DNA of 64,000 bases, from assembly GCA_041874725.1 (NCBI GenBank), contig CP097466.1, positions 3,782,001 through 3,846,000 of the forward strand. Direction: 5' to 3'. The notes below the pieces were generated by a model. It was not told the DNA's origin. It saw only the letters and a program-made list of their open reading frames with translations, and ran no database searches. Numbering within the stretch: the first letter of the stretch is position 1; every line of letters begins with the position of its first letter. Below are positions 1-64,000 of this stretch, one piece after another. Made by a program: the position numbers and the translations under genes. Source of the stretch: Duganella sp. BuS-21 (lineage in GTDB: Bacteria; Pseudomonadota; Gammaproteobacteria; Burkholderiales; Burkholderiaceae_D).

Positions 1-78
1 GATCACTTGCAGACCTTTTTCCAAGCCGCCGACCAGGTCGCGCGGCGCGGGCATAATGGGTTGGTCTTCGGTATCCAT
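1..78 (-). CDS. IclR-family regulator, N-terminal fragment (PcaR/PcaU-like)
   Basis: Only the first 26 codons lie in the window; the gene runs off its left edge. The peptide contains DLVGGLEKGLQVI, the usual beginning of the IclR-family winged-helix domain as in PcaR, PcaU and PobR regulators. It is transcribed divergently from pcaH with a 144-nt gap holding a PcaR-like operator, so its likely role is to control the pca operon in response to beta-ketoadipate or protocatechuate. Family assignment rests on very little sequence. Confidence 0.6.
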   Translation of the reverse strand, partial: MDTEDQPIMPAPRDLVGGLEKGLQVI

Positions 79-95
79 GCCAAATAAATGTGGTT

Positions 96-124
96 TTGTG
101 CGATATGCGCACAATGTGTGCGAG
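96..124. promoter_or_regulatory. PcaR/PcaU-like operator between the IclR gene and pcaH
   Basis: Positions 96-114 form an inverted repeat with 7-bp arms, TTGTGCG and CGCACAA, around ATATG. A further GTGTGCGAG repeat follows directly to position 124. The core GTGCGATATGCGCAC resembles the Pseudomonas PcaR box (GTTCGATAATCGCAC), matching 12 of 15 positions by eye. Palindrome plus third repeat is the layout known for PcaU/PobR-type IclR operators. Confidence 0.6.
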
Positions 125-222
125 TAGCGAATATAGCACGCAGCCGGCATCTTGTCTGCTGGGCGGCGGCTTCGTACCATGATCAAAGCAGGCATTTAGC
201 TAATAATCAGAGGAGACTAGCT

Positions 223-915
223 GTGAAATTCGACGCCATCGCCCCCGGTGTGTACCCGGAACTGGTTTATCCACCCTATAAATCGACCGCCCATCGCGGT
301 CCGCGCCAGCCGCTGCTGCGCCTCGATGCGCCGGTGCCGGTATCGCAAAACATCGCGCCTTCGCAGCGCATCCTGCTGCCCAACGACGCCGACCTGACCG
401 TCCATGGCGACAGCGCGCCGCTGGGCGAGAAAATCGTCGTCACCGGCCGCGTGGTCGACGAAGACGGTAAGCCCGTGCGCAATTCGCTGGTGGAAGTCTG
501 GCAGTGCAACGCCGCCGGCCGCTATCGCCACAAGAAGGACCAGCACGACGCGCCGCTCGATCCCAACTTCAACGGCTGGGGCAAGATGATGACCGACGAC
601 GACGGCCGCTATCGCCTCGTCACCATCAAGCCCGGCCCCTACCCTTGGGGCAATCATGAAAAGGCCTGGCGCCCGGCGCACATCCACTTCTCGCTGTTCG
701 GAAATGTGTACGCGCAGCGCCTGGTGACGCAGATGTACTTTCCCGGCGATCCGCTGTTCGACTACGATCCGATCTTCCAGAGCATTCCCGATCTGACCGC
801 GCGCGATCGCCTGATCTCGCGCTTCAGCCTTGAGCAAACCGTGAGCGACCAGATGCTGGGCTATGAGTTCGACATCGTCCTGCGCGGCCGCGACGCCACG
901 CCTTTCGGCATCTGA
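223..915 (+). CDS. pcaH: Protocatechuate 3,4-dioxygenase beta subunit
   Basis: Catalytic subunit of the intradiol ring-cleaving dioxygenase that converts protocatechuate to 3-carboxy-cis,cis-muconate. At 230 residues it has the family's usual length. The non-haem iron site is visible: Tyr in GPYPW and the two His of RPAHIHFS. The start is taken as GTG at 223 because AGGAGA lies at 211-216 and the protein then begins KFDAIAPGVYPELVYPP as in other PcaH; the ATG at 88 would add a stretch unlike PcaH. It is the first gene of pcaH-G-B-CD, which is probably induced through the operator at 96-124. Confidence 0.93.
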   Translation: MKFDAIAPGVYPELVYPPYKSTAHRGPRQPLLRLDAPVPVSQNIAPSQRILLPNDADLTVHGDSAPLGEKIVVTGRVVDEDGKPVRNSLVEVWQCNAAGRYRHKKDQHDAPLDPNFNGWGKMMTDDDGRYRLVTIKPGPYPWGNHEKAWRPAHIHFSLFGNVYAQRLVTQMYFPGDPLFDYDPIFQSIPDLTARDRLISRFSLEQTVSDQMLGYEFDIVLRGRDATPFGI

Positions 916-925
916 GGAGACACGC

Positions 926-1423
926 ATGAGCAATATCACTACTTCGCAAACCATCGGCCCGTTCTCGCACGAAGCGTGGAAGTGGGCCACCGACTTGAAC
1001 ACCGCCGCCGGCGCCATCACCATCAGCGGCATCATCTACGACGGCGCCGGTGTGCCGATCAACGACGCCCAGCTTGAATCGTGGCAGCCCGCCGCCGATG
1101 CCGAGTCGGCGCAGCAGATTCCCGGCTTCCGCCGTGTGCCCAGCGGCGAGGACGGCGGCTTCCGCTTCCAGCTATCGAAGTGCGAGCAGGCGCCGGGCGA
1201 GCCGCTGGCCTACATCACCGTCTTCGCGCGCGGCCTGGTGAAGCACCAATTCACCGCCGTGTTCCTGGCCGACGACGCCGGCCTGTCGCAGTCCGCTATA
1301 CTGGACCAGGTGCCCTCGGCACGCCGCGCCACGCTGCTGGCCGAGCGCAACGCCGACGGCAGCTACCGCTGGGACATCCACATGCAGGGCGAACGCGAGA
1401 CCGTATTCTTCGACTATGAGTAA
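926..1423 (+). CDS. pcaG: Protocatechuate 3,4-dioxygenase alpha subunit
   Basis: Structural partner of PcaH in the cytoplasmic dioxygenase complex. The N-terminus has the typical TSQTIGPFSHEAWKW segment, followed by the intradiol dioxygenase fold. At 165 residues it is shorter than many PcaG (about 200), mostly through a shorter central region. The alpha chain does not carry the iron ligands. It starts 10 nt after pcaH behind TGAGGAGA, which decides the ATG at 926 over the in-frame ATG at 863 inside pcaH. Confidence 0.9.
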   Translation: MSNITTSQTIGPFSHEAWKWATDLNTAAGAITISGIIYDGAGVPINDAQLESWQPAADAESAQQIPGFRRVPSGEDGGFRFQLSKCEQAPGEPLAYITVFARGLVKHQFTAVFLADDAGLSQSAILDQVPSARRATLLAERNADGSYRWDIHMQGERETVFFDYE

Positions 1424-1432
1424 CCAGGATAT

Positions 1433-2644
1433 ATGAGCGTATCGATTTTCGACAGCTTCCTCACCAGCAGCGACATGATTGCGGTATTCGACGATGCCGC
1501 GATCATGCAGTCCATGCTGCGCTTTGAGCAGGCGCTGGCACAGGCGCAGGCCGATGTCGGCCTGCTGCCGCAAACCACGGCGCAAACCATCGCCGACGCC
1601 TGCGACGTGCAGCGCTACGACGTGCAGGCGCTCATCCTCGCCAGTCGCCGCGCCGGCAGTCTCGCTATCCCATTGGTGAAAGCGCTGAAAGACACCGTGG
1701 CCGCCAGCGACAAGCCGGCTGCCGCCAAGGTCCATTTCGGCGGCACCAGCCAGGACGTGATCGACACCGCCATGGTGCTGGCCACGCGCGCAGCCGTACA
1801 ATTGCTCGACGACGGCCTGCACGACCTCACCGGCCGCCTGCTGCAACTGGCGGAGCAGCACGTCGCCACGCCGGTGCTGGCGCGCACGCTGATGCAGCCG
1901 GCGCAAATCACCTCGCTGGGCTTCAAGATGGCCGCCTGGCTGGCGCCGCTGGTCCGCGCACGCGCGCGCCTGCGCGTAGCGGCCGCGCGCGCGCTGCAAT
2001 TGCAGCTCGGCGGCGCGGTCGGCACGCTCGATGTCATGGGCGAACGAGGGCCGGCCGTGGCCGAGCGCATGGCCGCCATCCTCGGCCTGCGCGCGCCGGC
2101 CGCCGCCTGGCACACGCAACGTGACGAGTGGGTGCGCCTCGGCCTGGAAGTGGCGCTGTTGTCCGGCAGCCTGGGCAAGGTCGCCACGGACTTGAGCTTG
2201 ATGGCGCAAGGCGAAATCGCCGAACTGGCGGAACCGTCCGGCGACGGCCGTGGCGGTTCGTCGGCCATGGCGCACAAACGCAATCCCGTATCGTCGATGA
2301 TCGCGCTGGCCGCCGCCGCGCGCACACCGCAGCACGCCGCCGCGCTGTTGGCGGCGATGGGCCAGCAGCATGAACGTGGTCTGGGCAACTGGCAGGCGGA
2401 GTTGGCGGAATGGCCGTCGCTGTTCCTCAGCGCCCACGGCTCCTTATCCGCGCTGAACGAAGCTTTCGCCGGCCTGCAGGTCGATAGCGCACGCATGCTG
2501 CGCAACATCGGCGACTTCAAGGAACTGATGTATCCAGGCGCCGAACAGGATGCGGCGCAACTCGCCTTGCCCGCCCAGCGCCTGGCCGAACAACAACTGC
2601 GCCAACTGGGCGCGGACATCACCGATCTCTCGACACCAACATGA
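1433..2644 (+). CDS. pcaB: 3-carboxy-cis,cis-muconate cycloisomerase
   Basis: Converts 3-carboxy-cis,cis-muconate to 4-carboxymuconolactone, the second step from protocatechuate. It belongs to the fumarase/aspartase superfamily: the signature loop GGSSAMAHKRNPVSS lies near residue 275, and FGGTSQDVIDTAMVL near residue 100 is the conserved substrate-site segment. At 403 residues it is slightly shorter than many PcaB (about 450). It begins 9 nt after pcaG, and its stop overlaps the next start as ATGA, indicating translational coupling. Confidence 0.92.
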   Translation: MSVSIFDSFLTSSDMIAVFDDAAIMQSMLRFEQALAQAQADVGLLPQTTAQTIADACDVQRYDVQALILASRRAGSLAIPLVKALKDTVAASDKPAAAKVHFGGTSQDVIDTAMVLATRAAVQLLDDGLHDLTGRLLQLAEQHVATPVLARTLMQPAQITSLGFKMAAWLAPLVRARARLRVAAARALQLQLGGAVGTLDVMGERGPAVAERMAAILGLRAPAAAWHTQRDEWVRLGLEVALLSGSLGKVATDLSLMAQGEIAELAEPSGDGRGGSSAMAHKRNPVSSMIALAAAARTPQHAAALLAAMGQQHERGLGNWQAELAEWPSLFLSAHGSLSALNEAFAGLQVDSARMLRNIGDFKELMYPGAEQDAAQLALPAQRLAEQQLRQLGADITDLSTPT

Positions 2645-3903
2645 GCTACGATCCCATCGACCACGATTTCGAACGCGGCTTGCACAACCGCCGCACCATC
2701 CTCGGCGACGCCTGGGTGGAGCGTTCGCTGAACAACGCCAACAACTTCAATGCCGAATTCCAGAACCTGATCACACGTTTTGCGTGGAATGAGATCTGGG
2801 GCCGGCCGGGTCTGGAGCAAAAGACCCGCCGCGCCATCGTCCTGTCCATCACCATCGCGCTGGGACGCTGGGAAGAATACGACCTGCACGTGCGCGCCGC
2901 GCTGCTGGGCGAAGACAGCAACCGCCTGACGCCGGACGAATTAAAGGAAGTGCTGATTCAGTCAGCCATCTACGCCGGCGTGCCTGCTGCGAATACGGCG
3001 TTCACTCACGCGCTGGCGATCCTGCGCGAAGTCGGTCCGCAGATCGGCTACGAGCTGGAGCCGCTGGCGCCGGGCGCCACCGCGCATCCGGGGATCGGCC
3101 GCGAAGGCCGCACGGCCAGCCTGCCGGCGCTACACTACAGCGTGCGCGAGCCGCGCAACGGCAAGACGCCGCGCCGCACCGTGGTGTTGAGCCACGCGCT
3201 GGGCTGCGATTTGACCATGTGGGATCAACTGGCCAATCTGCTGTCCGAAGACAGCCGCGTCATCGCCTACGACCATCGCGGGCATGGCAGCTCGGACGCG
3301 CCTGCCGGTCCCTACGCCATGGCCGATCTGGCCGACGACGCCGCACGTCTGCTGCGCGAGCTGGATTCGGGGCCCGTTACGTGGATAGGTTTATCGATGG
3401 GCGGCATGGTGGGACAGGAGCTGGCGCTGCGCCACCCGTCGCTGGTGTCGGCACTGGTGCTGGCCAATACCACGTCGTCCTATCCGTCGGCGGCACAGGC
3501 GATGTGGGAGCAGCGCATCGCAACCGTGCGTGAAGGCGGCATCGTAGCGATTGCCGAGGCGGTGATGGGGCGCTACTTCCACGAAGGCTTCCGCAACGAG
3601 AAGCGCGCCACGGTGGAACGCTTCCGCCGCCGGCTGATAAGCACCGACATGGAAGGCTATGTGGCCTGCTGCGCGGCGGTAAGTGGGGTCAACACGACTG
3701 CGCGCCTGCCGGGCATCGGCGTACCGGTGCTGGTGATCGCGGGCGAGCTGGATGCGGGCACGCCGCCGGCGATGGCAGAAGAACTGGCGAAACAACTGCC
3801 ACGCGCACAACTGCGGGTGATACCTCAAGCCTCCCACATCAGCGCCGTCGAACAACCGTCGGAGTTTGCGGGGCTGGTGTTGGGGTTTTTAGCGCAGACC
3901 TGA
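2641..3903 (+). CDS. Fused 4-carboxymuconolactone decarboxylase / 3-oxoadipate enol-lactonase, PcaC-PcaD order
   Basis: One 420-residue protein carries two consecutive pathway steps. Residues 1 to about 130 are the PcaC decarboxylase (AhpD-like CMD fold; NNANNFNAEFQNLITRFAWNEIW). Residues from about 145 are an alpha/beta hydrolase of PcaD type: SHALGCDLTMWDQLA, DHRGHGSSDAP, nucleophile elbow GLSMGGMVGQ, acid in GELDAGTP and His in QASHISAVEQP. The product is 3-oxoadipate. The known actinobacterial fusion PcaL has PcaD first and PcaC second; here the order is reversed. The ORF is continuous across the junction. It overlaps pcaB by 4 nt and ends the operon. Confidence 0.9.
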   Translation: MSYDPIDHDFERGLHNRRTILGDAWVERSLNNANNFNAEFQNLITRFAWNEIWGRPGLEQKTRRAIVLSITIALGRWEEYDLHVRAALLGEDSNRLTPDELKEVLIQSAIYAGVPAANTAFTHALAILREVGPQIGYELEPLAPGATAHPGIGREGRTASLPALHYSVREPRNGKTPRRTVVLSHALGCDLTMWDQLANLLSEDSRVIAYDHRGHGSSDAPAGPYAMADLADDAARLLRELDSGPVTWIGLSMGGMVGQELALRHPSLVSALVLANTTSSYPSAAQAMWEQRIATVREGGIVAIAEAVMGRYFHEGFRNEKRATVERFRRRLISTDMEGYVACCAAVSGVNTTARLPGIGVPVLVIAGELDAGTPPAMAEELAKQLPRAQLRVIPQASHISAVEQPSEFAGLVLGFLAQT

Positions 3904-3950
3904 GCCACAGGCTCAAACCGGGTTTGCTGCTTGCTTTCACCCCAAACCAA

Positions 3951-3980
3951 AGGGTCTGACCCCGCACGGGGTCAGACCCT
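3951..3980. repeat. Perfect 30-bp palindrome between convergent operons
   Basis: AGGGTCTGACCCCG at 3951-3964 and its exact complement at 3967-3980 are separated by only CA. The hairpin sits between the end of the pca operon (3903) and the end of pobA (4054), so it could act as a bidirectional terminator. It has no T-run, so a REP-like role is equally possible. It forms one end of the dispersed element described next. Confidence 0.7.
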
Positions 3981-4048
3981 GAGCCGTAGCGATGTGCGGG
4001 TTGGGTTGGTGCCGCATATTCTTAAACCGGCAAACAACTTCAACCCCA
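3951..4048 (-). repeat. Dispersed intergenic element, copy A
   Basis: Read on the minus strand, this stretch contains GGGGTTGAAGTTG, then a variable part, then the conserved core AACCCGCACATCGCTACGGC (3983-4002), then CAGGG leading into a palindrome. Copies B (50507-50630) and C (57058-57199) have the same order of motifs on the plus strand. All three copies directly follow the 3' end of a transcription unit. This copy lies between two convergent operons. Confidence 0.65.
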
Positions 4049-4053
4049 CCCCA

Positions 4054-6193
<2,140 letters not shown>

Positions 6194-6197
<4 letters not shown>

Positions 6198-8695
6198 AAC
6201 TCCGCGTCTCTTGCCAGCGGCAGGTCGGCGCTATTCGGTCCCACCTTGAAGGTGACCTTGCCTTTCGGGGCAATCCACTGCGACGCTTTCTCGTCCCAGG
6301 TCGACAGCAGGCGACGCTCGACCGGCACCGTCACCACGCGCTCCTCGCCCTGAGCCAGTTGCACACGGGCGTAGCCCACCAGCTTCACCGCCGGCGCCTG
6401 GCCGTTGTAGACCTGCACCACGGTGGAGCCGGCGCGCGGGCCGGTGTTCTTCACCCGTACCGAAACCTGCGCCGCTTTATCGCCGCGCGCCGAAGTGCGC
6501 ACCGCCATGTCGCTGTAGCTGTAGGTCGAATACGACAAGCCGTAACCGAAGGGGAACAAGGGCTTCTGGTTCTGCTGTTGCAGGTAGCGGTAGCCGACCA
6601 TCACGCCTTCATCGTAGCGCACGACGCCACCGCCGCGATATGGCCGCACGCCCTGGCTTTCGTCCGCCAGAAACGTCACCGGCAGGCGGCCGCCCGGCTC
6701 GGCGTCGCCAAACAGCACACCGGCGATGCCGGTGCCGGCGGCGGCGCCCGGATACCACATTTGCACCACGCCTTTTACCTTAGCCAGCCAAGGCATTTTG
6801 ACGGCGCCGCCAGTGTTGAGCACCACGACCGTGTTCGGATTGGCGGCAGCCACCGCTTCCACCAGTGCGTCCTGATCGGCCGGCAGCGCGTAGTTGTCAC
6901 GGTCCATCTCTTCGCCGGCGGCCTGATTGACAAACACCACCGCCACGTCCGACTTGCCGGCCAACGCCGCCGCTTCGGCGATCTGCGATGCCGCTTGCCA
7001 ACCGAGCTGGATGCGAGCGCCGGTGAAGGAGCCTCGCGTCGTATATTCCACTTCGATGCGGACCTTGCGGCCAGCCTCCAGTTGCACCGTGCCTTGCAGT
7101 GGGTAGGTCAACGGACCCGAGCCGGGGAAGCCCTCCGCTGTCGAACGCAGGCCGTCGATCACGGTCTTGCCGTCCACTGTGACCTTCACCACACCGCTGA
7201 GCGAAGCGGCCAGACGCACCAGGCCATCAGCCATCGGCGTGTAATCCGCCGACCACTTGGCTGACCATTTGGCCGGCAGCGTCATATCCGGTTTCACCTT
7301 GACGTCGATCTCGCGCACAATGTCCTGGCGCGCGACGGCGCCGCTGAAGTCTTCCGTGGCGTAGTACTGCGCCTGCCAGCCAGGCTTGCCGTCCGGCGTG
7401 GTCAGGTTGACCGGTGGCGAGAACATACCGGGATCCGCCGCAAAACCTGGCAGCACGATGTCGCCCAGTGAGCCTTGCGCATACACCACCTTGGCGCCGT
7501 TGGCCGCAGCGGCGATCGCATCAAGCGGTGGCGTGAACTGGCCAGGATCGACAAAGCTGGACCACATCACGCCGGTGACGGTCTCCTTCCCCGCCGGGCC
7601 GATGACCGCGATCTGGCCGCTGCGCTTCAGCGGCAGCACTTTGCCTTCATTCTTCAGCAGCACCGTGCCGCTTTGCGCCACCTTGAGCGCCAGGGCCTGG
7701 TGCGCGGGCGTGGTGACCACGGCCGCCGGGGTACCGCTCACAGGACGGTCAAAGACGCCGGTCGAGAACACCGTCCACAACGTGCGGCGCACAGCGTCGT
7801 CCAGGCGTGCTGCCGGTACGCGGCCGTCACGCAATGCCGCCGGCTGGCGCAGGAACGGCTGCAGCGACCACGAGTCGATGCCGGCGTTAATCTGCGCCAC
7901 GCCATCTTTTCCGCCCATGAAGTCAGTGGCCATATAACCCTTGAAGCCATGCTGCTTGATATGGGCGATCAGCTCCACATTCTCCAGCATGAACTTGCCG
8001 TTCACCTGTGGATAAGAACCCATCAGCGAGCCGATTTGTGCCTTCTCCACCAGATAATAGAACGGCAGGTTGTACACCTCGCGCAGCGCGCGCTGCGATA
8101 CTTCCACGCCCATGGTCAGGCGTTCACGCTCGCTCTGATAGGCCGTGTAGTGCTTGGCCATCGCTATCACGCCCTGGCCCTGCATGGCGGCGGCGACCGC
8201 GCTGCCCATTTGCGCATTGACCAGCGGGTCTTCGCCGAAGGATTCGGTCAGGCGGCCGGTCAGACCGTCGCGCGCTACGTCCACCGTCGGCCCGAGGATC
8301 ACGTTCCAGCCCTTGCCGCGCGCTTCCTGCGCGATGGCCTTGCCATATTCGGCCGCCAGCTCGGTATCGAAGGTGGCGCCCAATTGCAGCGGCACCGGGA
8401 ACGCCGTCACGCCGCGGTCGCCGCGCAGGCCGGATGAAGCATCCACGCGGGTCAGCGGCGGAATGCCCAATGGCGCAAGCGGCGCATATTCGGCGGGATC
8501 GTTGGCGTTGACGAGGGCGACTTTCTGCTCCAGCGTCATGGCCTTGAGCAGCTGCGCCGCGCGCACATCCGGCGTCTGGGTGGCGTCGCGCCATGGCTGG
8601 GCAGCAGCTCCGGCGCCCACATCGGCCGCTTGCGCCATGCCTGCCGCGCAAATTCCCATCAGGGCGCTGCGGCGCAGGCTTTGTTTGATCTTCAT
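6194..8695 (-). CDS. Exported GH3 beta-glucosidase with PA14 insert
   Basis: 833 residues. An N-terminal export signal (MKIKQSLRRSALMGICAAGM...AQAA) precedes the GH3 (alpha/beta)8 domain, with the expected nucleophile region at GYMATDFMGGKDG. A PA14-like domain occupies roughly residues 430-570 (GKPGWQAQYYATEDFSGAV...), followed by the alpha/beta sandwich and a C-terminal FnIII-like domain ending STWDEKASQWIAPKGKVTF. Start 8695 is chosen because the signal peptide begins there; an upstream in-frame ATG (8941) overlaps the MFS gene. It is last in the DeoR-rhamnosidase-MFS-GH3 operon, 23 nt after the MFS gene. Probable role: release of glucose from beta-glucosides, perhaps after rhamnose removal. 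Confidence 0.88.
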
Positions 8696-8718
8696 TGTCT
8701 CGCTCCTTGTTAGTATGA

Positions 8719-9975
8719 TTAATCTACCGCAGGTAGCCTGCGGATATACAGCCAGCCCAGGGCGGTGGTGAATGTCACCGCCAAAGTCAATGTGATGAAC
8801 AGCGTGGATGGACCGCTCTGGATCAGATACGGCGTGCCAAGTGCGCAGACGGCAGCCAGCATGCGGGTAAAGAAGGTGGCCGCGCCTTGCGCGGTCGAGC
8901 GCAGCAAGGTCGGGAACAGCTCCTGGCTCCACACCTTCCACATCGACTCACCGGCGAACGCACCGCCCACGCCTTGCAGGATCTGCCATGCAGCCAACGA
9001 CACCACGTTCACGCCGAAAACCACCGGTACAATCTGCCCGGCGATCACCAGCAGGCCGCCCAGCAGGAACCATGTCATGCGCGACGGCAGGTCCACGGTG
9101 CGCATGAACAGCACCGCGCAACAGAAGGAGATCCCGAACTGCACAGTGTTGATCATGCCGGCCACAGATACCGAGGTTTGCGCCAGTTCGGTATATAGCA
9201 AGGTGCCAAACTGGCCGCCGGTATTTGCCGCCAGATTGAACACGCCATAGAACAGCGACAGCGCGATGAATGGGCCGATGTAGCGCCGGCTGAACAGCTG
9301 CTTGAGTCCTTCCGTCGCCGGCGCGCCGTCGCCTTCGTGCGCACTGTTGCGGCGCGCGTTCGCCCTGGTCCACTCCTGGGATTCCGGCAACGTAGAGCGC
9401 AGCGCCAGCACCAGCAAGGTCACCAGCAGGATGTGCGCCCACATGATGCGGCCACCGGTCACGCCCATCTCGCCTACAAGTACCTGCATGACGAAGGCGG
9501 CGCAGATGGCGGCCATCCACAGCACATGCGAGAAGGCGATGAGCCTCCCCTTGTAGCCGGGCGGCGCTTCTTCCGCGATCATCGCCATGGAGACCGGCAG
9601 GTCGGCGCCGATGCAGAAGCCTACCACTGCTGTCCCCGCGTACAGCATTGCCACGCTGGGCGCGAAAGTCAGCATCGCAGTACCGGCGGCCAGGCCGATC
9701 ATGGTGACGGTGAAGACCTTGCGCCGGCCGTAGCGGTCGCCGAGCCGGCCGCCGACCAGCGCGCCAATGGCGAACAGGCCGGTGAGCACGGCGGACAATT
9801 GACCGATCTGCGTCAGCGTCAGGCCGAAGTATTCCTTGTACAGCACCAGCGCGCCGCCGCTGGTGATGATGGCGCCGGCATCCAGATAAGATGCCATGCC
9901 GGCCAAAATGGCCACGCGCCAGGCGGAGCGCGGCAGTTCGCTGAGCCGCGTTTCCGTGATCGTTACGTCTTTCAT
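8719..9975 (-). CDS. MFS sugar/metabolite transporter
   Basis: 418-residue inner-membrane carrier with about 12 hydrophobic segments. The MFS loop motif GGRLGDRYGRRKVF lies between segments 2 and 3, and PPGYKGRLIAF is the sugar-porter-like loop after segment 4. Its start overlaps the stop of the rhamnosidase gene (9972-9975), so the two are coupled. Context suggests uptake of rhamnose or of an intact rhamnosyl-saccharide: the rhamnosidase has no export signal, so its substrate must enter the cytoplasm. Substrate is inferred, not seen. Confidence 0.85.
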   Translation of the reverse strand: MKDVTITETRLSELPRSAWRVAILAGMASYLDAGAIITSGGALVLYKEYFGLTLTQIGQLSAVLTGLFAIGALVGGRLGDRYGRRKVFTVTMIGLAAGTAMLTFAPSVAMLYAGTAVVGFCIGADLPVSMAMIAEEAPPGYKGRLIAFSHVLWMAAICAAFVMQVLVGEMGVTGGRIMWAHILLVTLLVLALRSTLPESQEWTRANARRNSAHEGDGAPATEGLKQLFSRRYIGPFIALSLFYGVFNLAANTGGQFGTLLYTELAQTSVSVAGMINTVQFGISFCCAVLFMRTVDLPSRMTWFLLGGLLVIAGQIVPVVFGVNVVSLAAWQILQGVGGAFAGESMWKVWSQELFPTLLRSTAQGAATFFTRMLAAVCALGTPYLIQSGPSTLFITLTLAVTFTTALGWLYIRRLPAVD

Positions 9976-11621
9976 GCAGTCTCCAATTTGTTATCGCCCG
10001 GCGCGCCCAATCCGCAGTCGCGGAACAGCCAGGTCGGCGAACAGCTCCACGCATGGCAGTAGCTGTTGGCGTGGATGTCGCCATACGGCGACGTCAATGG
10101 GTCCAGCGGGTCGAAGGCCTCCCAGAAGGTGTCCGCCCCGGCGTCCAGCATTGCGCCCCAATAGGAGCGCACCAGTTGCAGGGCATCGGCCTGCATGCCG
10201 CAGGCCAGCATCGCTTCCGCCAAGTAGTGGTACACATAAGGTGTGATCGGACGGATCGCTGCCGGATCGGACAGCGCGTAGCGCAAGGCGGCTTGTGCGA
10301 CGGCGGCGTTTTCCGGTATCCCGGCCAGCACCATCCATGCCTGCGTGGCGCACGACACTTGATGCGCCGGGCCGCTGGTGTAGACGCCACGTCCGGCGTC
10401 GAACAGCTGCTCGCGCGCGGCGGCGCACATCTTCTCGATCAGCGGTTGGTAGTACGCGATCTCACCCGATACGCCCAGCGCGGCGGCCAGCGTCACCATG
10501 CGGCGCAGGGCAAAGACGATGACCGCATGCGTGGCGGCGCTCTTGTCGAGGCCAAAGGCCCAGTCGATGAAGCACCAGGTTTCACCGCTATCATGGAACA
10601 TCAGGGTATCGTCCAGGCGCGCCAGCAGACAGTCGATCTGGCGGCGTGCGACCGGCCACAGGTCGCGGCCACATTCCACGTCGCCGGTGGCGGCGACGTA
10701 TTCCTGCAAGGTCACGCAGTACAAGGCGGCATAATCGAGCGTCGTGGTATCGGCGTAGGTGGGCACCGGCCGCTCGTAGACGCAGCCGTTGACCAGGCCA
10801 TCGGAACGCGGCAGTCCGGCAAACAGGTACAGGCAACGCTTGACGACGTCGTTGGCGCCGAAGGTGGCGTAGTTGGCCAGCGCTTGCAGGCGCAGGTCGC
10901 CCACCCACAGGCGGCGGTCGCGGCGCGGCCCGTCTTCGAAACAGGTTTGCAGACAGTCGCGCAAGGTGTGCTGCGATACTTCATCCACGCGGCGTATCCA
11001 TTCCGGGTAACTATCCGGCAGGGACGGCGGCACGGTGGCGGCCGAGGTAACGGCATGCGCGCTCATTTGCTCGAAGCGCACGCCGAAGCGGCGCGAGGCG
11101 GCCAGCACTTCCACCTTCACATAGCGGAAGGCGTGGCGGCGCGGCAGACGGCATTCGGACGGCAGGTCGTCGATGGTGATCACCTCATCGGGCAGCCAGG
11201 CCGCGCTGACCCAGCCGTGGTAGGGATACAGCGGCTCGGCGACATCGGTCGGCACTTCGCCAAAAGTCAGGCGCAGCCGGATCGGGCTATCGGCCACGCT
11301 GCCGGTCGGGCTGACGCGAAACGACAGATAACCCGCCAGGTGCTCGCCGAAATCGACGATGAAAACGTCGCCCTCCCGCCATTCGCGTTGCGGCAGCTCG
11401 GCGCCATCGGCCAACGCGCGCATGGCGAAGCGCAGCGGCAGGTCCGGGCGCGGCAGGGCTTCGACCAGCGAGCGCACCGTTAGCCGGCGCTCGACCAACG
11501 CAGGGATCAGGGCCTGCGCTTTTTGCAGGAACGCCGGCACCGGTTCGCCGGCCGGCAGATTGATCCGCTTCGCTTCCTCGATGGCATTGGCGCGCGCGAT
11601 TTCTTCTGGGCTTGGTTTCAT
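9972..11621 (-). CDS. Alpha-L-rhamnosidase-like (alpha/alpha)6 glycoside hydrolase (GH78-type)
   Basis: 549 residues. The central part has the GH78 signature-like CFEDGPRRDRRLWVGDLRL (GH78 enzymes have DCPQRDERLGW.GD), with the likely catalytic acid/base region, and the C-terminus has NSYCHAWSCSPTWLF like the GH78 HAWG..P motif. An N-terminal beta-sandwich (about residues 60-200) precedes the helical barrel. It is much shorter than secreted GH78 enzymes (about 900) and has no signal peptide, so it is probably cytoplasmic. Start 11621 lies 11 nt after the DeoR gene. Alternative: another hydrolase of the six-hairpin superfamily. Confidence 0.75.
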   Translation of the reverse strand: MKPSPEEIARANAIEEAKRINLPAGEPVPAFLQKAQALIPALVERRLTVRSLVEALPRPDLPLRFAMRALADGAELPQREWREGDVFIVDFGEHLAGYLSFRVSPTGSVADSPIRLRLTFGEVPTDVAEPLYPYHGWVSAAWLPDEVITIDDLPSECRLPRRHAFRYVKVEVLAASRRFGVRFEQMSAHAVTSAATVPPSLPDSYPEWIRRVDEVSQHTLRDCLQTCFEDGPRRDRRLWVGDLRLQALANYATFGANDVVKRCLYLFAGLPRSDGLVNGCVYERPVPTYADTTTLDYAALYCVTLQEYVAATGDVECGRDLWPVARRQIDCLLARLDDTLMFHDSGETWCFIDWAFGLDKSAATHAVIVFALRRMVTLAAALGVSGEIAYYQPLIEKMCAAAREQLFDAGRGVYTSGPAHQVSCATQAWMVLAGIPENAAVAQAALRYALSDPAAIRPITPYVYHYLAEAMLACGMQADALQLVRSYWGAMLDAGADTFWEAFDPLDPLTSPYGDIHANSYCHAWSCSPTWLFRDCGLGAPGDNKLETA

Positions 11622-11632
11622 GTACTCCTCTA

Positions 11633-12415
11633 TTAATTGAGATGCGGCGCGACGATCAGCACTTGCACTCCCGCGCGCTCCAGCATTTGCACGCCGGCGT
11701 CGGGTGCGTCGGTGTCGGTGATGACACAGGCGATTTTTTCGAGCGCGCACAGGAACATGCCACCCTTGTTGGCGAACTTGGACGAATCGGCTAGCACGGT
11801 GACTTGCTGCGCTTGCGGCATCAGGCGGTGGCCGGCCTGTATCAGCAGGGGATCGGCTTCCATCATGCCCAGCGACGACATGCAGTGCACGCCCATGAAC
11901 AGGTAGTTGGCGTAGCAGTAGCGCATATCCTCTCCCTCGAAGGGGCTGAGGATGACGCCCTGCTCCGGATAGATTTTGCCGCCGGCGAGTATCACTTCGT
12001 TGTCGCTGCTGGCTAGCGCATGGCGTGCCAGTTCGAAGGAATTGGTCATCACGCGGATGCGCCGGCAGGCCATGAAGTCCACCATCTGGAACGTGGTGGT
12101 GCCGCCGCCGATCAGCACCGTGTCGCCATCGGCGCACATCTCGACCGCGCGGCGGGCGATGGCGCGCTTGCGCTCCACATTGAGTTGCAGGTTGCCGTGA
12201 AAGGACATGCTCTTCAGACGCGGTGCGCCTTTCGACTCCAGTCGGCGCGCACCGCCGCGCGTGCGGCGCAGGTGCTGGGCCGCGTCCAGCAGGCGCAGAT
12301 CGCGCCGCACCGTGGCGATCGACACACCGAGCCAGTCCACCAACTGCGGCACCGTGGCGGAACCGCGCTCGCTAATCAACTTCAACATCCGTTTATGCCG
12401 ATCTTGATGATCCAT
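11633..12415 (-). CDS. DeoR-family repressor, probable regulator of the rhamnose genes
   Basis: 260 residues. An N-terminal DeoR winged helix (RHKRMLKLISERGSATVPQL, SIATVRRDLRLLD) is followed by a sugar-phosphate-sensing DeoRC domain (DGDTVLIGGGTTTFQMVDFM, LADSSKF). Start 12415 follows the strong site AAGGAGGAGA, preferred over an in-frame ATG at 12484. The rhizobial rha loci also use a DeoR repressor (RhaR). It heads the operon DeoR-rhamnosidase-MFS-GH3. ATTAAC/GTTAAT-type repeats just upstream and before the TonB receptor gene are candidate operators. Confidence 0.88.
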   Translation of the reverse strand: MDHQDRHKRMLKLISERGSATVPQLVDWLGVSIATVRRDLRLLDAAQHLRRTRGGARRLESKGAPRLKSMSFHGNLQLNVERKRAIARRAVEMCADGDTVLIGGGTTTFQMVDFMACRRIRVMTNSFELARHALASSDNEVILAGGKIYPEQGVILSPFEGEDMRYCYANYLFMGVHCMSSLGMMEADPLLIQAGHRLMPQAQQVTVLADSSKFANKGGMFLCALEKIACVITDTDAPDAGVQMLERAGVQVLIVAPHLN

Positions 12416-12440
12416 TGCTGTCTCCTCCTTGCTCTGGTCA

Positions 12441-12480
12441 TTATTAATGTTTGTTAATGCAATATACCGATTCATTAACA
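12441..12480. promoter_or_regulatory. Candidate DeoR operator upstream of the DeoR gene
   Basis: TGTTAATG (12452-12459) and CATTAACA (12473-12480) form a perfect inverted repeat with a 13-nt spacer; a further TTAATGTT copy lies at about 12444-12451. The same CATTAACA...GTTAAT motif occurs upstream of the rhamnose-locus TonB receptor at 21656-21672. Shared operators would couple both units to one repressor, probably the DeoR protein encoded here. Confidence 0.5.
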
Positions 12481-12507
12481 TCACGTAAACGTATTAATAC
12501 GAAAGAA

Positions 12508-12878
12508 TCATACGGATGATTGTTTGGCCGCATAGGCGATCGCAATGAAGTCACGCACGCTCAGGGAGGCGCCGCCGATCAGCACACCGTCCACACCCGG
12601 CAAGGCCAGGAGCGCGCCGGCCGTTGCCGGTTTCATGCTGCCGCCGTAGAGGATGGGCGTGCGCGCTGCGCCCACAGCGAACAGTTCAGCTTGGCGGCGA
12701 TCTGCGCATGCGATTCACCATGATCGATTCGGCGTTGTTGAGCACATGGCGACAGGTACACATGCGGCGCGCACACCGCCATCTCGCACGGCGGATCACC
12801 CACCTCCAGCAAGGCATTGAGCAAACGCGCATTGGCGGCCAGGTCGCCATTCATCTTCCAGTTGCCGACAATGAGCAT
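12508..12878 (-). pseudogene. tpiA: Triosephosphate isomerase remnant with internal deletions
   Basis: The reading frame from 12878 starts as a genuine TIM (MLIVGNWKMNGDLAANARLL) and then jumps to [17 protein letters not shown], which corresponds to the family's SERR-HGES-AAK region. In a different frame, the true C-terminus follows: [16 protein letters not shown], then [18 protein letters not shown], ending with TGA at 12508-12510. About 250 residues are reduced to roughly 120 codons in two frames, and the catalytic-loop region is missing. It cannot be an active enzyme. It begins 1 nt after lldD, so the intact ancestor belonged to the rhamnose operon and would have handled its DHAP. Confidence 0.85.
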
Positions 12879-12879
12879 G

Positions 12880-14016
12880 TCAGCCTCGCAGAATAGAACG
12901 GTCGACCTGGCGCACGTCGCGCAGGCCGCAAAATGCCATGGTCAGGTCCAGCTCCTTGCGGATCAGCTCAAGGCAGGTGCTGACGCCCCGCTCGCCGTCC
13001 GCCCCCAGACCGTAAAGGAATGCGCGGCCGATGTAGACGCCTTGCGCGCCAAGCGCCAGCGCCTTGATGACGTCCTGGCCCGAGCGCACGCCGCCATCCA
13101 TATGAATTTCGATCTGCTTGCCAACCGCGTCCACGATGGCCGGCAGCGCCGCGATGCTCGACGGCGCGCCATCCAGCTGGCGGCCGCCGTGATTGGAAAC
13201 GATCAATGCGTCCGCACCGCTGTCGACGGCCAGACGCGCATCCTCCTCATCCATAATGCCCTTGATGACCAATTTTCCGCCCCAGCGCTGCTTGATCCAC
13301 TGCACATCTTCCCAGGACAAGGCGGGATCGAACTGCTGCGAAGTCCATGCCGACAGCGACGACATATCCGACACGCCCTTGGCATGTCCAACCACATTGC
13401 CGAAGCCGCGCCGCTTGGTGCCGAGCATGCCGGCGCACCAGCGTGGCTTGGTCATCAGGTTCAGGATATTGGGAATGGTCAGCTTGGGCGGCGCGGAAAG
13501 GCCGTTGCGGATGTCCTTGTGGCGCTGGCCGAGGATTTGCAGGTCCAGCGTCAACACCAGCGCCGAACAGTTGGCCGCTTTGGCACGGTCGATCAGACGG
13601 TGGATAAATTCGCGGTCCTTCATGACATAGAGCTGCATCCAGAAGGGCGCGCTGGTGTGCGCCGCCACGTCCTCGATCGAGCAAATGGACAAGGTGGACA
13701 GGGTGAATGGCACACCGGCTTTCTCGGCGGCGCGCGCGGCCAGGATTTCACCGTCGGCGTGCTGCATGCCTGTGAGACCGGTCGGCGCCAGCGCCACCGG
13801 CATGCTGACCGCTTGTCCGGCCATGGTGGAAGCCAGCGTGCGGTTTTCAAGATTGACCGCCACACGCTGACGCAGCTTGATGGCCGAGAAATCGTCGCTG
13901 TTGGCGCGGTAGGTGGACTCGGTCCAGGAACCGGAATCGGCGTAATCGTAGAACATGCGCGGCACGCGGCGCTGCGCCAGCAGTCGCAAGTCTTCGACGC
14001 AGGTGATGACTGTCAT
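12880..14016 (-). CDS. lldD: FMN-dependent L-lactate dehydrogenase / alpha-hydroxy-acid dehydrogenase
   Basis: 378 residues, the full length of the family. An N-terminal YDYADSGSWTEST segment, the FMN-binding VALAPTGLTGM, LTLDLQILGQRHKDIRNG, and the active-site SNHGGRQLDG with catalytic His and Arg are all present. HMDGGVRSGQDVIKALALGA is the C-terminal FMN-phosphate region. It oxidises L-lactate to pyruvate at the membrane or respiratory chain. Between the kinase and a broken tpiA in the rhamnose operon, it makes sense as the step after L-lactaldehyde is oxidised to L-lactate by the bifunctional enzyme at 16704-18791. Confidence 0.9.
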   Translation of the reverse strand: MTVITCVEDLRLLAQRRVPRMFYDYADSGSWTESTYRANSDDFSAIKLRQRVAVNLENRTLASTMAGQAVSMPVALAPTGLTGMQHADGEILAARAAEKAGVPFTLSTLSICSIEDVAAHTSAPFWMQLYVMKDREFIHRLIDRAKAANCSALVLTLDLQILGQRHKDIRNGLSAPPKLTIPNILNLMTKPRWCAGMLGTKRRGFGNVVGHAKGVSDMSSLSAWTSQQFDPALSWEDVQWIKQRWGGKLVIKGIMDEEDARLAVDSGADALIVSNHGGRQLDGAPSSIAALPAIVDAVGKQIEIHMDGGVRSGQDVIKALALGAQGVYIGRAFLYGLGADGERGVSTCLELIRKELDLTMAFCGLRDVRQVDRSILRG

Positions 14017-14028
14017 TGGTGTATTTCC

Positions 14029-15399
14029 TTACAGGGTTGCGTGAGGCGCGCAGCAGATGTCCCGCCAATGCCGGGCGTAGGCGGCCAGCCCAGGCAGGTG
14101 CAGCGCGCTTGCCGGCCGGAGTTCCGGCGCAGCCGGCAATGGTTTGCCGGTCGCCAGCATCCAGCCGCCCGAGGTGGTGCCGCTGGCGTCATCCGAGACG
14201 GTGACATGTCGGCCGGGACGCAGCGCCGCCAGCACTGCGGCGAAATAGGGATTGGCGGTGAAGCTGCCCTCGACCACCACCGGCGCATCAGGATCCATCT
14301 GCGCCAGGCAGTAGTCGGTCATCAGCGCGCAGTACAGGGTGGCCAATGCGTAGCGCTCCGGCGCGGTGCGCGGCTGCGGTCCGAGCAAGCGGCCTTGCTG
14401 GCCGGCGAACGGCCCTCCGATGGCGGCGAAGCACGGCGTGGCAAGCGTGCCGCGCGCGATGATGTGAACAAGGTCGGCGACCTTGCACACCTGCTGTTCC
14501 GCGCCGGTCAGCACAGAGAACTCGCGGCCGCCCATGAAACGCATGCAGGATACCGGCGTGCCGTACGCGCTGACGTTGGCCAGCATGTCCAGGCTTTCGT
14601 TCAGGGTTTGCGGCGGCGCGTTGATGGCGGCGGCGATTACCCAGGTGCCGGTCGACAGCACGGTCTTCCTGCCGCCATCCAGATGGCGCAGCAGCGAAGC
14701 GTTGCTGTCGTGGATGCCGCAGATGATGCGGCAGTCCGCGCGTATGCCGGTCTGCCGCGCCAGTTCGGGCAGCAGCACACCCAGCACCGCGCCAGCCGAA
14801 TGCAGCGGTGGCATGAGCGGTTCCCAGCCCATGGCGCTCACCAGCGACGAGTAAGCGCGCGCGTGCGGCTGCCATAGATCCGTATGGCAGCCCAGCGAAG
14901 TCAGTTCGCTGGCGGCGACACCGCTCAGACGCCACGCCCAATATTGCGGATACAGCAGGATGTGGCGCGCGCGCTGGAAACCATCGGCGTGCGCTTGCTG
15001 CTGCCAATGCAGTTGGCGGCCCAGATTCAGGCCGGCCGGCAGCGCGGGCGAGCAGGTATTGGCAAACGGTGGACGCACTGCCTGGTAGCCGGCCTCCGGC
15101 AGTTCCGCTTCGTAGTCCAGCACCGGCAAGGCGAGATCGTGATCGCAGGCGCCGACCAGTGCGGCCGTGGCGCCATGCGTCACCGGCACGATGGCCCGCA
15201 CATCGAACCGCCCTGCCCAGGCGCGCAGCGTCTCCAGCAGCCAGTGCCAGATCCGCTCCACGTCATGCTGGCGATATGGCGGCAGATTCACCGCCGCGTT
15301 GGCGCAACGCGCCTCCGCCAGCACGCCCGCGCCTTCGTCAAGCGCCGTCAGCTTGATATTGGTTTTGCCGATATCAAGCACAATATAAACCTCAACCAT
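14029..15399 (-). CDS. FGGY-family carbohydrate kinase (rhamnulokinase, RhaK-like)
   Basis: 456 residues. The N-terminal ATPase motif YIVLDIGKTNIKLTALD and the C-terminal FGGY-type region VVVEGSFTANPYFAAVLAAL and DDASGTTSGGWML are clear, with the phosphate-2 motif near VLSTGTWVIAAAIN. The locus supplies an isomerase and a rhamnulose-1-phosphate aldolase, so the substrate is most likely L-rhamnulose. It resembles the rhizobial kinase type rather than enterobacterial RhaB. It starts 5 nt after the isomerase gene and ends 12 nt before lldD. Confidence 0.82.
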   Translation of the reverse strand: MVEVYIVLDIGKTNIKLTALDEGAGVLAEARCANAAVNLPPYRQHDVERIWHWLLETLRAWAGRFDVRAIVPVTHGATAALVGACDHDLALPVLDYEAELPEAGYQAVRPPFANTCSPALPAGLNLGRQLHWQQQAHADGFQRARHILLYPQYWAWRLSGVAASELTSLGCHTDLWQPHARAYSSLVSAMGWEPLMPPLHSAGAVLGVLLPELARQTGIRADCRIICGIHDSNASLLRHLDGGRKTVLSTGTWVIAAAINAPPQTLNESLDMLANVSAYGTPVSCMRFMGGREFSVLTGAEQQVCKVADLVHIIARGTLATPCFAAIGGPFAGQQGRLLGPQPRTAPERYALATLYCALMTDYCLAQMDPDAPVVVEGSFTANPYFAAVLAALRPGRHVTVSDDASGTTSGGWMLATGKPLPAAPELRPASALHLPGLAAYARHWRDICCAPHATL

Positions 15400-15404
15400 G
15401 CCTG

Positions 15405-16694
15405 TCAGACGATGCCGCCGCCGGAACTGCGCACTGCGGGACGTTGCGCCCCAACACGGGCGCGATAGCCGTCCGCACGATAGGCGGCGATAGGATCGAT
15501 GGCCGCACCGCGTTCCAGGCGCAGCATGGCAAGGATAGGCGCTACGTCCGTGGTGTAGGCATGCTTCAGCGTGCGCGTAGCGGACAAGGCATCGTTCCCA
15601 TCCTGGAACTGCTGCAGCGCGCTGCGGTCCACCAGCAAGGCCTGGGTGTAGGCGCGCTGTACTTCCATGGCGCTGTTCATCAGGCTTTCAATCGGATCTG
15701 TCACGTTGTGCGACTGGTCCAGCATATAGGCCGGTTCAAAATTGGCCGCGCCGCGCGCCGCGGCATCCACCAGCTCATTGAAGATCAGGAACAGCTGGTA
15801 GGGATTGATCGAACCGCTGTCCAGGTCATCGTCGCCGTACTTGCTATCGTTGAAGTGAAAGCCGGCCAGCTTCCCGAACTGCACCAGCCGCGCCACGATC
15901 ATCTCGATGTTCACGTTGGGCGCATGGTGGCCCAGGTCGACCAGGCAGCGCGCCTTGTCGCCCAGCGTGCTGGCGGCCAAAAAGCTGCTGCCCCAGTCCT
16001 GCAGCACCGTCGAGTAGAACGCCGGCTCGAACATCTTATGTTCAAGGAAAACGTTCCAGTCGTCCGGCAAGGCCGCGTAGATCTTGCGGCAGCTTTCCAG
16101 GTAGCGTTCGAAGCTGCGGGTGAAATTGCTCTGGCCCGGCAAATTGGAGCCGTCGCCCACCCACACCGTCAGCGCCTTGGAGCCGAGTTGCTTGCCGATC
16201 TCGATGCATTCGATATTGTGTTCGATGGCCTGCTGGCGCGTGGCCGCATCGGCGTGGCTCAAGCTGCCGAATTTATACGATAGCAGTTGGCCCGGCTGGT
16301 CCTGGAAGGTGTTCGAATTGACGCAATCGAAGCCCAGCCCGAAGCTGGCCGCGTGCTCGCGCAGTTCGCGGTAATCGGTAGCCTTGTCCCAAGGGAGGTG
16401 CGGCGACACCGTCGGCGTGGCGCGTGTCAGTTGGTGCACCACGCCGCAATCGGCGATCTTGTCGAACACATTGCGCGGCTCGCCGATGCCGGCGAAGCGG
16501 GCGAAGCGCGTACCGCCCGTACCAACGCCCCAACTGGGAAGCGCAACGGCGAAGGTGCCCGCCTGCGCCTTGATGACATCGATATCCAGATTACGGCGGG
16601 CCAGTTGCTGACCCAGCGACGCATAGTCCTCGCGCACCGCTTGCGCCAGCGCCGCATTGCTCGCTTCTACTACAGAGGTGGTAATTAAAGTCAT
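15405..16694 (-). CDS. rhaI: L-rhamnose isomerase, catabolic (RhaI type)
   Basis: Converts L-rhamnose to L-rhamnulose. At 429 residues it is the size of the Pseudomonas stutzeri/Rhizobium RhaI family, distinct from E. coli RhaA. Metal and substrate site elements of this TIM-barrel family are visible: FLEHKMFEPAFY (Glu), LVDLGHHAPNVNIE (Asp, His), GFHFNDSKYGDDDLDSG (His, Asp) and the flexible N-terminal loop. It is the second gene of the aldolase-isomerase-kinase-lldD operon, 9 nt after the aldolase gene. Confidence 0.92.
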   Translation of the reverse strand: MTLITTSVVEASNAALAQAVREDYASLGQQLARRNLDIDVIKAQAGTFAVALPSWGVGTGGTRFARFAGIGEPRNVFDKIADCGVVHQLTRATPTVSPHLPWDKATDYRELREHAASFGLGFDCVNSNTFQDQPGQLLSYKFGSLSHADAATRQQAIEHNIECIEIGKQLGSKALTVWVGDGSNLPGQSNFTRSFERYLESCRKIYAALPDDWNVFLEHKMFEPAFYSTVLQDWGSSFLAASTLGDKARCLVDLGHHAPNVNIEMIVARLVQFGKLAGFHFNDSKYGDDDLDSGSINPYQLFLIFNELVDAAARGAANFEPAYMLDQSHNVTDPIESLMNSAMEVQRAYTQALLVDRSALQQFQDGNDALSATRTLKHAYTTDVAPILAMLRLERGAAIDPIAAYRADGYRARVGAQRPAVRSSGGGIV

Positions 16695-16703
16695 GGTCTT
16701 GCC

Positions 16704-18791
16704 TTAGCGTGTGAATGCCATCAGATTTCCGCCATCCACGTTCAGGATGTTGCCGGTCGATTTGCCGGACAGGTGTTCGGCCGCAAAGAAGTACGCGCCT
16801 TCAGCGATATCCTCCGGCAGCACGCTGCGCTTCAGCATGGACCGCTGACGGTAGAACTCTTCCAGATCGTCTTCTTCGATCTTGTTGGCCTGCGCGCGCT
16901 CCTTGCTCCAGTCGCCAGACCAGATGCGCGAGCCGCGTATTACCGCATCCGGATTGACCACGTTCGAGCGGATGCCCAACGGTGCGCCTTCCAGCGCGAA
17001 GCAGCGCGACAGATGGATCTCGGCCGCCTTGGCGGCGCAGTATGCGGCCGCCTGGTTGGACGCCACCAGGCCGTTTTTGCTGGCGATGAAGACCATCGCG
17101 CCACCCACGCCTTGCGCTTTCATGGTGCGGAAGGATTCACGGCCAACCAGGAAGTATCCGGTGGCGAGGATCGCCTGATTGCGGTTCCACAGTTCCAGGC
17201 TGGTGTCCTCGATCGGTGCGGAAGAAGCGATGCCGGCATTCGATACCAGCAGGTCGACGCCGCCGAACGCCAGCGCGGTGCTGCGCAGCGCCAGGCGCAC
17301 CGAGTCCTCCTGCGTTACGTCGCAGACGGCGCCGTGGACCACGTCCTTGCCAAACTTCTTCGCCAGTTCGGCACTGGTCTGTTCCAGCGCCTTGGCGTCG
17401 ATATCGACCACCGCCACGCAAGCGCCCTCCTTCAGGTAGCGCTCCGCGATGGCGCGGCCGATGCCGCCGGCGCCGCCGGTTACCAGCGCGATCTTGCCCG
17501 CCAGGGGCTTCGGCGCCGGCATGCGTTGTAGCTTGGCTTCCTCCAACAACCAGTACTCGATATCGAAGGCTTCCTGTTCCGGCAGGCCGACGTATTTGTC
17601 GGCCAGGTTGGCGTCGCGCATCACGTTGATGGCGTTGACGTAGAACTCACCGGCGATGCGTGCGGTAGCCTTGTCCTTGGCCAGGGTGACCATGCCGATC
17701 TGCGGTAGCAGGAACACCACCGGATTGGCGTCGCGCACCGCAGGACTGTTATCGCGCTTGCAGCGCTCGTAGTAGGCCGTGTAGTCGGCGCGATAGTTGG
17801 CCAGCAGCTGCTCCAGCGCCGGGCGCAACTCTTCCTCGTCCAGCGACCATACCGAAGGAGCCACCACGGCCGGGCGGATTTTGGTGCGCAGGAAGTGGTC
17901 CGGGCACGAGGTGCCCAGCGCCGCCAGCGGCTCCAGGTCCTGCGAATTGACGAACTGCCGCACCACCGCGCTGCGGTCGACGTGCGCCAGTTTATAGACG
18001 CCGTTAGCCGAGGCCAGGCCGCGCAACACCGGCAGCACGCGTCCCAATACCGCATCGGCATCGGCTTCGGCCAGGCTGGCGGTCTTCTCGCCGCCGAAGG
18101 CCGAACGGCCGGCACTCTTGGACGCCAGCCATGCGGAGGCTTTCTCGATCACGGCCACGGTATTTTCGTAGCAGCTGCGGGCGGTGTCGCCCCAGGTGAA
18201 CAGGCCGTGGCCGGCCAGGATCAAGCCGCGTATGCCGGGATTGGCCTTGGTGTAGGCTTCCAGCTGCAAGCCCAGTTCATAGCCCGGACGACGCCATGCC
18301 ATCCAGCCCAGCTCACCGCCGAAGATTTCGCGCGTCAGCTGCTCGCTGTTGGCGGTGGCGGCGACGGCGATCAGCGCGTCCGGATGCATGTGGTCCGTGT
18401 GCCGGAACGGCAGGTAGGCGTGCAGCGGCGTGTCGATGCTGGCCGCGCGCGGATTCAGGTTGAAGGTGCAGTGCGGCAGGTAGGCCACCATCTCGTCTTC
18501 ATGCTCGGCGCCGCGATACAGCTTTTTCAAGCCATTCAGCTTGTCCATGTATAGCGTGGAAAAGCCGTCCATCTTCATCGATCCCAGGTCGCCACCGGAG
18601 CCTTTCACCATCAATACCTGTGTGGCTTCCTTGGTCACCGGGTCCGGCAGCTCCACCTTGGCAGCCGTGTTGCCGCCGCCGTAGTTGGTGATGCGCAGGT
18701 CGGAGCCCAGCAGGTTGGAGCGGTACAGCAGCAGTTCCGGCTCGCTCATGCCAGCGGTTGTTTCGTCGTTCCAGGTCGGAAATGGGATCAC
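16704..18791 (-). CDS. rhaD: Bifunctional rhamnulose-1-phosphate aldolase / L-lactaldehyde dehydrogenase
   Basis: 695 residues with two domains. Residues 1 to about 430 are a class II aldolase of the RhaD/AraD type (His motifs HTDHMHPDAL and GHGLFTWGDTARSCYENT). Residues about 436-695 are a short-chain dehydrogenase (GKIALVTGGAGGIGRAIAER, NAGIASSAP, catalytic YCAAKAAE). It splits rhamnulose-1-phosphate into DHAP and L-lactaldehyde and oxidises the latter to L-lactate, as in RhaD/RhaEW homologues of Rhizobium and Bacillus. GTG at 18791 gives MIPFPTWNDE. It is the first enzyme gene after the TonB receptor (69-nt gap). Confidence 0.92.
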   Translation of the reverse strand: MIPFPTWNDETTAGMSEPELLLYRSNLLGSDLRITNYGGGNTAAKVELPDPVTKEATQVLMVKGSGGDLGSMKMDGFSTLYMDKLNGLKKLYRGAEHEDEMVAYLPHCTFNLNPRAASIDTPLHAYLPFRHTDHMHPDALIAVAATANSEQLTREIFGGELGWMAWRRPGYELGLQLEAYTKANPGIRGLILAGHGLFTWGDTARSCYENTVAVIEKASAWLASKSAGRSAFGGEKTASLAEADADAVLGRVLPVLRGLASANGVYKLAHVDRSAVVRQFVNSQDLEPLAALGTSCPDHFLRTKIRPAVVAPSVWSLDEEELRPALEQLLANYRADYTAYYERCKRDNSPAVRDANPVVFLLPQIGMVTLAKDKATARIAGEFYVNAINVMRDANLADKYVGLPEQEAFDIEYWLLEEAKLQRMPAPKPLAGKIALVTGGAGGIGRAIAERYLKEGACVAVVDIDAKALEQTSAELAKKFGKDVVHGAVCDVTQEDSVRLALRSTALAFGGVDLLVSNAGIASSAPIEDTSLELWNRNQAILATGYFLVGRESFRTMKAQGVGGAMVFIASKNGLVASNQAAAYCAAKAAEIHLSRCFALEGAPLGIRSNVVNPDAVIRGSRIWSGDWSKERAQANKIEEDDLEEFYRQRSMLKRSVLPEDIAEGAYFFAAEHLSGKSTGNILNVDGGNLMAFTR

Positions 18792-18860
18792 GTTTAATCT
18801 CTCAATCAGTAAAAATATAGGAACACGGCGGGCGCCAACCGCGTCCGCCGCGGGTGCTGC

Positions 18861-21584
18861 TTACCAGTCTTTGTGCACGCCGACCGATACCACGCGGCCC
18901 AGCGCCGAAGCCACACTGGCGTCATAGCCGATGATGCCGTTGGTGCCGCTGGTGTAGAACACCGGCGGATTGCGGTTGAAGATGTTGCTGATGTTGGCCG
19001 TCAGCTTCAGGCCTTTCAGCCAGCCGTCGTTGTTCGGCAAAGTCCAGGCCCAGTTGGTGTCCACGGTGTTAAACGAGGAGACTTTCTGCACGCCGCTGGA
19101 GATCGCATTGCGATAGCCGCCGGTGTGGTTGACGAACAGGCTAGCGGCCACATTGCCACTCGACCAGCCCAGTTGCGCACGTGCTTTCATCTTGATGGCA
19201 TAGCTGGTGCCCAGCAGGTCGATGGTATCGGCCACGCCTGGCACGATCTGATCAAACTTCAGCATGCGGGTGCCGGCCAGGTTCAGGTTCCACTTGCCCA
19301 GGTCCGTGCGGAAGGCATAGCCGATATCGAAGTCGATGCCGTGGATGCGTTCATCGGCAAAGTTCTGGCGGCGCAGGTCATACACAGCGGTCGGCAGCGC
19401 GCTGACGTCTGGATACACCTGGCCGTCGTGGCGGAAGCCGTTAAGTAATGGCTGGATAATCGCCAGCCATTGCGCATCGGTGGCGCCGGCGGGACGCGTG
19501 GTGCGGTATTTGTCGTAGGCGCCCAGCGGATTGACCACCGGACCGAAGGTCGGGAAGGTGATCACGTCCTTGTAGTCGATCAGGAAGTAGGACATGCTGA
19601 GCTTGACGCCGTTCAGCATGGACGGCGCCAGGTCGAAGCCGGCGTTGAAGGTCTTGGCCTTCTCCGGTTTAAGACTGCTGTTACCGCCGGCCAGCACCAC
19701 CGTGTAGTCGGACGCGCCGGCGCTGTTGCAGCCGATGTAAGCGAATGGCACGCACGGGAAACGGATCGCACGGGTATCGATGGCGGTGCCGGCATCGGCC
19801 AGGCTCGGAGCGTGGAAGGAACGGCCCGCGCTCATGCGAATCTGCGCGCCGTCAACCACGGTCCAGGTCACGCCGGCCTTCGGATTGGTGGTGGCGCCGA
19901 CATCGCTGTAGTTGTCATAGCGCGCGGCCAGCGACAGGTCCAGTTTCTGCACGCCCGCCATGCGATTGGCGCTGCCCACCACAGGGAAGAACAGCTCACC
20001 GAATACCGAGCGGCTGGTGCGGGTGCCGCCGGCGTTGTAAGGCGTGCCGGCGTCGCGCTGACCGGTGACCACCAGGCCGTCGAAGCCTTCCTGGCGCACG
20101 TCGACGCCGACCGCCAGCTTCACCTCACCACCAGGGATGGCGAACAGGCCGCCATCCAGCTTGGCCTGCGCCTCTTTCAAGGTCTGGCGGGCGTAGTAAC
20201 GGGTTTCGTAATTGCCGATGCGGGCCAGCAGAGCCTTGTCGGTGGCGGAGCCGACGCCGTATGGGTTGAAGGTGCCGTTGGCCGCGCTGGTGTTGGCCAG
20301 CGCCTGGTCGATGCCGTGATTGCGGACGTCGTCGCGCTCCAGGCCGTAGTTCAGTTCCACCTTGGCGTTCCAGCCGCCGGACAGTTCGATGTTGGCGCCC
20401 GCCACCACCGACAGCGTCTTGGTCTTGATGTTGTTGGTGAAGGTCGGGCCGAAGTCGCCCGATGGGTTATAGGTGACCGACTGCGTCGCGGTCGAGCCGT
20501 TGATGGGCAGGTAGAACGGGCTGGAGGACGGCACGTTCACCGTGGTGCCGCCGCTGGTGACGCCGTCGCCGGCCACGCCGCTCTTCACTTCGCGGTGCGA
20601 AGCCAGCACGCTGCCGTACAGCTCAACGCTCTCGCCGGCGCGCTGGCGCACGGAGCTGAACAGCGAATCCCGGGTCTGCGCCGGATACAGGTCGGTGGCG
20701 CGATTGGCCTCGCAGGTGTTGGTGCCCGGCGTGATGGCGCCGGCGGCGCTCAACTTGTAGGCAGCGCCGTTCATCGAGATGTTCGCAGGGACGCAGCTAG
20801 TCGAACGGGTGTCCGCGCCGCCATAAGGACGCTGGTCGTTGACGATGTAATCGCGCCGCGTGCCGTTCAACGCGGTGTTGTGCGTATGCTCGTAGGACAG
20901 CAGCCAGCCGCCCTCCTCCCAGGTTTTGCCGAGCAGCTGGCTGAAATTGGTGGTGCGGTAGCCGCTGCTGGCGCCCGTATTGAAGCCCGTTTCGGCGCCG
21001 TTGAAATTGCGGCGGGTGACGAAGTTGACCACGCCCGCGATCGCGTCCGAACCGTAGATGGACGAGCCCCCGTCGGCCATCACTTCCACGCGCTGCAGGG
21101 CCGACAGCGGAATGCCGCCGGCGTCCGGTGCGGTCTGGTTGATGCCGGCGCCGGGCAGGCGGTGGCCGTCCAGCAGCAGCAGGGTCAAACCGCCACCACC
21201 GTTGCCGACGCCGATGCCATGCACCGCCGGCTGGTCGACGAAGTTGGCCTGGTTGCTGCCGGTGTTGTTGCCGGTGGTGTTGAAGTTGTTTAGCTGCGGC
21301 AGCGCGCGCAGCATCTCGGTGCCGGTAGTGGCGCCGGTGGCGGCGATTTCGGCGATGCTCATCTTGGTCAGGCCAGCGCCCACCGGTGCGATGCCGCGAA
21401 TGCTGGTGCCGGTCACGGTGACCACGTTATCGGTCGGAACCTGTTTGGCTGCCGCTTCGTTGGCGCTTTCCTTAGCAGCTTCCTGTCGCGCTTCGCTCTG
21501 GGCGTTGGCAAAGGCGGAAGTGCCGGCCAGGATGGCGCTGATGGCCGCTACCAGGGCTTTTTGCTTGTATGGCGTTTTATTCAA
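18861..21584 (-). CDS. TonB-dependent receptor of the rhamnose locus
   Basis: 907-residue outer-membrane receptor. Signal peptide (KQKALVAAISAILAGTSAFA), plug domain (MLRALPQLNNFNTTG, GGLTLLLLDGHRLPG, RVEVMADGGSSIYGSDAIAG) and a long beta-barrel ending in RVVSVGVHKDW with the terminal aromatic residue. Position at the head of the rhamnose genes points to uptake of a rhamnosyl-oligosaccharide or rhamnoside across the outer membrane; the ligand is not visible in the sequence. Its promoter region holds two palindromes (21640-21673). Confidence 0.88.
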   Translation of the reverse strand: MNKTPYKQKALVAAISAILAGTSAFANAQSEARQEAAKESANEAAAKQVPTDNVVTVTGTSIRGIAPVGAGLTKMSIAEIAATGATTGTEMLRALPQLNNFNTTGNNTGSNQANFVDQPAVHGIGVGNGGGGLTLLLLDGHRLPGAGINQTAPDAGGIPLSALQRVEVMADGGSSIYGSDAIAGVVNFVTRRNFNGAETGFNTGASSGYRTTNFSQLLGKTWEEGGWLLSYEHTHNTALNGTRRDYIVNDQRPYGGADTRSTSCVPANISMNGAAYKLSAAGAITPGTNTCEANRATDLYPAQTRDSLFSSVRQRAGESVELYGSVLASHREVKSGVAGDGVTSGGTTVNVPSSSPFYLPINGSTATQSVTYNPSGDFGPTFTNNIKTKTLSVVAGANIELSGGWNAKVELNYGLERDDVRNHGIDQALANTSAANGTFNPYGVGSATDKALLARIGNYETRYYARQTLKEAQAKLDGGLFAIPGGEVKLAVGVDVRQEGFDGLVVTGQRDAGTPYNAGGTRTSRSVFGELFFPVVGSANRMAGVQKLDLSLAARYDNYSDVGATTNPKAGVTWTVVDGAQIRMSAGRSFHAPSLADAGTAIDTRAIRFPCVPFAYIGCNSAGASDYTVVLAGGNSSLKPEKAKTFNAGFDLAPSMLNGVKLSMSYFLIDYKDVITFPTFGPVVNPLGAYDKYRTTRPAGATDAQWLAIIQPLLNGFRHDGQVYPDVSALPTAVYDLRRQNFADERIHGIDFDIGYAFRTDLGKWNLNLAGTRMLKFDQIVPGVADTIDLLGTSYAIKMKARAQLGWSSGNVAASLFVNHTGGYRNAISSGVQKVSSFNTVDTNWAWTLPNNDGWLKGLKLTANISNIFNRNPPVFYTSGTNGIIGYDASVASALGRVVSVGVHKDW

Positions 21585-21639
21585 CTCAGTCTCCTAGATC
21601 GTCTATTTGTCTATTTATTAGTTGTTTGCTCGGATCGTT

Positions 21640-21655
21640 TTCAGTTTAAACTGAA
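21640..21655. promoter_or_regulatory. 16-bp perfect palindrome upstream of the TonB receptor gene
   Basis: TTCAGTTTAAACTGAA is self-complementary over all 16 positions. It lies 56 nt upstream of the receptor start and about 130 nt upstream of the divergent response-regulator gene. It directly abuts the ATTAAC-GTTAAT site, so two different regulators may meet here. Function is inferred from position only. Confidence 0.5.
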
Positions 21656-21673
21656 CATTAACAATCGTTAATA
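21656..21673. promoter_or_regulatory. Candidate DeoR operator upstream of the TonB receptor gene
   Basis: ATTAAC-AATC-GTTAAT at 21657-21672 is an inverted repeat with 6-bp arms, preceded by C to give CATTAACA as at 12473-12480. The shared motif suggests that the receptor/rhamnose-enzyme unit and the DeoR/rhamnosidase unit are under the same repressor. Confidence 0.5.
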
Positions 21674-21787
21674 AAATATAGCACCGCATTAATCTCGTGT
21701 AAATCTTGAAGTGTGAAGTTGTGCATACAATCAGTTTCATGATCGATGTTTGTGGTATCCAGGTTCATATATTGTTAAACTTTGCCC

Positions 21788-22471
21788 ATGCAAATACTCC
21801 TCGCAGAAGACGACACCATGCTGGCCGACGCCTTGAGCGCGCAATTGCGCGGCCTTGGCTACGCGGTGGAACTGGCGCCCAACGGCCCTGTCGCCCAGTA
21901 CCTGTTACAGCGCCATCACTTCGACCTGGCCATCCTCGACTTGGGCCTGCCGATGGTCGACGGACTCTCCGTCTTGCGCGAACTGCGCGCCGGCAACCAG
22001 CAAATGCCGGTGGTGGTGCTCACCGCGCAGGACGCGCTGGAGAGCCGCGTCGCCGGCCTTAACGCCGGCGCCGACGACTACATCACCAAGCCATTCGACT
22101 TCCCGGAACTGGAAGCGCGCCTGCGCGCTTTGCTGCGCCGTGCGAAAGCCGCTACCGCCAGCGCGGAACTGAGCTGCGCGCACCTGATCTTCGACGCCAA
22201 GAACCGCCGCGCCGCTGTCCACGGCCAGGCGCTGGAACTGAGCCCGCGCGAATACACGCTGCTGGAACTGCTGCTGATCCATCGCGACAGCGTCGTCACC
22301 AAGGACCAGATCACCCAGGTGTGGGCCAACGATGGCGGCGGTGTCGGCGCCGGCAACGCCATCGAGGTCTACATCCACCGCCTGCGCCGCCGCCTTGAAG
22401 GATCTGGCCTGGACATCCGCACCGTGCGCGGCCTGGGCTACCTGCTCGAAGAATCCAACTCCGCCGGCTAG
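21788..22471 (+). CDS. OmpR-family response regulator (TctD/QseB-like)
   Basis: 227 residues. The receiver domain has acidic residues in LAEDD, phospho-acceptor Asp in LAILDLGLPMVDG and Lys in DDYITKPFDF; the C-terminal winged helix reads SPREYTLLELLL, NAIEVYIHRLRRRL and TVRGLGYLLEE. ATG 21788 gives the standard MQILLAEDD start; a TTG at 21782 is possible. It is divergent from the rhamnose TonB receptor and 6 nt before its sensor kinase gene. A likely target is the divergent receptor promoter. Confidence 0.9.
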   Translation: MQILLAEDDTMLADALSAQLRGLGYAVELAPNGPVAQYLLQRHHFDLAILDLGLPMVDGLSVLRELRAGNQQMPVVVLTAQDALESRVAGLNAGADDYITKPFDFPELEARLRALLRRAKAATASAELSCAHLIFDAKNRRAAVHGQALELSPREYTLLELLLIHRDSVVTKDQITQVWANDGGGVGAGNAIEVYIHRLRRRLEGSGLDIRTVRGLGYLLEESNSAG

Positions 22472-22477
22472 GCAGGC

Positions 22478-23917
22478 ATGGTCTCCCTCTCGCGCAAGCT
22501 GATGCTGTGGCTCATCCTGCCGCAACTGGTGTTGTGGCTGGCCGGCGGCCTGGCGACCTACCGCCTGGTGGAGAAGTACGCCAACCGCGCCATCGACGCC
22601 AGCCTGGTGCAGGCTTCGCGCGCGCTGCTGCGACAATTGAAGCCCATAGACCAGGGATTGCTGATCGATTTCCCGCGCGCCGCGCAGGACGTGCTGGAGG
22701 CCGATCCCAACGACCGCCTGATGTATACGGTGGGCACGCCGCCCGGCAGTTTCATCCTCGGGAATAACAATCTGCCGGCGCCGCCGCCGGTGGCCAAGCG
22801 CCTGCTAGACACGCCCTATTTCTACGACAGCATGGTGGCCCCGGCCGAAGGCGCCAGCGGCCCGGCCAAGCCGATGCGCATCGTCGCGCTGTATGTGGGA
22901 TTCGGCGACATCAGCGCACCAAGGCAAACCATGCTGGTACAAGTGGCGCGCAGCAGCGCCAATCGCGAGGAACTGGCGCGCGCCATCCTGGCCGACACGT
23001 TGCTGCCCTTGTCGGTGCTGGTGTTGTTGACGACCATGATCGTCGGCTACGGCATCCGTGCCGGCCTGGCACCGCTGGCACGCTTGCGGCATGAAGTGGA
23101 AAGCCGCGCGCCGAACGACCTCACGCCCTTGAAGCTGGACCTGGCGCCGGTGGAACTACGCTCGCTGGCCGCCGCCTTGAACGATCTGCTGGCGGCCGTG
23201 CAGCGGCAGATCGGCGCGCAGAAGCGCTTCATCGGCGACGCCGCCCATCAACTGCGCACGCCGCTGGCAGGTTTGCAAAGCCAGACCAAGCTGGCGCTGG
23301 CGGCGGCCACGGATGATGAACAACGCAAGCGCTTGGATCTGGTGCACCAGAGCGCAACGCGCAGCGCGCACCTGGTATCGCAGCTTCTGGCGCTGGCCCA
23401 CGCCGAACCGGAAGCTGCCGCCACGCTGGCGCGGGAACGTGTGGACCTGCGCCTGGTGGCGCGCGATATGGTGGCGCAGATGGTGCCGCGTGCCCTGCGG
23501 GCCGGCCAGGATCTCGGCCTGGATGAAGGTGACGCGGCAGTTACTGTGCACGCCAACGCCATGCTGCTGCGCGAAGCACTCAGCAACCTGGTGGACAACG
23601 CGATCCAGTATGCAGGCTTGCGGGCGGAGCTGACCGTGCGCGTGCGCGAACAAGATGGCGCCGGCCTGCTGATCGTCGAGGACGACGGCCCCGGCATCCC
23701 GCCAGAGGAACATGGCCGCGTGTTCGAGCGCTTCGTGCGCGCCACCTACGGCGGCAACGGCTGCGGCCTTGGACTGGCGATCGTCAAGGAAATCGTCGAA
23801 CGCCATCAGGGCACCGTGACGCTGGAGAACGTGCAGCCGCACGGCCTGCGCGTTGTGGTGCGGCTCGCGCTTTCGCCTGCCCCGGCGGCCGAGCCGATTG
23901 TTGGAGCACCGCCGTGA
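22478..23917 (+). CDS. Membrane sensor histidine kinase (TctE-like)
   Basis: 479 residues. A first transmembrane helix (LMLWLILPQLVLWLAGGLA), a periplasmic region (about residues 35-165), a second helix (LLPLSVLVLLTTMIVGYGI), a short linker, the dimerisation box IGDAAHQLRTPLAGLQ with phospho-His, N-box NLVDNAIQYA and G-boxes EDDGPGIPPEE and GCGLGLAIVKEI. The periplasmic part is TctE type, a group that often works with a periplasmic binding protein. The coupled solute-binding gene downstream (GTGA overlap) fits that mode. Confidence 0.9.
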   Translation: MVSLSRKLMLWLILPQLVLWLAGGLATYRLVEKYANRAIDASLVQASRALLRQLKPIDQGLLIDFPRAAQDVLEADPNDRLMYTVGTPPGSFILGNNNLPAPPPVAKRLLDTPYFYDSMVAPAEGASGPAKPMRIVALYVGFGDISAPRQTMLVQVARSSANREELARAILADTLLPLSVLVLLTTMIVGYGIRAGLAPLARLRHEVESRAPNDLTPLKLDLAPVELRSLAAALNDLLAAVQRQIGAQKRFIGDAAHQLRTPLAGLQSQTKLALAAATDDEQRKRLDLVHQSATRSAHLVSQLLALAHAEPEAAATLARERVDLRLVARDMVAQMVPRALRAGQDLGLDEGDAAVTVHANAMLLREALSNLVDNAIQYAGLRAELTVRVREQDGAGLLIVEDDGPGIPPEEHGRVFERFVRATYGGNGCGLGLAIVKEIVERHQGTVTLENVQPHGLRVVVRLALSPAPAAEPIVGAPP

Positions 23918-25176
23918 AGCGCCGGCTCGTCGCAGCCGCTGTCAACATCAGCGCATGCGCCATGCTGGCAGCTCCGTGCCACGCCGGAGAAGTCGAAGTT
24001 CTCCACTTCTGGACCAGCGGCGGCGAGGCCGGCGCGCTGGCGCAACTGAAAACCTCGATCCGCAGCAAAGGCCACGCCTGGAAGGATTTCGCCGTGGCAG
24101 ATGGCGGCGGCGGGCTCGCCATGACCTTGCTCAGCTCACGCGTCATGTCGGGTAATCCGCCCACGGCCGCGCAGATCAAGGGCGCGTCGATCCAGGAATG
24201 GGCCAACGCAGGCAAGCTGGCCAACATCGACGCCCTGGCGCGCGCCGAGCAATGGGACGCGCTGCTGCCGAAGATCGTCATCGACACCATGAAGTTCAAC
24301 GGCCACTACGTCGCCGCACCGCTCAACGTGCACCGCGTGAACTGGCTGTGGGTGAATGCCGCCGCCCTGAAAAAGGTCAACGCCAAACTGCCCACCACAT
24401 GGGAGGAATTCTTCACCGTGGCCGCGGCCATGCGCAAGGTGGGCATTGCGCCACTAGCCTATTCCGGCCAGTCGTGGCTGGACCTCGGCACTTTCGAGAC
24501 GGTGGTGATCGGCATCGCCGGCGCGGATTTCTATCGCCGCGCCTTCATGCAGCGCGATCCTGCGGCGCTCGACAGCGCGCAGATGGAACAGGTGCTGCTG
24601 ACCTTCAAGCGCATCAAGCAATACACCGAACCACACAACAAAAACCGCGATTGGGTAGCCGCCACCGCTTCATTGATCAAGGGTGATGCGGGCATGCAGT
24701 TGATGGGCGACTGGGCCAAGAGCGAAATCACCGCCGCCGGCAAGGTGCCGGGCGTCGATATTCTGTGTACTGCGGCTCCTGGATCGTCGGGCGCGTTCAC
24801 CTTCGATATCGATTCGCTGGCGCTGTTCAAGGTGAGCGCCGCCAATCAGGCCGCGCAACAGGACCTGGCGAAAGCGGTGATGGGCAAGGACTTCCAGCAG
24901 GCCTTCAATCTGGCCAAGGGTTCGATCCCGGTACGGCAGGACGTCAAGATGGACCGCTTCGATGAATGCGCGCGCCAGTCCAGCAAGGATTTCGCCGCCA
25001 GCGCCAAACGCGGCACGCTGCTGCCCAGCTTCACGCATGGCATGGGACTGCCCTACGCCACCACGCTGGCGATCTGGGACGTGATCCGCCAGTACTGGAA
25101 CCAGGACAGCATGAGCGCCAAGGAAGCGATGCGGCGCCTGGCCAAAGTTGCAGCGCAGGCGCCTGCCCCGCGCTGA
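23914..25176 (+). CDS. Orphan periplasmic sugar-binding protein linked to the two-component system
   Basis: 420 residues with an N-terminal export signal (KRRLVAAAVNISACAMLAAPCHA) and the type I carbohydrate-binding fold: VEVLHFWTSGGEAGAL at the start, then VHRVNWLWVNAAALKKVN, MQLMGDWAKSEI and a C-terminal helical segment. It matches glucose/mannose-type solute-binding proteins. GTG 23914 overlaps the kinase TGA. No ABC permease or ATPase follows, so the protein may present sugar to the sensor kinase rather than serve transport. It could also work with a transporter encoded elsewhere. Confidence 0.85.
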   Translation: MKRRLVAAAVNISACAMLAAPCHAGEVEVLHFWTSGGEAGALAQLKTSIRSKGHAWKDFAVADGGGGLAMTLLSSRVMSGNPPTAAQIKGASIQEWANAGKLANIDALARAEQWDALLPKIVIDTMKFNGHYVAAPLNVHRVNWLWVNAAALKKVNAKLPTTWEEFFTVAAAMRKVGIAPLAYSGQSWLDLGTFETVVIGIAGADFYRRAFMQRDPAALDSAQMEQVLLTFKRIKQYTEPHNKNRDWVAATASLIKGDAGMQLMGDWAKSEITAAGKVPGVDILCTAAPGSSGAFTFDIDSLALFKVSAANQAAQQDLAKAVMGKDFQQAFNLAKGSIPVRQDVKMDRFDECARQSSKDFAASAKRGTLLPSFTHGMGLPYATTLAIWDVIRQYWNQDSMSAKEAMRRLAKVAAQAPAPR

Positions 25177-25192
25177 CGGAAGCGTTGACGAA

Positions 25193-25984
25193 TCAGGCGT
25201 CTTCGAAGATCGCCACCGCGCGGGTCCAGCCGGCCGAGGCGCGGCGGATTTTGTGCGGAAAGCAGCTGATGGTGAAACCGGTGGGCGGCAGCGATTCCAG
25301 GTTATGCATCTTCTCCAGGTGACAGTAACCGATATCGCGCCCCGCCTTGTGGCCTTCCCAGATCAGGCTGACGTCACCCGTCTCCGCGATTTTCTTGGCG
25401 GTGTAGCTGAACGGCGCATCCCAGCTCCAGGCATCGGTGCCGGTCAGGCGCACGCCGCGTTCCAGCAGGTACATGGTGGCCTCATAGCCCATGCCGCAAC
25501 CGGAGTTGACGTAGTCCGAGTGGCCGTAGCGCGAGCCGGCGCGCGTGTTCACCACCACGATTTCCAGCGGCGACAAGGTGTGGCCGATGCGTTTCAATTC
25601 CGCTTCCACCTCGGCCGCGCTGACCACGTGACCGTCCGGCAGATGGCGGAAGTCCAGCTTCACGCCAGGCTGGAAGCACCACTCCAGCGGCACTTCATCG
25701 ATGGTGATGGAGCGTTCCGCTTCACCCAGCGAGCGGTTCATCGTCGAATGAAAGTGGTATGGCGCGTCAAGGTGGGTGCCGCTGTGCGTGGTCAGGCGCA
25801 CCCATTCTGCAGCGGCGGCTTCGCCGTCGGGGAAATCGCTGGCCTTGGTCCCGGGCAGCATGTGCATGAATTCACCCAGCGTGTCCTTGTGGGTTTGGTA
25901 CTCGATCTTCGGCGCCAGTATCGGCGGATCGGACAGCACTTCGTTTTCCAGGTAAATCGACAGATCGACAAAACGGCGAGGCAT
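25193..25984 (-). CDS. Cyclase-family (kynurenine formamidase-like) metal hydrolase
   Basis: 263 residues of the PF04199 fold. The metal-binding motif THSGTHLDAPYHFH is present near residues 64-77, followed by SITIDEVPLEW and a conserved C-terminal TGFTISCFPHKI. The start at 25984 follows AAAGGAAGTACC, preferred over ATGs upstream. Members hydrolyse N-formylkynurenine, isatin or related ring-carbonyl compounds; the substrate here is unknown. It lies downstream of the NodD-like regulator on the same strand (101-nt gap), which suggests a role linked to the aromatic or flavonoid pathway. Confidence 0.75.
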   Translation of the reverse strand: MPRRFVDLSIYLENEVLSDPPILAPKIEYQTHKDTLGEFMHMLPGTKASDFPDGEAAAAEWVRLTTHSGTHLDAPYHFHSTMNRSLGEAERSITIDEVPLEWCFQPGVKLDFRHLPDGHVVSAAEVEAELKRIGHTLSPLEIVVVNTRAGSRYGHSDYVNSGCGMGYEATMYLLERGVRLTGTDAWSWDAPFSYTAKKIAETGDVSLIWEGHKAGRDIGYCHLEKMHNLESLPPTGFTISCFPHKIRRASAGWTRAVAIFEDA

Positions 25985-26085
25985 GGTACTTCCTTTCATT
26001 GATGCGTAGGGGCTGACGCATGCTAAGGAGCGCATCCCTCGCTGTACAATGATTTATATCGATTGCTGTTATCGACGGCATCGAT

Positions 26086-26994
26086 TCATGCATCCATCCT
26101 CAACACCGCCTGATGCAGCAGGCCGCGCAGCCATACCAGGCCAGGGTCCTGGGTGCGGTATTTATGCCATTGCATGACCTGCGCCATGTTATTCATCTTT
26201 ACCGGCAGCGGCATCACCTTCAAAGGCAGGCCGCGCTGGATCAGGTCCGCCAGGCGGCGATGGATGGTGGCCACGCGCTCCGTGCCGAGCACCAGATAGG
26301 CCGCCGTCAGGAAGCTGTAGGAGGTCACTTCCACGCGCCGCGAGATGCCCGCGCCATCCATGAATCGATTTTCGAACGAGCGGTCCATGCCCGGCGGCTG
26401 CATCACCACATGGCCTGCGGCCTTGTACTGATCGAGGGTCAGGCCCTCGCGCGCGAAGCGGCTCTGGTCCCACGCCACGCAGCAGAAATCCTCTTCAAAC
26501 AGCATCTCCGTCGGATGGTCGGCCGAGCAGTAATCCTGCGGAATCACCAGCAGGTCGGCGTCGCCCTGCTCCAAGGTGCGCTGCGGCTGTCGCGTTTGCG
26601 GCATCAGGTGGAAGCGTACCGTGCTGCCCTCCTCCTGCGCCAGCGACAGCAGATGCGGCATCAGCACCGCCATCGTGAAGTCCGACACGAAGACGCGAAA
26701 CTCGCGGTCCGACTGGGTGGGATCGAAGCTCGGCATCGCGGTGATGGTGGTATCGACCCGCACCAGCACATCGCGCACCGCCTCGCGCAACACTTCCGCG
26801 CGCGGCGTCAGCTCCATCTGGCGGCCCACCTGCACCAGCAGTTCATCGTCGAAATACTCGCGCAGGCGCGCCAGCGAACTGCTAAGCGCCGATTGGCTCA
26901 TATGCAGTTGCTCGGCCGCGCGACTCACGCTGCGCAGCGTGAACATGGCGTCCAGCGCCACCAGCAGATTCAAATCCAGCTTATTAAAACGCAT
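26086..26994 (-). CDS. NodD-like LysR regulator (FdeR-like, flavonoid-responsive candidate)
   Basis: 302 residues. The N-terminus MRFNKLDLNLLVALDAMF with SRAAEQLHMSQSALSSSLARL is strikingly like rhizobial NodD (MRFKGLDLNLLVALDAL...). The rest is a LysR effector domain. It is divergent from a catabolic operon at 27123, with nod-box-like repeats in the 128-nt gap. In Herbaspirillum seropedicae, a NodD-like LysR protein, FdeR, activates the naringenin-degradation operon fde; the layout here is the same in outline. The effector is predicted to be a flavonoid. Confidence 0.82.
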   Translation of the reverse strand: MRFNKLDLNLLVALDAMFTLRSVSRAAEQLHMSQSALSSSLARLREYFDDELLVQVGRQMELTPRAEVLREAVRDVLVRVDTTITAMPSFDPTQSDREFRVFVSDFTMAVLMPHLLSLAQEEGSTVRFHLMPQTRQPQRTLEQGDADLLVIPQDYCSADHPTEMLFEEDFCCVAWDQSRFAREGLTLDQYKAAGHVVMQPPGMDRSFENRFMDGAGISRRVEVTSYSFLTAAYLVLGTERVATIHRRLADLIQRGLPLKVMPLPVKMNNMAQVMQWHKYRTQDPGLVWLRGLLHQAVLRMDA

Positions 26995-27018
26995 TCTGTC
27001 TCCTGTTTTTTAGTATGT

Positions 27019-27064
27019 ATCTATAAAATCGATACTACGAATGCATGCAATCAATTTTACACAT
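27019..27064. promoter_or_regulatory. nod-box-like operator in the divergent promoter region
   Basis: ATC-N9-GAT, the classical NodD half-site, is present exactly at 27019-27033 (ATCTATAAAATCGAT). A second element, ATGCAATCAATTTTACACAT at 27045-27064, resembles the 3' half of the rhizobial nod box (CAATCGATTTTACCAAT). The two AATC cores are 22 nt apart, about two helical turns. Together with the NodD-like regulator, this makes a flavonoid-responsive operator likely. Confidence 0.6.
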
Positions 27065-27122
27065 ATAAGACGCTGGCGCAAACTGCAACCTCCAACTACA
27101 AAAAATATTGATGGAGACGTGA

Positions 27123-28766
27123 ATGAGAAAACTGCACCTCACCTGGGCGGCGGCAGCCGTGCTGGCCGCCGGCTACACCCAGGCTACGGAACTGGAGATC
27201 GACAATCCCGATTGGAGCCTGCGCTTCGATAATACGATCAAGGCCAGTACCCTGTACCGACTGCACGATGCCGATCCGGCACTGGTCAACAGCACACGTT
27301 TGCTGGTGCCCGGCGTTCCCGCATCGGCCTTCCCGCAGGCGCTGAACTTCAACGCCGGCAACGACAACTTCCGCAACCAGGGCGTGGTCTCCAAGCGGGT
27401 GGACCTGCTGACCGAATTCGACGCCGTGTTCCGCAAGGACTTCGGCCTGCGCGTCAGCGGCGCCGCCTGGTATGACTTCTCCTACGACGGCGCCAGCGAT
27501 GCCGCCGACCGCTTGAACGGTCAGTCACCATTCAACGCCTTCCCGCGCGATACCCGCCAGCTGGCCGGCCGCAAGGCCGAACTGCTGGACGCCTTCATCT
27601 TCGGCGGCTGGCAGCTGGACCAAGGCCGCAAGCTGACCGCGCGCCTGGGCCAACACGCGCTGGTGTACGGTGAGACGCTATTCTTCGGCGATAACGGCAT
27701 CGCCCGCGCGCAGGGACCGATCGACGTGTGGAAGCTGCAATCGTCGCCGAACGCGCAGTTCAAGGAGATCATACGCCCGGTGCCGCAGCTCTCCGGCCAA
27801 GTGCAGCTGAGCCGCGACGTGATGCTCGGCGCGTACTACCAGTTCCATTGGGAGGCCGACCGCATGGCGCCGGCTGGCAGCTACTTCAGCACCGCCAATC
27901 CGATCTGGGGTTCCAGCATGCCGGAGGTGATCACCACCAGCGTGCTGCTGGCCGGCGGCGAACGCAAACCTGCCGACAGCGGCCAGTTCGGTGCGCAGCT
28001 TAAATGGCGGCTGGACGAAACCGACCTGGGATTCTATGCCGCGCGCTATCACGACAAGTCGGGCGTACTGTATTCGAAGCTGAACGTCACCAGCCCGGCG
28101 CCGGGCAGCTGGTACTACGTGTTCCCGGATGCGGTGACCACGGCCGGCTTCAGCGCCACACATTCGATCGGCAATACCAACCTGTCGCTGGAAGTCTCGG
28201 CCCGCAACAACATGCCGCTGACGAATGCCAACATCGTCTATCCGAACGTGCAGGCCGCACCGCGCTACGCCACCGGCCGCACGGCGCACCTCAACCTCTC
28301 GTGGCTGACGTCATTAGCGCCCAACTTCCTGGCGCGCGAATCGACGCTGCTCGGTGAACTGGCCTGGAACCGCGCACTATCGAAGGACGATCCAGACCAT
28401 ATGCTCGATGAATTGCGTACGCGCGATGCCACTGCGCTGCAGGTGATTTTCTCGCCGAGCTATCGCCAGGTACTACCGGGCCTGGACCTGAATGTGCCGC
28501 TGGGTTTGCGCTATGTGGTCGACGGCAATTCGTCCGTGACCGGCCTCGGTTGGGGCGCCAGGCACACCGGCACCGCCACACTGGGACTGGAAGGCACCTG
28601 GCAAGGCGTATGGCAATTCAGCGTCAACTACAACAAATATCTGGGTGCGCCCGAACCGTTCGTCAACTACAAGCCTTTGCTGACCGGCGGCCACGCCGTC
28701 TACAGCAGCGGCAACCCGTTGGCCGACCGCGACTACATCGCACTGTCCGTGCGCCGCACCTTCTAA
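27123..28766 (+). CDS. DUF1302-family outer-membrane protein
   Basis: 547 residues, with a signal peptide (LHLTWAAAAVLAAGYTQA) and a beta-rich DUF1302 body: NPDWSLRFDNTIKASTLYRL near the start, GRKLTARLGQHALVYGETLFFGDN and PVPQLSGQVQLSRDVMLGAYYQ in the middle, and an aromatic-ended last strand YIALSVRRTF. DUF1302 proteins usually sit with DUF1329 and an MMPL transporter in clusters for hydrophobic aromatic or steroid compounds. It is the first gene of the long operon and is preceded by GGAGA. Confidence 0.85.
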   Translation: MRKLHLTWAAAAVLAAGYTQATELEIDNPDWSLRFDNTIKASTLYRLHDADPALVNSTRLLVPGVPASAFPQALNFNAGNDNFRNQGVVSKRVDLLTEFDAVFRKDFGLRVSGAAWYDFSYDGASDAADRLNGQSPFNAFPRDTRQLAGRKAELLDAFIFGGWQLDQGRKLTARLGQHALVYGETLFFGDNGIARAQGPIDVWKLQSSPNAQFKEIIRPVPQLSGQVQLSRDVMLGAYYQFHWEADRMAPAGSYFSTANPIWGSSMPEVITTSVLLAGGERKPADSGQFGAQLKWRLDETDLGFYAARYHDKSGVLYSKLNVTSPAPGSWYYVFPDAVTTAGFSATHSIGNTNLSLEVSARNNMPLTNANIVYPNVQAAPRYATGRTAHLNLSWLTSLAPNFLARESTLLGELAWNRALSKDDPDHMLDELRTRDATALQVIFSPSYRQVLPGLDLNVPLGLRYVVDGNSSVTGLGWGARHTGTATLGLEGTWQGVWQFSVNYNKYLGAPEPFVNYKPLLTGGHAVYSSGNPLADRDYIALSVRRTF

Positions 28767-28776
28767 GGAGACAAGA

Positions 28777-30126
28777 ATGAAACCACGTTTGAACATCGCC
28801 ATGCTGGCCGCGTTGCTGGCAGCCCTTCCCGCCTTTGCCGGTGTGACGCCGGAAGAAGCGGCGAAACTGAAAGCCGAGCTGACGCCGCTGGGCGGCGAAA
28901 AGGCCGGCAACAAGGACGGCAGCATTCCCGCCTGGACCGGCGGCCACACCACCGCCATCGCCGGCGACAAGGCCGGCGGCCGTCGCGGCGATCCGTTCAA
29001 GGACGAGAAACCGCTATACGTGGTGAATGCCAAGAACGCCGAGCAGTATGCGGCCGTTCTTACCGATGGCACCAAGGCGCTGCTGAAAAAGTATCCGGAG
29101 TTCCGGCTCGACGTCTATCCTACCCACCGCACGGCCGCCGCGCCGGCCTGGGTCTATGACAACACCTTCAAGAACGCCACGCGAGCCAAGCTGAATGGCG
29201 ATATTCCAGCCGGCGCCTACGGCGGCATTCCCTTCCCGCTGCCGAAGACCGGCGCGGAAGTCATGTGGAACCACATGCTGCGCTGGCGCGGCACCTCGTG
29301 GCAGTTCCACGTCAACCAGTACCAGCTGACCGCCGACGGCAAGGCCGTGCTGACCACCAGCGGCATCGGCGACCAGCAGATGCCGTATTACCTGCAGGAC
29401 GGCACGCCCGAGCAGTTTGCCAAGTCGAATGAGTTCTGGCTTCTGCGCCTGATTAACTCCGGGCCGCCGATCCGCGCTGGCGAGGCGATTGTCGGCCGCA
29501 CCAATATCGATACCAGCAAGGACCAGGCTTGGGTCTACCTGACCGGCCAACGCCGCGTGCGCAAGCTGCCGAATCCGTGCTGCGACACGCCGACGCCATC
29601 GACGGCGGGCGTGATGAGCTTTGACGAGATCGAAACCTGGAACGGCCGCACCGACCGTTTCGACTGGAAGCTGATCGGCAAACAGGAGATGCTGATTCCG
29701 TACAACGGCAACAAGCTGCTGCAGCCAAAGACCGATGCGGAAGTGATGGGCAAGGCGTATCTGAATCCTGATCATGTGCGCTGGGAGCGCCACCGCGTGT
29801 GGGTAGTCGAGGCGACGTTGCGCGCCGGCCAGCGGCATCAGGCGCCGAAGAGCCGTTACTACTGCGACGAAGATACCTGGAATTGCGTGCTGGGCGACCG
29901 CTGGGACGCCAACGGCCAGCTGTGGAAGACGCTATGGTCGCAGACCTTCGTGGCGCCGGATTTACCGGGCACCGTGATTGGCGCGTTCGGGTTTGCCGAT
30001 CTGATTTCAGGCACCGGCTTTGTCGGCAATCTGTATAACGCCAAGGCAGCGCAATATCCGCTGAAACCGCGCTATCAGGACAGCGTGTTCACGCCGGATG
30101 CCATGGCCGGGGAAGGTGCGCGTTGA
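28777..30126 (+). CDS. DUF1329-family exported lipoprotein-like (LolB-fold) protein
   Basis: 449 residues with a signal peptide (NIAMLAALLAALPAFAG) and the DUF1329 hallmark VTPEEAAKLKAELTPLGGEKAGNKDGSIPAWTGG directly after it (given here only as position: residues about 22-55). Other family segments are GGIPFPLPKTGAEVMWNH and a C-terminal CDEDTWNCVLGDRWD. It is probably periplasmic and outer-membrane associated, acting with the DUF1302 protein and the MMPL pump. It follows the DUF1302 gene by 10 nt and shares TGATG with the next gene. Confidence 0.72.
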   Translation: MKPRLNIAMLAALLAALPAFAGVTPEEAAKLKAELTPLGGEKAGNKDGSIPAWTGGHTTAIAGDKAGGRRGDPFKDEKPLYVVNAKNAEQYAAVLTDGTKALLKKYPEFRLDVYPTHRTAAAPAWVYDNTFKNATRAKLNGDIPAGAYGGIPFPLPKTGAEVMWNHMLRWRGTSWQFHVNQYQLTADGKAVLTTSGIGDQQMPYYLQDGTPEQFAKSNEFWLLRLINSGPPIRAGEAIVGRTNIDTSKDQAWVYLTGQRRVRKLPNPCCDTPTPSTAGVMSFDEIETWNGRTDRFDWKLIGKQEMLIPYNGNKLLQPKTDAEVMGKAYLNPDHVRWERHRVWVVEATLRAGQRHQAPKSRYYCDEDTWNCVLGDRWDANGQLWKTLWSQTFVAPDLPGTVIGAFGFADLISGTGFVGNLYNAKAAQYPLKPRYQDSVFTPDAMAGEGAR

Positions 30127-31190
30127 TGCAGCGGTCGATGAACAAACACGGATTGCGCTGCGGCCTGCTGTGCGGCGCGCTGGCGGCGGCATGGCTGCCG
30201 ACGGCTGCGGCGGAGGCGGTCGTGGCAGCGCAGTTGCGGCCGGCCGTGCTGTCGCGGCAGGCGTCGCAGTCGGTGATGTTGGGCGCAGCGCATGCGGGAT
30301 CGCGTGTCGTTGCCGTCGGTGAGCGCGGCATCATCCTGCTCAGCGACGACAACGGCCAGCGCTGGCAGCAGGCCGAGGTTCCGGTCAGCGTCACGCTGAC
30401 CGCCGTCCGTTTCGCCGACGCCCGCAACGGCGTCGCTGTCGGCCACGCCGGCGTCGTGCTGACCACCAGCGACGGCGGCGCCCACTGGCAACGCATGCTG
30501 GATGGCCAACGCCTGGCGGCACTCGCACTGGAAGCAGCCAAAAAATCCAGCGACGCCCTGGCCCTGCGCGACGCCGAGCGTCTGGTGGCCGACGGCGCCG
30601 ACAAGCCGCTGCTGGACGTCTGCCTTTTGGGCGCTGGCCGCATCCTGGCGGTGGGCGCCTACGGCATCGCCTTCGCCAGCGAAGACAACGGCCGCAGCTG
30701 GACGCCCTGGATGGACCGCATCAGCAATCCGAAAGGCCTGCACCTGAACACCGTACGCGCCAACGGCGACACCATCCTGCTGGCCGGTGAACGCGGTCTG
30801 GCCCTGCTCTCCACCGACGCCGGCCGCAGCTTCCGCCCGTTGAACGTGCCCTACCAGGGCAGCTTCTTCACTGCGGAACTCACCAGCGCCACAGACCTCC
30901 TGCTGGCAGGCTTGCGCGGCAACGCCTGGCGTTCCGTCGACGCGGGACGCAGCTGGCAGCAACTGGCCAGCCCGATGCCTGTTTCGATCACCGCCTCCAC
31001 CACGCGCGCCGACGGCAACGTCGTGCTGGCGAATCAAGCCGGCATGCTCCTCACCGTGCGCGACCAAGCCCTGGTGCCGACCAACACCGCCCCCATGCCG
31101 CCACTGAACGCCATCCTGGCCCTGAACAACGGCGGCCTGCTCGCGCTGAGCATTCAAGGCATCAAAGCTGTTGCAGGAGCCAAGCAATGA
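30126..31190 (+). CDS. YCF48-related beta-propeller protein (HCF136-like)
   Basis: 354 residues with a signal-like N-terminus (HGLRCGLLCGALAAAWLPTAAA). It contains repeated BNR/sialidase-type units: SDDNGQRWQQAE, TSDGGAHWQRML, SEDNGRSWTPWM, STDAGRSFRPLN and SVDAGRSWQQLA, spaced about 40-60 residues, which form a propeller. Genes of this type lie beside DUF1302/DUF1329/MMPL genes and probably encode an accessory assembly factor. The start is ATG 30126 or TTG 30123. Its stop overlaps the MMPL start (ATGA). Confidence 0.8.
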   Translation: MQRSMNKHGLRCGLLCGALAAAWLPTAAAEAVVAAQLRPAVLSRQASQSVMLGAAHAGSRVVAVGERGIILLSDDNGQRWQQAEVPVSVTLTAVRFADARNGVAVGHAGVVLTTSDGGAHWQRMLDGQRLAALALEAAKKSSDALALRDAERLVADGADKPLLDVCLLGAGRILAVGAYGIAFASEDNGRSWTPWMDRISNPKGLHLNTVRANGDTILLAGERGLALLSTDAGRSFRPLNVPYQGSFFTAELTSATDLLLAGLRGNAWRSVDAGRSWQQLASPMPVSITASTTRADGNVVLANQAGMLLTVRDQALVPTNTAPMPPLNAILALNNGGLLALSIQGIKAVAGAKQ

Positions 31191-33574
31191 ACCTGCACGA
31201 CGTCTCTCCCGGCGAACTGTCGCAGTTCGACACCAGATCCGGCTCGTTGATCGAGCGCCTGCTGTTCAATCACCGCCTGCCGGTGGTGATTATCTGCACC
31301 CTGCTCACCATTGCACTCGGATGGCAAGCCACGAAACTGACCATTAACGCCAGCTTCGAAAAAACCGTCCCGGCCAGCCATCCCTACATCGCCAACTACC
31401 TGCAATACCAGAGCGAGTTGACGGGCCTGGGCAACGCCGTGCGCATCGCGGTCGACAATCCCAAGGGTAGCATCTACGACGCCGCCTACCTCGAAACCCT
31501 GCGCAAACTGAGCGAAGAAGTCTTCCTCATCCCCGGCGTAGCGCGCAACCAGATGAAGTCCCTGTGGACGCCCGGCACCCGCTGGGTCGGCGTAACGGAA
31601 GACGGTCTGGAAGGCGGTCCGGTCATACCGGACGGCTACGACGGCGCCGCCGCCAGCCTCGCCCAACTGAAAGCCAACATCGCCCGCTCCGGCGAAATCG
31701 GCCAACTGGTCGCCTTCGACGCCAGCTCCAGCGCCATCTACGTGCCGATTCTCGTCAAGGACAGCGACGGCAAGGCGCTCGACTACGGCCAGTTCGCACA
31801 AAGACTGGAAGCCCTACGCACCAAGTACGAACAGCAAGGCGTCAAGCTGCACGTCACCGGCTTCGCCAAACTGGTGGGAGACCTGATCGACGGCGTGCGC
31901 GCAGTGCTGCTGTTCTTCGCCATTGCCGTCGCCATCGCCACCGCCATGGTCTACTGGTACACACGCTGCGCCCGTTCCACCGCGCTGGTGGTGCTGGCAT
32001 CGCTGGTGGCCGTGGTCTGGCAACTCGGCATGCTGCCGTTGCTTGGCTACGCGCTGGATCCTTACTCGATCCTCGTACCTTTCCTGGTATTCGCCATCGG
32101 CATGAGCCACGGCGCGCAGAAGATGAACGGCATCATGCAGGACGTCGGACGCGGTATGCACAAACTGGTGGCGGCGCGCTTCACCTTCCGCCGCCTGTTC
32201 CTGGCCGGCCTCACCGCGCTGCTGGCCGACGCCGTCGGCTTCGCGGTGCTGTCCACCATCGACATCGCCGTCATCCGCGAGCTGGCCATCGCCGCCTCGC
32301 TGGGCGTGGCCATGCTGATCTTCACCAACCTGATCCTGCTGCCGATCATGCTGAGCTACACCGGCGTCAGCGCCTCGGCGGCGACGCGCAGCCTGCAGGC
32401 GGAAGCCGGCGATGCCGCCGGCCGCAAACGCCACGCCATGTGGGCCTTTCTGGACCGCTACACCGGCCGCCGCTGGGCCACCGGCGCGATCGCTGTCGCA
32501 TTGATGCTGGCCGCAGGCGCTTATGCGATGAGCACCCAGTTGAAGATCGGCGACCTCGATCCCGGCGCACCGGAGCTGCGCGCCGACAGCCGCTACAACC
32601 GCGACGTGGCCGCCCTCAGCGCCGCCTACGGCGCTGCCAGCGACGTCCTCGCGATCATGGTCAAGACCCCGGACGGTCAATGTTCACAGTACGACACGCT
32701 GAACAAGATCGACGCGCTGGAATGGCAGCTGCGCCAGGTCGACGGCGTCGAAAGCACCAACAGCCTGTCGCTGCTGAACCGCCGCGTGTTGGCAGGCCTG
32801 AACGAAGGCAACCCGAAATGGTACGAGTTCCTGCCCAACCAGGACATGCTCAACACCGTCACCGCCGGCGCGCCGCGCGGCTTGTACAACGACAGCTGCA
32901 ACCTGCTGACCGTCTACGTCTACCTGCGCGACCACAAGGCCGATACGCTGGCCCGCGTCACCGGCCACGTGGAAGCCTTCGCCGCCGCCAACAACACCAA
33001 GGACACCCAGTTCCTGCTGGCCGCCGGCTCGGCCGGTATCGAAGCCGCCACCAACATCGTGGTGCGCGACGCCTGGCGCAGCATGCTGCTGCTGGTGTAT
33101 GGCGCGGTGATCCTGCTCTGTTTCGTCACTTTCCGCTCATGGCGCGCGGTGGTGGTGGCCGTACTGCCGCTGATGCTGACCTCCGTCATGGCGGAAGCGC
33201 TGATGGTGGCATTCGGCATGGGCGTCAAGGTCGCCACGCTGCCGGTGATCGCGCTCGGCGTCGGCATCGGCGTCGACTACGCGCTGTACATCCTCAGCAT
33301 CACGCTGGCCCAGTTGCGTCAAGGCGAAAGCCTGTCGACGGCCTACTACCGCGCCCTGCTCTTCACCGGCAAGGTGGTGATGCTGACCGGCGTCACGCTC
33401 GCCATCGGCGTCATCACCTGGGTTGCCAGCCCGATCAAGTTCCAGGCCGATATGGGGCTGCTGCTGGCCTTCATGTTCATCTGGAACATGCTCGGTGCGC
33501 TGATCCTGGTGCCGGCGCTGGGACACTTCCTGCTGAAAACGCACACACCGCAACAACCGCAACAACCGAATTAA
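31187..33574 (+). CDS. MMPL/RND-superfamily transporter
   Basis: 795 residues. Two halves each have a first helix (VVIICTLLTIALGWQA; WATGAIAVALMLAAGAYAM), a large periplasmic loop and a block of five helices. Typical RND/SSD stretches are ILVPFLVFAIGMSHGAQKMNG and LPVIALGVGIGVDYALYILS. It likely moves hydrophobic molecules between inner membrane and periplasm, together with the DUF1302/DUF1329 proteins. Direction and substrate are not evident; import or efflux of a flavonoid is an inference from the operon. Confidence 0.88.
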   Translation: MNLHDVSPGELSQFDTRSGSLIERLLFNHRLPVVIICTLLTIALGWQATKLTINASFEKTVPASHPYIANYLQYQSELTGLGNAVRIAVDNPKGSIYDAAYLETLRKLSEEVFLIPGVARNQMKSLWTPGTRWVGVTEDGLEGGPVIPDGYDGAAASLAQLKANIARSGEIGQLVAFDASSSAIYVPILVKDSDGKALDYGQFAQRLEALRTKYEQQGVKLHVTGFAKLVGDLIDGVRAVLLFFAIAVAIATAMVYWYTRCARSTALVVLASLVAVVWQLGMLPLLGYALDPYSILVPFLVFAIGMSHGAQKMNGIMQDVGRGMHKLVAARFTFRRLFLAGLTALLADAVGFAVLSTIDIAVIRELAIAASLGVAMLIFTNLILLPIMLSYTGVSASAATRSLQAEAGDAAGRKRHAMWAFLDRYTGRRWATGAIAVALMLAAGAYAMSTQLKIGDLDPGAPELRADSRYNRDVAALSAAYGAASDVLAIMVKTPDGQCSQYDTLNKIDALEWQLRQVDGVESTNSLSLLNRRVLAGLNEGNPKWYEFLPNQDMLNTVTAGAPRGLYNDSCNLLTVYVYLRDHKADTLARVTGHVEAFAAANNTKDTQFLLAAGSAGIEAATNIVVRDAWRSMLLLVYGAVILLCFVTFRSWRAVVVAVLPLMLTSVMAEALMVAFGMGVKVATLPVIALGVGIGVDYALYILSITLAQLRQGESLSTAYYRALLFTGKVVMLTGVTLAIGVITWVASPIKFQADMGLLLAFMFIWNMLGALILVPALGHFLLKTHTPQQPQQPN

Positions 33575-33589
33575 CCACAAGGAGTACAA

Positions 33590-34750
33590 ATGTTTCGCTA
33601 TTTCCCCACCAACTACGTCTGGAACCTGTCCGTAGACCTGGCCATTGAAATGGGCGCCCGCATCGGCGAGATCGAAGAGATGTGCGCACCGCTGCAGAAC
33701 GCCGCCAAACAGCCCGACGCCGCCGGCACGCAAGCCTTCCGCGCCACCTGGGCGCGCATGGCCGACAAGCTGTGCGAGCTGGCGGCAGAAGACGAAACCA
33801 AGGGCCGCCTGATTTCGGCCGGCGACAAGTACGGCCGTGCCGCCACCTACTACCTCACCGCCGAACGCCTGCAGGCGCACGGCGCGGCCGGCCGCACCGC
33901 CCTGTACCAGCGCTTCATCGAAGTGTTCAACCAAGGCATCAAGCTGGCCGGCGAAAACTGCGAGCGCGTGGAAATCCCCTACGGCGACGCCCACATCTCA
34001 GGCCTGCTGGTGCGCGCCGAAGGCGTGAGCGGCCGCGCGCCCATCCTGGTGCAGGTCAACGGCCTCGATTCGACCAAGGAGATGAAATACCGCGTCGGCC
34101 TGCCGCGCTGGCTGGCGCAGCGCGGCGTGTCCTCGCTGGTGATCGACCAGCCGGGCACCGGTGAAGCCCTGCGCCTGCACGGCATGACCGCCGTCTACAA
34201 CAGCGAACTGTGGGCCAGCAAAGTGGTCGATTGGCTGGAACAGCGCGACGACGTCGACGCCAAACGCATCGGCCTGGAAGGCGTGTCGCTGGGCGGCTAC
34301 TACTGCCCGCGCGCGGTGGCCTTCGAGCCGCGCTTCGCCCTCGGCGTGGTGTGGGGCGCCAACCATGACTGGCGCGACGTGCAGAAGAAGCGCCTGATGA
34401 AGGAAGGCAGCTTCCCGGTGCCGCACTACTGGGAACACGTGCGCTGGGTGTGGGGTGCGAAAGACATGGACGACTTCATGGCCATCGCAGAAAACGTCCA
34501 CCTGGACGGCGTGGTTGAAAAAATCAAGGTGCCGTTCCTGGTCACCCACGGCGAGAAGGATTCCCAGATCCCGCTGCACTGGGCGCAGCGCACCTACGAC
34601 CAGCTGGTCAACAGCCCCAAACGCGAACTGAAGATCTTCACCGAACGCGAAGGCGGCGTGCAGCACTCCAGCTTCGACAACTCGGCCAACGCCGGCGCCT
34701 ACATCGCCGACTGGGTCGCGGAAAACCTGGGTGGCCGTACCGCCCTCTGA
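33590..34750 (+). CDS. Alpha/beta hydrolase with N-terminal helical cap (C-C bond hydrolase type)
   Basis: 386 residues. A helical N-terminal region (about residues 1-125) precedes an alpha/beta hydrolase core. The nucleophile elbow is GLEGVSLGGYYCPR, the acid is probably in THGEKDSQIP and the His in GGVQHSSFDN. This architecture resembles 2,6-dihydroxypseudooxynicotine hydrolase and FrsA-like enzymes, which cleave C-C bonds of keto intermediates. In this operon it would act on the ring-cleavage product of the dioxygenase encoded next. It follows the MMPL gene by 15 nt. Confidence 0.78.
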   Translation: MFRYFPTNYVWNLSVDLAIEMGARIGEIEEMCAPLQNAAKQPDAAGTQAFRATWARMADKLCELAAEDETKGRLISAGDKYGRAATYYLTAERLQAHGAAGRTALYQRFIEVFNQGIKLAGENCERVEIPYGDAHISGLLVRAEGVSGRAPILVQVNGLDSTKEMKYRVGLPRWLAQRGVSSLVIDQPGTGEALRLHGMTAVYNSELWASKVVDWLEQRDDVDAKRIGLEGVSLGGYYCPRAVAFEPRFALGVVWGANHDWRDVQKKRLMKEGSFPVPHYWEHVRWVWGAKDMDDFMAIAENVHLDGVVEKIKVPFLVTHGEKDSQIPLHWAQRTYDQLVNSPKRELKIFTEREGGVQHSSFDNSANAGAYIADWVAENLGGRTAL

Positions 34751-34768
34751 ACCAAACAAGGAACATAC

Positions 34769-35716
34769 ATGAATATTATCGGACCAGATGCACTGATCTT
34801 CGGCGTTGACGATGTCGCGGCCTGCGCGCAATACTTGACCGACTACGGCCTGACGCCGGTCGGCGTGACCGCAGCCGGCGGCCGTTTCGAAGCGCTGGAC
34901 GGCACCGCCGTCATCATCGCCCATCAGAGCGACGCCTTGCTGCCGGCATCCCTGCCAACCCGCAGCATGCTGCGCAAAACGGTCTACGGGGTCGCCGATG
35001 CCGCCACGCTGGACGCCATCGCTGCGGAGCTGGGCAAGGACCGCGACGTGCGCCGCCTGCCGGATGGCTCGCTCGAAGCCAGCGACGACATGGGTTTCGT
35101 GCTGGGCTTCCAGGTGACGGTGCGCCGCGCCATCAGCCTCGCCGCCGAAACCGTCAACGCGCCGGGCGCACCTGCGCAACGCGCCGCCAACGTGGTGGCG
35201 GTGGACGAAACAGCGGTCATCGTGCCGCGCAGCCTGTCGCATGTGGTCTACTTCGTGCCGGATGCCGCCAAAGCCGAAGCCTTCTACGCCGAGCGCCTCG
35301 GCTTCCGCTGCACCGACAGGCTGGCCGGCGCCGGCCCCTTCCTGCAGCCGGCCGGCACGCTGGACCACCACACCCTGTTCCTGATCCAGACCCCACCCTT
35401 CATGCAGGGCGTGGAGCACTTCACCTTCCACCTGGGCGGACCGACGGAGCTGATGCAGGCCGGTACCCGCTTCGTCAACAAGGGCTATCAATCGTTCTGG
35501 GGGCCGGGCCGCCACAAGTTCGGTTCCAACTGGTTCTGGTACTTCAACAGCCCTTTGGGCTGCCACGTCGAGTACGACGCCGACATGGACCTGCACGACG
35601 CCGCATGGACCGCGCGCACCGCGCCGATGAGTGCCGACGCCTCGCAGCTGTTCCTGTTCCAGTCGCGTGACAAATGGGCGCCGGGCGGTCCACCGCCGCC
35701 TGGCGCGGCGCACTAA
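34769..35716 (+). CDS. Type I extradiol dioxygenase (VOC family), FdeC-like
   Basis: 315 residues, two VOC modules. The C-terminal module keeps the 2-His-1-Glu iron site: His in SLSHVVYFVPD (about residue 153), His in LDHHTLFLIQTP (about 205) and Glu in GCHVEYDADMD (about 267). The N-terminal module lacks ligands, as in catechol 2,3-dioxygenases. It probably cleaves a hydroxylated aromatic ring; in the fde model this is the 8-hydroxylated flavonoid A-ring. It starts 18 nt after the hydrolase gene. Confidence 0.83.
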   Translation: MNIIGPDALIFGVDDVAACAQYLTDYGLTPVGVTAAGGRFEALDGTAVIIAHQSDALLPASLPTRSMLRKTVYGVADAATLDAIAAELGKDRDVRRLPDGSLEASDDMGFVLGFQVTVRRAISLAAETVNAPGAPAQRAANVVAVDETAVIVPRSLSHVVYFVPDAAKAEAFYAERLGFRCTDRLAGAGPFLQPAGTLDHHTLFLIQTPPFMQGVEHFTFHLGGPTELMQAGTRFVNKGYQSFWGPGRHKFGSNWFWYFNSPLGCHVEYDADMDLHDAAWTARTAPMSADASQLFLFQSRDKWAPGGPPPPGAAH

Positions 35717-35725
35717 GGAGCGGCC

Positions 35726-36064
35726 ATGCCGGCATCCACCTTCCTGTGCCGCCTGGCCGAGCTGCCCGACGGTGAAGCACGCGGCTTCGATCCCGCGCAC
35801 AGCGGGCAAGACAGCCTGTTCGTGGTGCGTCAGGGCGGCCGGCTGCTGGCTTACCGCGACCAGTGCCCACACTACGGCGACACGCCGATGGCCTGGCGCC
35901 GCCACGCTTACCTCAACGCTGACGGCAGCCGCATCGTCTGCGCCGCGCACGGCGCGCTGTTCCGCATCGAGGATGGCGTCTGCCTGCAAGGCCCGTGCCT
36001 TGGCGAGGCGCTGATCCCGGTGCCGATCACCATCAACGGTGACGGCGAAGTACACCTCATGTAG
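35726..36064 (+). CDS. Rieske [2Fe-2S] ferredoxin
   Basis: 112-residue soluble Rieske protein with both cluster motifs, CPHYGDTP (about residues 46-53) and CAAHGALF (about 72-79). The spacing is longer than in most Rieske ferredoxins because of WRRHAYLNADGSRIV. It follows the dioxygenase gene by 9 nt. Such ferredoxins can keep extradiol iron reduced or feed electrons to an oxygenase. No oxygenase large subunit is in this operon; the VanA-like protein at 45240-46274 has its own reductase. Confidence 0.88.
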   Translation: MPASTFLCRLAELPDGEARGFDPAHSGQDSLFVVRQGGRLLAYRDQCPHYGDTPMAWRRHAYLNADGSRIVCAAHGALFRIEDGVCLQGPCLGEALIPVPITINGDGEVHLM

Positions 36065-36093
36065 GTCCGAACAAACAAGCAACGGAGACGAAA

Positions 36094-37224
36094 ATGGCAT
36101 CACCAGCAAAAAACATCCTCATCATCGGCGGCGGCTTTTCCGGCATGGCGGCCGCCATCCAGCTGCGCAAACAGCAACTCAACGTCGATATCGTGGAAAT
36201 CGATCCGGGCTGGCGCTCCTACGGCGCCGGCATCAGCCTGGGCGGCGCGACGCTGCGCGCCTTCAAAACCTTGGGCATCCTGCCGCAGTTCCTGGAACGC
36301 GGCGCCGTCGGCGACGGCGTGGACATCTTCCTGCCGCACGGCCAGCAGGTCGCCTCCTTGCCGACGCCGCGCATCGCCGGCCCCGACGTACCGGGCGGCG
36401 GTGCCATCATGCGTCCGGTGCTGGCCAAGATCCTGGCGGAAGTGACCACGGCCAGCGGCGCCAACGTACGCCTGGGCTGCACCTTTACGGCGCTGCGCCA
36501 GCACGACGACGGTGTGGAAGTCAGCTTCACCGACGGCACCACCAAAGACTACGACCTGGTGATCGGCGCCGACGGCTTGTACTCCAACACCCGCGCCGCC
36601 ATCATGCCTGACGCGGAAAAGCCGAAGTACAGCGGCCAGTGCGTCTGGCGCGCGGTGCTGCCTCGCACACCGGGAATGGATCGCGCCAGCATGTGGCTCG
36701 GCCCCAAGATCAAGACCGGTCTCAATCCGGTATCCAACGACGAGATGTACCTGTTCGTCACCGAGGACCGGGCGGACAATGTGATGGTCGATCCAAAGCT
36801 GTTCGCCCCCATGCTGTCGGAACTGCTGGCACCCTTCTCCGCGCCGCTGATGCAACAATGCCGCGCGCAGATCAACGACCATGCGCAGATCATCTACCGC
36901 CCGCTGGAATCGCTGCTGGTGCAGCAGCCATGGCATCGCGGCCGTGTGGTGCTGATCGGCGACACCGTGCACGCCACCACGCCGCACCTGGCTTCCGGCG
37001 CCTGTATCGGCATCGAGGATGCGCTGGTGCTGGCGGAGGAACTGGAACGCGCCGACAACGTCGAACAGGCGCTGACGCAGTTCGGCGCACGCCGCTGGGA
37101 ACGCTGCCGCATGGTGGTCGAGAACTCGGGCCGGCTAGGCGAGATCGAAATCACCGGCGGCGACAAGGCGGAACACGCGCAGATCATGCGCACCACGCAA
37201 GCCGCGCTGGCAGCGCCGATCTGA
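36094..37224 (+). CDS. FAD-dependent aromatic monooxygenase, FdeE-like
   Basis: 376 residues of the group A flavoprotein hydroxylase family. Rossmann motif ILIIGGGFSGMAAAIQLR at the N-terminus, DG motif LVIGADGLYSNTR near residue 155, GD motif VVLIGDTVHATTPHLASG near residue 285. In H. seropedicae the flavoprotein FdeE starts naringenin breakdown by hydroxylating the A-ring; the same role is likely here, upstream of the extradiol cleavage. Alternative substrates such as salicylate or hydroxybenzoates cannot be excluded from sequence. Confidence 0.85.
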   Translation: MASPAKNILIIGGGFSGMAAAIQLRKQQLNVDIVEIDPGWRSYGAGISLGGATLRAFKTLGILPQFLERGAVGDGVDIFLPHGQQVASLPTPRIAGPDVPGGGAIMRPVLAKILAEVTTASGANVRLGCTFTALRQHDDGVEVSFTDGTTKDYDLVIGADGLYSNTRAAIMPDAEKPKYSGQCVWRAVLPRTPGMDRASMWLGPKIKTGLNPVSNDEMYLFVTEDRADNVMVDPKLFAPMLSELLAPFSAPLMQQCRAQINDHAQIIYRPLESLLVQQPWHRGRVVLIGDTVHATTPHLASGACIGIEDALVLAEELERADNVEQALTQFGARRWERCRMVVENSGRLGEIEITGGDKAEHAQIMRTTQAALAAPI

Positions 37225-37241
37225 GTGCCGGGAACCCCGCC

Positions 37242-38441
37242 ATGAATAATCGCCAAAGCAGCGTCAGTAGCAACAATGAAAGCTGGAGCGGGCGCATCGC
37301 CCTGATGATCGCCCACTGCGCAGGAATGGTGGATCTGGTAGCGCTGCCGGTCTGGATCGGCACGCTGATGTCGCGCTACGGCATGGCGCCGCAGCAGGCC
37401 GGCACGCTGGTGACGCTGTTCCTGCTCGGCGCAGTCGCCAGCAGCCTGTTTTGCGCGCCGCGCTTTCAGCGGCTGGACAAGCGGGCGGTGGCAACCGCAG
37501 GTTTCGCCGTGTCCGCGCTGGCCTTCCTCGGCCTGGCGACCACCAGCGAATACACGGCGATGGCCGGCCTGCACGGCCTGGCCGGCATCGCGGCCGGCAG
37601 CGCATTGAGCGTCACGCACGGCACGGCGGGCCTGAGCGCCAATCCGCACCGCATGTTCGCCTTGTGCGGCATGGCGCTGGGCGTGTTTGCCATCGTCTTT
37701 CTTGGCACGCTGCCGGGGATTGTGGCGGCCAACGGCGGCACCGCCTTGTTCATCGCGTTGGCCGTGGTGATGCTGGTGGCGGCATGCACCAGCGCCGTGA
37801 TGTTCCCTCGCGGTGCGAGCCGCGCCGCCAACGCGGCCGCATCGCCGCATTCCGGCGCCGCCCATGGCGCCGCGCAGCCCAAGCCGGTCAGCAGCGCCGT
37901 GTGGTTTGCCGCGCTGGGCATCGGCTGCATGGGATTGGTGCAGGCCATGATGTTCAGCTTCCTGGAACGCATCGGCGCGGATCGCGGCTACACCACGGCC
38001 GCCGTTACCGGTGTGCTCATCGCGCTGGGCTTCGTCAACCTGTTCCCCGCTCCGCTGGCCGCGCTGTTGGAAAAACGCTGGCCGGCGCGCCTGGTGGTGC
38101 TGGCCGGGCCGGTGCTGCAGGCCGCACTCGCGTTGACCATCGCGCATGGCGGCAGCTTCGCCAGCTATGCCGGCGCCGGCGCGGTATTTGCCGCCGTGAT
38201 GATCTTCACCCACACCTTCGCCTTCGGCCTGGTGGCGCAACTTGAACCCGGCGGACGCGCGCTGAGCGCCACGCCGGCCATGCTGATGGTCGGCGCGGCG
38301 ATAGGCCCTGTGCTCGGTGGCACGCTGGTGCAGCAGGCGGGCTACGGCATGCTGGGCACCGCCGCCGTAGTCATTGCCATCATCGCCGTCGTTTGCTTCG
38401 CCCGCGCCGGGCGTCAATTTATCGTCAGGAGTTTGCCATGA
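37242..38441 (+). CDS. MFS transporter
   Basis: 399 residues with about 12 hydrophobic segments and a low-complexity Ala/Ser/His linker between the halves (AANAAASPHSGAAHGAAQPK). It is probably a carrier for an aromatic or flavonoid compound or a breakdown product. The start at 37242 opens the region of transmembrane character; the frame is open further upstream but that part overlaps the monooxygenase gene. It overlaps the cupin gene by ATGA. Confidence 0.8.
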   Translation: MNNRQSSVSSNNESWSGRIALMIAHCAGMVDLVALPVWIGTLMSRYGMAPQQAGTLVTLFLLGAVASSLFCAPRFQRLDKRAVATAGFAVSALAFLGLATTSEYTAMAGLHGLAGIAAGSALSVTHGTAGLSANPHRMFALCGMALGVFAIVFLGTLPGIVAANGGTALFIALAVVMLVAACTSAVMFPRGASRAANAAASPHSGAAHGAAQPKPVSSAVWFAALGIGCMGLVQAMMFSFLERIGADRGYTTAAVTGVLIALGFVNLFPAPLAALLEKRWPARLVVLAGPVLQAALALTIAHGGSFASYAGAGAVFAAVMIFTHTFAFGLVAQLEPGGRALSATPAMLMVGAAIGPVLGGTLVQQAGYGMLGTAAVVIAIIAVVCFARAGRQFIVRSLP

Positions 38442-39016
38442 GTTTTCCTCCCATCCACCGCGTCGTCACCGGCCATGACGCCGCCGGCAAGGCTGTCGTC
38501 ACCTCGGACGGCGCGCTGCCCACGGTGATCGAACTGGCGGCCATCCCCGGGACGGTATTTCACGAGGTGTGGAGCACCGGCGCCACGCCGGCGCGTGTCG
38601 ACAACGGCGCCGATCCGAGCACCGGGCCGCTGGTGTTGCCGCCGCCGGCACACGGCACGCGCATCCGCTTTGTCGACATCCCGCCCGATACGGCAGACTA
38701 TCTCGCACACGGCGCCGCCCGCATGCAAGAAGCCTTCAGTGAAATCGGCGACAGCGCCGCGTCCACCGTAAAGGCCGATTCGCCGCACCCGCTGATGCAC
38801 CGCACCGAGTCGGTGGACTACGGCATCGTCATCGAGGGCGAGCTGACATTGGTGCTGGACGATTCCGAGGTGCAGCTCAAGCCGGGCAGCGTGGTGATCC
38901 AGCGCGGCACCAACCATGCCTGGGCCAACCGCTCCCAAGCGCCGTGCCGCATGCTGTTCGTGCTGATCGACGGCGCTTACGATCCAGCCATCGCCGCTGC
39001 CCTGGACCAAGCATGA
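38438..39016 (+). CDS. Cupin-domain protein
   Basis: 192 residues with one conserved cupin barrel in the C-terminal half: HPLMHRTESVDYGIVIEGEL, LTLVLDDSEVQLKPGSVVIQ and RGTNHAWANRS. Its likely metal ligands are His and Glu in the first motif and His in the second. It is possibly an isomerase, decarboxylase or dioxygenase acting on a pathway acid; the exact step is unknown. Coupled by ATGA overlaps to the MFS gene before it and the SDR gene after it. Confidence 0.8.
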   Translation: MSFPPIHRVVTGHDAAGKAVVTSDGALPTVIELAAIPGTVFHEVWSTGATPARVDNGADPSTGPLVLPPPAHGTRIRFVDIPPDTADYLAHGAARMQEAFSEIGDSAASTVKADSPHPLMHRTESVDYGIVIEGELTLVLDDSEVQLKPGSVVIQRGTNHAWANRSQAPCRMLFVLIDGAYDPAIAAALDQA

Positions 39017-39789
39017 CGCCGCCCCTGTTCGATCTGCGCGACCGCATCGTGCTGCTGACCGGCGCGGCCGGCGGCCTGGGCGTGGCGATCGCGCAGGCGA
39101 TGGCGGCGCACGGCGCCACCCTGCTGCTGTCCGACCACAACGCCGACGACTGCGAAGCATTGGCGCGCTCGCTGCGCACACACGGCCATCAGGCGCATGC
39201 ACTGCCTTGCGACCTGTCGCAACCGCGCCAGGTGCAACAGCTGGCCGCATCGGCGCTGCAGCAGCACGGCCGTATCGACGTCTTGATCTGCAACGCCGGC
39301 ATACAAGGGCCGGCCGGGCCGCTGCACGCGATCGATGCGCAACAATGGGATGCGGTCATGGACATCAACCTGCGCAGCGCCGCCACGCTGTGCGGCTTGC
39401 TGCTGCCGGCCATGGCGGAATGCGGCGGCGGCAGCGCTATCCTGATGTCCAGCATCGCCGGCCTGCGCGGCAACAAGGCGATCGGTGTATATGGATTATC
39501 GAAGGCGGCGCTGGCGCAGCTGGCGCGCAATCTGGCGGTCGAATGGGGGCCGCACAATGTGCGGGTCAACGCCATCGCACCGGGATTGATCCGCACGCCG
39601 CTGGCGGCCGGCCTGCTGGCCGACGACGCCTTCATGGCGCGCCGCTTGGCGCAAACGCCGCTGCGACGGCCCGGCGAACCGCACGAAATCGCCGGCGTGG
39701 CCGTCATGCTGGCGAGTGTCGCCGGCGCTTTCATCACCGGCCAGACGCTGGTGGTCGACGGCGGCACCACCATCAGCGACGGCAATTAA
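39013..39789 (+). CDS. Short-chain dehydrogenase/reductase
   Basis: 258 residues, classical SDR. Cofactor motif RIVLLTGAAGGLGVAIAQAM, structural NAG in LICNAGIQGPAG, catalytic Ser in ILMSSIAGLRG, catalytic YGLSKAALA, and the C-terminal GQTLVVDGGTTISDGN. The adenine-site residue after beta-2 (SDHNAD) suggests NAD(H). It probably oxidises or reduces a hydroxyl or keto group of a ring-cleavage intermediate. Substrate is not evident. Confidence 0.87.
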   Translation: MTPPLFDLRDRIVLLTGAAGGLGVAIAQAMAAHGATLLLSDHNADDCEALARSLRTHGHQAHALPCDLSQPRQVQQLAASALQQHGRIDVLICNAGIQGPAGPLHAIDAQQWDAVMDINLRSAATLCGLLLPAMAECGGGSAILMSSIAGLRGNKAIGVYGLSKAALAQLARNLAVEWGPHNVRVNAIAPGLIRTPLAAGLLADDAFMARRLAQTPLRRPGEPHEIAGVAVMLASVAGAFITGQTLVVDGGTTISDGN

Positions 39790-39811
39790 ACATACGAAGC
39801 AAAGGAACATC

Positions 39812-40792
39812 ATGAAATTTGCCACTCTCAAAGATCAAACACCCGATGGACGCCTGCTGGTCGTCTCCCGCGACCTGGCGCGCTGCGTGGATGCCAGCGC
39901 CATCGCGCCATCCCTGCTGCACGCAGTCCAGCACTGGGCGAAGGTGGAAGCCCCTCTGCGCCAGCTTTCCGATAGCCTGAACAGCGGCGCGACCGCCGGC
40001 CAGCCCTTTGACCCGCAGCGTTGCAGCGCGCCGCTGCCGCGCAGCCCGCAGTGGTGCGATGGCTCGGCCTTCCTCAACCACGCCAAGCTGATGGAGCAGG
40101 CGTTCAAGACGCCGCCGATTCCCGACCTTGAAAGCATCCCGCTCATGTACCAGGGCGCCAGCGACGATTTCCTCGGCCCGCACGACGACGTAGCGCTGCC
40201 CAGCGAAACCGACGGCATCGATTTCGAAGGTGAATTCGGCGTGGTTCTGGACCACGTGGCGATGCGCAGCACGCCGCAGGACGCGCTCAAACAAGTGCGC
40301 CTGCTGGTGCAGCTGAACGACTGGAGCCTGCGCGCCATGGGTCCACGCGAAATGCGCACCGGCTTCGGCTTTTTACAAGCCAAGCCGTCCACCAGCTTCG
40401 CCCCGGTGGCCGTCACGCCGGATGAACTGGGCGACGCCTGGCGCGACGGCCGCGTGCATCTGGAACTGCACGTGGAATGGAACGGCGCGCACTTCGGCCA
40501 CCCGCATGGCGGCCAGATGAGCTTCGGCTTCGGCGGCCTGATTGCCCACGCCGCACGCACACGGCGGCTGACGGCTGGCACCATTATCGGCACCGGCACG
40601 GTATCGAACAGCAGCCGCGCCGTGGGCTCCGCCTGCATCGCCGAGCGGCGCGTGATCGAGATGATCGACCACGGCGAGGCGCGCACCGGCTTCATGCGCT
40701 TCGGTGACCGTGTGCGCATGCAAGCGCGCTTGCCGGGCCAGGACACCGGTCCGTTCGGCGTGATCGACCAGCACGTGGTGGCGGCGCCTTGA
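39812..40792 (+). CDS. Fumarylacetoacetate hydrolase-family protein
   Basis: 326 residues. The C-terminal FAH domain shows the metal-site stretch DGIDFEGEFGVVLDHVAM (Glu, Glu, Asp side chains) and the QLNDWSLRAM and FGFLQAKPSTSFAPVAVTP segments typical of the larger FAH members. These enzymes hydrolyse C-C bonds in diketo acids, fitting a late step after ring cleavage. The start is ATG at 39812 behind AAAGGAAC; an in-frame extension overlapping the SDR gene is spurious. It overlaps the next gene by 4 nt. Confidence 0.88.
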   Translation: MKFATLKDQTPDGRLLVVSRDLARCVDASAIAPSLLHAVQHWAKVEAPLRQLSDSLNSGATAGQPFDPQRCSAPLPRSPQWCDGSAFLNHAKLMEQAFKTPPIPDLESIPLMYQGASDDFLGPHDDVALPSETDGIDFEGEFGVVLDHVAMRSTPQDALKQVRLLVQLNDWSLRAMGPREMRTGFGFLQAKPSTSFAPVAVTPDELGDAWRDGRVHLELHVEWNGAHFGHPHGGQMSFGFGGLIAHAARTRRLTAGTIIGTGTVSNSSRAVGSACIAERRVIEMIDHGEARTGFMRFGDRVRMQARLPGQDTGPFGVIDQHVVAAP

Positions 40793-41739
40793 GTCATATC
40801 GTCATCACCGGCGCCAACGGCTTTGTCGGCCGCGCCCTGGTCAAGCGCCTGCTGGCGCAAACGCGCCATACGTTGACGCTGATCGACCATTCCTTCGATG
40901 ACACTGGTGCCGATCCACGCGCGCGGCGCATCGCCGGCTCGTTCGGTGATCCGACCGTGCTCGATGCGGCGCTGGAGACGCCGGCCGATGTCGTGTTCCA
41001 TCTGGCCAGCGTGCCCGGTGCGCTGGCCGAGCGCGAGCCGGCACTCGGGTACCAAGTCAACCTGCTGGCGACACTGACCTTGGCGCATCGGCTGGCGCAG
41101 CAGCAGGAGCAGCAGCAACGCAAGGCACGGCTGGTGTTCGCCAGCTCGGTGGCGGTGTACGGCGCCCTCGACCCCGGTGATGTGCACGAGAACCAGGAGG
41201 CCCGCCCCGCCCTCAGCTACGGCGCGCACAAGCTGATGGCAGAAATCGAACTGGCGGACCTGAGCCGACGCGGCCAGCTCGACGCGGTGAGCCTGCGCCT
41301 TCCAGGCATCGTCGCCCGGCCGCCGTCGGAGTCCGGCCACGGCTCGGCCTTCATGAGCCTCGTGATGCACAAGCTTGCCGCCGGCCAGCACTATGTGTGC
41401 CCGGTCGGCCCCAAAGCAACCGCATGGTGGATGTCGCTGCCGTGCTGTATCGACAATCTGCTGCATGGCGCCACCATGTCGACAGCCGGCGCGCCGCCGG
41501 CGCGCGTATGGCAGCTGCCAGTGCTGCACCTGAGCTTACGCGATGTGCTTGATGCGCTGGCATGGCGTTATGGTCCGCAGCGGCGCGAGCTGCTCACCTT
41601 CGCGCCGGACGAACGGCTGGAAACACTGTTTGGTCGCTTGCCTCCGCTGCACACGCCAGCAGCACTGGCTGCGGGCTTCCGCCACGACAAGGATGCCGAC
41701 AGCCTGATCGCAGCAGCCATGCAAGGCAGCCTGGGATAA
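40789..41739 (+). CDS. NAD-dependent epimerase/dehydratase, DenD-like
   Basis: 316-residue extended SDR with IVITGANGFVGRALVKRLL at the N-terminus and catalytic YGAHKLMAE. LRLPGIVARPPSESGHGSAF and the C-terminal layout resemble D-erythronate dehydrogenase (DenD) and related enzymes. It begins at TTG 40789, which overlaps the FAH stop (TTGA), and closes the operon. Its step in the pathway is not clear; a hydroxy-acid dehydrogenase role is plausible. Confidence 0.78.
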   Translation: MSHIVITGANGFVGRALVKRLLAQTRHTLTLIDHSFDDTGADPRARRIAGSFGDPTVLDAALETPADVVFHLASVPGALAEREPALGYQVNLLATLTLAHRLAQQQEQQQRKARLVFASSVAVYGALDPGDVHENQEARPALSYGAHKLMAEIELADLSRRGQLDAVSLRLPGIVARPPSESGHGSAFMSLVMHKLAAGQHYVCPVGPKATAWWMSLPCCIDNLLHGATMSTAGAPPARVWQLPVLHLSLRDVLDALAWRYGPQRRELLTFAPDERLETLFGRLPPLHTPAALAAGFRHDKDADSLIAAAMQGSLG

Positions 41740-41742
41740 GCC

Positions 41743-41912
41743 TATTCATCAGCACACATAGAAAGGACATCGACGACCTATCCAGATCAGCCTGCGCGAA
41801 GAAGCTGGAAGACAAGAGCAACGCCGTGGCCATCTTCATACTGAACGGCCACAACTACGCCTTATTATCCGCACCGCGCACGGTGGGGGCGCGCGCGAAC
41901 CTGAAGTTCTGA
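41743..41912 (+). pseudogene. C-terminal remnant of a TonB-dependent receptor
   Basis: An open frame ending at TGA 41910-41912 finishes with NGHNYALLSAPRTVGARANLKF, split here as NGHNYALLSAPR and TVGARANLKF. This is the closing beta-strand pattern of many TonB receptors, including the terminal Phe. No start, plug or barrel precedes it; the upstream DNA is the epimerase gene. An outer-membrane receptor gene probably stood after the fde-like operon and was deleted. Confidence 0.55.
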
Positions 41913-41938
41913 GATAGCGCCTCGCCGTAGATATCAAG

Positions 41939-42037
41939 TCACAGGTCTACGGCGCCGCTCAACATGGCGGGGGCGCGCGAGGAGCCGCCGACCCGTATGC
42001 CATAGCTGCCTTGCACCAGCTGCCTCTTGTGCAAGGC
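41939..42037 (-). pseudogene. Detached C-terminus of the GH3 gene beyond an in-frame stop
   Basis: After TAA (42038-42040) the same frame continues for 32 codons to TGA at 41939-41941, reading ALHKRQLVQGSYGIRVGG then SSRAPAM. This is the normal last strand of the GH3 FnIII domain. The other GH3 enzyme in this window reads WDEKASQWIAPKGKVTF at the same place, so the stop replaces the Glu of WDE (GAA to TAA is one change). Confidence 0.8.
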
Positions 42038-44146
42038 TTAATCCCACACCGTCAGCCTGTCCTTCGGCACCGTCAATCTCACCTGACGGCTTTCTCCCGC
42101 CTTCAGCGACAGCTTTTGCCAGGCCACCAGGCGCTGTGGCGGTTGTCCCACAGCCGAAGGCAGACTCGCATAGACCTGCACCACTTCCGCACCGCTGCGC
42201 GGGCCCGAGTTTTTCAGTGTGACCGATACGCTGACATCCCCATTCGTAGTCTTGGCGACGTTGAGCGATGAATAGCTGAACGAGGTGTACGACAAACCGT
42301 GGCCGAAGGCGAACAACGGCGCCACCTTGTTGGCATCGAACCAACGATAGCCGATCTTCAATCCCTCGCTATAGTCGACCGTGTCGCCAGCGGCGATCAC
42401 GGGCTGCGGCAGATCCTGGTCGCGCCGGGGAAAACTGAGCGGCAGCTTGCCGGAAGGGTTGACGTCGCCGAACAAGACATCGGCGATAGCCTGCCCACCG
42501 CGCACGCCCGGATACCATGCGGCCAGCACTGCGGGCACGGCGTCCAGCCAAGGCATCAGCACCGCAGTGCCGCTTTCCAGCACCACCACCGTGGATGTAT
42601 TCTTCGCGGCCACCGCAACGATCAGCGCATTCTGGTCGTAGGCCTGGTTGGCGGCATCGTCGTTGTTGGACGGTAGACTCAGCGACGCCAGATCCATGGC
42701 TTCGCTGGTGAACTGCGTGGCAAAGACGATCGCCACATCGGCCTTGGCGGCGGCGTTGGCCGCTGCTGCGACATCGGCACCCGAATAGAAGGTGACGTTT
42801 GCTCCAGGCGCCTTGGCGCGTATCGCCGCCAGCGGCGAGGACTTGAAGTATGGTGCGCAGCGCGAGAACAAGCCGAAAGGATCAAAGAAGGTATCGGGTT
42901 TCAGGCAAGCGACGGGATTACCCTCCTGCGGCTGGATGGAGCCGGAGCCACCGCCATGCATGACCCCAACATCGGCATGACCACCGATGACGACGATCGA
43001 GCGCACCTTGCGGTTGATCGGCAGCGGCGATGCGCGCTTGCCTGCAAGGGCAGCGTTCTTCAATAGCACCATGCTGTGCGCGGCCACCGTTTGCGCCACC
43101 GCCTCGCCTGCGGCGCGGTCGATCTTTCCACCGGCGACCGGGGGCGCATCCATAATGCCTAGCTTGTACAGCGTGCGCAGCTTGCGGAACACCATGTCAT
43201 CGAGCCTGGATGCCGGCACGGCGCCGCTCAATACGGCCGCCTTCAGCTTTTGATTGAAATGGGTCGGCGGCATGCCATGCGTGCTTTCGTAGTCGTTCTG
43301 CGATCCCGGCTGCTCTTCGTCAAGGCCGGCATTGGCGCCACGCACGGTATCGGTCAGCGCGACCACCCAGTCGGACTGCACCCAGCCCTTGAAGCCCCAG
43401 TCGGTCTTCAGCGTATCGCCGATCAGCGCCTTGTTTTCACAAGCTTTGGCGCCGTTGACCAGATTGTAGGCGCACATGACGATGCCCGGCTCCGCATCGC
43501 GCACCGTCATCTCGAAAGGCAGGAGATACAGCTCACGCAGCGCCTTTTCCGAAATCACCGAATTCGAGGCGTAACGATTGGTCTCCTGCTCATTGCCGGC
43601 GAAATGCTTGGCGGTGGATACCACTTTCTGCGCTTGCGTGCCGCGCGTGCGCGCAGTCAGGATGGCGCCGGCCAACACCGGGTCCTCGCCCATGTATTCA
43701 AACGTGCGGCCATTGCGCGGCTCGCGCGCCAGGTTGACGCCGGTCCCGAGCGACACGGCAAAACCAAGCGCCCGCACCTCCTTGCCGATGGCGACACCAA
43801 GGTCGGTGGCCAGCACAGTATCCCAACTGGCAGCCACCGCGAGCGGCGATGGAAACGCCGTGGCGCCGGTGACGCCGGCATTTACCCCGCTACCGGAGTC
43901 GGTCATATTCAGCGCCGGAATGCCAAGCCGCGCAATGCCCGGTATGTAACCACCGCCGCCCAAGGGTGAGGTACCGAGTCCGGCGCCGTGCACCATCTGG
44001 ATTTTTTCATCAAGGGTGAGCTGGGCCAGCACGCCGCGGGCGCGCGCGTCGGCCAGGGTGTCCTGGTCGGCGTCGGCAGCGCGGGTGGCGGCGTGCTGCG
44101 ACAACACGCTCAGTGTGACGGCGAGCGCAAGGATTCTCTTCTTCAT
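42038..44146 (-). CDS. GH3 beta-glucosidase, C-terminally truncated by a nonsense codon
   Basis: 702 residues. Signal peptide (RILALAVTLSVLSQHAATRA), GH3 barrel domain with nucleophile Asp in GWVQSDWVVALTDTV (about residue 265), alpha/beta sandwich (KADVAIVFATQFTSEAMD, LPLSFPRRDQDLPQPV) and a FnIII-like domain that stops early at LTVWD. It lacks the PA14 insert of the first GH3. The frame continues 32 codons past the stop. Activity may survive, since the active site lies upstream, but folding or secretion could suffer. Ribosome site GGAGGAGACACCC. It lies between the fde-like operon and the VanAB-like pair, so a flavonoid glucoside is a plausible substrate. Confidence 0.85.
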   Translation of the reverse strand: MKKRILALAVTLSVLSQHAATRAADADQDTLADARARGVLAQLTLDEKIQMVHGAGLGTSPLGGGGYIPGIARLGIPALNMTDSGSGVNAGVTGATAFPSPLAVAASWDTVLATDLGVAIGKEVRALGFAVSLGTGVNLAREPRNGRTFEYMGEDPVLAGAILTARTRGTQAQKVVSTAKHFAGNEQETNRYASNSVISEKALRELYLLPFEMTVRDAEPGIVMCAYNLVNGAKACENKALIGDTLKTDWGFKGWVQSDWVVALTDTVRGANAGLDEEQPGSQNDYESTHGMPPTHFNQKLKAAVLSGAVPASRLDDMVFRKLRTLYKLGIMDAPPVAGGKIDRAAGEAVAQTVAAHSMVLLKNAALAGKRASPLPINRKVRSIVVIGGHADVGVMHGGGSGSIQPQEGNPVACLKPDTFFDPFGLFSRCAPYFKSSPLAAIRAKAPGANVTFYSGADVAAAANAAAKADVAIVFATQFTSEAMDLASLSLPSNNDDAANQAYDQNALIVAVAAKNTSTVVVLESGTAVLMPWLDAVPAVLAAWYPGVRGGQAIADVLFGDVNPSGKLPLSFPRRDQDLPQPVIAAGDTVDYSEGLKIGYRWFDANKVAPLFAFGHGLSYTSFSYSSLNVAKTTNGDVSVSVTLKNSGPRSGAEVVQVYASLPSAVGQPPQRLVAWQKLSLKAGESRQVRLTVPKDRLTVWD

Positions 44147-44290
44147 GGGTGTCTCCTCCGGAGCAAGCCGGATGTGATTGTTGGTCTGCCGAGCGGCAAA
44201 AAATTATAGGGCGTTTCGGCGACCGCCACATGTGTACTTTATCGATGCCTGGAATTACCCGCATCGATACCTCGTCCTACCCTGGTGCAG

Positions 44291-45235
44291 CTACAAGTCC
44301 AACACCAGCACCGCAGTCCTGGCCCGCGAGACACAGGGCATGAAACAATCATTGGCCTGCCGTTCGGACGCGGACAGGAAAGCGTCGCGATGATCCGGCA
44401 CGCCGGCCAGCACCCCGGTGCGGCAGGTACCGCAGACTCCCACCTCGCAAGAGCAATCGATGTCGATGCCGGCATCCTGAAGGCAGGCCAGCGCGCTTTG
44501 TCCCGCCGATACCGGAAGCTCGCGCTGCGAGCGCGCCAGTCGCAGCACAAACGCCGCTTCCTTGTCGCTGTCGATTGCCGCCGGAGAGAACGATTCCTGA
44601 TGCACGGCCGCAGCACCGAACCGCGCGCTACCGGCAGCCGTCACGGCAGACATGAATGGCGCCGGCCCGCACACATAGACCTGCGTGCCGTCCGCAGGAG
44701 CCGCCCCCATCGCTGCTGCCAGACTGGCCGCGACCTGTGCCGCGTCCTGACCTGCATGCATTACGACCTGCGACGCCAGCGGACCGGATTGCAGTTCGTC
44801 TGCAAATGCCATGCCGGCGGTATCGCGCACGAAGTACATCAACTGGAACGAGGCCCCGCGCCGCAGCAACGCATACGCCATCGACAGGATGGGCGTGATG
44901 CCGATGCCGCCGGCGAATAGCAGGTAGTGCCCGGCCGCCGGCGTCAGAGCGAACGCATTGCGCGGCTGGCCCAGGCCGAGGCGCGTCCCCACATGCGCCA
45001 CCTCGTGCAACCACGCCGAGCCGCCACGCGACTGCGGCTCGCGCTTGACGGCAAGCCGATACGCAGCGGACGGCGCGCGGCAGCATAAGGAATACTGGCG
45101 CACCAGACCATTGCCCAGCGTGACATCAATATGCGCACCTGCCTCGTAGGGCGGCAGCGGCGTGCCATCGACGGCGGCCAGTTCCAGCAGGCGGACGTCG
45201 CCGCTATCGCGAATCGACTGAATCACAACGTCCAT
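44291..45235 (-). CDS. Oxygenase reductase (VanB-like, FMN/NAD and plant-type ferredoxin domains)
   Basis: 314 residues in the phthalate dioxygenase reductase order: flavin domain (RQYSLCC, about residues 45-52), NAD domain (LLFAGGIGITPILSMA, YVCGPAPFMSAV) and C-terminal [2Fe-2S] domain with CSCEVGVCGTCRTGV plus a distal Cys (DCFMPCVSRA). It passes electrons to the Rieske oxygenase encoded 4 nt upstream. Start 45235 gives MDVVIQSIRD; the longer in-frame ORF overlaps the oxygenase gene. Confidence 0.92.
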   Translation of the reverse strand: MDVVIQSIRDSGDVRLLELAAVDGTPLPPYEAGAHIDVTLGNGLVRQYSLCCRAPSAAYRLAVKREPQSRGGSAWLHEVAHVGTRLGLGQPRNAFALTPAAGHYLLFAGGIGITPILSMAYALLRRGASFQLMYFVRDTAGMAFADELQSGPLASQVVMHAGQDAAQVAASLAAAMGAAPADGTQVYVCGPAPFMSAVTAAGSARFGAAAVHQESFSPAAIDSDKEAAFVLRLARSQRELPVSAGQSALACLQDAGIDIDCSCEVGVCGTCRTGVLAGVPDHRDAFLSASERQANDCFMPCVSRARTAVLVLDL

Positions 45236-45239
45236 GCGC

Positions 45240-46274
45240 CTATTCCGCCGTCGCCGCTGTCTGCGCCGCCACGTGTGCAGCGACGATGCGGCGCGCCCGG
45301 TTGGCGCCCGCGTCCACATGGATATCTACCATCGGCCCGCCGCCATAGCGCTGGATGTTGTTGTACTGCCTCTCGATCAGCACCCGGTCTTCTTCGAAAG
45401 TCTGTTCCGTCTGGCGATACACGATATCCGCGTTGCCCGGCTGCTCTGGATGCTCGGAGCTGGCCATGGTCCAGAAGTAGTGCGTGGTGGTGTCCGTCTC
45501 CGGCGTAATGCCGTGGAAACCGCGCATGTGGAAGCCGCCGCGCTGCGGATCGTCCAGTGCATCGGTGTCCGGCTCCACCGCGCCGGTGAATATCTGCAGA
45601 TAGGTCAGATGAAAATCGATCTCCTGCCAACGGTCGATGCGGCCCTTGAATGGCCAGGCCGCCGCGTAGGTGGCGGGAGGCTGTGAATTTTTCATCCAGC
45701 GCACCACGCGCACCTTGTCGCCGTCCTGCGTGACGATGGTCGGCGCCTCCATGTGTACCTTGGCGTTGCCGCCGATGGTGCGGCCGTGCAGATAGCCGAC
45801 ATGGCTCAGGTCCAGCAGGTTATCGTGGATCAGCTGATACGGCGCCTGGTAGTGGAAGGCACCGCCCTTCCATGTATAGCGCGGATCCTCGTGCGCCGGC
45901 ACCTCCGGCGGCGCACAGTCGGGCTGCGCATCGGCGTCGCGGCCGAACCAGATCCAGATCACCTGATTGCGGATCTGCGCCGGATACGCGCGCACCTTGG
46001 CCTTGCCCGGAATCTTGACCTGCCCCGGCACCTCGATGCACTGGCCGCTGGCGGCGAATTTCAAGCCGTGATAGCCGCAACGGATGCCGCCATCCTCCAG
46101 CGTGCCGCAGGATAGCGGCACCGCGCGGTGGCAGCAACGGTCCTCCAGCGCGGCCACGCCGCCATCGCTGGTGGAGAACATCACCACCGGCTGGTTGAGC
46201 AGCACGCGCGCCAGCGGCTGCTCGTGCAGCTCCCACGCAAAGCCGGCCACATACCATTGATTTAACGGGAACAT
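45240..46274 (-). CDS. Rieske aromatic oxygenase (VanA-like O-demethylase)
   Basis: 344 residues. The N-terminal Rieske domain contains the pair CCHRAVPLSCG and CGYHGLKF. The catalytic domain has the mononuclear iron motif DNLLDLSHVGYLHGRT with two His. Length and pairing with a VanB-type reductase match vanillate O-demethylase and its relatives. It could remove methyl groups from methoxylated phenolics such as vanillate or from O-methylated flavonoids. The substrate is not determined by sequence. It is divergent from a LysR gene. Confidence 0.88.
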   Translation of the reverse strand: MFPLNQWYVAGFAWELHEQPLARVLLNQPVVMFSTSDGGVAALEDRCCHRAVPLSCGTLEDGGIRCGYHGLKFAASGQCIEVPGQVKIPGKAKVRAYPAQIRNQVIWIWFGRDADAQPDCAPPEVPAHEDPRYTWKGGAFHYQAPYQLIHDNLLDLSHVGYLHGRTIGGNAKVHMEAPTIVTQDGDKVRVVRWMKNSQPPATYAAAWPFKGRIDRWQEIDFHLTYLQIFTGAVEPDTDALDDPQRGGFHMRGFHGITPETDTTTHYFWTMASSEHPEQPGNADIVYRQTEQTFEEDRVLIERQYNNIQRYGGGPMVDIHVDAGANRARRIVAAHVAAQTAATAE

Positions 46275-46295
46275 ATCGGTCTCCTTTTGAATTGA

Positions 46296-46370
46296 TTTGA
46301 AATATCATCGCGGAGCACGCCGTATTTTCAAATAGAATGAACCGCATAACATTTATACGAATTTCAAATA
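46296..46370. promoter_or_regulatory. Repeated TTTGAAAT/ATTTCAAAT half-sites in the LysR-oxygenase promoter
   Basis: TTTGAAATATC at 46296-46306, GTATTTTCAAATA at 46322-46334 and CGAATTTCAAATAC around 46359-46371 repeat one motif three times across the 107-nt divergent gap. The last two carry the same orientation and the first is inverted. Spacing suits a LysR regulator with recognition and activation sites. Confidence 0.5.
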
Positions 46371-46381
46371 CGGAGACTAGC

Positions 46382-47287
46382 ATGGCCGGATTCGACCTGA
46401 ACCTGCTGCCGGTGGCGCTGGCCATTTACGAGGAGAGCAGCGTCAGCGGCGCGGCGCGCAAGCTGGGCATGAGCCAGCCGGCAGTCAGCGTGGCCCTCAA
46501 CAAGCTGCGCAAGGCACTCGGCGACCCGCTGTTCGTACGCACCGTGCACGGCATGGCGCCGACGCCGCGCGCCCTGACCTTGATCGATCCCACGCGCGAC
46601 ATCCTGCAGCGCCTGCGCAACGACGTGCTGGCCAGCGAGCACTTCGACCCATGCACCACTGACCGCCGATTCACCATCGCCCTGTCCGATATCGGCGAGA
46701 TGACCTTTCTGCCGCGCCTGCTGGACCGGCTGCGGCGCGAAGCGCCCGGCGCCAGCATCAGCTCCGCCACGCTGCCGCCGGCCGAGCTGGTGCTGGCGCT
46801 GGAACAGGGCAGTGTCGACCTGGCGGTGGGTTACTTCCCGGACCTGAAGCACCGCAACCTGTTCCAGCAGCGCCTGTTCTCGCACTCCTTCATCTGCCTG
46901 CTCAGCGCGAATCATCCCTACCGACAAAAGAAACTCAGCATGAAGCAATTCCTGGAGATGGGCCATGCGGTGGTCAAGGCCGAGGGACGCAGCCAGGAAT
47001 TGTTCGAACAATTCCTGGTCAAGCAGCAGATCACACGACGCGTGGTGCTGTCGACGCCCCACTTCATGTCGATACCGTTCGTGATCGCCGCCAGCGACCT
47101 GGTGGCAACGGTGCCGCGTGCCGTGGGCGAAAGTTTCACCAGGTTGGCCGAGATCCGTCTGGTGGAGCCGCCGGTGACCATCCCCAGCTTCGATCTCAAA
47201 CAGCACTGGCACCGCAAATACGCCAAGGACGGCGCCAACGCCTGGCTGCGCGGCCTGATCGCCCAGATATTCAGCGACGCGCAATAA
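46382..47287 (+). CDS. LysR-family regulator divergent from the Rieske oxygenase
   Basis: 301 residues. N-terminal helix-turn-helix FDLNLLPVALAIYEESSVSG, AARKLGMSQPAVSVALNKLR; C-terminal effector domain with FTIALSDIGEMTFLPRLL. It is of the NodD/LinR/DntR type. ATG 46382 follows GGAGACTAGC, preferred over upstream in-frame starts. Its likely target is the oxygenase/reductase operon and possibly the downstream GH3. Confidence 0.88.
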   Translation: MAGFDLNLLPVALAIYEESSVSGAARKLGMSQPAVSVALNKLRKALGDPLFVRTVHGMAPTPRALTLIDPTRDILQRLRNDVLASEHFDPCTTDRRFTIALSDIGEMTFLPRLLDRLRREAPGASISSATLPPAELVLALEQGSVDLAVGYFPDLKHRNLFQQRLFSHSFICLLSANHPYRQKKLSMKQFLEMGHAVVKAEGRSQELFEQFLVKQQITRRVVLSTPHFMSIPFVIAASDLVATVPRAVGESFTRLAEIRLVEPPVTIPSFDLKQHWHRKYAKDGANAWLRGLIAQIFSDAQ

Positions 47288-47341
47288 CTTGCCAACTATC
47301 AACTCTGTAGTAATAGTTCCACGGGCAATAATAAAGATAAA

Positions 47342-47521
47342 TATTCAATCATCGCCGCCTCCGGCAGCACCGAACTGGTGTTCGCCGCCCGTCACGACGA
47401 CAGCTTCTGGCTGCTCGACGACATCAGCGTCTCCGCTGTGCCCGAGCCGGCCACCGTCTTGCTGCTGATCGCCGGCCTTGGCCTGATCGCGCTCCAGCGC
47501 CGCCGCAACCCAGCCGCCTGA
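47342..47521 (+). pseudogene. PEP-CTERM protein tail without a start
   Basis: The frame ending at TGA 47519-47521 reads GSTELVFAARHDDSFWLLDD, then ISVSAVPEPATVLLLIAGLG, then a helix and QRRRN. That is a complete PEP-CTERM sorting signal (VPEP, hydrophobic helix, basic end) with the last strand of an anchor domain before it. The frame is open back to the stop of the LysR gene (47285) but has no ATG or ribosome site, so this is the leftover 3' end of a surface or secreted protein gene. Confidence 0.75.
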
Positions 47522-47531
47522 GGAGCCCGAC

Positions 47532-50093
47532 ATGGCCGTCGTTACCGTACCTGGGCCGCGCGTCATCACGCTCGGCAACGCCCTCGCCGCCCAGACCGGC
47601 GCCGGCGGCCAATGGGCTACTGCCTGGTCCCTGACCGGCGTTACTGTCAACCTGGCCGAAGCGGCCCAGGCCGTCACGCTCAAGCTGTCCTCGTTCTACG
47701 CCGGCGATGACGGCAGCACCTATGCCGAAGGCGCGCGCGTGCGCCTGTTCGACGGCGCCGGCAACCTGGTGGGCGAAACCTACCTCACCGCCAACAGCGT
47801 CGGCGGCGAGCAGCTGGTTCAACTGAATTCGGCGCAAGCCTTCCGCTCGGTCGAGATCAGCGCCGGCGCGCGCAAGGCCGACGGCAGTTTCTCCTTCGGC
47901 GCCTACCACAACAGCAACGGCAGCTTCGGCAGTGAGATCTACACCGCCGGCACCAGGCACGGCAGCGACTTCCTGCTGGACGCCATCAGTTTCACTTTGG
48001 CCCGCCCGGCTGTGGCGGCCGACAGCGACGTCCTCGACGAAGATGCGCCGCTGACCAATTTCGCCAACGTGCTGGTCAACGATACCGACGCCAACGGCGC
48101 AGCCTTGAGCGCGGTGCTGGAAACCGCTCCGGCCCACGGCACGCTCACCTTCAACGCCGACGGCAGCTTCAGCTATCAGGTCGAAGCCAATTACAACGGC
48201 GCCGATTGCTTCACCTATCGCGCCAGCAACGGCAAGGACTATTCCGTAGCGGCCACCGTCAACCTGACGATCAACGCCGTCAACGACGCGCCCGTCGCGA
48301 ACAATGACAGCGCCAGCACCAACGAAGACACCGTCGTCACCGGCAATGTGCTGAACGGCAGCGGTGGCGGCCTCGACATCGACGGCGATACGCTGGCGCT
48401 CCTCACCACCGGCGCCTTCACCACCACCCTGGGCGCCATCGTCACCCTCAACGCCAACGGCAACTACAGCTACGACCCGACCGGCTCCAGCGCACTGCAA
48501 AGCATGGCGGAAGGCGCCACCAGCGTCGACGGCTTCGACTACACCGTGTCGGACGGCCATGGCGGCACCAGCACCGCCCACCTCGCCGTCACCGTGCAAG
48601 GCCGCGAAGAGGCCGGCGGCGCCGTTCTGTTGCCGAGCGTGGAGCCGGGCAGCGAGTTGAACTACTTTATGCGCTACACCACCGCCAGCGGCGCCAGCGC
48701 ATGGGTGGAGATCGATGCCTTGACACTGGGCATGTCCTCCGAAATCACCGCCGGCAAGGCCGGCTCCCAGCTCGGCAAAGCGACAGCGGACGATGTCGTA
48801 CTCAATCTCGGCGGTAGCAAGGCGGTCGGCGAGCTGACCTCACGCCTACTGACCGGGACCACCGTCCACAGCGTGGAAGTCAAAGCCTACCTTGGCGACG
48901 GCAAGGGCAAGCTGCTGGTGCAAGAGTACAAATTCACCGATGCGCTGGTCACTTCGGCCCAGAGCGCAATCGACGTTGAGGGCGGCGCGGATAATACGCT
49001 GGCCTTTACCTACCGCACCATGGACCAGGCCCTTACGCCCTATGGTAAGGATGAGCGTCCCGTCACGCCACAAAAATTCAGTTGGGATTTCGTCCAGGGC
49101 AACGCCAAGATCGACGGCAACGCCCAGGTAGACCCGGGCGCCGACGCCGTGGTCGGCGGGGCAGCGTCCGACGGTCATCCTGCGCTTGATTACTACATCC
49201 ACATCGATGGCGTGGACGGCTGGGTTGAACTGAGCAGCTTCATGCTCGGCTACACGGCGGAGGTGTCGTCCACCAAGGGCGGCTCAGCGGCCGCCAAGCC
49301 GGTCGCCAGCGAGGTGGCACTGGAGCTGGGCCTGAGCCGGGTATTGAACACCCTGCTCAAAAACGAGTTCACCGGCAACACCGCCACCATCCAGGTCGAG
49401 GCCTATCTTCCTGGCGATCAAGGCAGCACCGGCAAGCTGATCGACGAGTACATCTTCACGCCGCAGCTGAGCGTCCCAGAGAATACCGACCTGAGGTACT
49501 ACCTGCGCTACACCGATGGCGGCACCAGCAAATGGGTACAGATCGACGGTTTCTCCTTCGGCGTCGATGCGGAAGTCGGCATCACCAAGGGCGCGGGCGT
49601 GATCGTCGCAAATCCGGTGCAGCAGGCGTTCACGATCCAGCTCGGCACCGGCAAGGCGTTGGCCGACTTCACCCTCAACCTGCTGAACGGCAGCGACATT
49701 GGCACCATCGAAATCGAGGCCCATGTACACGGCGTTGATGCCGACCTGGTGGTTCAGGAATACAAGCTGACCAAAGCCTATGTGACTGCGGTGGAGACGG
49801 CTGCCAATCTCGAAGGCGCCACCAGCAACACGTTGAGCTTAGCCTACAGTACGGTGGACCATGCGGTGTCGACGATCGGCAACGACGGCAAGCTCACCAA
49901 GGCAATCAGCGCCGGCTACGACTTCGTGAAAGAAAGCACCAATCTGCCCTCCCAGGCGCTGGTCGATCCCGGCCTCGACGCTACGCCCAACCAGCTAGCG
50001 CCGCAGGTCTCCACCGATGCGCCGCTGGAGTACTACATCCATATCAATGGCGTGGCAGGCTGGGTGGCGCTGAGCAGCTTCAGCCTGGACTAG
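47532..50093 (+). CDS. Large repeat protein: cadherin-like/VCBS domains and Hcp-like beta repeats, truncated by TAG
   Basis: 853 residues before the stop. Residues 1 to about 155 form a beta-rich domain; about 160-250 and 255-360 are tandem-95/VCBS-type domains (VLVNDTDANGA, NAVNDAPVANNDSASTNEDT). From about residue 375 come four related units in A-B-A-B order: A units with YFMRYTTASGASAWVEID and YYLRYTDGGTSKWVQIDG, B units with DYYIHIDGVDGWVELSSF and EYYIHINGVAGWVALSSF. Each continues with LxLG...LL..... and an EVxAYLxGD...QEYKF stretch like the Hcp (type VI tube protein) fold. No Sec signal is visible. It starts 10 nt after the PEP-CTERM remnant. It may be a secreted adhesin-like protein; function unknown. 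Confidence 0.6.
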   Translation: MAVVTVPGPRVITLGNALAAQTGAGGQWATAWSLTGVTVNLAEAAQAVTLKLSSFYAGDDGSTYAEGARVRLFDGAGNLVGETYLTANSVGGEQLVQLNSAQAFRSVEISAGARKADGSFSFGAYHNSNGSFGSEIYTAGTRHGSDFLLDAISFTLARPAVAADSDVLDEDAPLTNFANVLVNDTDANGAALSAVLETAPAHGTLTFNADGSFSYQVEANYNGADCFTYRASNGKDYSVAATVNLTINAVNDAPVANNDSASTNEDTVVTGNVLNGSGGGLDIDGDTLALLTTGAFTTTLGAIVTLNANGNYSYDPTGSSALQSMAEGATSVDGFDYTVSDGHGGTSTAHLAVTVQGREEAGGAVLLPSVEPGSELNYFMRYTTASGASAWVEIDALTLGMSSEITAGKAGSQLGKATADDVVLNLGGSKAVGELTSRLLTGTTVHSVEVKAYLGDGKGKLLVQEYKFTDALVTSAQSAIDVEGGADNTLAFTYRTMDQALTPYGKDERPVTPQKFSWDFVQGNAKIDGNAQVDPGADAVVGGAASDGHPALDYYIHIDGVDGWVELSSFMLGYTAEVSSTKGGSAAAKPVASEVALELGLSRVLNTLLKNEFTGNTATIQVEAYLPGDQGSTGKLIDEYIFTPQLSVPENTDLRYYLRYTDGGTSKWVQIDGFSFGVDAEVGITKGAGVIVANPVQQAFTIQLGTGKALADFTLNLLNGSDIGTIEIEAHVHGVDADLVVQEYKLTKAYVTAVETAANLEGATSNTLSLAYSTVDHAVSTIGNDGKLTKAISAGYDFVKESTNLPSQALVDPGLDATPNQLAPQVSTDAPLEYYIHINGVAGWVALSSFSLD

Positions 50094-50495
50094 GAAGCCA
50101 ACACCATTGTGAACGGCGCCGGTATCGCCATCGGCAAGCCGACGCATTCAGCGTTATCGCTGGAGTTGGGGCTTAACCAGGTGTTGACGACACTGATGAA
50201 GAACGAGGTATCGGGCACGCCGTTCACGATGCAGGTGGAGGCCTATGCAAGGCAACACGGCGAGCGCCATCTGGTGGACGAGTACATTTTCAACACGGTC
50301 AATACCACGGGTGTCGACAGCCTCGGCAACGGCGCCAACGAGGTCGGCCTGGCTTACGATACGTTTACGCATACACACCTTGCCTACGACGACCGAGGCA
50401 GGGTCGATACCGGGAACTCGACCAAAGTCGGCTATGATTTCGCGCACGCCAAGGTGATCGGGGTGCCGGAGGCCAGTCCGGACTTGTTCCCGTAA
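50094..50495 (+). pseudogene. In-frame continuation of the repeat protein after the TAG
   Basis: Directly after TAG (50091-50093) the same frame runs on for 133 codons to TAA at 50493-50495 and completes the fourth repeat: HSALSLELGLNQVLTTLMKN matches ASEVALELGLSRVLNTLLKN of the second unit. Aligning FSLD-stop-EANT with FMLGYTAEV places the stop at a Tyr (TAC in unit 2; TAC to TAG is one change). A separate start (GTG 50109) has no good ribosome site. Confidence 0.75.
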
Positions 50496-50506
50496 GGCGC
50501 GTCGGG

Positions 50507-50630
50507 AGGGGTTGACGTCGCTTTTGCCTTGGCGGCAGGCGGCACCCGCGCAACCCGCACACCGCTGCGGCCCAGGGGCCAAGCCACTATCCTGGACCCT
50601 GGCGTCCACCCCTTACGTTTGGGGGTACTG
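50507..50630 (+). repeat. Dispersed intergenic element, copy B
   Basis: GGGGTTGACG (50507) opens the element; GGCACCCGCGC leads into the core AACCCGCACACCGCTGCGGC (50552-50571), then CAGGGGCC, AAGCCACTATCC, and GGGGGTACT at the end. It matches copy C over almost its whole length except for a 20-nt palindromic insert there. It lies between the convergent repeat-protein gene and the AraC gene. Confidence 0.72.
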
Positions 50631-50637
50631 CATGCAG

Positions 50638-51660
50638 CTAACCGAGCGCCTCGCGCAGCAGGCTCGGCACCAACCCCGTCCAGCGCTTGAATGAGCGGCG
50701 GAAGTTGGTGGCGTCATGGAATCCCAGATACTGCGCCACTTTTTCGTTGTCATAACCGCGCAGATGAAACAGCTGCATCGCCACATGCGCGCGCACCTGG
50801 TCCAGCTCGGCCTGGAAATGGCTGCCGTGCCGCGCCAGGTGCCGCTTCAACGTCGCCGGGCTGATGCCGAACGCTGCCGCACTCCCCTCCAAGGTCGGCC
50901 CCAAGCGGATATTCTCCAGCAGATAGTTATATAAGGCCGCCAGCAAGCCCGGCGTCAACGCCTGCGCATCGGCCATCACACCCTGCATCGCCACCGACGC
51001 GGCCATGGCATTCCCGCGCGGCCAAGGCCGGTCCAGCCACGCCGCATCGATCAACATCGCATCCAGATGACAATTGAAGCGCAGCGCGCTCCCCAGATGC
51101 ACCTCATGCTGCTCCACATGCGCCGGCGCGCTGCGGTTGATGCAGAAGCGCCACGGCAAGCGCTCGCCGCCCAGCCAGCGGCACATGGCCGTCACCGCCG
51201 TCATGTGCATTTCCACCAGCGCCGGCAACTGGCTCGGCGCACCGAAACTGTCAGTCCAGTACAGCACCGCCTGGCCGCCCTCCTCCACCAGACGCGGCGT
51301 CAATAAGGGACATAAGCGCGCATGACCGGCGCACAGAATCTCCAACGCCTGCCGCAGATTCTGCGCCTGCAGCAGTGCATGACTGAGTGCGCCGTAGTGC
51401 CCGGGCAGCATCTGCTGTCCCAGCATGAAGCTGGTATCCGGGCTATCTAGCGCGCGCATCACGTTGGACAGCAACGCCAGATATTCACCCGGCGTCAGCA
51501 CGCAATCGGCGGACGGCATCTGCCAGTCGCGCAGTCCCGTGCCGCGCAGCAGCTGGGCGTCATCGCGGTCCAGCTCGCGACTGCAGGCGTAGTCCAGCAC
51601 CAGCGCCGGCTGGTGCTGCGCCGGAATGAACGGCTCGCCGATCTGACGATAAGCGATCAC
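50638..51660 (-). CDS. AraC-family regulator (OruR/ArgR-type, arabinose-binding-like domain)
   Basis: 340 residues. The N-terminal two-thirds is the PF12625-like effector domain (MLPGHYGALSHALLQAQNLR, VEMHMTAVTAMCRWLGG); the C-terminal part is the AraC DNA-binding domain (AFGISPATLKRHLARHG, YDNEKVAQYLGFHDATNFRR). GTG 51660 overlaps the stop of the GGDEF gene (GTGA), giving a two-gene coupled unit. The effector is unknown. Confidence 0.85.
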   Translation of the reverse strand: MIAYRQIGEPFIPAQHQPALVLDYACSRELDRDDAQLLRGTGLRDWQMPSADCVLTPGEYLALLSNVMRALDSPDTSFMLGQQMLPGHYGALSHALLQAQNLRQALEILCAGHARLCPLLTPRLVEEGGQAVLYWTDSFGAPSQLPALVEMHMTAVTAMCRWLGGERLPWRFCINRSAPAHVEQHEVHLGSALRFNCHLDAMLIDAAWLDRPWPRGNAMAASVAMQGVMADAQALTPGLLAALYNYLLENIRLGPTLEGSAAAFGISPATLKRHLARHGSHFQAELDQVRAHVAMQLFHLRGYDNEKVAQYLGFHDATNFRRSFKRWTGLVPSLLREALG

Positions 51661-52550
51661 GCCGCCATCCCGGCCGCCTTGGCCTCGGCTTGCAGTCCCA
51701 AGTCCCGGCTCAGCTGCGCCAACAGTACCTCGGGCGCGGCATCGGCGGCGGCGCTGGCGTGGCGCAGGCTGATGGCGACGCGGCCATCCTTGGCGTGGTG
51801 CCGCATCTGCCCGACCATCGAGGACAGATGCCGCGCCATCGCCTCGGCCTCGGCTGCGCTGGCGCCCGGCAGCAGCAGCGCAAAGCGGTCGCCGGCGTAG
51901 CGGCACAACAGATCGTCGTTGCGCAGGTTGAGCAGCAGCATGTGGCCGACCGCCTGCAACACGCGATCCCCCTCGCGCTGGCCGAACTGGCGATTGATCG
52001 CGTGGAAGCCGTCGATATCCAGCAACACCAGCGCGCAAGGCTGCCCCGGCCGATGCGACTGCTCGTGGCGGATCTGGCGGCGCAGATAATCGGCGTTGGC
52101 CAGCTGCGTGATGCGGTCGAAGGCGCGGTGGTCGCGGAACAGCCGCTCGCGTTTTTGCAAATGTTCGTTCAGGCGGAACTGTTCATGACGCCAGTAGTAC
52201 ATGCCGCACGTCAGGCACAACATACCGAGCGGCACCAGCGCCTCCAGCCAATGGCCCCAGCGCGCGGCCTTGCCGATGACGAAGAACTCGTCGAGGCAAT
52301 CGGCGAACGAGCCGATCATGATCATGGCGATGCCACCGGCCAGCAGCCGCGTGACCAGGCCGCCCGGCCGGCTGCTCAGGGTAAACAGCACCCAGCTGCC
52401 CGCCATCACGGCGGTGCCGCCTTCGCTGATGATGTCGGTCCACTTCCACATGGGGAATGGCTTCGGCGTGCCCAGCGTCGCATACAGGAACAGGCAGCCG
52501 AGTAGCGCAAGGCCGGAGACGATCAGGGTAAGGCGATGTAATTGCAGCAT
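51657..52550 (-). CDS. Membrane GGDEF-domain protein with degenerate active site
   Basis: 297 residues. About four transmembrane helices in residues 1-110 (LTLIVSGLALLGCLFLYATL, LVTRLLAGGIAMIMIGSFA, LEALVPLGMLCLTCGMYYW), then a GGDEF fold (RITQLANADYLRRQIRHE, LVLLDIDGFHAINRQFGQ). The signature motif reads AGDRF instead of GGDEF (RYAGDRFALLLPG), and the domain is short at the C-terminus. Diguanylate cyclase activity is therefore doubtful; it may be a c-di-GMP or GTP sensor. ATG 52550 precedes the first helix. Confidence 0.85.
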   Translation of the reverse strand: MLQLHRLTLIVSGLALLGCLFLYATLGTPKPFPMWKWTDIISEGGTAVMAGSWVLFTLSSRPGGLVTRLLAGGIAMIMIGSFADCLDEFFVIGKAARWGHWLEALVPLGMLCLTCGMYYWRHEQFRLNEHLQKRERLFRDHRAFDRITQLANADYLRRQIRHEQSHRPGQPCALVLLDIDGFHAINRQFGQREGDRVLQAVGHMLLLNLRNDDLLCRYAGDRFALLLPGASAAEAEAMARHLSSMVGQMRHHAKDGRVAISLRHASAAADAAPEVLLAQLSRDLGLQAEAKAAGMAA

Positions 52551-52857
52551 GGTGTTTGAGCGGACGTGGTGGGTGCGGCCGGAGCTTAGCCTGCGTTTGT
52601 GACCCTGGTGTGACAAACGACCACATTGGCGAATATCCAACACTCCTGGGCTGGGAGGTGCAAACAGCTCACCGCGACGCCGCGATCGCCGATAATGCGT
52701 CGCCCGCGCCTGTGGCGCTGCTGCAGGCCACAGGTCATTCAAGCTCATCAGGCACTGGCAGGCGTCGTTTCCGGGCCGCAGTGCGAACAGCTGTCATGCA
52801 AGTGAAATATTGGCTACCTATCATCCGCCCCGTTCTCTCCACTATTGACGGTAACCA
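52551..52857. other. 307-nt divergent gap without a gene
   Basis: It separates the GGDEF gene from the phytase-linked TonB receptor. An open frame (52556-52861, plus) exists but has no ribosome site, an arginine/serine-rich composition with no recognisable domain, and overlaps the receptor start, so it is not called. The region must contain the promoters of both flanking units; no clear operator or palindrome is visible. Confidence 0.5.
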
Positions 52858-55422
52858 ATGAAAACCACTGCACACCAGAATTCGACTCCCCGCTTGTCCG
52901 CGCTGACCATCGGCGTGCTGGCCATGCTGGCCGGCTACAGCCCGGCCCAAGCCCAGAGCAGCGCACCAGCCGACGCCGGCAACAGCGCCGCCGCCCTGGC
53001 CGCCAGCGCCAACAGCGTGATCGTGGCCGGCCAGCGCTCCAGCATGCGCAACGCCATCGCCGCGCAGGAGAAGGCCGACAACATCGTCAGCGTCATCAGC
53101 AGCGACGACATCGGCGGCCTGCCGGACAAGAACGCCGCCGAAGCCCTGGCCCGCCTGCCGGGCGTGTCCGTGCAGCGCGACCAGGGTGAAGGCCGCTACG
53201 TCAGCGTGCGCGGCCTGGGCCCGGACCTGAACGCCGTCACCATCAACGGCGCGCTGGTGCCATCGCCGGAATCGGGCCGCCGCGCCGTGGCGCTGGACGT
53301 GCTGCCGGCCGGCCTGATCCGGTCGCTGGAAGTGAGCAAAACCCTGACGCCGGACCGCGACGCCAACTCGCTGGGCGGCACCGTGGAAGTTAAAACGCTG
53401 ACCGGCTTCGACCTGCCGGGCAAGCTGCTGTCCGGCACCGTCGGCGCCAGCCGCGACCAGAACATCGGCAAGACCAGCCCCAGCGCCAGCGTGCTGTTCG
53501 CCGACCGTTTCATGGAAGGCAAGCTAGGCGTTGCCGGTGGCCTGAGCTTCGAGAAACGCGAATTCGGTTCGGACAACGCCGAAACCGGCGGCGCCTGGGA
53601 CAACGGCAAGCTGGCCGGCCTGGAACTGCGCGACTACCTGCCGACGCGCGAACGCCGCGCCGCCGCGCTCAACCTGGACTACCACCCCGACAACGCCAGC
53701 AAATACTTCCTGCGCAGCTTCATCAGCGACTTCAGCGACGATGAAGTCCGCGACCGCCTGACCATCAGCAACATCAGCACCGGCGCCATCGCGCCCGGCG
53801 AAACGGCCAGCGCGCGCGGCGAGCGCCGCCTGCGCCAGCGCAAGTACACGCAGACCATCAAATCCGTGGTGCTGGGCACCGAACAGAAATGGGACCAGTG
53901 GAAGCTCGACCTGAACGGCGGCGCCAGCCGCTCCACCGACGACGCGCCGGAATCGATCAACGACGCCCGCTTCCGTGGCAGCAAGGACTTCGCCGGCGTC
54001 GGCTACGCCGGTACCCAGGTGCCGCGCCTGACCGGCCCGGAAGCGCTGTACAACGCCGCCAATTACAAGCTCAACTCCATCGCGCTCAAGCAAGCTTACG
54101 CCAAGGACAAGGAAGGCCACCTGCAATTCGACCTGGCCCGCAAGTTTGAATGGAGCGAAGGCAGCTCGACGCTGAAGTTCGGCGCCAAGACCAGTCGCCG
54201 CGAGAAAAACAACGACACCGAAGCCTGGTCCTACAGCAGCAAGCAAATCGGCAGCGCCAGCACCGCGATGACCGACTACGTCACCGGCGACCAGTTGGAC
54301 TACCAGCTGGGCCGCATCGGCAACGCCATCAACCCGGCCGCGATCCGCACACTGGTGGCCGGCCTGAGCCGCGACAAAGCCCGTGTGCTGGCAGATTCCA
54401 CCATCGACGACTTCCGCCTGAAGGAAGACATCGACGCCGGCTACGTGCAGAACAGCTTCGACCTCGACACCTGGCACGTGCTGGCCGGCGTGCGCGCCGA
54501 ACGCACCCGCTTCGACGCTGCCGGTTCGCGCGTCGATGAGGAAGCGGAAACCATCAGTGCCGTCAAGCGCAACCGTTCCTACACCAACTGGCTGCCATCG
54601 CTGCAAACCCGCTACGACCTGGACGCCAAGACCAGCGTGCGCGCGGCCTGGACCCATTCGGTGGTGCGCGCCAACTTCGACCAACTGGCGCCGGGCATCA
54701 GCCAGGCCAGCGAAACCGAAGCCACCATAGGCAACCCGGACCTGGCGGCCTTGAAGTCGACCAACCTCGACCTCGGCATCGAACGCATCCTGGGCGATGA
54801 TGGCGCGGTATCGGCCTACGTGTTCCACAAGGACATCAAGAACTTCACTTACACCACCAACCTGGCCGGTAGCGGCCAGTGGGCCGACTACACCTCGGCC
54901 ATCACCTACGCCAACGGCGACAAGGCCAGCGTCAAGGGTATCGAGCTGTCCTACACCCAGGCGCTGCGCATGTTGCCGGCGCCGTTCAACAACCTGATTT
55001 TCGGCGCCAACGGCAGCCTCACCCGCTCGGACGCCAACGTGGCCCGCTACGACACCGACGCCAAGCGCATGCGCTCGCGCAGCATCAACCTGCCGGGCCA
55101 GTCGGACCGCGTCATGAATCTGATGCTGGGCTACGAACAAGGCCCGCTGAGCACCCGCGTGGCGCTCAACTACAAATCGTCCTACTTGCTGGAGATGGGC
55201 GACGACATTCTCGACGCCGGCCAGGACCGCATTGTCGATGCGCAGAAACAGGTCGATTTCTCGGCGTCCTACCAGTTGAGCAAACAGGTGCAGCTGAACT
55301 TCGAAGCGGCCAATCTGAACAACGAAAAATATTATGTTTACCTGGGCGGCAAGGCCTACAACGCGCAGTATGAACAGTACGGCCGCACCTATAAACTCAG
55401 CCTGAAAGTCAGCCTGTTCTAA
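52858..55422 (+). CDS. TonB-dependent receptor linked to phytase
   Basis: 854 residues. Signal peptide (LSALTIGVLAMLAGYSPAQA), plug domain (KNAAEALARLPGVSVQRDQG, RYVSVRGLGPDLNAVTINGA, SLEVSKTLTPDRDANSLGGT) and beta-barrel ending YKLSLKVSLF with the terminal Phe. It belongs to the group often encoded beside beta-propeller phytases. TAA overlaps the phytase start (TAATG), so both are translated together. It probably takes up phytate or its lower phosphates. Confidence 0.92.
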   Translation: MKTTAHQNSTPRLSALTIGVLAMLAGYSPAQAQSSAPADAGNSAAALAASANSVIVAGQRSSMRNAIAAQEKADNIVSVISSDDIGGLPDKNAAEALARLPGVSVQRDQGEGRYVSVRGLGPDLNAVTINGALVPSPESGRRAVALDVLPAGLIRSLEVSKTLTPDRDANSLGGTVEVKTLTGFDLPGKLLSGTVGASRDQNIGKTSPSASVLFADRFMEGKLGVAGGLSFEKREFGSDNAETGGAWDNGKLAGLELRDYLPTRERRAAALNLDYHPDNASKYFLRSFISDFSDDEVRDRLTISNISTGAIAPGETASARGERRLRQRKYTQTIKSVVLGTEQKWDQWKLDLNGGASRSTDDAPESINDARFRGSKDFAGVGYAGTQVPRLTGPEALYNAANYKLNSIALKQAYAKDKEGHLQFDLARKFEWSEGSSTLKFGAKTSRREKNNDTEAWSYSSKQIGSASTAMTDYVTGDQLDYQLGRIGNAINPAAIRTLVAGLSRDKARVLADSTIDDFRLKEDIDAGYVQNSFDLDTWHVLAGVRAERTRFDAAGSRVDEEAETISAVKRNRSYTNWLPSLQTRYDLDAKTSVRAAWTHSVVRANFDQLAPGISQASETEATIGNPDLAALKSTNLDLGIERILGDDGAVSAYVFHKDIKNFTYTTNLAGSGQWADYTSAITYANGDKASVKGIELSYTQALRMLPAPFNNLIFGANGSLTRSDANVARYDTDAKRMRSRSINLPGQSDRVMNLMLGYEQGPLSTRVALNYKSSYLLEMGDDILDAGQDRIVDAQKQVDFSASYQLSKQVQLNFEAANLNNEKYYVYLGGKAYNAQYEQYGRTYKLSLKVSLF

Positions 55423-57056
55423 TGAAAATCTTCAACACGATCTTATTCGGCGCGCTGGTTTCCTGCGGCGTGCTGGCTCAGGCTGCCCAGCCCGGACTGG
55501 CCGCCAAGGCCAGCGAACTGGCCGCGCTGCCGGACGGCGGCTGGCTCAGCCTCGACAAGCAAGGCCTGCATCTGCTGGACGCCGGCGGCAAGGAGCGCGC
55601 CATGCTGAAAGTGCGGGCCAAGCATCTGGACCTGCGCCCGCAAGGCAACGGCGCACTGGCGGTGGTGATGGATGCCAATGCCGAGCATGTGCTGCCGGTG
55701 CAGGTGGACTTCCAGGCCGGCACGCTGACGGCGCTGCAGCCCTTCCCGGCGCCGCCGTTCGGCATCGAAGCGGTGTGCATGTACCGCGACGCGCAGCAGA
55801 TCGACCACCTGTTCGTGGTCGGCAAAGATGGGCAGGCCGAGCAATGGCTGATGGCCGGCGAACAGCGCAAGCAGGTCCGCAAGCTGGCCCTGCCGCCCCA
55901 CACCAAGCACTGCCGCGTCGATGATGGCGCCCAGCAGTTGCTGGTTGATGAAGGCCAGGTCGGCCTGTGGGCCTACAACGCCGAGGCCGAAGGCGTGCCC
56001 GAGCGCAAACTGCTGAAGCGCGGCAGCACGCTCAAGAAAGGCGAAGTCGTGCTGCTGCCGTGGAAGCCCGTAGCCGCGCCGGTCGCATCGGCCAAGGCCA
56101 TCGTGCAGCCACGCGGTCAGACCGAACCGGTCGCCCGCACCGGCGATGCGGCCGACGATCCGGCCATCTGGCGCAATCCGGCGGATCCGGCCGGCGCGCG
56201 CATCCTCGGCACCAACAAGAAGCAAGGCCTGCTGGTCTACAACCTTGACGGCAAGCAACTGCAACTGCTGGAAGTCGGACGCCTGAACAACGTCGATGTG
56301 CGCCAGGACGTGACCGTAGGCGGCCGCAAGCTGGACGTGGCCGTCGCCACCCAGCGCGACGACAACAGCGTCATGCTGTTCACCATCGACGCCCAGGGCG
56401 TGGTCAAGGCGGCCGGCGCCTTCGCCACCGGGCTGGAGAACATCTACGGCATGTGCTTATACCGTCCGGCCGATGGTGGGCTGGAAGCCTTCATCAACGA
56501 CAAGGACGGCAGCTTCCTGCAATACCGCGTGGAAGCCGAAGGCGGCGCCATGACCGGCAAGCTGCTGCGCCGTTTCAAGGTCGGTTCGCAACCGGAAGGC
56601 TGTGTGGTGGACGACCGCAACGAACGACTGTTCCTGGGCGAGGAAAAGCGCGGCGTGTGGACGGTATCGGCGCGTGGCGACGCCCCGGCCAAGCTCAGCA
56701 TGGTGGTGCCGGTCGGCAAGCAACTGGTGGCCGATGTCGAAGGCATGGGCTTGTACCATGGCGACAAGGCGGACTACCTGGTGGTGTCCAGCCAGGGCGA
56801 CAACAGCTATCTGGTGTTGGACGCCAAGGCGCCATATAAGGTGCGAGGCAGCTTCCGCGTGGGTTACAACGTGGAAGCCGGGATCGACGGCACTTCGGAG
56901 ACGGATGGACTGGAAGTCAGCTCAGCCAACTTCGGGGGTGCATATGGCAAAGGCATGCTGGTCATCCAGGATGGTTACAAACGCCTGCCCGACGGCCCGC
57001 AGAACTTCAAGTATGTGGCGTGGGAAGACGTAGCGAAAGCGCTGAAGCTCGACTGA
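55422..57056 (+). CDS. Beta-propeller phytase (3-phytase)
   Basis: 544 residues with a signal peptide (MKIFNTILFGALVSCGVLAQ). Residues about 25-215 look like a degenerate propeller domain; from about residue 225 the true phytase domain follows, with TGDAADDPAIWRNPADP, ILGTNKKQGLLVYNLDGKQL, GRLNNVDVRQDV and DGLEVSSANFGGAYGKGMLV, covering calcium and phosphate-site acidic residues. It hydrolyses phytate in the periplasm or outside the cell. Dual-domain phytases paired with TonB receptors are known from proteobacteria. Confidence 0.93.
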   Translation: MKIFNTILFGALVSCGVLAQAAQPGLAAKASELAALPDGGWLSLDKQGLHLLDAGGKERAMLKVRAKHLDLRPQGNGALAVVMDANAEHVLPVQVDFQAGTLTALQPFPAPPFGIEAVCMYRDAQQIDHLFVVGKDGQAEQWLMAGEQRKQVRKLALPPHTKHCRVDDGAQQLLVDEGQVGLWAYNAEAEGVPERKLLKRGSTLKKGEVVLLPWKPVAAPVASAKAIVQPRGQTEPVARTGDAADDPAIWRNPADPAGARILGTNKKQGLLVYNLDGKQLQLLEVGRLNNVDVRQDVTVGGRKLDVAVATQRDDNSVMLFTIDAQGVVKAAGAFATGLENIYGMCLYRPADGGLEAFINDKDGSFLQYRVEAEGGAMTGKLLRRFKVGSQPEGCVVDDRNERLFLGEEKRGVWTVSARGDAPAKLSMVVPVGKQLVADVEGMGLYHGDKADYLVVSSQGDNSYLVLDAKAPYKVRGSFRVGYNVEAGIDGTSETDGLEVSSANFGGAYGKGMLVIQDGYKRLPDGPQNFKYVAWEDVAKALKLD

Positions 57057-57057
57057 C

Positions 57058-57199
57058 GGGGTTGACGTGGGTGGCCGGGTTAAAATCCAACAGCACCCGC
57101 GAAACCCGCACACCGCTGCGGCTCAGGGGCCGGCCTATAGGCCGGCGGGGCGAAGCCACTATCCCGGCCCCTGGGGTCACCCTTCCGTTCGGGGTACTT
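57058..57199 (+). repeat. Dispersed intergenic element, copy C
   Basis: GGGGTTGACG opens the element 2 nt after the phytase stop. CAGCACCCGCG leads into the core AACCCGCACACCGCTGCGGC at 57103-57122, then CAGGGGCC, an inserted perfect 18-bp palindrome GCCGGCCTATAGGCCGGC, GAAGCCACTATCCCGGCC and GGGGTACTT. The arms CAGGGGCCGG and CCGGCCCCTG can pair into a stem-loop. It fills most of the gap before the next TonB receptor. Confidence 0.75.
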
Positions 57200-57297
57200 T
57201 TAAACTTAAGTGGCCACTGTCCAGGACGACTCATCCTTCATAACCACACTTCATCTAACTTGTTGCGGTCTTTTGCTGTTCACTGCACAATGTCGGG

Positions 57298-59283
57298 ATG
57301 ACAAACTCGACAATAATCCGTCAGGCAGTTTTGCTTGCCTGTGCATTGGCCGCCACCCCGGCCAGCGCACAGTCGTACAAGCCCGACTACTTCACCCAAT
57401 TCCAGGCCGGCACGGCCATGGATATGGTGACCCGCCTCCCGGGTTTCGTGTTTGACGGCGGCAACCCCTCGCGCGGGGCTGCCGGCAATGTCCTGATTAA
57501 CGGCAAGCGCCCCGCCTCCAAGACCGACGCCCTGTCCGACGTCCTCGGTCGCATACCGGTCGGCGCCGTGGAACGCATCGAAGTCATCAACGGCGGCGCC
57601 AATGGCATCGATATGCAAGGCTTCCCGACCGTCGCCAACCTGCTGCTGAAGGAAATGGATCTGGTCTCCGCCAGCACCACCGCCTCCACCATCATGATGC
57701 CGGACGGCACCCTGGAACCTTTGCTGGAGAGCAACTACAGCCTGAAACGTGGCGATAAAAGCATCAACATCGCGCTGGCCTGGCGGCGTTCGCCCGATAC
57801 CGGCCAGGGCGAAGGCCACCGCACCACCGTGTACGGCAACGCCACCCCGACCGCCGACGTCGCGCTCGAAGGCGCAGGCATCTCTGAAAACAAGTCCGCC
57901 AAGCTCAATTACAGCCAGGCCCTGCTGGGCGGCCAGATAAACTATAACGCCGCCTACCATCCTTCGGCCTACCAGTCGCAGATGCGCATCGACGCCGGCA
58001 CCCAGTCCTGGAACGGCAACGATAACGAAAACCGCACGCTTGAACAAGGCATCACTTACACGCGCGACCTGGCCAACGGCGCCAGCATGGATCTGAAAGC
58101 GCAGTATCGCAGCGGCGAGAACAATGCCGACTGGTCCGAAACCAAGGCCGGCAACACCGCCCACTCGCTCACCGCCAGCTCCGCCAGCGAACACATCCTC
58201 GCCGGCCAACTGAGCTGGCAAGCGATGGACGATGTGGTGATCCGCGGCGGCATCGAGCACGCCGTCAATACCAACGACAGTAGCAATACCTGGGTGGCCA
58301 ACCCGCAGGCCGCGCCCTCGCCCGGCGTCAGCGCCTGGGTGCAGGAATCGCGCGTGGAAGGACAGCTGTCGTCCAATTGGCGCATCGACCAATCGCTCAC
58401 CGCCGAAGCCGGTGTAAAAATCTCCCACGCCAGCCTGAGCACCAGCGCCGGCCAGGGCGATGGCACGGAAAACACCTATCCCAAGCCTCGGCTGCGGTTG
58501 TCCCTGTCGCCCTCGCCCGCTTTGCAACTGCGCCTGCGCATGGAGCGCGAAGTCAGCCAGTTGAACTTCGGCGACAACGCCGCCTATTTCGGCATGGCCG
58601 ACAAGACCCTGCGCGCCGACCTGCCGGACCTGGTGCCGGCCAAGACCTGGCTGTGCGAAGGCGCCGTCGAGTACCGCTTCTGGGAACGCGGCGCCGCCAT
58701 ACTCAGCTACACGCAAGCGCACATCAGCGATGTGATCGACCGCATGCCGATCCGCACCGCGTCCGCCACCTACGACACGGCCGGCAACATCGGCGAAGCC
58801 AGCACCGACAGCGTCACCGGCATGTTGAACCTGCCGACCGACAGCCTGGCCCTGCCGCAGGGACTGCTCAAGCTGTCGACCACCTGGCGTTCGTCCTCGG
58901 TCACCGACCCGGTCACGCAAGCCACGCGCCGGCTGTCCGGCGAGCAGGCCCTGGGATGGCGGGTCGAGTTCTCGCAGGACTTGCCGCAACAGCGCGCGGC
59001 CTGGGGCTTCTCGGTCGACAACGGCTGGAACAACGATAACTGGCAGGTGGCCGAGCGCGATACCAGCAGCGGCAGCGGCTGGGCCCGCGCCTTCGTCAAC
59101 TATCGTCCGGCCTCGAACCTGATGGTCACGCTGGAATTGAACAACCTGGCCAGCCGCGTCACCACCTACGACCGCGTGCATTTCGCCAGCAACGACCGCC
59201 TGTCCGGCGGCATCGACTTCATGGAGCACAACGTCACGCGCACCCAACCGTATGCCATGTTGCGCGTGCGCCGCGACTGGTAG
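57298..59283 (+). CDS. TonB-dependent receptor
   Basis: 661 residues. Signal peptide (TIIRQAVLLACALAATPASA), a plug-like start (AMDMVTRLPGFVFDGGNPSR, NVLINGKRPASKTDALSDVL, VERIEVINGGANGIDMQGFP) and a beta-barrel ending in AMLRVRRDW with terminal aromatic. It is shorter than the two other receptors here. No TonB-box is obvious. Its ligand is unknown; position after the phytase could mean a shared phosphate theme, but the repeat element in between suggests separate transcription. Confidence 0.85.
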   Translation: MTNSTIIRQAVLLACALAATPASAQSYKPDYFTQFQAGTAMDMVTRLPGFVFDGGNPSRGAAGNVLINGKRPASKTDALSDVLGRIPVGAVERIEVINGGANGIDMQGFPTVANLLLKEMDLVSASTTASTIMMPDGTLEPLLESNYSLKRGDKSINIALAWRRSPDTGQGEGHRTTVYGNATPTADVALEGAGISENKSAKLNYSQALLGGQINYNAAYHPSAYQSQMRIDAGTQSWNGNDNENRTLEQGITYTRDLANGASMDLKAQYRSGENNADWSETKAGNTAHSLTASSASEHILAGQLSWQAMDDVVIRGGIEHAVNTNDSSNTWVANPQAAPSPGVSAWVQESRVEGQLSSNWRIDQSLTAEAGVKISHASLSTSAGQGDGTENTYPKPRLRLSLSPSPALQLRLRMEREVSQLNFGDNAAYFGMADKTLRADLPDLVPAKTWLCEGAVEYRFWERGAAILSYTQAHISDVIDRMPIRTASATYDTAGNIGEASTDSVTGMLNLPTDSLALPQGLLKLSTTWRSSSVTDPVTQATRRLSGEQALGWRVEFSQDLPQQRAAWGFSVDNGWNNDNWQVAERDTSSGSGWARAFVNYRPASNLMVTLELNNLASRVTTYDRVHFASNDRLSGGIDFMEHNVTRTQPYAMLRVRRDW

Positions 59284-59385
59284 TAATTTGTTGTAGCGAT
59301 GCAAAAATAGTGCTTTCTGGAATTAGTTGACACTTTAATCTGATAGGATGCAGATCACATTGTTAACTTTGGTACAGGATTGCAC

Positions 59386-61047
59386 ATGCGCAGTACGCAA
59401 CAAGGGAACGGTCACGAAACCGTTCTTGAAGACGGCAAGCCCATCGTCACGACCACGGACCTGAAGGGCCGTTTCACCTACGTTAATTCCACCTTCACCA
59501 CAGCGAGCGGCTATGCCGACGAGGAATTGGCGGGACGCCTGCAAAACTCCCTCTACCACGCGGACATGCCGGCCGAAGTCGACGCCGACATGTGGCGCAC
59601 CGTGCTGTCGGGCGAACCATGGCGCGGGCTGGTCAAGTACAGCGGCAAGGACGGCGGCTTCTTCTGGTGTATCGCCAACGCGACGCCGGTGATCGAAGGC
59701 GGCAAGACCACCGGTTTCATGGCGGTCTGCACCAAGCCCAAGCGCGAACAAATCGAACAGGCGCAACAACTCTACCGCAGCCTCAAGGGCGGCAATCCGG
59801 ACCGCATCCGCATCGTGCGCGGCGCGGCGGCGCCCCGTGGCGTGAAGAAGTTCACCAACAAGCTGCGCGACATCACGCTGGCGCAGCGCCTGACCGTCTG
59901 CTTCGGCGGCATCGTGCTGCTGGCGCTGTCCATGGCCAGCCACGCCCTGCTGCCCTATTCCGACAGCGCGCTGCACATGCAGGCGCTGCTGATGGTGGTG
60001 CTGGCCGCGTACAGCTGGATCAATCTGCACCGCGCCATTGTCGCGCCGATTCAGGCCAGCATCAACGCCGCACGCATCTTGGCCGGCGGCGACCTGACCA
60101 CCCGCATGGCGGTGGACCGTCATGATGAACTGGGCCAGCTGCAAGCGTTTGTGCGCCAGCTGAACCTGAACCTGGCGTCGATCCTGGTCGACATCCGCAG
60201 CAACTTCAGCCTGACCCGCAGCACCACCACGCAGGTGCGCGCGGCGAATGCCGACCTGTCGGCGCGCACCGAGGCGCAGGCGTCCAGCCTGGAGCAGACC
60301 TCGGCGCACATGGGCCAGATCACCGGCACCGTTAGCCAGACCGCCGACAACGTCAACACCGCCAGCAGCGTCGCCAGCGAAGCGACCGCGCTGGCCGAGC
60401 GCACCGGCGTGGCCGTCACGCAGGTGGTGGCGGCGATGAACGACATCAGCCAGTCGTCGCGCCAGATCGTCGACATCATCAGCCTGATCGACGGCATCGC
60501 CTTCCAGACCAACATCCTCTCGCTCAACGCGGCGGTGGAAGCGGCGCGCGCCGGCGAGAGCGGCCGTGGTTTCGCCGTGGTCGCCAGCGAAGTGCGCAGC
60601 CTGGCCCAGCGCAGCGCGGCGGCGGCCAAGGAGATCAAGAGCCTGATCGATACCTCGGCCGGCAAGATCGACATCGGCGCCGGCATGGCCAGCGCCGCCG
60701 GCAAGGACATGGAAGCGGTGATCGCCGCCATCGGCCGCGTGGCATCCATCATGGGCGACATCAGCGGTTCGACGCGCGAGCAAAGCAGCGGTGTGAATCA
60801 GGTCCAGGACGCCATCATGCAGCTGGACGAAGTAACGCGGCAGAACGCGCAAATGGTGGAGGAAGCATCGGCTGCCACCGCTGTGCTGGACCTGCAGACC
60901 CAAGCCGTGGCGCGGGCGCTGGAAGTATTCAAGCTGCCGCCGCAGGGTGGCAAGTCCGGCAAGACCGGCAAAGCCAGCCTGGTGCCGTCGACGTCCCGCG
61001 CCGTGCAAACGAGCTACAACGAGCCTGCGCGGGCACGTCGGGCCTGA
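59386..61047 (+). CDS. Methyl-accepting chemotaxis protein with N-terminal PAS domain (Aer-like)
   Basis: 553 residues. PAS domain at about residues 15-120 ([20 protein letters not shown]), two hydrophobic segments at about 170-215 ([32 protein letters not shown]), a HAMP-like stretch, and a signalling domain with the invariant hairpin [39 protein letters not shown] 59386 has AGGA 6 nt upstream, better placed than TTG 59380. Probably an energy or redox receptor. Its end overlaps the convergent esterase gene by 34 nt. Confidence 0.92.
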
Positions 61048-62009
61048 TCGTCGGCACTCGCAGACGCCGCCCGCTGGCATATCCAGGCCGACACGTGCTC
61101 GCGCACCTGCCGTGCCATGCGGGTGGGAAAACGGATGAAGCCATGCGGCGCTTCGGGCAGGAGGTGGCACTCCACCTCGGCCACTGCGCGCCAGCGTTCG
61201 GCCATCAGCATGGTGTCGTCACGCAAAGGGTCCAGCTCTCCCGCAAGCATGATCGCGGGCGGCATGCAGGACAGGTCGCCGTAGAGCGGCGAGAGCGGCG
61301 CTACACGGCGTTGTTCATCGCTGAGACCGGGCGTGAGCAAGCGCAGCGAGTTCGCCATGCTGGGGCCGTGCAGCACCAGGGTGTCTGCGGCGGCCTGCTG
61401 CACGCTGGGCGTGCCGGCAAGGTCGTAGACGCCGTAGTAAAAAATTGCGCCATCGATGCGGCGCAGAAGCTCGGGCCAGGCTTTCAGCCGCAGCAGCATT
61501 GCCGCCGCCAGATGGCCGCCGGCCGATTCGCCGAGGACGTAGACCGGGAGGTCGTTGCAGTCGTCCAGGGCGCCATCCAGCAGCCAGCGCGCGGCGGCCA
61601 GGCAATCGTCCATGATGGCCGCCAGCGGCGTGTTGCTCGCCAGCCGGTAGTCGACCGATACCACCACCACGTCGCAAGCGGCAATCAGATCGGCATTGAG
61701 CTGGTCGTTCATTTTGGCGTTGCCGATGGCCCAGCCGCCGCCGTGGAAGTCGAGGATCACACCGCGCGGTGGACGTGCGCCGCGCAAAATGCGCACCGGG
61801 ACGCTCAGTCCATCGGCCTGAGCTGTGCGCTGCTCGACGCGGATGCCAGCGCGGGCCAGCTTGCCATCGCCGCCGAATTGCGACAGCTGCAACAAGGACT
61901 GGATCAGCAGCGGCACCACCCGGTTGTTGATCTTGAAGCGCGGCGCCCAACCCAACACACGATTGAACCGGCGCGCTTCGTCGAGCGTCGCGCTGTCCAG
62001 TTGCAACAT
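61014..62009 (-). CDS. Alpha/beta hydrolase, hormone-sensitive-lipase family
   Basis: 331 residues. Oxyanion motif [15 protein letters not shown], nucleophile elbow [15 protein letters not shown], acid in [10 protein letters not shown] and His in [10 protein letters not shown]. This places it among HSL-type (family IV) carboxylesterases. No signal peptide, so cytoplasmic. ATG 62009 shares TGATG with the DUF2177 stop, so the genes are coupled. Substrate is unknown. Confidence 0.88.
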
Positions 62010-62443
62010 CAGCCCCAGCGATTGGCGGCGGTCCAGCCGGCTGTCGCCGCAGCAGCGGTCAGCAACGCTCCCCAGGCGATATCGGCCAGCGTCAGGCCGA
62101 GCGGCCACACTTTGAGGATGGAGTAATTGGTCAGGTCATAGGTGCCGTAGGCGATCAGGCCGAGCACGGCGCCATGCAGCGCCGCCGTTTGCCAGCTCTC
62201 CGCACGCAATCCGGGCGCGACGGCCAGGAACACCGTGCCGGCCGCGTACAGCAGATAAAACGCGGCGGCGGACGTCATGCGCGGCTGGCTCAGCATCAAG
62301 TCCCCCAACGCGTCCTTATAGGCCGGCGCCATGTACAGGCCGATCCACAAAGCATCCAACGCCAGCATTGATAGCAAGACGCCGCCATAGGCCAGCAGCC
62401 ATTGCTGCACGCTGAGTGCCTGAACTGACGCGGATGTAAGCAT
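62009..62443 (-). CDS. DUF2177-family membrane protein
   Basis: 144 residues with four hydrophobic segments (WLLAYGGVLLSMLALDALWI, AAAFYLLYAAGTVFLAV, AALHGAVLGLIAYGTYDLTN, LTLADIAWGALLTAAAATA). The GTYDLTNYSILKVWPLGLT motif is characteristic of DUF2177. Function unknown. It overlaps the esterase gene by one base. Confidence 0.87.
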   Translation of the reverse strand: MLTSASVQALSVQQWLLAYGGVLLSMLALDALWIGLYMAPAYKDALGDLMLSQPRMTSAAAFYLLYAAGTVFLAVAPGLRAESWQTAALHGAVLGLIAYGTYDLTNYSILKVWPLGLTLADIAWGALLTAAAATAGWTAANRWG

Positions 62444-62494
62444 GAATAATCCTCTGGCTGAGTAATGGAATGCCCTATCTTAGCCGATTCCGCC

Positions 62495-63313
62495 TTAATC
62501 CCACGCGCGCGCCTGCGAGCGGTGCGCCGTCCAGGTAAAGCCCACGCCGACGGACAGGCCGCTGTTCTGGCGCAACAAGGGACTGTCGCGGTTGGCGGCG
62601 CCGGTGTAATTGTCATAGCGGGAAAAGCCGAACACGCGCCAATCGGGCGACAGGCGGCGCGACAGGCTCACGCCGAGGCGCGTCATCATCAAGCCGCTGC
62701 GGGCCTCATAGGCCGGGCGCGCAGCGGTGACGTACGGCGGTTCGACGCCGTAGAAGTATTGATTCAGGCGCGCATTACCGAACATCGCGCCAACATTGGC
62801 GTCGGCCTGCCATTTGCCGCTTGAGTCGCCGGTTTCAGCCACCAGGCGCGGTTCGAACACCAGGCCCTGGCGGCGGAAGCCGTTTCGCAGCTCGACCGGC
62901 ACGCGCAGCGGCAGCTCCAGCCGCAAACGGCTCGTGGCACTCGGCTCGGCCAAGAGAACCTTCAGTCGCGGACCAAACTCCAGCAAGGAGTTCAGATCCG
63001 GCATGCCAGCGCGTGCTGCCACGTCGCCGGAGCGGGCCGGCAACGACAGCGCAAAACCGAGATCGAGCTCCACGCGCTCCGTATTGAGCAAGCGCGCACC
63101 GATACCGGAACGGTCGGCGCGCAGCACCTTGCCGCGATAGATCAGCATCGGCAAGACCAACGCGCGCGTGGAACGATCCTCCGCGCCCGGATAGGCCGGC
63201 GTGGAAGCGACGCCACCGAACAGGCCGATCTCCCACAGCGGCAGATCAACCGGTTGCTGCGCAGCTGCCGGCACCATCACGGCCATGCAAACGACCATCA
63301 ATGTCCGACGCAT
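62495..63313 (-). CDS. MipA/OmpV-family outer-membrane protein
   Basis: 272 residues. A signal-like N-terminus (RRTLMVVCMAVMVPAAAQQ) precedes the conserved family opening LWEIGLFGGVASTPAYPGAE. Barrel strands follow, with NVGAMFGNARLNQYFYGV and a C-terminal SVGVGFTWT. Start 63313 places the signal peptide at the N-terminus; the upstream in-frame ATG at 63457 would precede the large inverted repeat region. Role: scaffold-type or porin-like outer-membrane protein. Confidence 0.82.
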   Translation of the reverse strand: MRRTLMVVCMAVMVPAAAQQPVDLPLWEIGLFGGVASTPAYPGAEDRSTRALVLPMLIYRGKVLRADRSGIGARLLNTERVELDLGFALSLPARSGDVAARAGMPDLNSLLEFGPRLKVLLAEPSATSRLRLELPLRVPVELRNGFRRQGLVFEPRLVAETGDSSGKWQADANVGAMFGNARLNQYFYGVEPPYVTAARPAYEARSGLMMTRLGVSLSRRLSPDWRVFGFSRYDNYTGAANRDSPLLRQNSGLSVGVGFTWTAHRSQARAWD

Positions 63314-63392
63314 ACGACCCAAGTAAATCGTCCTGGCGGCATTAGCACCCCTCAAATAAAAAAATCGACCTATGAGTATAAACCGGAATTCA

Positions 63393-63473
63393 GGGTCAGC
63401 TCTGTCATTTGGACATTGCGGAACTTCCGAATCGCGGAAAAGTTCCGCAATGTCCAAATGACAGAGCTGACCC
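63393..63473. repeat. Long inverted repeat with 34-bp perfect arms
   Basis: Arm 1 (63393-63426, beginning GGGTCAGCTCTGTCATTTGG) and arm 2 (63440-63473) are exact reverse complements, separated by 13 nt that can partly pair (TTCCG/CGGAA). It lies 5 nt after the stop of the TolC-like gene and upstream of the MipA gene, both on the minus strand. There is no T-run on the minus strand, so it is either an unusual terminator or a mobile palindromic repeat. The outer GGGTCAG recalls the palindrome at 3951-3980. Confidence 0.85.
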
Positions 63474-63478
63474 CGACG

Positions 63479-64000
63479 TTACGGCACTTCCCAGCCGCCG
63501 GCGAGGGCTTTGTAGACCGCGACGAGCGAGGTGGCGGCGCCGGTTTGGGATTGGGCCAGGCGGTCGCGCGCGGTGAGGAGTTCGCGTTCGGCGTCGAGCA
63601 CCGTCAGGAAGTCGGTCGAGCCGACCGCGAAGCGTTCGCGCGCGATGATGGCGGCTTGCTCCGATGAGCGCGCCGATTCGAACAGCAGCTCCGTTTGCCG
63701 CTGCGTGCGCGTGTAGCTTGCCAGCACGCCTTCCGTTTCTTCCAGCGCACCCAGCACCGCCCGCTCGTAGGCGATCATCACGGCTTCGTTGCGGGCGTCG
63801 GCGGCGGCGATTTGGGCACGGATGCGGCCGAAGTCCAGCAGGTTCCACGTCAGCTGCGCACCCAGGTTGTAGACATACGATGCGCCTTTGCCCAGGTCGC
63901 CGAACTGCAGCGCGTTCTGGCCCAGCGTGCCGCCCAGCGTGAGTTGCGGGAACAAGGCGCTGCGGGCGACGCCGACTTGCGCCGCCGCCGCCGCCGCCTG
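63479..64000 (-). CDS. TolC-family outer-membrane efflux protein, C-terminal part
   Basis: The last 173 codons of a protein whose start lies beyond the right window edge. It shows the second TolC/NodT repeat: ARSALFPQLTLGGTLGQNA, GAQLTWNLLDFGRIRAQIAA, then long coiled-coil helices (YERAVLGALEETEGVLASYT, RERFAVGSTDFLTVLDAERE). It is probably the outer-membrane channel of an RND or MFS efflux system. Family (NodT/CusC-like) is inferred from these stretches. Confidence 0.88.
   Translation of the reverse strand, partial: QAAAAAAQVGVARSALFPQLTLGGTLGQNALQFGDLGKGASYVYNLGAQLTWNLLDFGRIRAQIAAADARNEAVMIAYERAVLGALEETEGVLASYTRTQRQTELLFESARSSEQAAIIARERFAVGSTDFLTVLDAERELLTARDRLAQSQTGAATSLVAVYKALAGGWEVP

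What the first reader, a model, noticed from the sequence alone, without database searches (positions are those of the whole stretch)
1..47287. Candidate catabolic island for flavonoid rhamnoglucosides
The window joins rhamnoside release and rhamnose catabolism (9972-21584), two GH3 glucosidases, a NodD-like regulator with an fde-like ring-cleavage operon (25193-41739), a VanAB-like demethylase pair and the PobA/Pca pathway. These correspond to successive parts of molecules such as rutin, naringin or hesperidin: rhamnose, glucose, A-ring, methoxyl, B-ring. The individual families are seen in sequence; the fde link is known from Herbaspirillum; the joint function is inference.
Basis: partly seen in the sequence, partly recalled or inferred. 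Interest (0 to 1): 0.9.

Follow-up and report, generated by a model that had tools for sequence, protein, structure and literature searches.

The report
Flavonoid rhamnoside breakdown gene locus
A soil bacterium of the genus Duganella appears to carry, side by side, genes to strip sugars (notably rhamnose) off plant flavonoids and genes to break the remaining flavonoid rings, and the same unusual pairing recurs in several other bacteria, so it is probably one working system.

Summary
In detail: rhamnosidase, rhamnose catabolism, two GH3 enzymes, a NodD-like LysR with a full fde-type operon, a VanA/VanB-like pair and PobA/Pca are present. (1) The rhamnosidase is a rare short GH78 related to KoRha, which cleaves rutin. 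Of 50 named FdeE-positive genomes tested, 4 carry this short GH78; in all 4 it lies 13-35 kb from fdeE on the same contig, with homologues of the same MFS, TonB receptor and VanA-like gene (GH3a in 3), in four gene orders. (2) On an FdeE tree these loci do not cluster. (3) pca/pob are flanking backbone: a congener lacks the stretch 6198-50651. (5) Just beyond the window lies a C-glycoside deglycosidase cluster with a second FdeC; such genes also sit beside fde in 4 of 80 named loci. I read this as an fde core with exchangeable deglycosylation front ends. Against: most fde loci have no rhamnoside module nearby. All function is inferred; nothing was measured.

The parts
88..3903 (+). pcaH-pcaG-pcaB-pcaCD, protocatechuate branch; flanking backbone, would receive the B-ring product
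   Evidence: 84-93% protein identity in G166 and Duganella sp. CF402
4054..5223 (-). pobA, 4-hydroxybenzoate 3-monooxygenase; flank
   Evidence: NF006091 605 bits (cut-off 351), but TIGR02360 518 bits is below its cut-off 538.7
5337..6197 (+). AraC-type regulator, pobR-like by position; last backbone gene before the variable segment
6194..8695 (-). GH3a with PA14 domain and a signal peptide (judged by eye); exported beta-glucosidase or diglycosidase
   Evidence: best solved relative by sequence 4i3g
8719..9975 (-). MFS permease of the rhamnoside module
   Evidence: 65-82% identical in the four linked genomes
9972..11621 (-). short GH78 alpha-L-rhamnosidase, no signal peptide seen; KoRha-type
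11633..12484 (-). DeoR-type regulator
12880..14016 (-). FMN L-lactate dehydrogenase type; end of the rhamnose branch
   Evidence: NF008398 over its cut-off; LldD exception model under its cut-off
14029..15399 (-). FGGY kinase, probable rhamnulokinase by position
15405..16694 (-). L-rhamnose isomerase RhaI
   Evidence: TIGR02629 above cut-off
16704..18791 (-). RhaD bifunctional rhamnulose-1-phosphate aldolase/short-chain dehydrogenase
   Evidence: TIGR02632 and NF006189 above cut-off
18861..21584 (-). TonB-dependent receptor of the rhamnoside module
   Evidence: 60-84% identical in the four linked genomes
21782..25176 (+). response regulator, 2CSK_N histidine kinase, sugar-type solute-binding protein: likely sensor of the rhamnoside module
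   Evidence: G019: beside a TonB receptor and GH78; D. guangzhouensis, P. umbonata; absent from the stretches of BJB404 and R. koreensis
25193..26035 (-). cyclase-family protein (PF04199); sits inside the fde gene run in other genomes
   Evidence: in 59 of 80 named fdeE loci
26086..26994 (-). FdeR-like (NodD-like) LysR regulator
27014..27068 (+). conserved nod-box-like element in the fdeR-DUF1302 gap
27123..33574 (+). DUF1302 - DUF1329 - YCF48-like - RND/MMPL envelope module, in the place of the MetA-type gene of Herbaspirillum
33590..37224 (+). fdeB (S9/FrsA-like hydrolase), fdeC (extradiol-type glyoxalase fold), fdeD (Rieske ferredoxin), fdeE (flavin monooxygenase)
37227..41739 (+). MFS, cupin, SDR, FAA hydrolase, epimerase: rest of the fde operon
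42038..44146 (-). GH3b, with a signal peptide (judged by eye)
44291..46274 (-). ferredoxin-type reductase and VanA_C Rieske oxygenase: probable aromatic O-demethylase pair
   Evidence: best solved relative DdmC, dicamba O-demethylase
46337..47287 (+). LysR divergent from the demethylase; 74-78% identical homologue next to a VanA-like gene in five other genomes
   Evidence: G129, G252; D. guangzhouensis, BJB404, P. umbonata

Best explanation
A catabolic locus for flavonoid rhamnoglycosides. Shown: gene families, their recurrence together in separate lineages, key GH78 residues. Read from the sequence by eye: signal peptides on both GH3 enzymes and none on GH78. Inferred: the solute-binding protein and two-component system sense the glycoside or its sugar; the TonB receptor brings the glycoside through the outer membrane; exported GH3a frees the aglycone (as a diglycosidase on rutinosides or neohesperidosides, or as a plain glucosidase on flavonols with separate glucose and rhamnose); the MFS brings the rhamnosyl sugar or flavonoid rhamnoside in; cytoplasmic GH78 frees L-rhamnose; RhaI, kinase, RhaD and the lactate dehydrogenase take it to dihydroxyacetone phosphate and pyruvate. 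FdeR, through a nod-box-like site, turns on the fde operon; FdeED hydroxylates C8, FdeC opens the A ring, the other Fde enzymes shorten it; the VanA/VanB-like pair removes an O-methyl group from the B ring or the acid derived from it; PobA and Pca finish the B ring. In other genomes the fde core is combined with other front ends (C-glycoside deglycosidase).
For: Families. Placed at random each would be that near with chance 0.4-0.9%, product 2e-9; this is optimistic because shared ancestry and the choice after the fact are ignored. Among 51 FdeE rows (window plus the 50 tested loci) the five loci with the module need 4 gains or losses of the label, all 4 forced by supported branches; so the pairing was built, or kept while others lost it, more than once. 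RhaD is present in all 4 genomes (18 of 50 overall). The window GH78 has the KoRha residues Asp222, Asp229, Tyr284, Glu486, Tyr498, His508 at the aligned places; KoRha frees rhamnose from rutin (passages of PMC4690510). H. seropedicae FdeE acts on flavanones, flavones, isoflavones and flavonols, in line with 5,7-dihydroxyls (passages of PMC11303751). Conserved nod-box-like element. C-glycoside genes beside fde.
Against: Most fde loci have no rhamnoside module: GH78, GH3a, TonB receptor and RhaD in 0 of 80 named loci within the 10 kb or less held on each side. 46 of the 50 tested genomes lack the short GH78. RhaD is near fdeE in no other of the 21 family genomes with an FdeE hit. The nod-box-like site occurs once in the window, before the fde operon, so no shared regulation with the rhamnoside module was found. 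G019 has sensor, TonB receptor and GH78 but is not among the fdeE-positive genomes listed, so the module can exist without fde. Exported GH3 with cytoplasmic GH78 is awkward for a rutinoside unless GH3a is a diglycosidase, which was not tested. No expression or enzyme data.
Confidence: 0.78

Rival explanations
1. Two independent functions lie side by side at a gene-exchange hot spot: a rhamnoside or pectin-oligosaccharide utilisation module and a flavonoid-aglycone module, with no shared substrate.
For: In this genus the site pobR - AraC has different contents in three genomes; 0 of 80 fde loci have GH78 within 10 kb; G019 has GH78-TonB-sensor in a genome not listed with fdeE; no nod-box-like site before the rhamnoside module.
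Against: 4 of 4 tested FdeE-positive genomes with the short GH78 have it within 35 kb of fdeE, in different orders and in two families; C-glycoside deglycosidase genes also sit at fde loci.
Confidence: 0.15
2. The locus is for rhamnosides of other plant phenolics (phenylethanoid, lignan or stilbene glycosides), with fde-like enzymes of shifted specificity.
For: FdeE here is 63-89% identical to the 80 named relatives, none of them known by me to be assayed; IfcA, a distant kin, is specific for isoflavones (PMC11069340 passages).
Against: The fde genes are present and conserved as a set; the characterised FdeE and RgF8H acted only on flavonoids among the tested substrates (PMC11303751 passages).
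Confidence: 0.06
3. The VanA/VanB-like pair is an unrelated methoxybenzoate demethylase that is near by chance.
For: Homologues 67-74% identical lie about 4 kb from another VanA-type gene and far from fde, or on another contig, in G129, G252 and G281.
Against: A VanA-type gene lies within 10 kb of fdeE in 15 of 80 named loci, at 59-71% identity to the window gene in 5 of them, and in all four GH78-linked loci. How often VanA-type genes lie near random loci was not measured.
Confidence: 0.25

Closest known systems
fde operon of Herbaspirillum seropedicae SmR1 (naringenin degradation, Marin et al. 2013, 2016; recalled, and seen cited in passages of PMC11303751, PMC11069340 and PMC8552027)
   Same: FdeR-like LysR, fdeB-fdeC-fdeD-fdeE, MFS, cyclase, cupin, FAA hydrolase, epimerase; H. 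huttiense is 42-82% identical gene by gene
   Different: The MetA-type outer-membrane gene of H. huttiense is replaced by DUF1302/DUF1329/YCF48/RND, an SDR is added, and deglycosylation modules are attached. The SmR1 sequences themselves were not at hand.
KoRha, GH78 of Klebsiella oxytoca (PDB 4xhc; passages of PMC4690510)
   Same: short two-domain GH78, catalytic and rhamnose-binding residues kept
   Different: I know of no ring-cleavage locus around KoRha (not searched)
ifc isoflavone cluster of Variovorax (passages of PMC11069340)
   Same: A-ring 8-hydroxylation and cleavage by an FdeC-type enzyme (66% identical to FdeC in that paper)
   Different: isoflavone-specific monooxygenase, 36% identical to FdeE in that paper; IfcA did not accept isoflavone glycosides
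C-glycoside deglycosidases DgpBC, CarBC, PurBC (passages of PMC8563793, PMC12724307)
   Same: PF19906 beta subunit with TIM-barrel partners and GMC or Gfo/Idh/MocA oxidoreductases in the neighbouring cluster
   Different: the passages describe deglycosylation; here the genes adjoin fde ring-cleavage genes

Membership tests
fde-type flavonoid A-ring meta-cleavage locus | FdeE, FdeD, FdeC, FdeB together under a NodD-like LysR | tested here: met
fde-type flavonoid A-ring meta-cleavage locus | nod-box-like operator before the operon | tested here: inconclusive
   AATCAATTTTACACATA is identical in 10 of 10 aligned gaps. It resembles the nod-box core, but that core is recalled and differs at 2 places; the pattern was loosened after seeing the site (1 match, 0.09 expected). 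A matrix from nine of the gaps found a weak match before the fde genes of H. huttiense.
fde-type flavonoid A-ring meta-cleavage locus | MetA-type outer-membrane FdeA | tested here: not met
   present in H. huttiense; in its place DUF1302/DUF1329/YCF48/RND here
fde-type flavonoid A-ring meta-cleavage locus | 8-hydroxylation of naringenin | not testable with these tools
   needs enzyme assay
GH78 alpha-L-rhamnosidase, KoRha type | catalytic acid and base and rhamnose-binding residues | tested here: met
   six of six residues named in the passages are identical at the aligned places; the chain numbering was matched by hand (offset 20)
GH78 alpha-L-rhamnosidase, KoRha type | rutin hydrolysis | not testable with these tools
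   shown for KoRha only (PMC4690510)
RhaI-kinase-RhaD rhamnose pathway | equivalog matches for isomerase and aldolase | tested here: met
   the kinase has only Pfam FGGY matches
VanA/VanB vanillate O-demethylase | VanA_C Rieske oxygenase with a Fer2/NAD reductase | tested here: met
VanA/VanB vanillate O-demethylase | identity to a proven vanillate demethylase | tested here: inconclusive
   35% to the other VanA-type copy of this genome; I take such copies, found near pobA in relatives, for the classical VanA, but did not test that
mobile genomic island | integrase, flanking repeats, deviant G+C | tested here: not met
   no integrase among the 50 window proteins scanned, no shared 12-mer in 300 bases at each end, G+C 63.6-66.0% by block
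mobile genomic island | absence from the same site in a congener | tested here: met
   G166 has 1.33 kb there, a Gfo/Idh/MocA gene that may be a deletion remnant

The most novel reading that the evidence does not exclude
Bacterial flavonoid-glycoside catabolism is modular: one conserved A-ring-cleaving core (fde) is repeatedly combined with exchangeable deglycosylation cassettes, at least an O-rhamnoglycoside cassette (TonB receptor, MFS, GH78, GH3, often a sensor and a VanA-like demethylase) and a C-glycoside deglycosidase cassette, here with its own FdeC, so the cassettes beside fde predict which plant glycosides a soil bacterium can mineralise. In this Duganella both lie within about 100 kb.
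Probability: 0.5. Interest if true: 0.75.

Novelty: new variant of a known kind. Interest (0 to 1): 0.64.

Why it matters
Many plant flavonoids reach soil as glycosides (general knowledge), yet the characterised fde and ifc pathways start from aglycones. A locus that joins sugar removal, uptake, sensing and ring cleavage gives a direct genetic handle on how flavonoid signals and defence compounds are destroyed around roots, and yields candidate rutinosidase, rhamnosidase, O-demethylase and C-deglycosidase enzymes whose context already names a likely substrate class.

Tried and rejected
Rejected: tRNA-Ser at 13312-13391 as an integration site, since it lies inside the lactate dehydrogenase gene. 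Rejected: pca/pob as part of the variable segment. Rejected: RhaD as the marker of the association; the short GH78 is the better marker, chosen after seeing the data. Tried without result: a nod-box-like site elsewhere in the window or in L076, terminal repeats, papers on Duganella with rutin and naringin (0 papers), papers joining C-glycoside and fde terms (3 in the listing; of these only PMC11069340 was looked at, in passages). The isovanillate demethylase paper (Providenti 2006) is not held, so I could not test whether the VanA-like gene is IvaA. Alignment A1 held two rows read on the wrong strand and was dropped for A2. The label count compared the linked loci only with five other labelled rows; it is replaced, which sets them against all 46 other tested loci. 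The comparison groups for the GH78 counts differ in collection and threshold, so the Fisher values (0.0023 for 4 of 50 against 1 of 273; 1e-11 for 12 of 50 against 1 of 398) are rough and do not allow for kinship. Only 50 of the 80 named loci were given; the 30 left out are mainly metagenome bins, further Herbaspirillum, and second loci of genomes already in. For G682 one GH78 contig (C34) was not fetched.
Full report
WHAT IS THERE. The window is G000:C1:3782001-3846000 of a 6.49 Mb single-contig genome. Its genus (g1) also holds G120, whose fde contig has the length (29,495) of Duganella phyllosphaerae NZ_LROM01000079, so I call it Duganella.

THE FDE CORE. The cyclase at 25193, which here lies across fdeR, is inside the gene run in Herbaspirillum and others and is in 59 of 80 named loci. 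H. huttiense has a MetA-type outer-membrane gene before fdeB, the probable FdeA; here DUF1302, DUF1329, YCF48-like and RND genes stand instead, as in 43-47 of 80 loci. Letter names beyond B-E follow gene order and are inference. The gap between fdeR and DUF1302 holds AATCAATTTTACACATA, identical in 10 of 10 gaps aligned. It resembles the nod-box core (recalled, 2 differences); with a pattern loosened to fit, it occurs once in the window, 0.09 expected at up to 3 mismatches.

THE RHAMNOSIDE MODULE. GH78 starts at 11621 and shows no signal peptide; GH3a starts at 8695 and shows one; the orthologues agree (GH3a 3 of 3, GH78 4 of 4; by eye and hydropathy). GH3b shows one too. The best solved relative of GH78 is KoRha, 4xhc, E 5e-136. 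The six residues named in passages of PMC4690510 are identical at the aligned places.

THE ASSOCIATION. The FdeE alignment A2 found 80 named loci (159 candidates, best 80 kept). Within the 10 kb or less held on each side, 0 of 80 have GH78, GH3a, TonB receptor or RhaD homologues; one has the sensor genes (L120), one has lldD-rhaB-deoR-rhaI (L110), one more has rhaB (L160). Widening this: of 50 of these genomes, 12 have a PF17389 GH78, against 2 of 399 genomes of the order (this genome included). Four of the 12 are of the short type (63-79% identical to the window gene) and all four lie on the contig of fdeE. The other eight are 22-27% identical or not matched by the window GH78; seven lie on other contigs by length (for G682 one of its two GH78 contigs was not checked) and that of CF402 lies 2.3 Mb away. 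The four: D. guangzhouensis GH3a-MFS-GH78-DeoR-TonB, sensor, LysR, VanAB-like, fde, cyclase, fdeR in one run; BJB404 fde, lldD-rhaB-deoR-rhaI-rhaD, LysR, VanAB-like, GH3b, TonB, GH78, MFS; R. koreensis fde, VanBA-like, rhaB-rhaI-rhaD, MFS, TonB, GH78, GH3a; P. umbonata sensor, deoR, TonB, GH78, MFS, GH3a, then 24 kb, VanBA-like, LysR, fde. On a tree of 51 FdeE rows (window plus the 50 tested loci) the five loci with the module need four gains or losses of the label, all four forced by supported branches; losses cannot be told from gains. Module and core also differ in nearest kin: among the six compared genomes GH78 is closest in D. guangzhouensis and P. umbonata (79%), FdeE in D. flavida and CF402 (88-89%), which have no such GH78. 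RhaD is in all four genomes and in 18 of 50 overall.

THE SITE. Against the congener G166 the window aligns at 1-6197 and at 50652-61047, with nothing in between at that place; part of the DUF1302-RND block matches elsewhere on that contig. G166 has 1.33 kb in the gap, a Gfo/Idh/MocA gene of the C-glycoside cluster. In Duganella sp. CF402 the same site holds the C-glycoside cluster followed by cyclase-fdeR-fde and then the AraC gene. So pca/pob and the phytase side are backbone and the middle is variable. Whether G166 is an empty site or a deletion is open. No integrase, terminal repeats or odd G+C were found. FdeC homologues are on 24 of 72,556 plasmid records, 8 of them typed conjugative, so fde-type genes do travel; GH78 homologues on 17 plasmid records are all under 60% identical.

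C-GLYCOSIDE CLUSTER. Beyond the window (3852-3886 kb of the genome) lie a second FdeC (81% identical), TonB receptors, a PF19906 C-glycoside deglycosidase beta subunit between TIM-barrel proteins, a GMC oxidoreductase with a Gluconate_2-dh3 protein, GH1, GH43, GH3 and a NodD-like LysR. Homologues of the alpha-type and beta subunits lie within 10 kb of fdeE in 4 of 80 named loci: L117, L119, L128 and L130.

FATE OF THE B RING. PobA and Pca could finish 4-hydroxybenzoate. pobA homologues also lie within about 10 kb of fde genes in G115 (52% identical) and G143, and pca genes in L119 and L128. The VanA-like gene is 35% identical to the other VanA-type copy of this genome and recurs by fde loci. 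A role on the methoxyl of hesperetin-type flavonoids or on isovanillate is my guess.

NOVELTY. fde (aglycone), GH78 and C-deglycosidases are each known. By title and abstract start, my library searches listed no paper that joins glycoside removal with fde; for only the first 15 of 30 and 10 of 841 papers were listed, and subscription journals are mostly not held. I file it as a new variant of a known kind.

Noticed in passing
G000 3852375-3886199 (L055:6375-7298, L076, L077:1-10199): C-glycoside deglycosidase cluster with a second FdeC (81% identical) and NodD-like LysR, about 6 kb past the window end; in Duganella sp. CF402 the same cluster directly precedes the fde operon.
   Followed up: partly
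47532-50093: 853-aa protein with a T6SS Hcp domain (384-497) and Big_9/cadherin repeats, an odd combination inside the variable segment; 0 of 80 fde loci have it within 10 kb.
   Followed up: no
52858-57056: TonB receptor followed by a 544-aa phytase; conserved backbone in G166 and CF402.
   Followed up: partly
L056:15669-20000 (G000 about 3645669-3650000): Second rhaI-rhaD-deoR set in the same genome; rhaI and rhaD 68-69% identical to the window copies.
   Followed up: partly
13312-13391: ARAGORN tRNA-Ser call inside the lactate dehydrogenase gene; probably false.
   Followed up: no
L096:1-10342 (G019:C10): Short contig with sensor, TonB receptor and GH78 in a genome not listed with fdeE: the rhamnoside module apparently without fde.
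   Followed up: partly
L084-L085 (G173:C2:1050001-1090000): Three FdeE (40, 51, 65%) and two FdeC (33, 67%) homologues in one 40-kb stretch, with DUF1302/1329/RND: possibly further flavonoid or isoflavone routes.
   Followed up: no
plasmid records (e.g. NZ_CP126319.1, NZ_CP024940.1): FdeC homologues (up to 78% identical) on large plasmids of Burkholderia, Paraburkholderia, Bradyrhizobium, Roseomonas and others.
   Followed up: no
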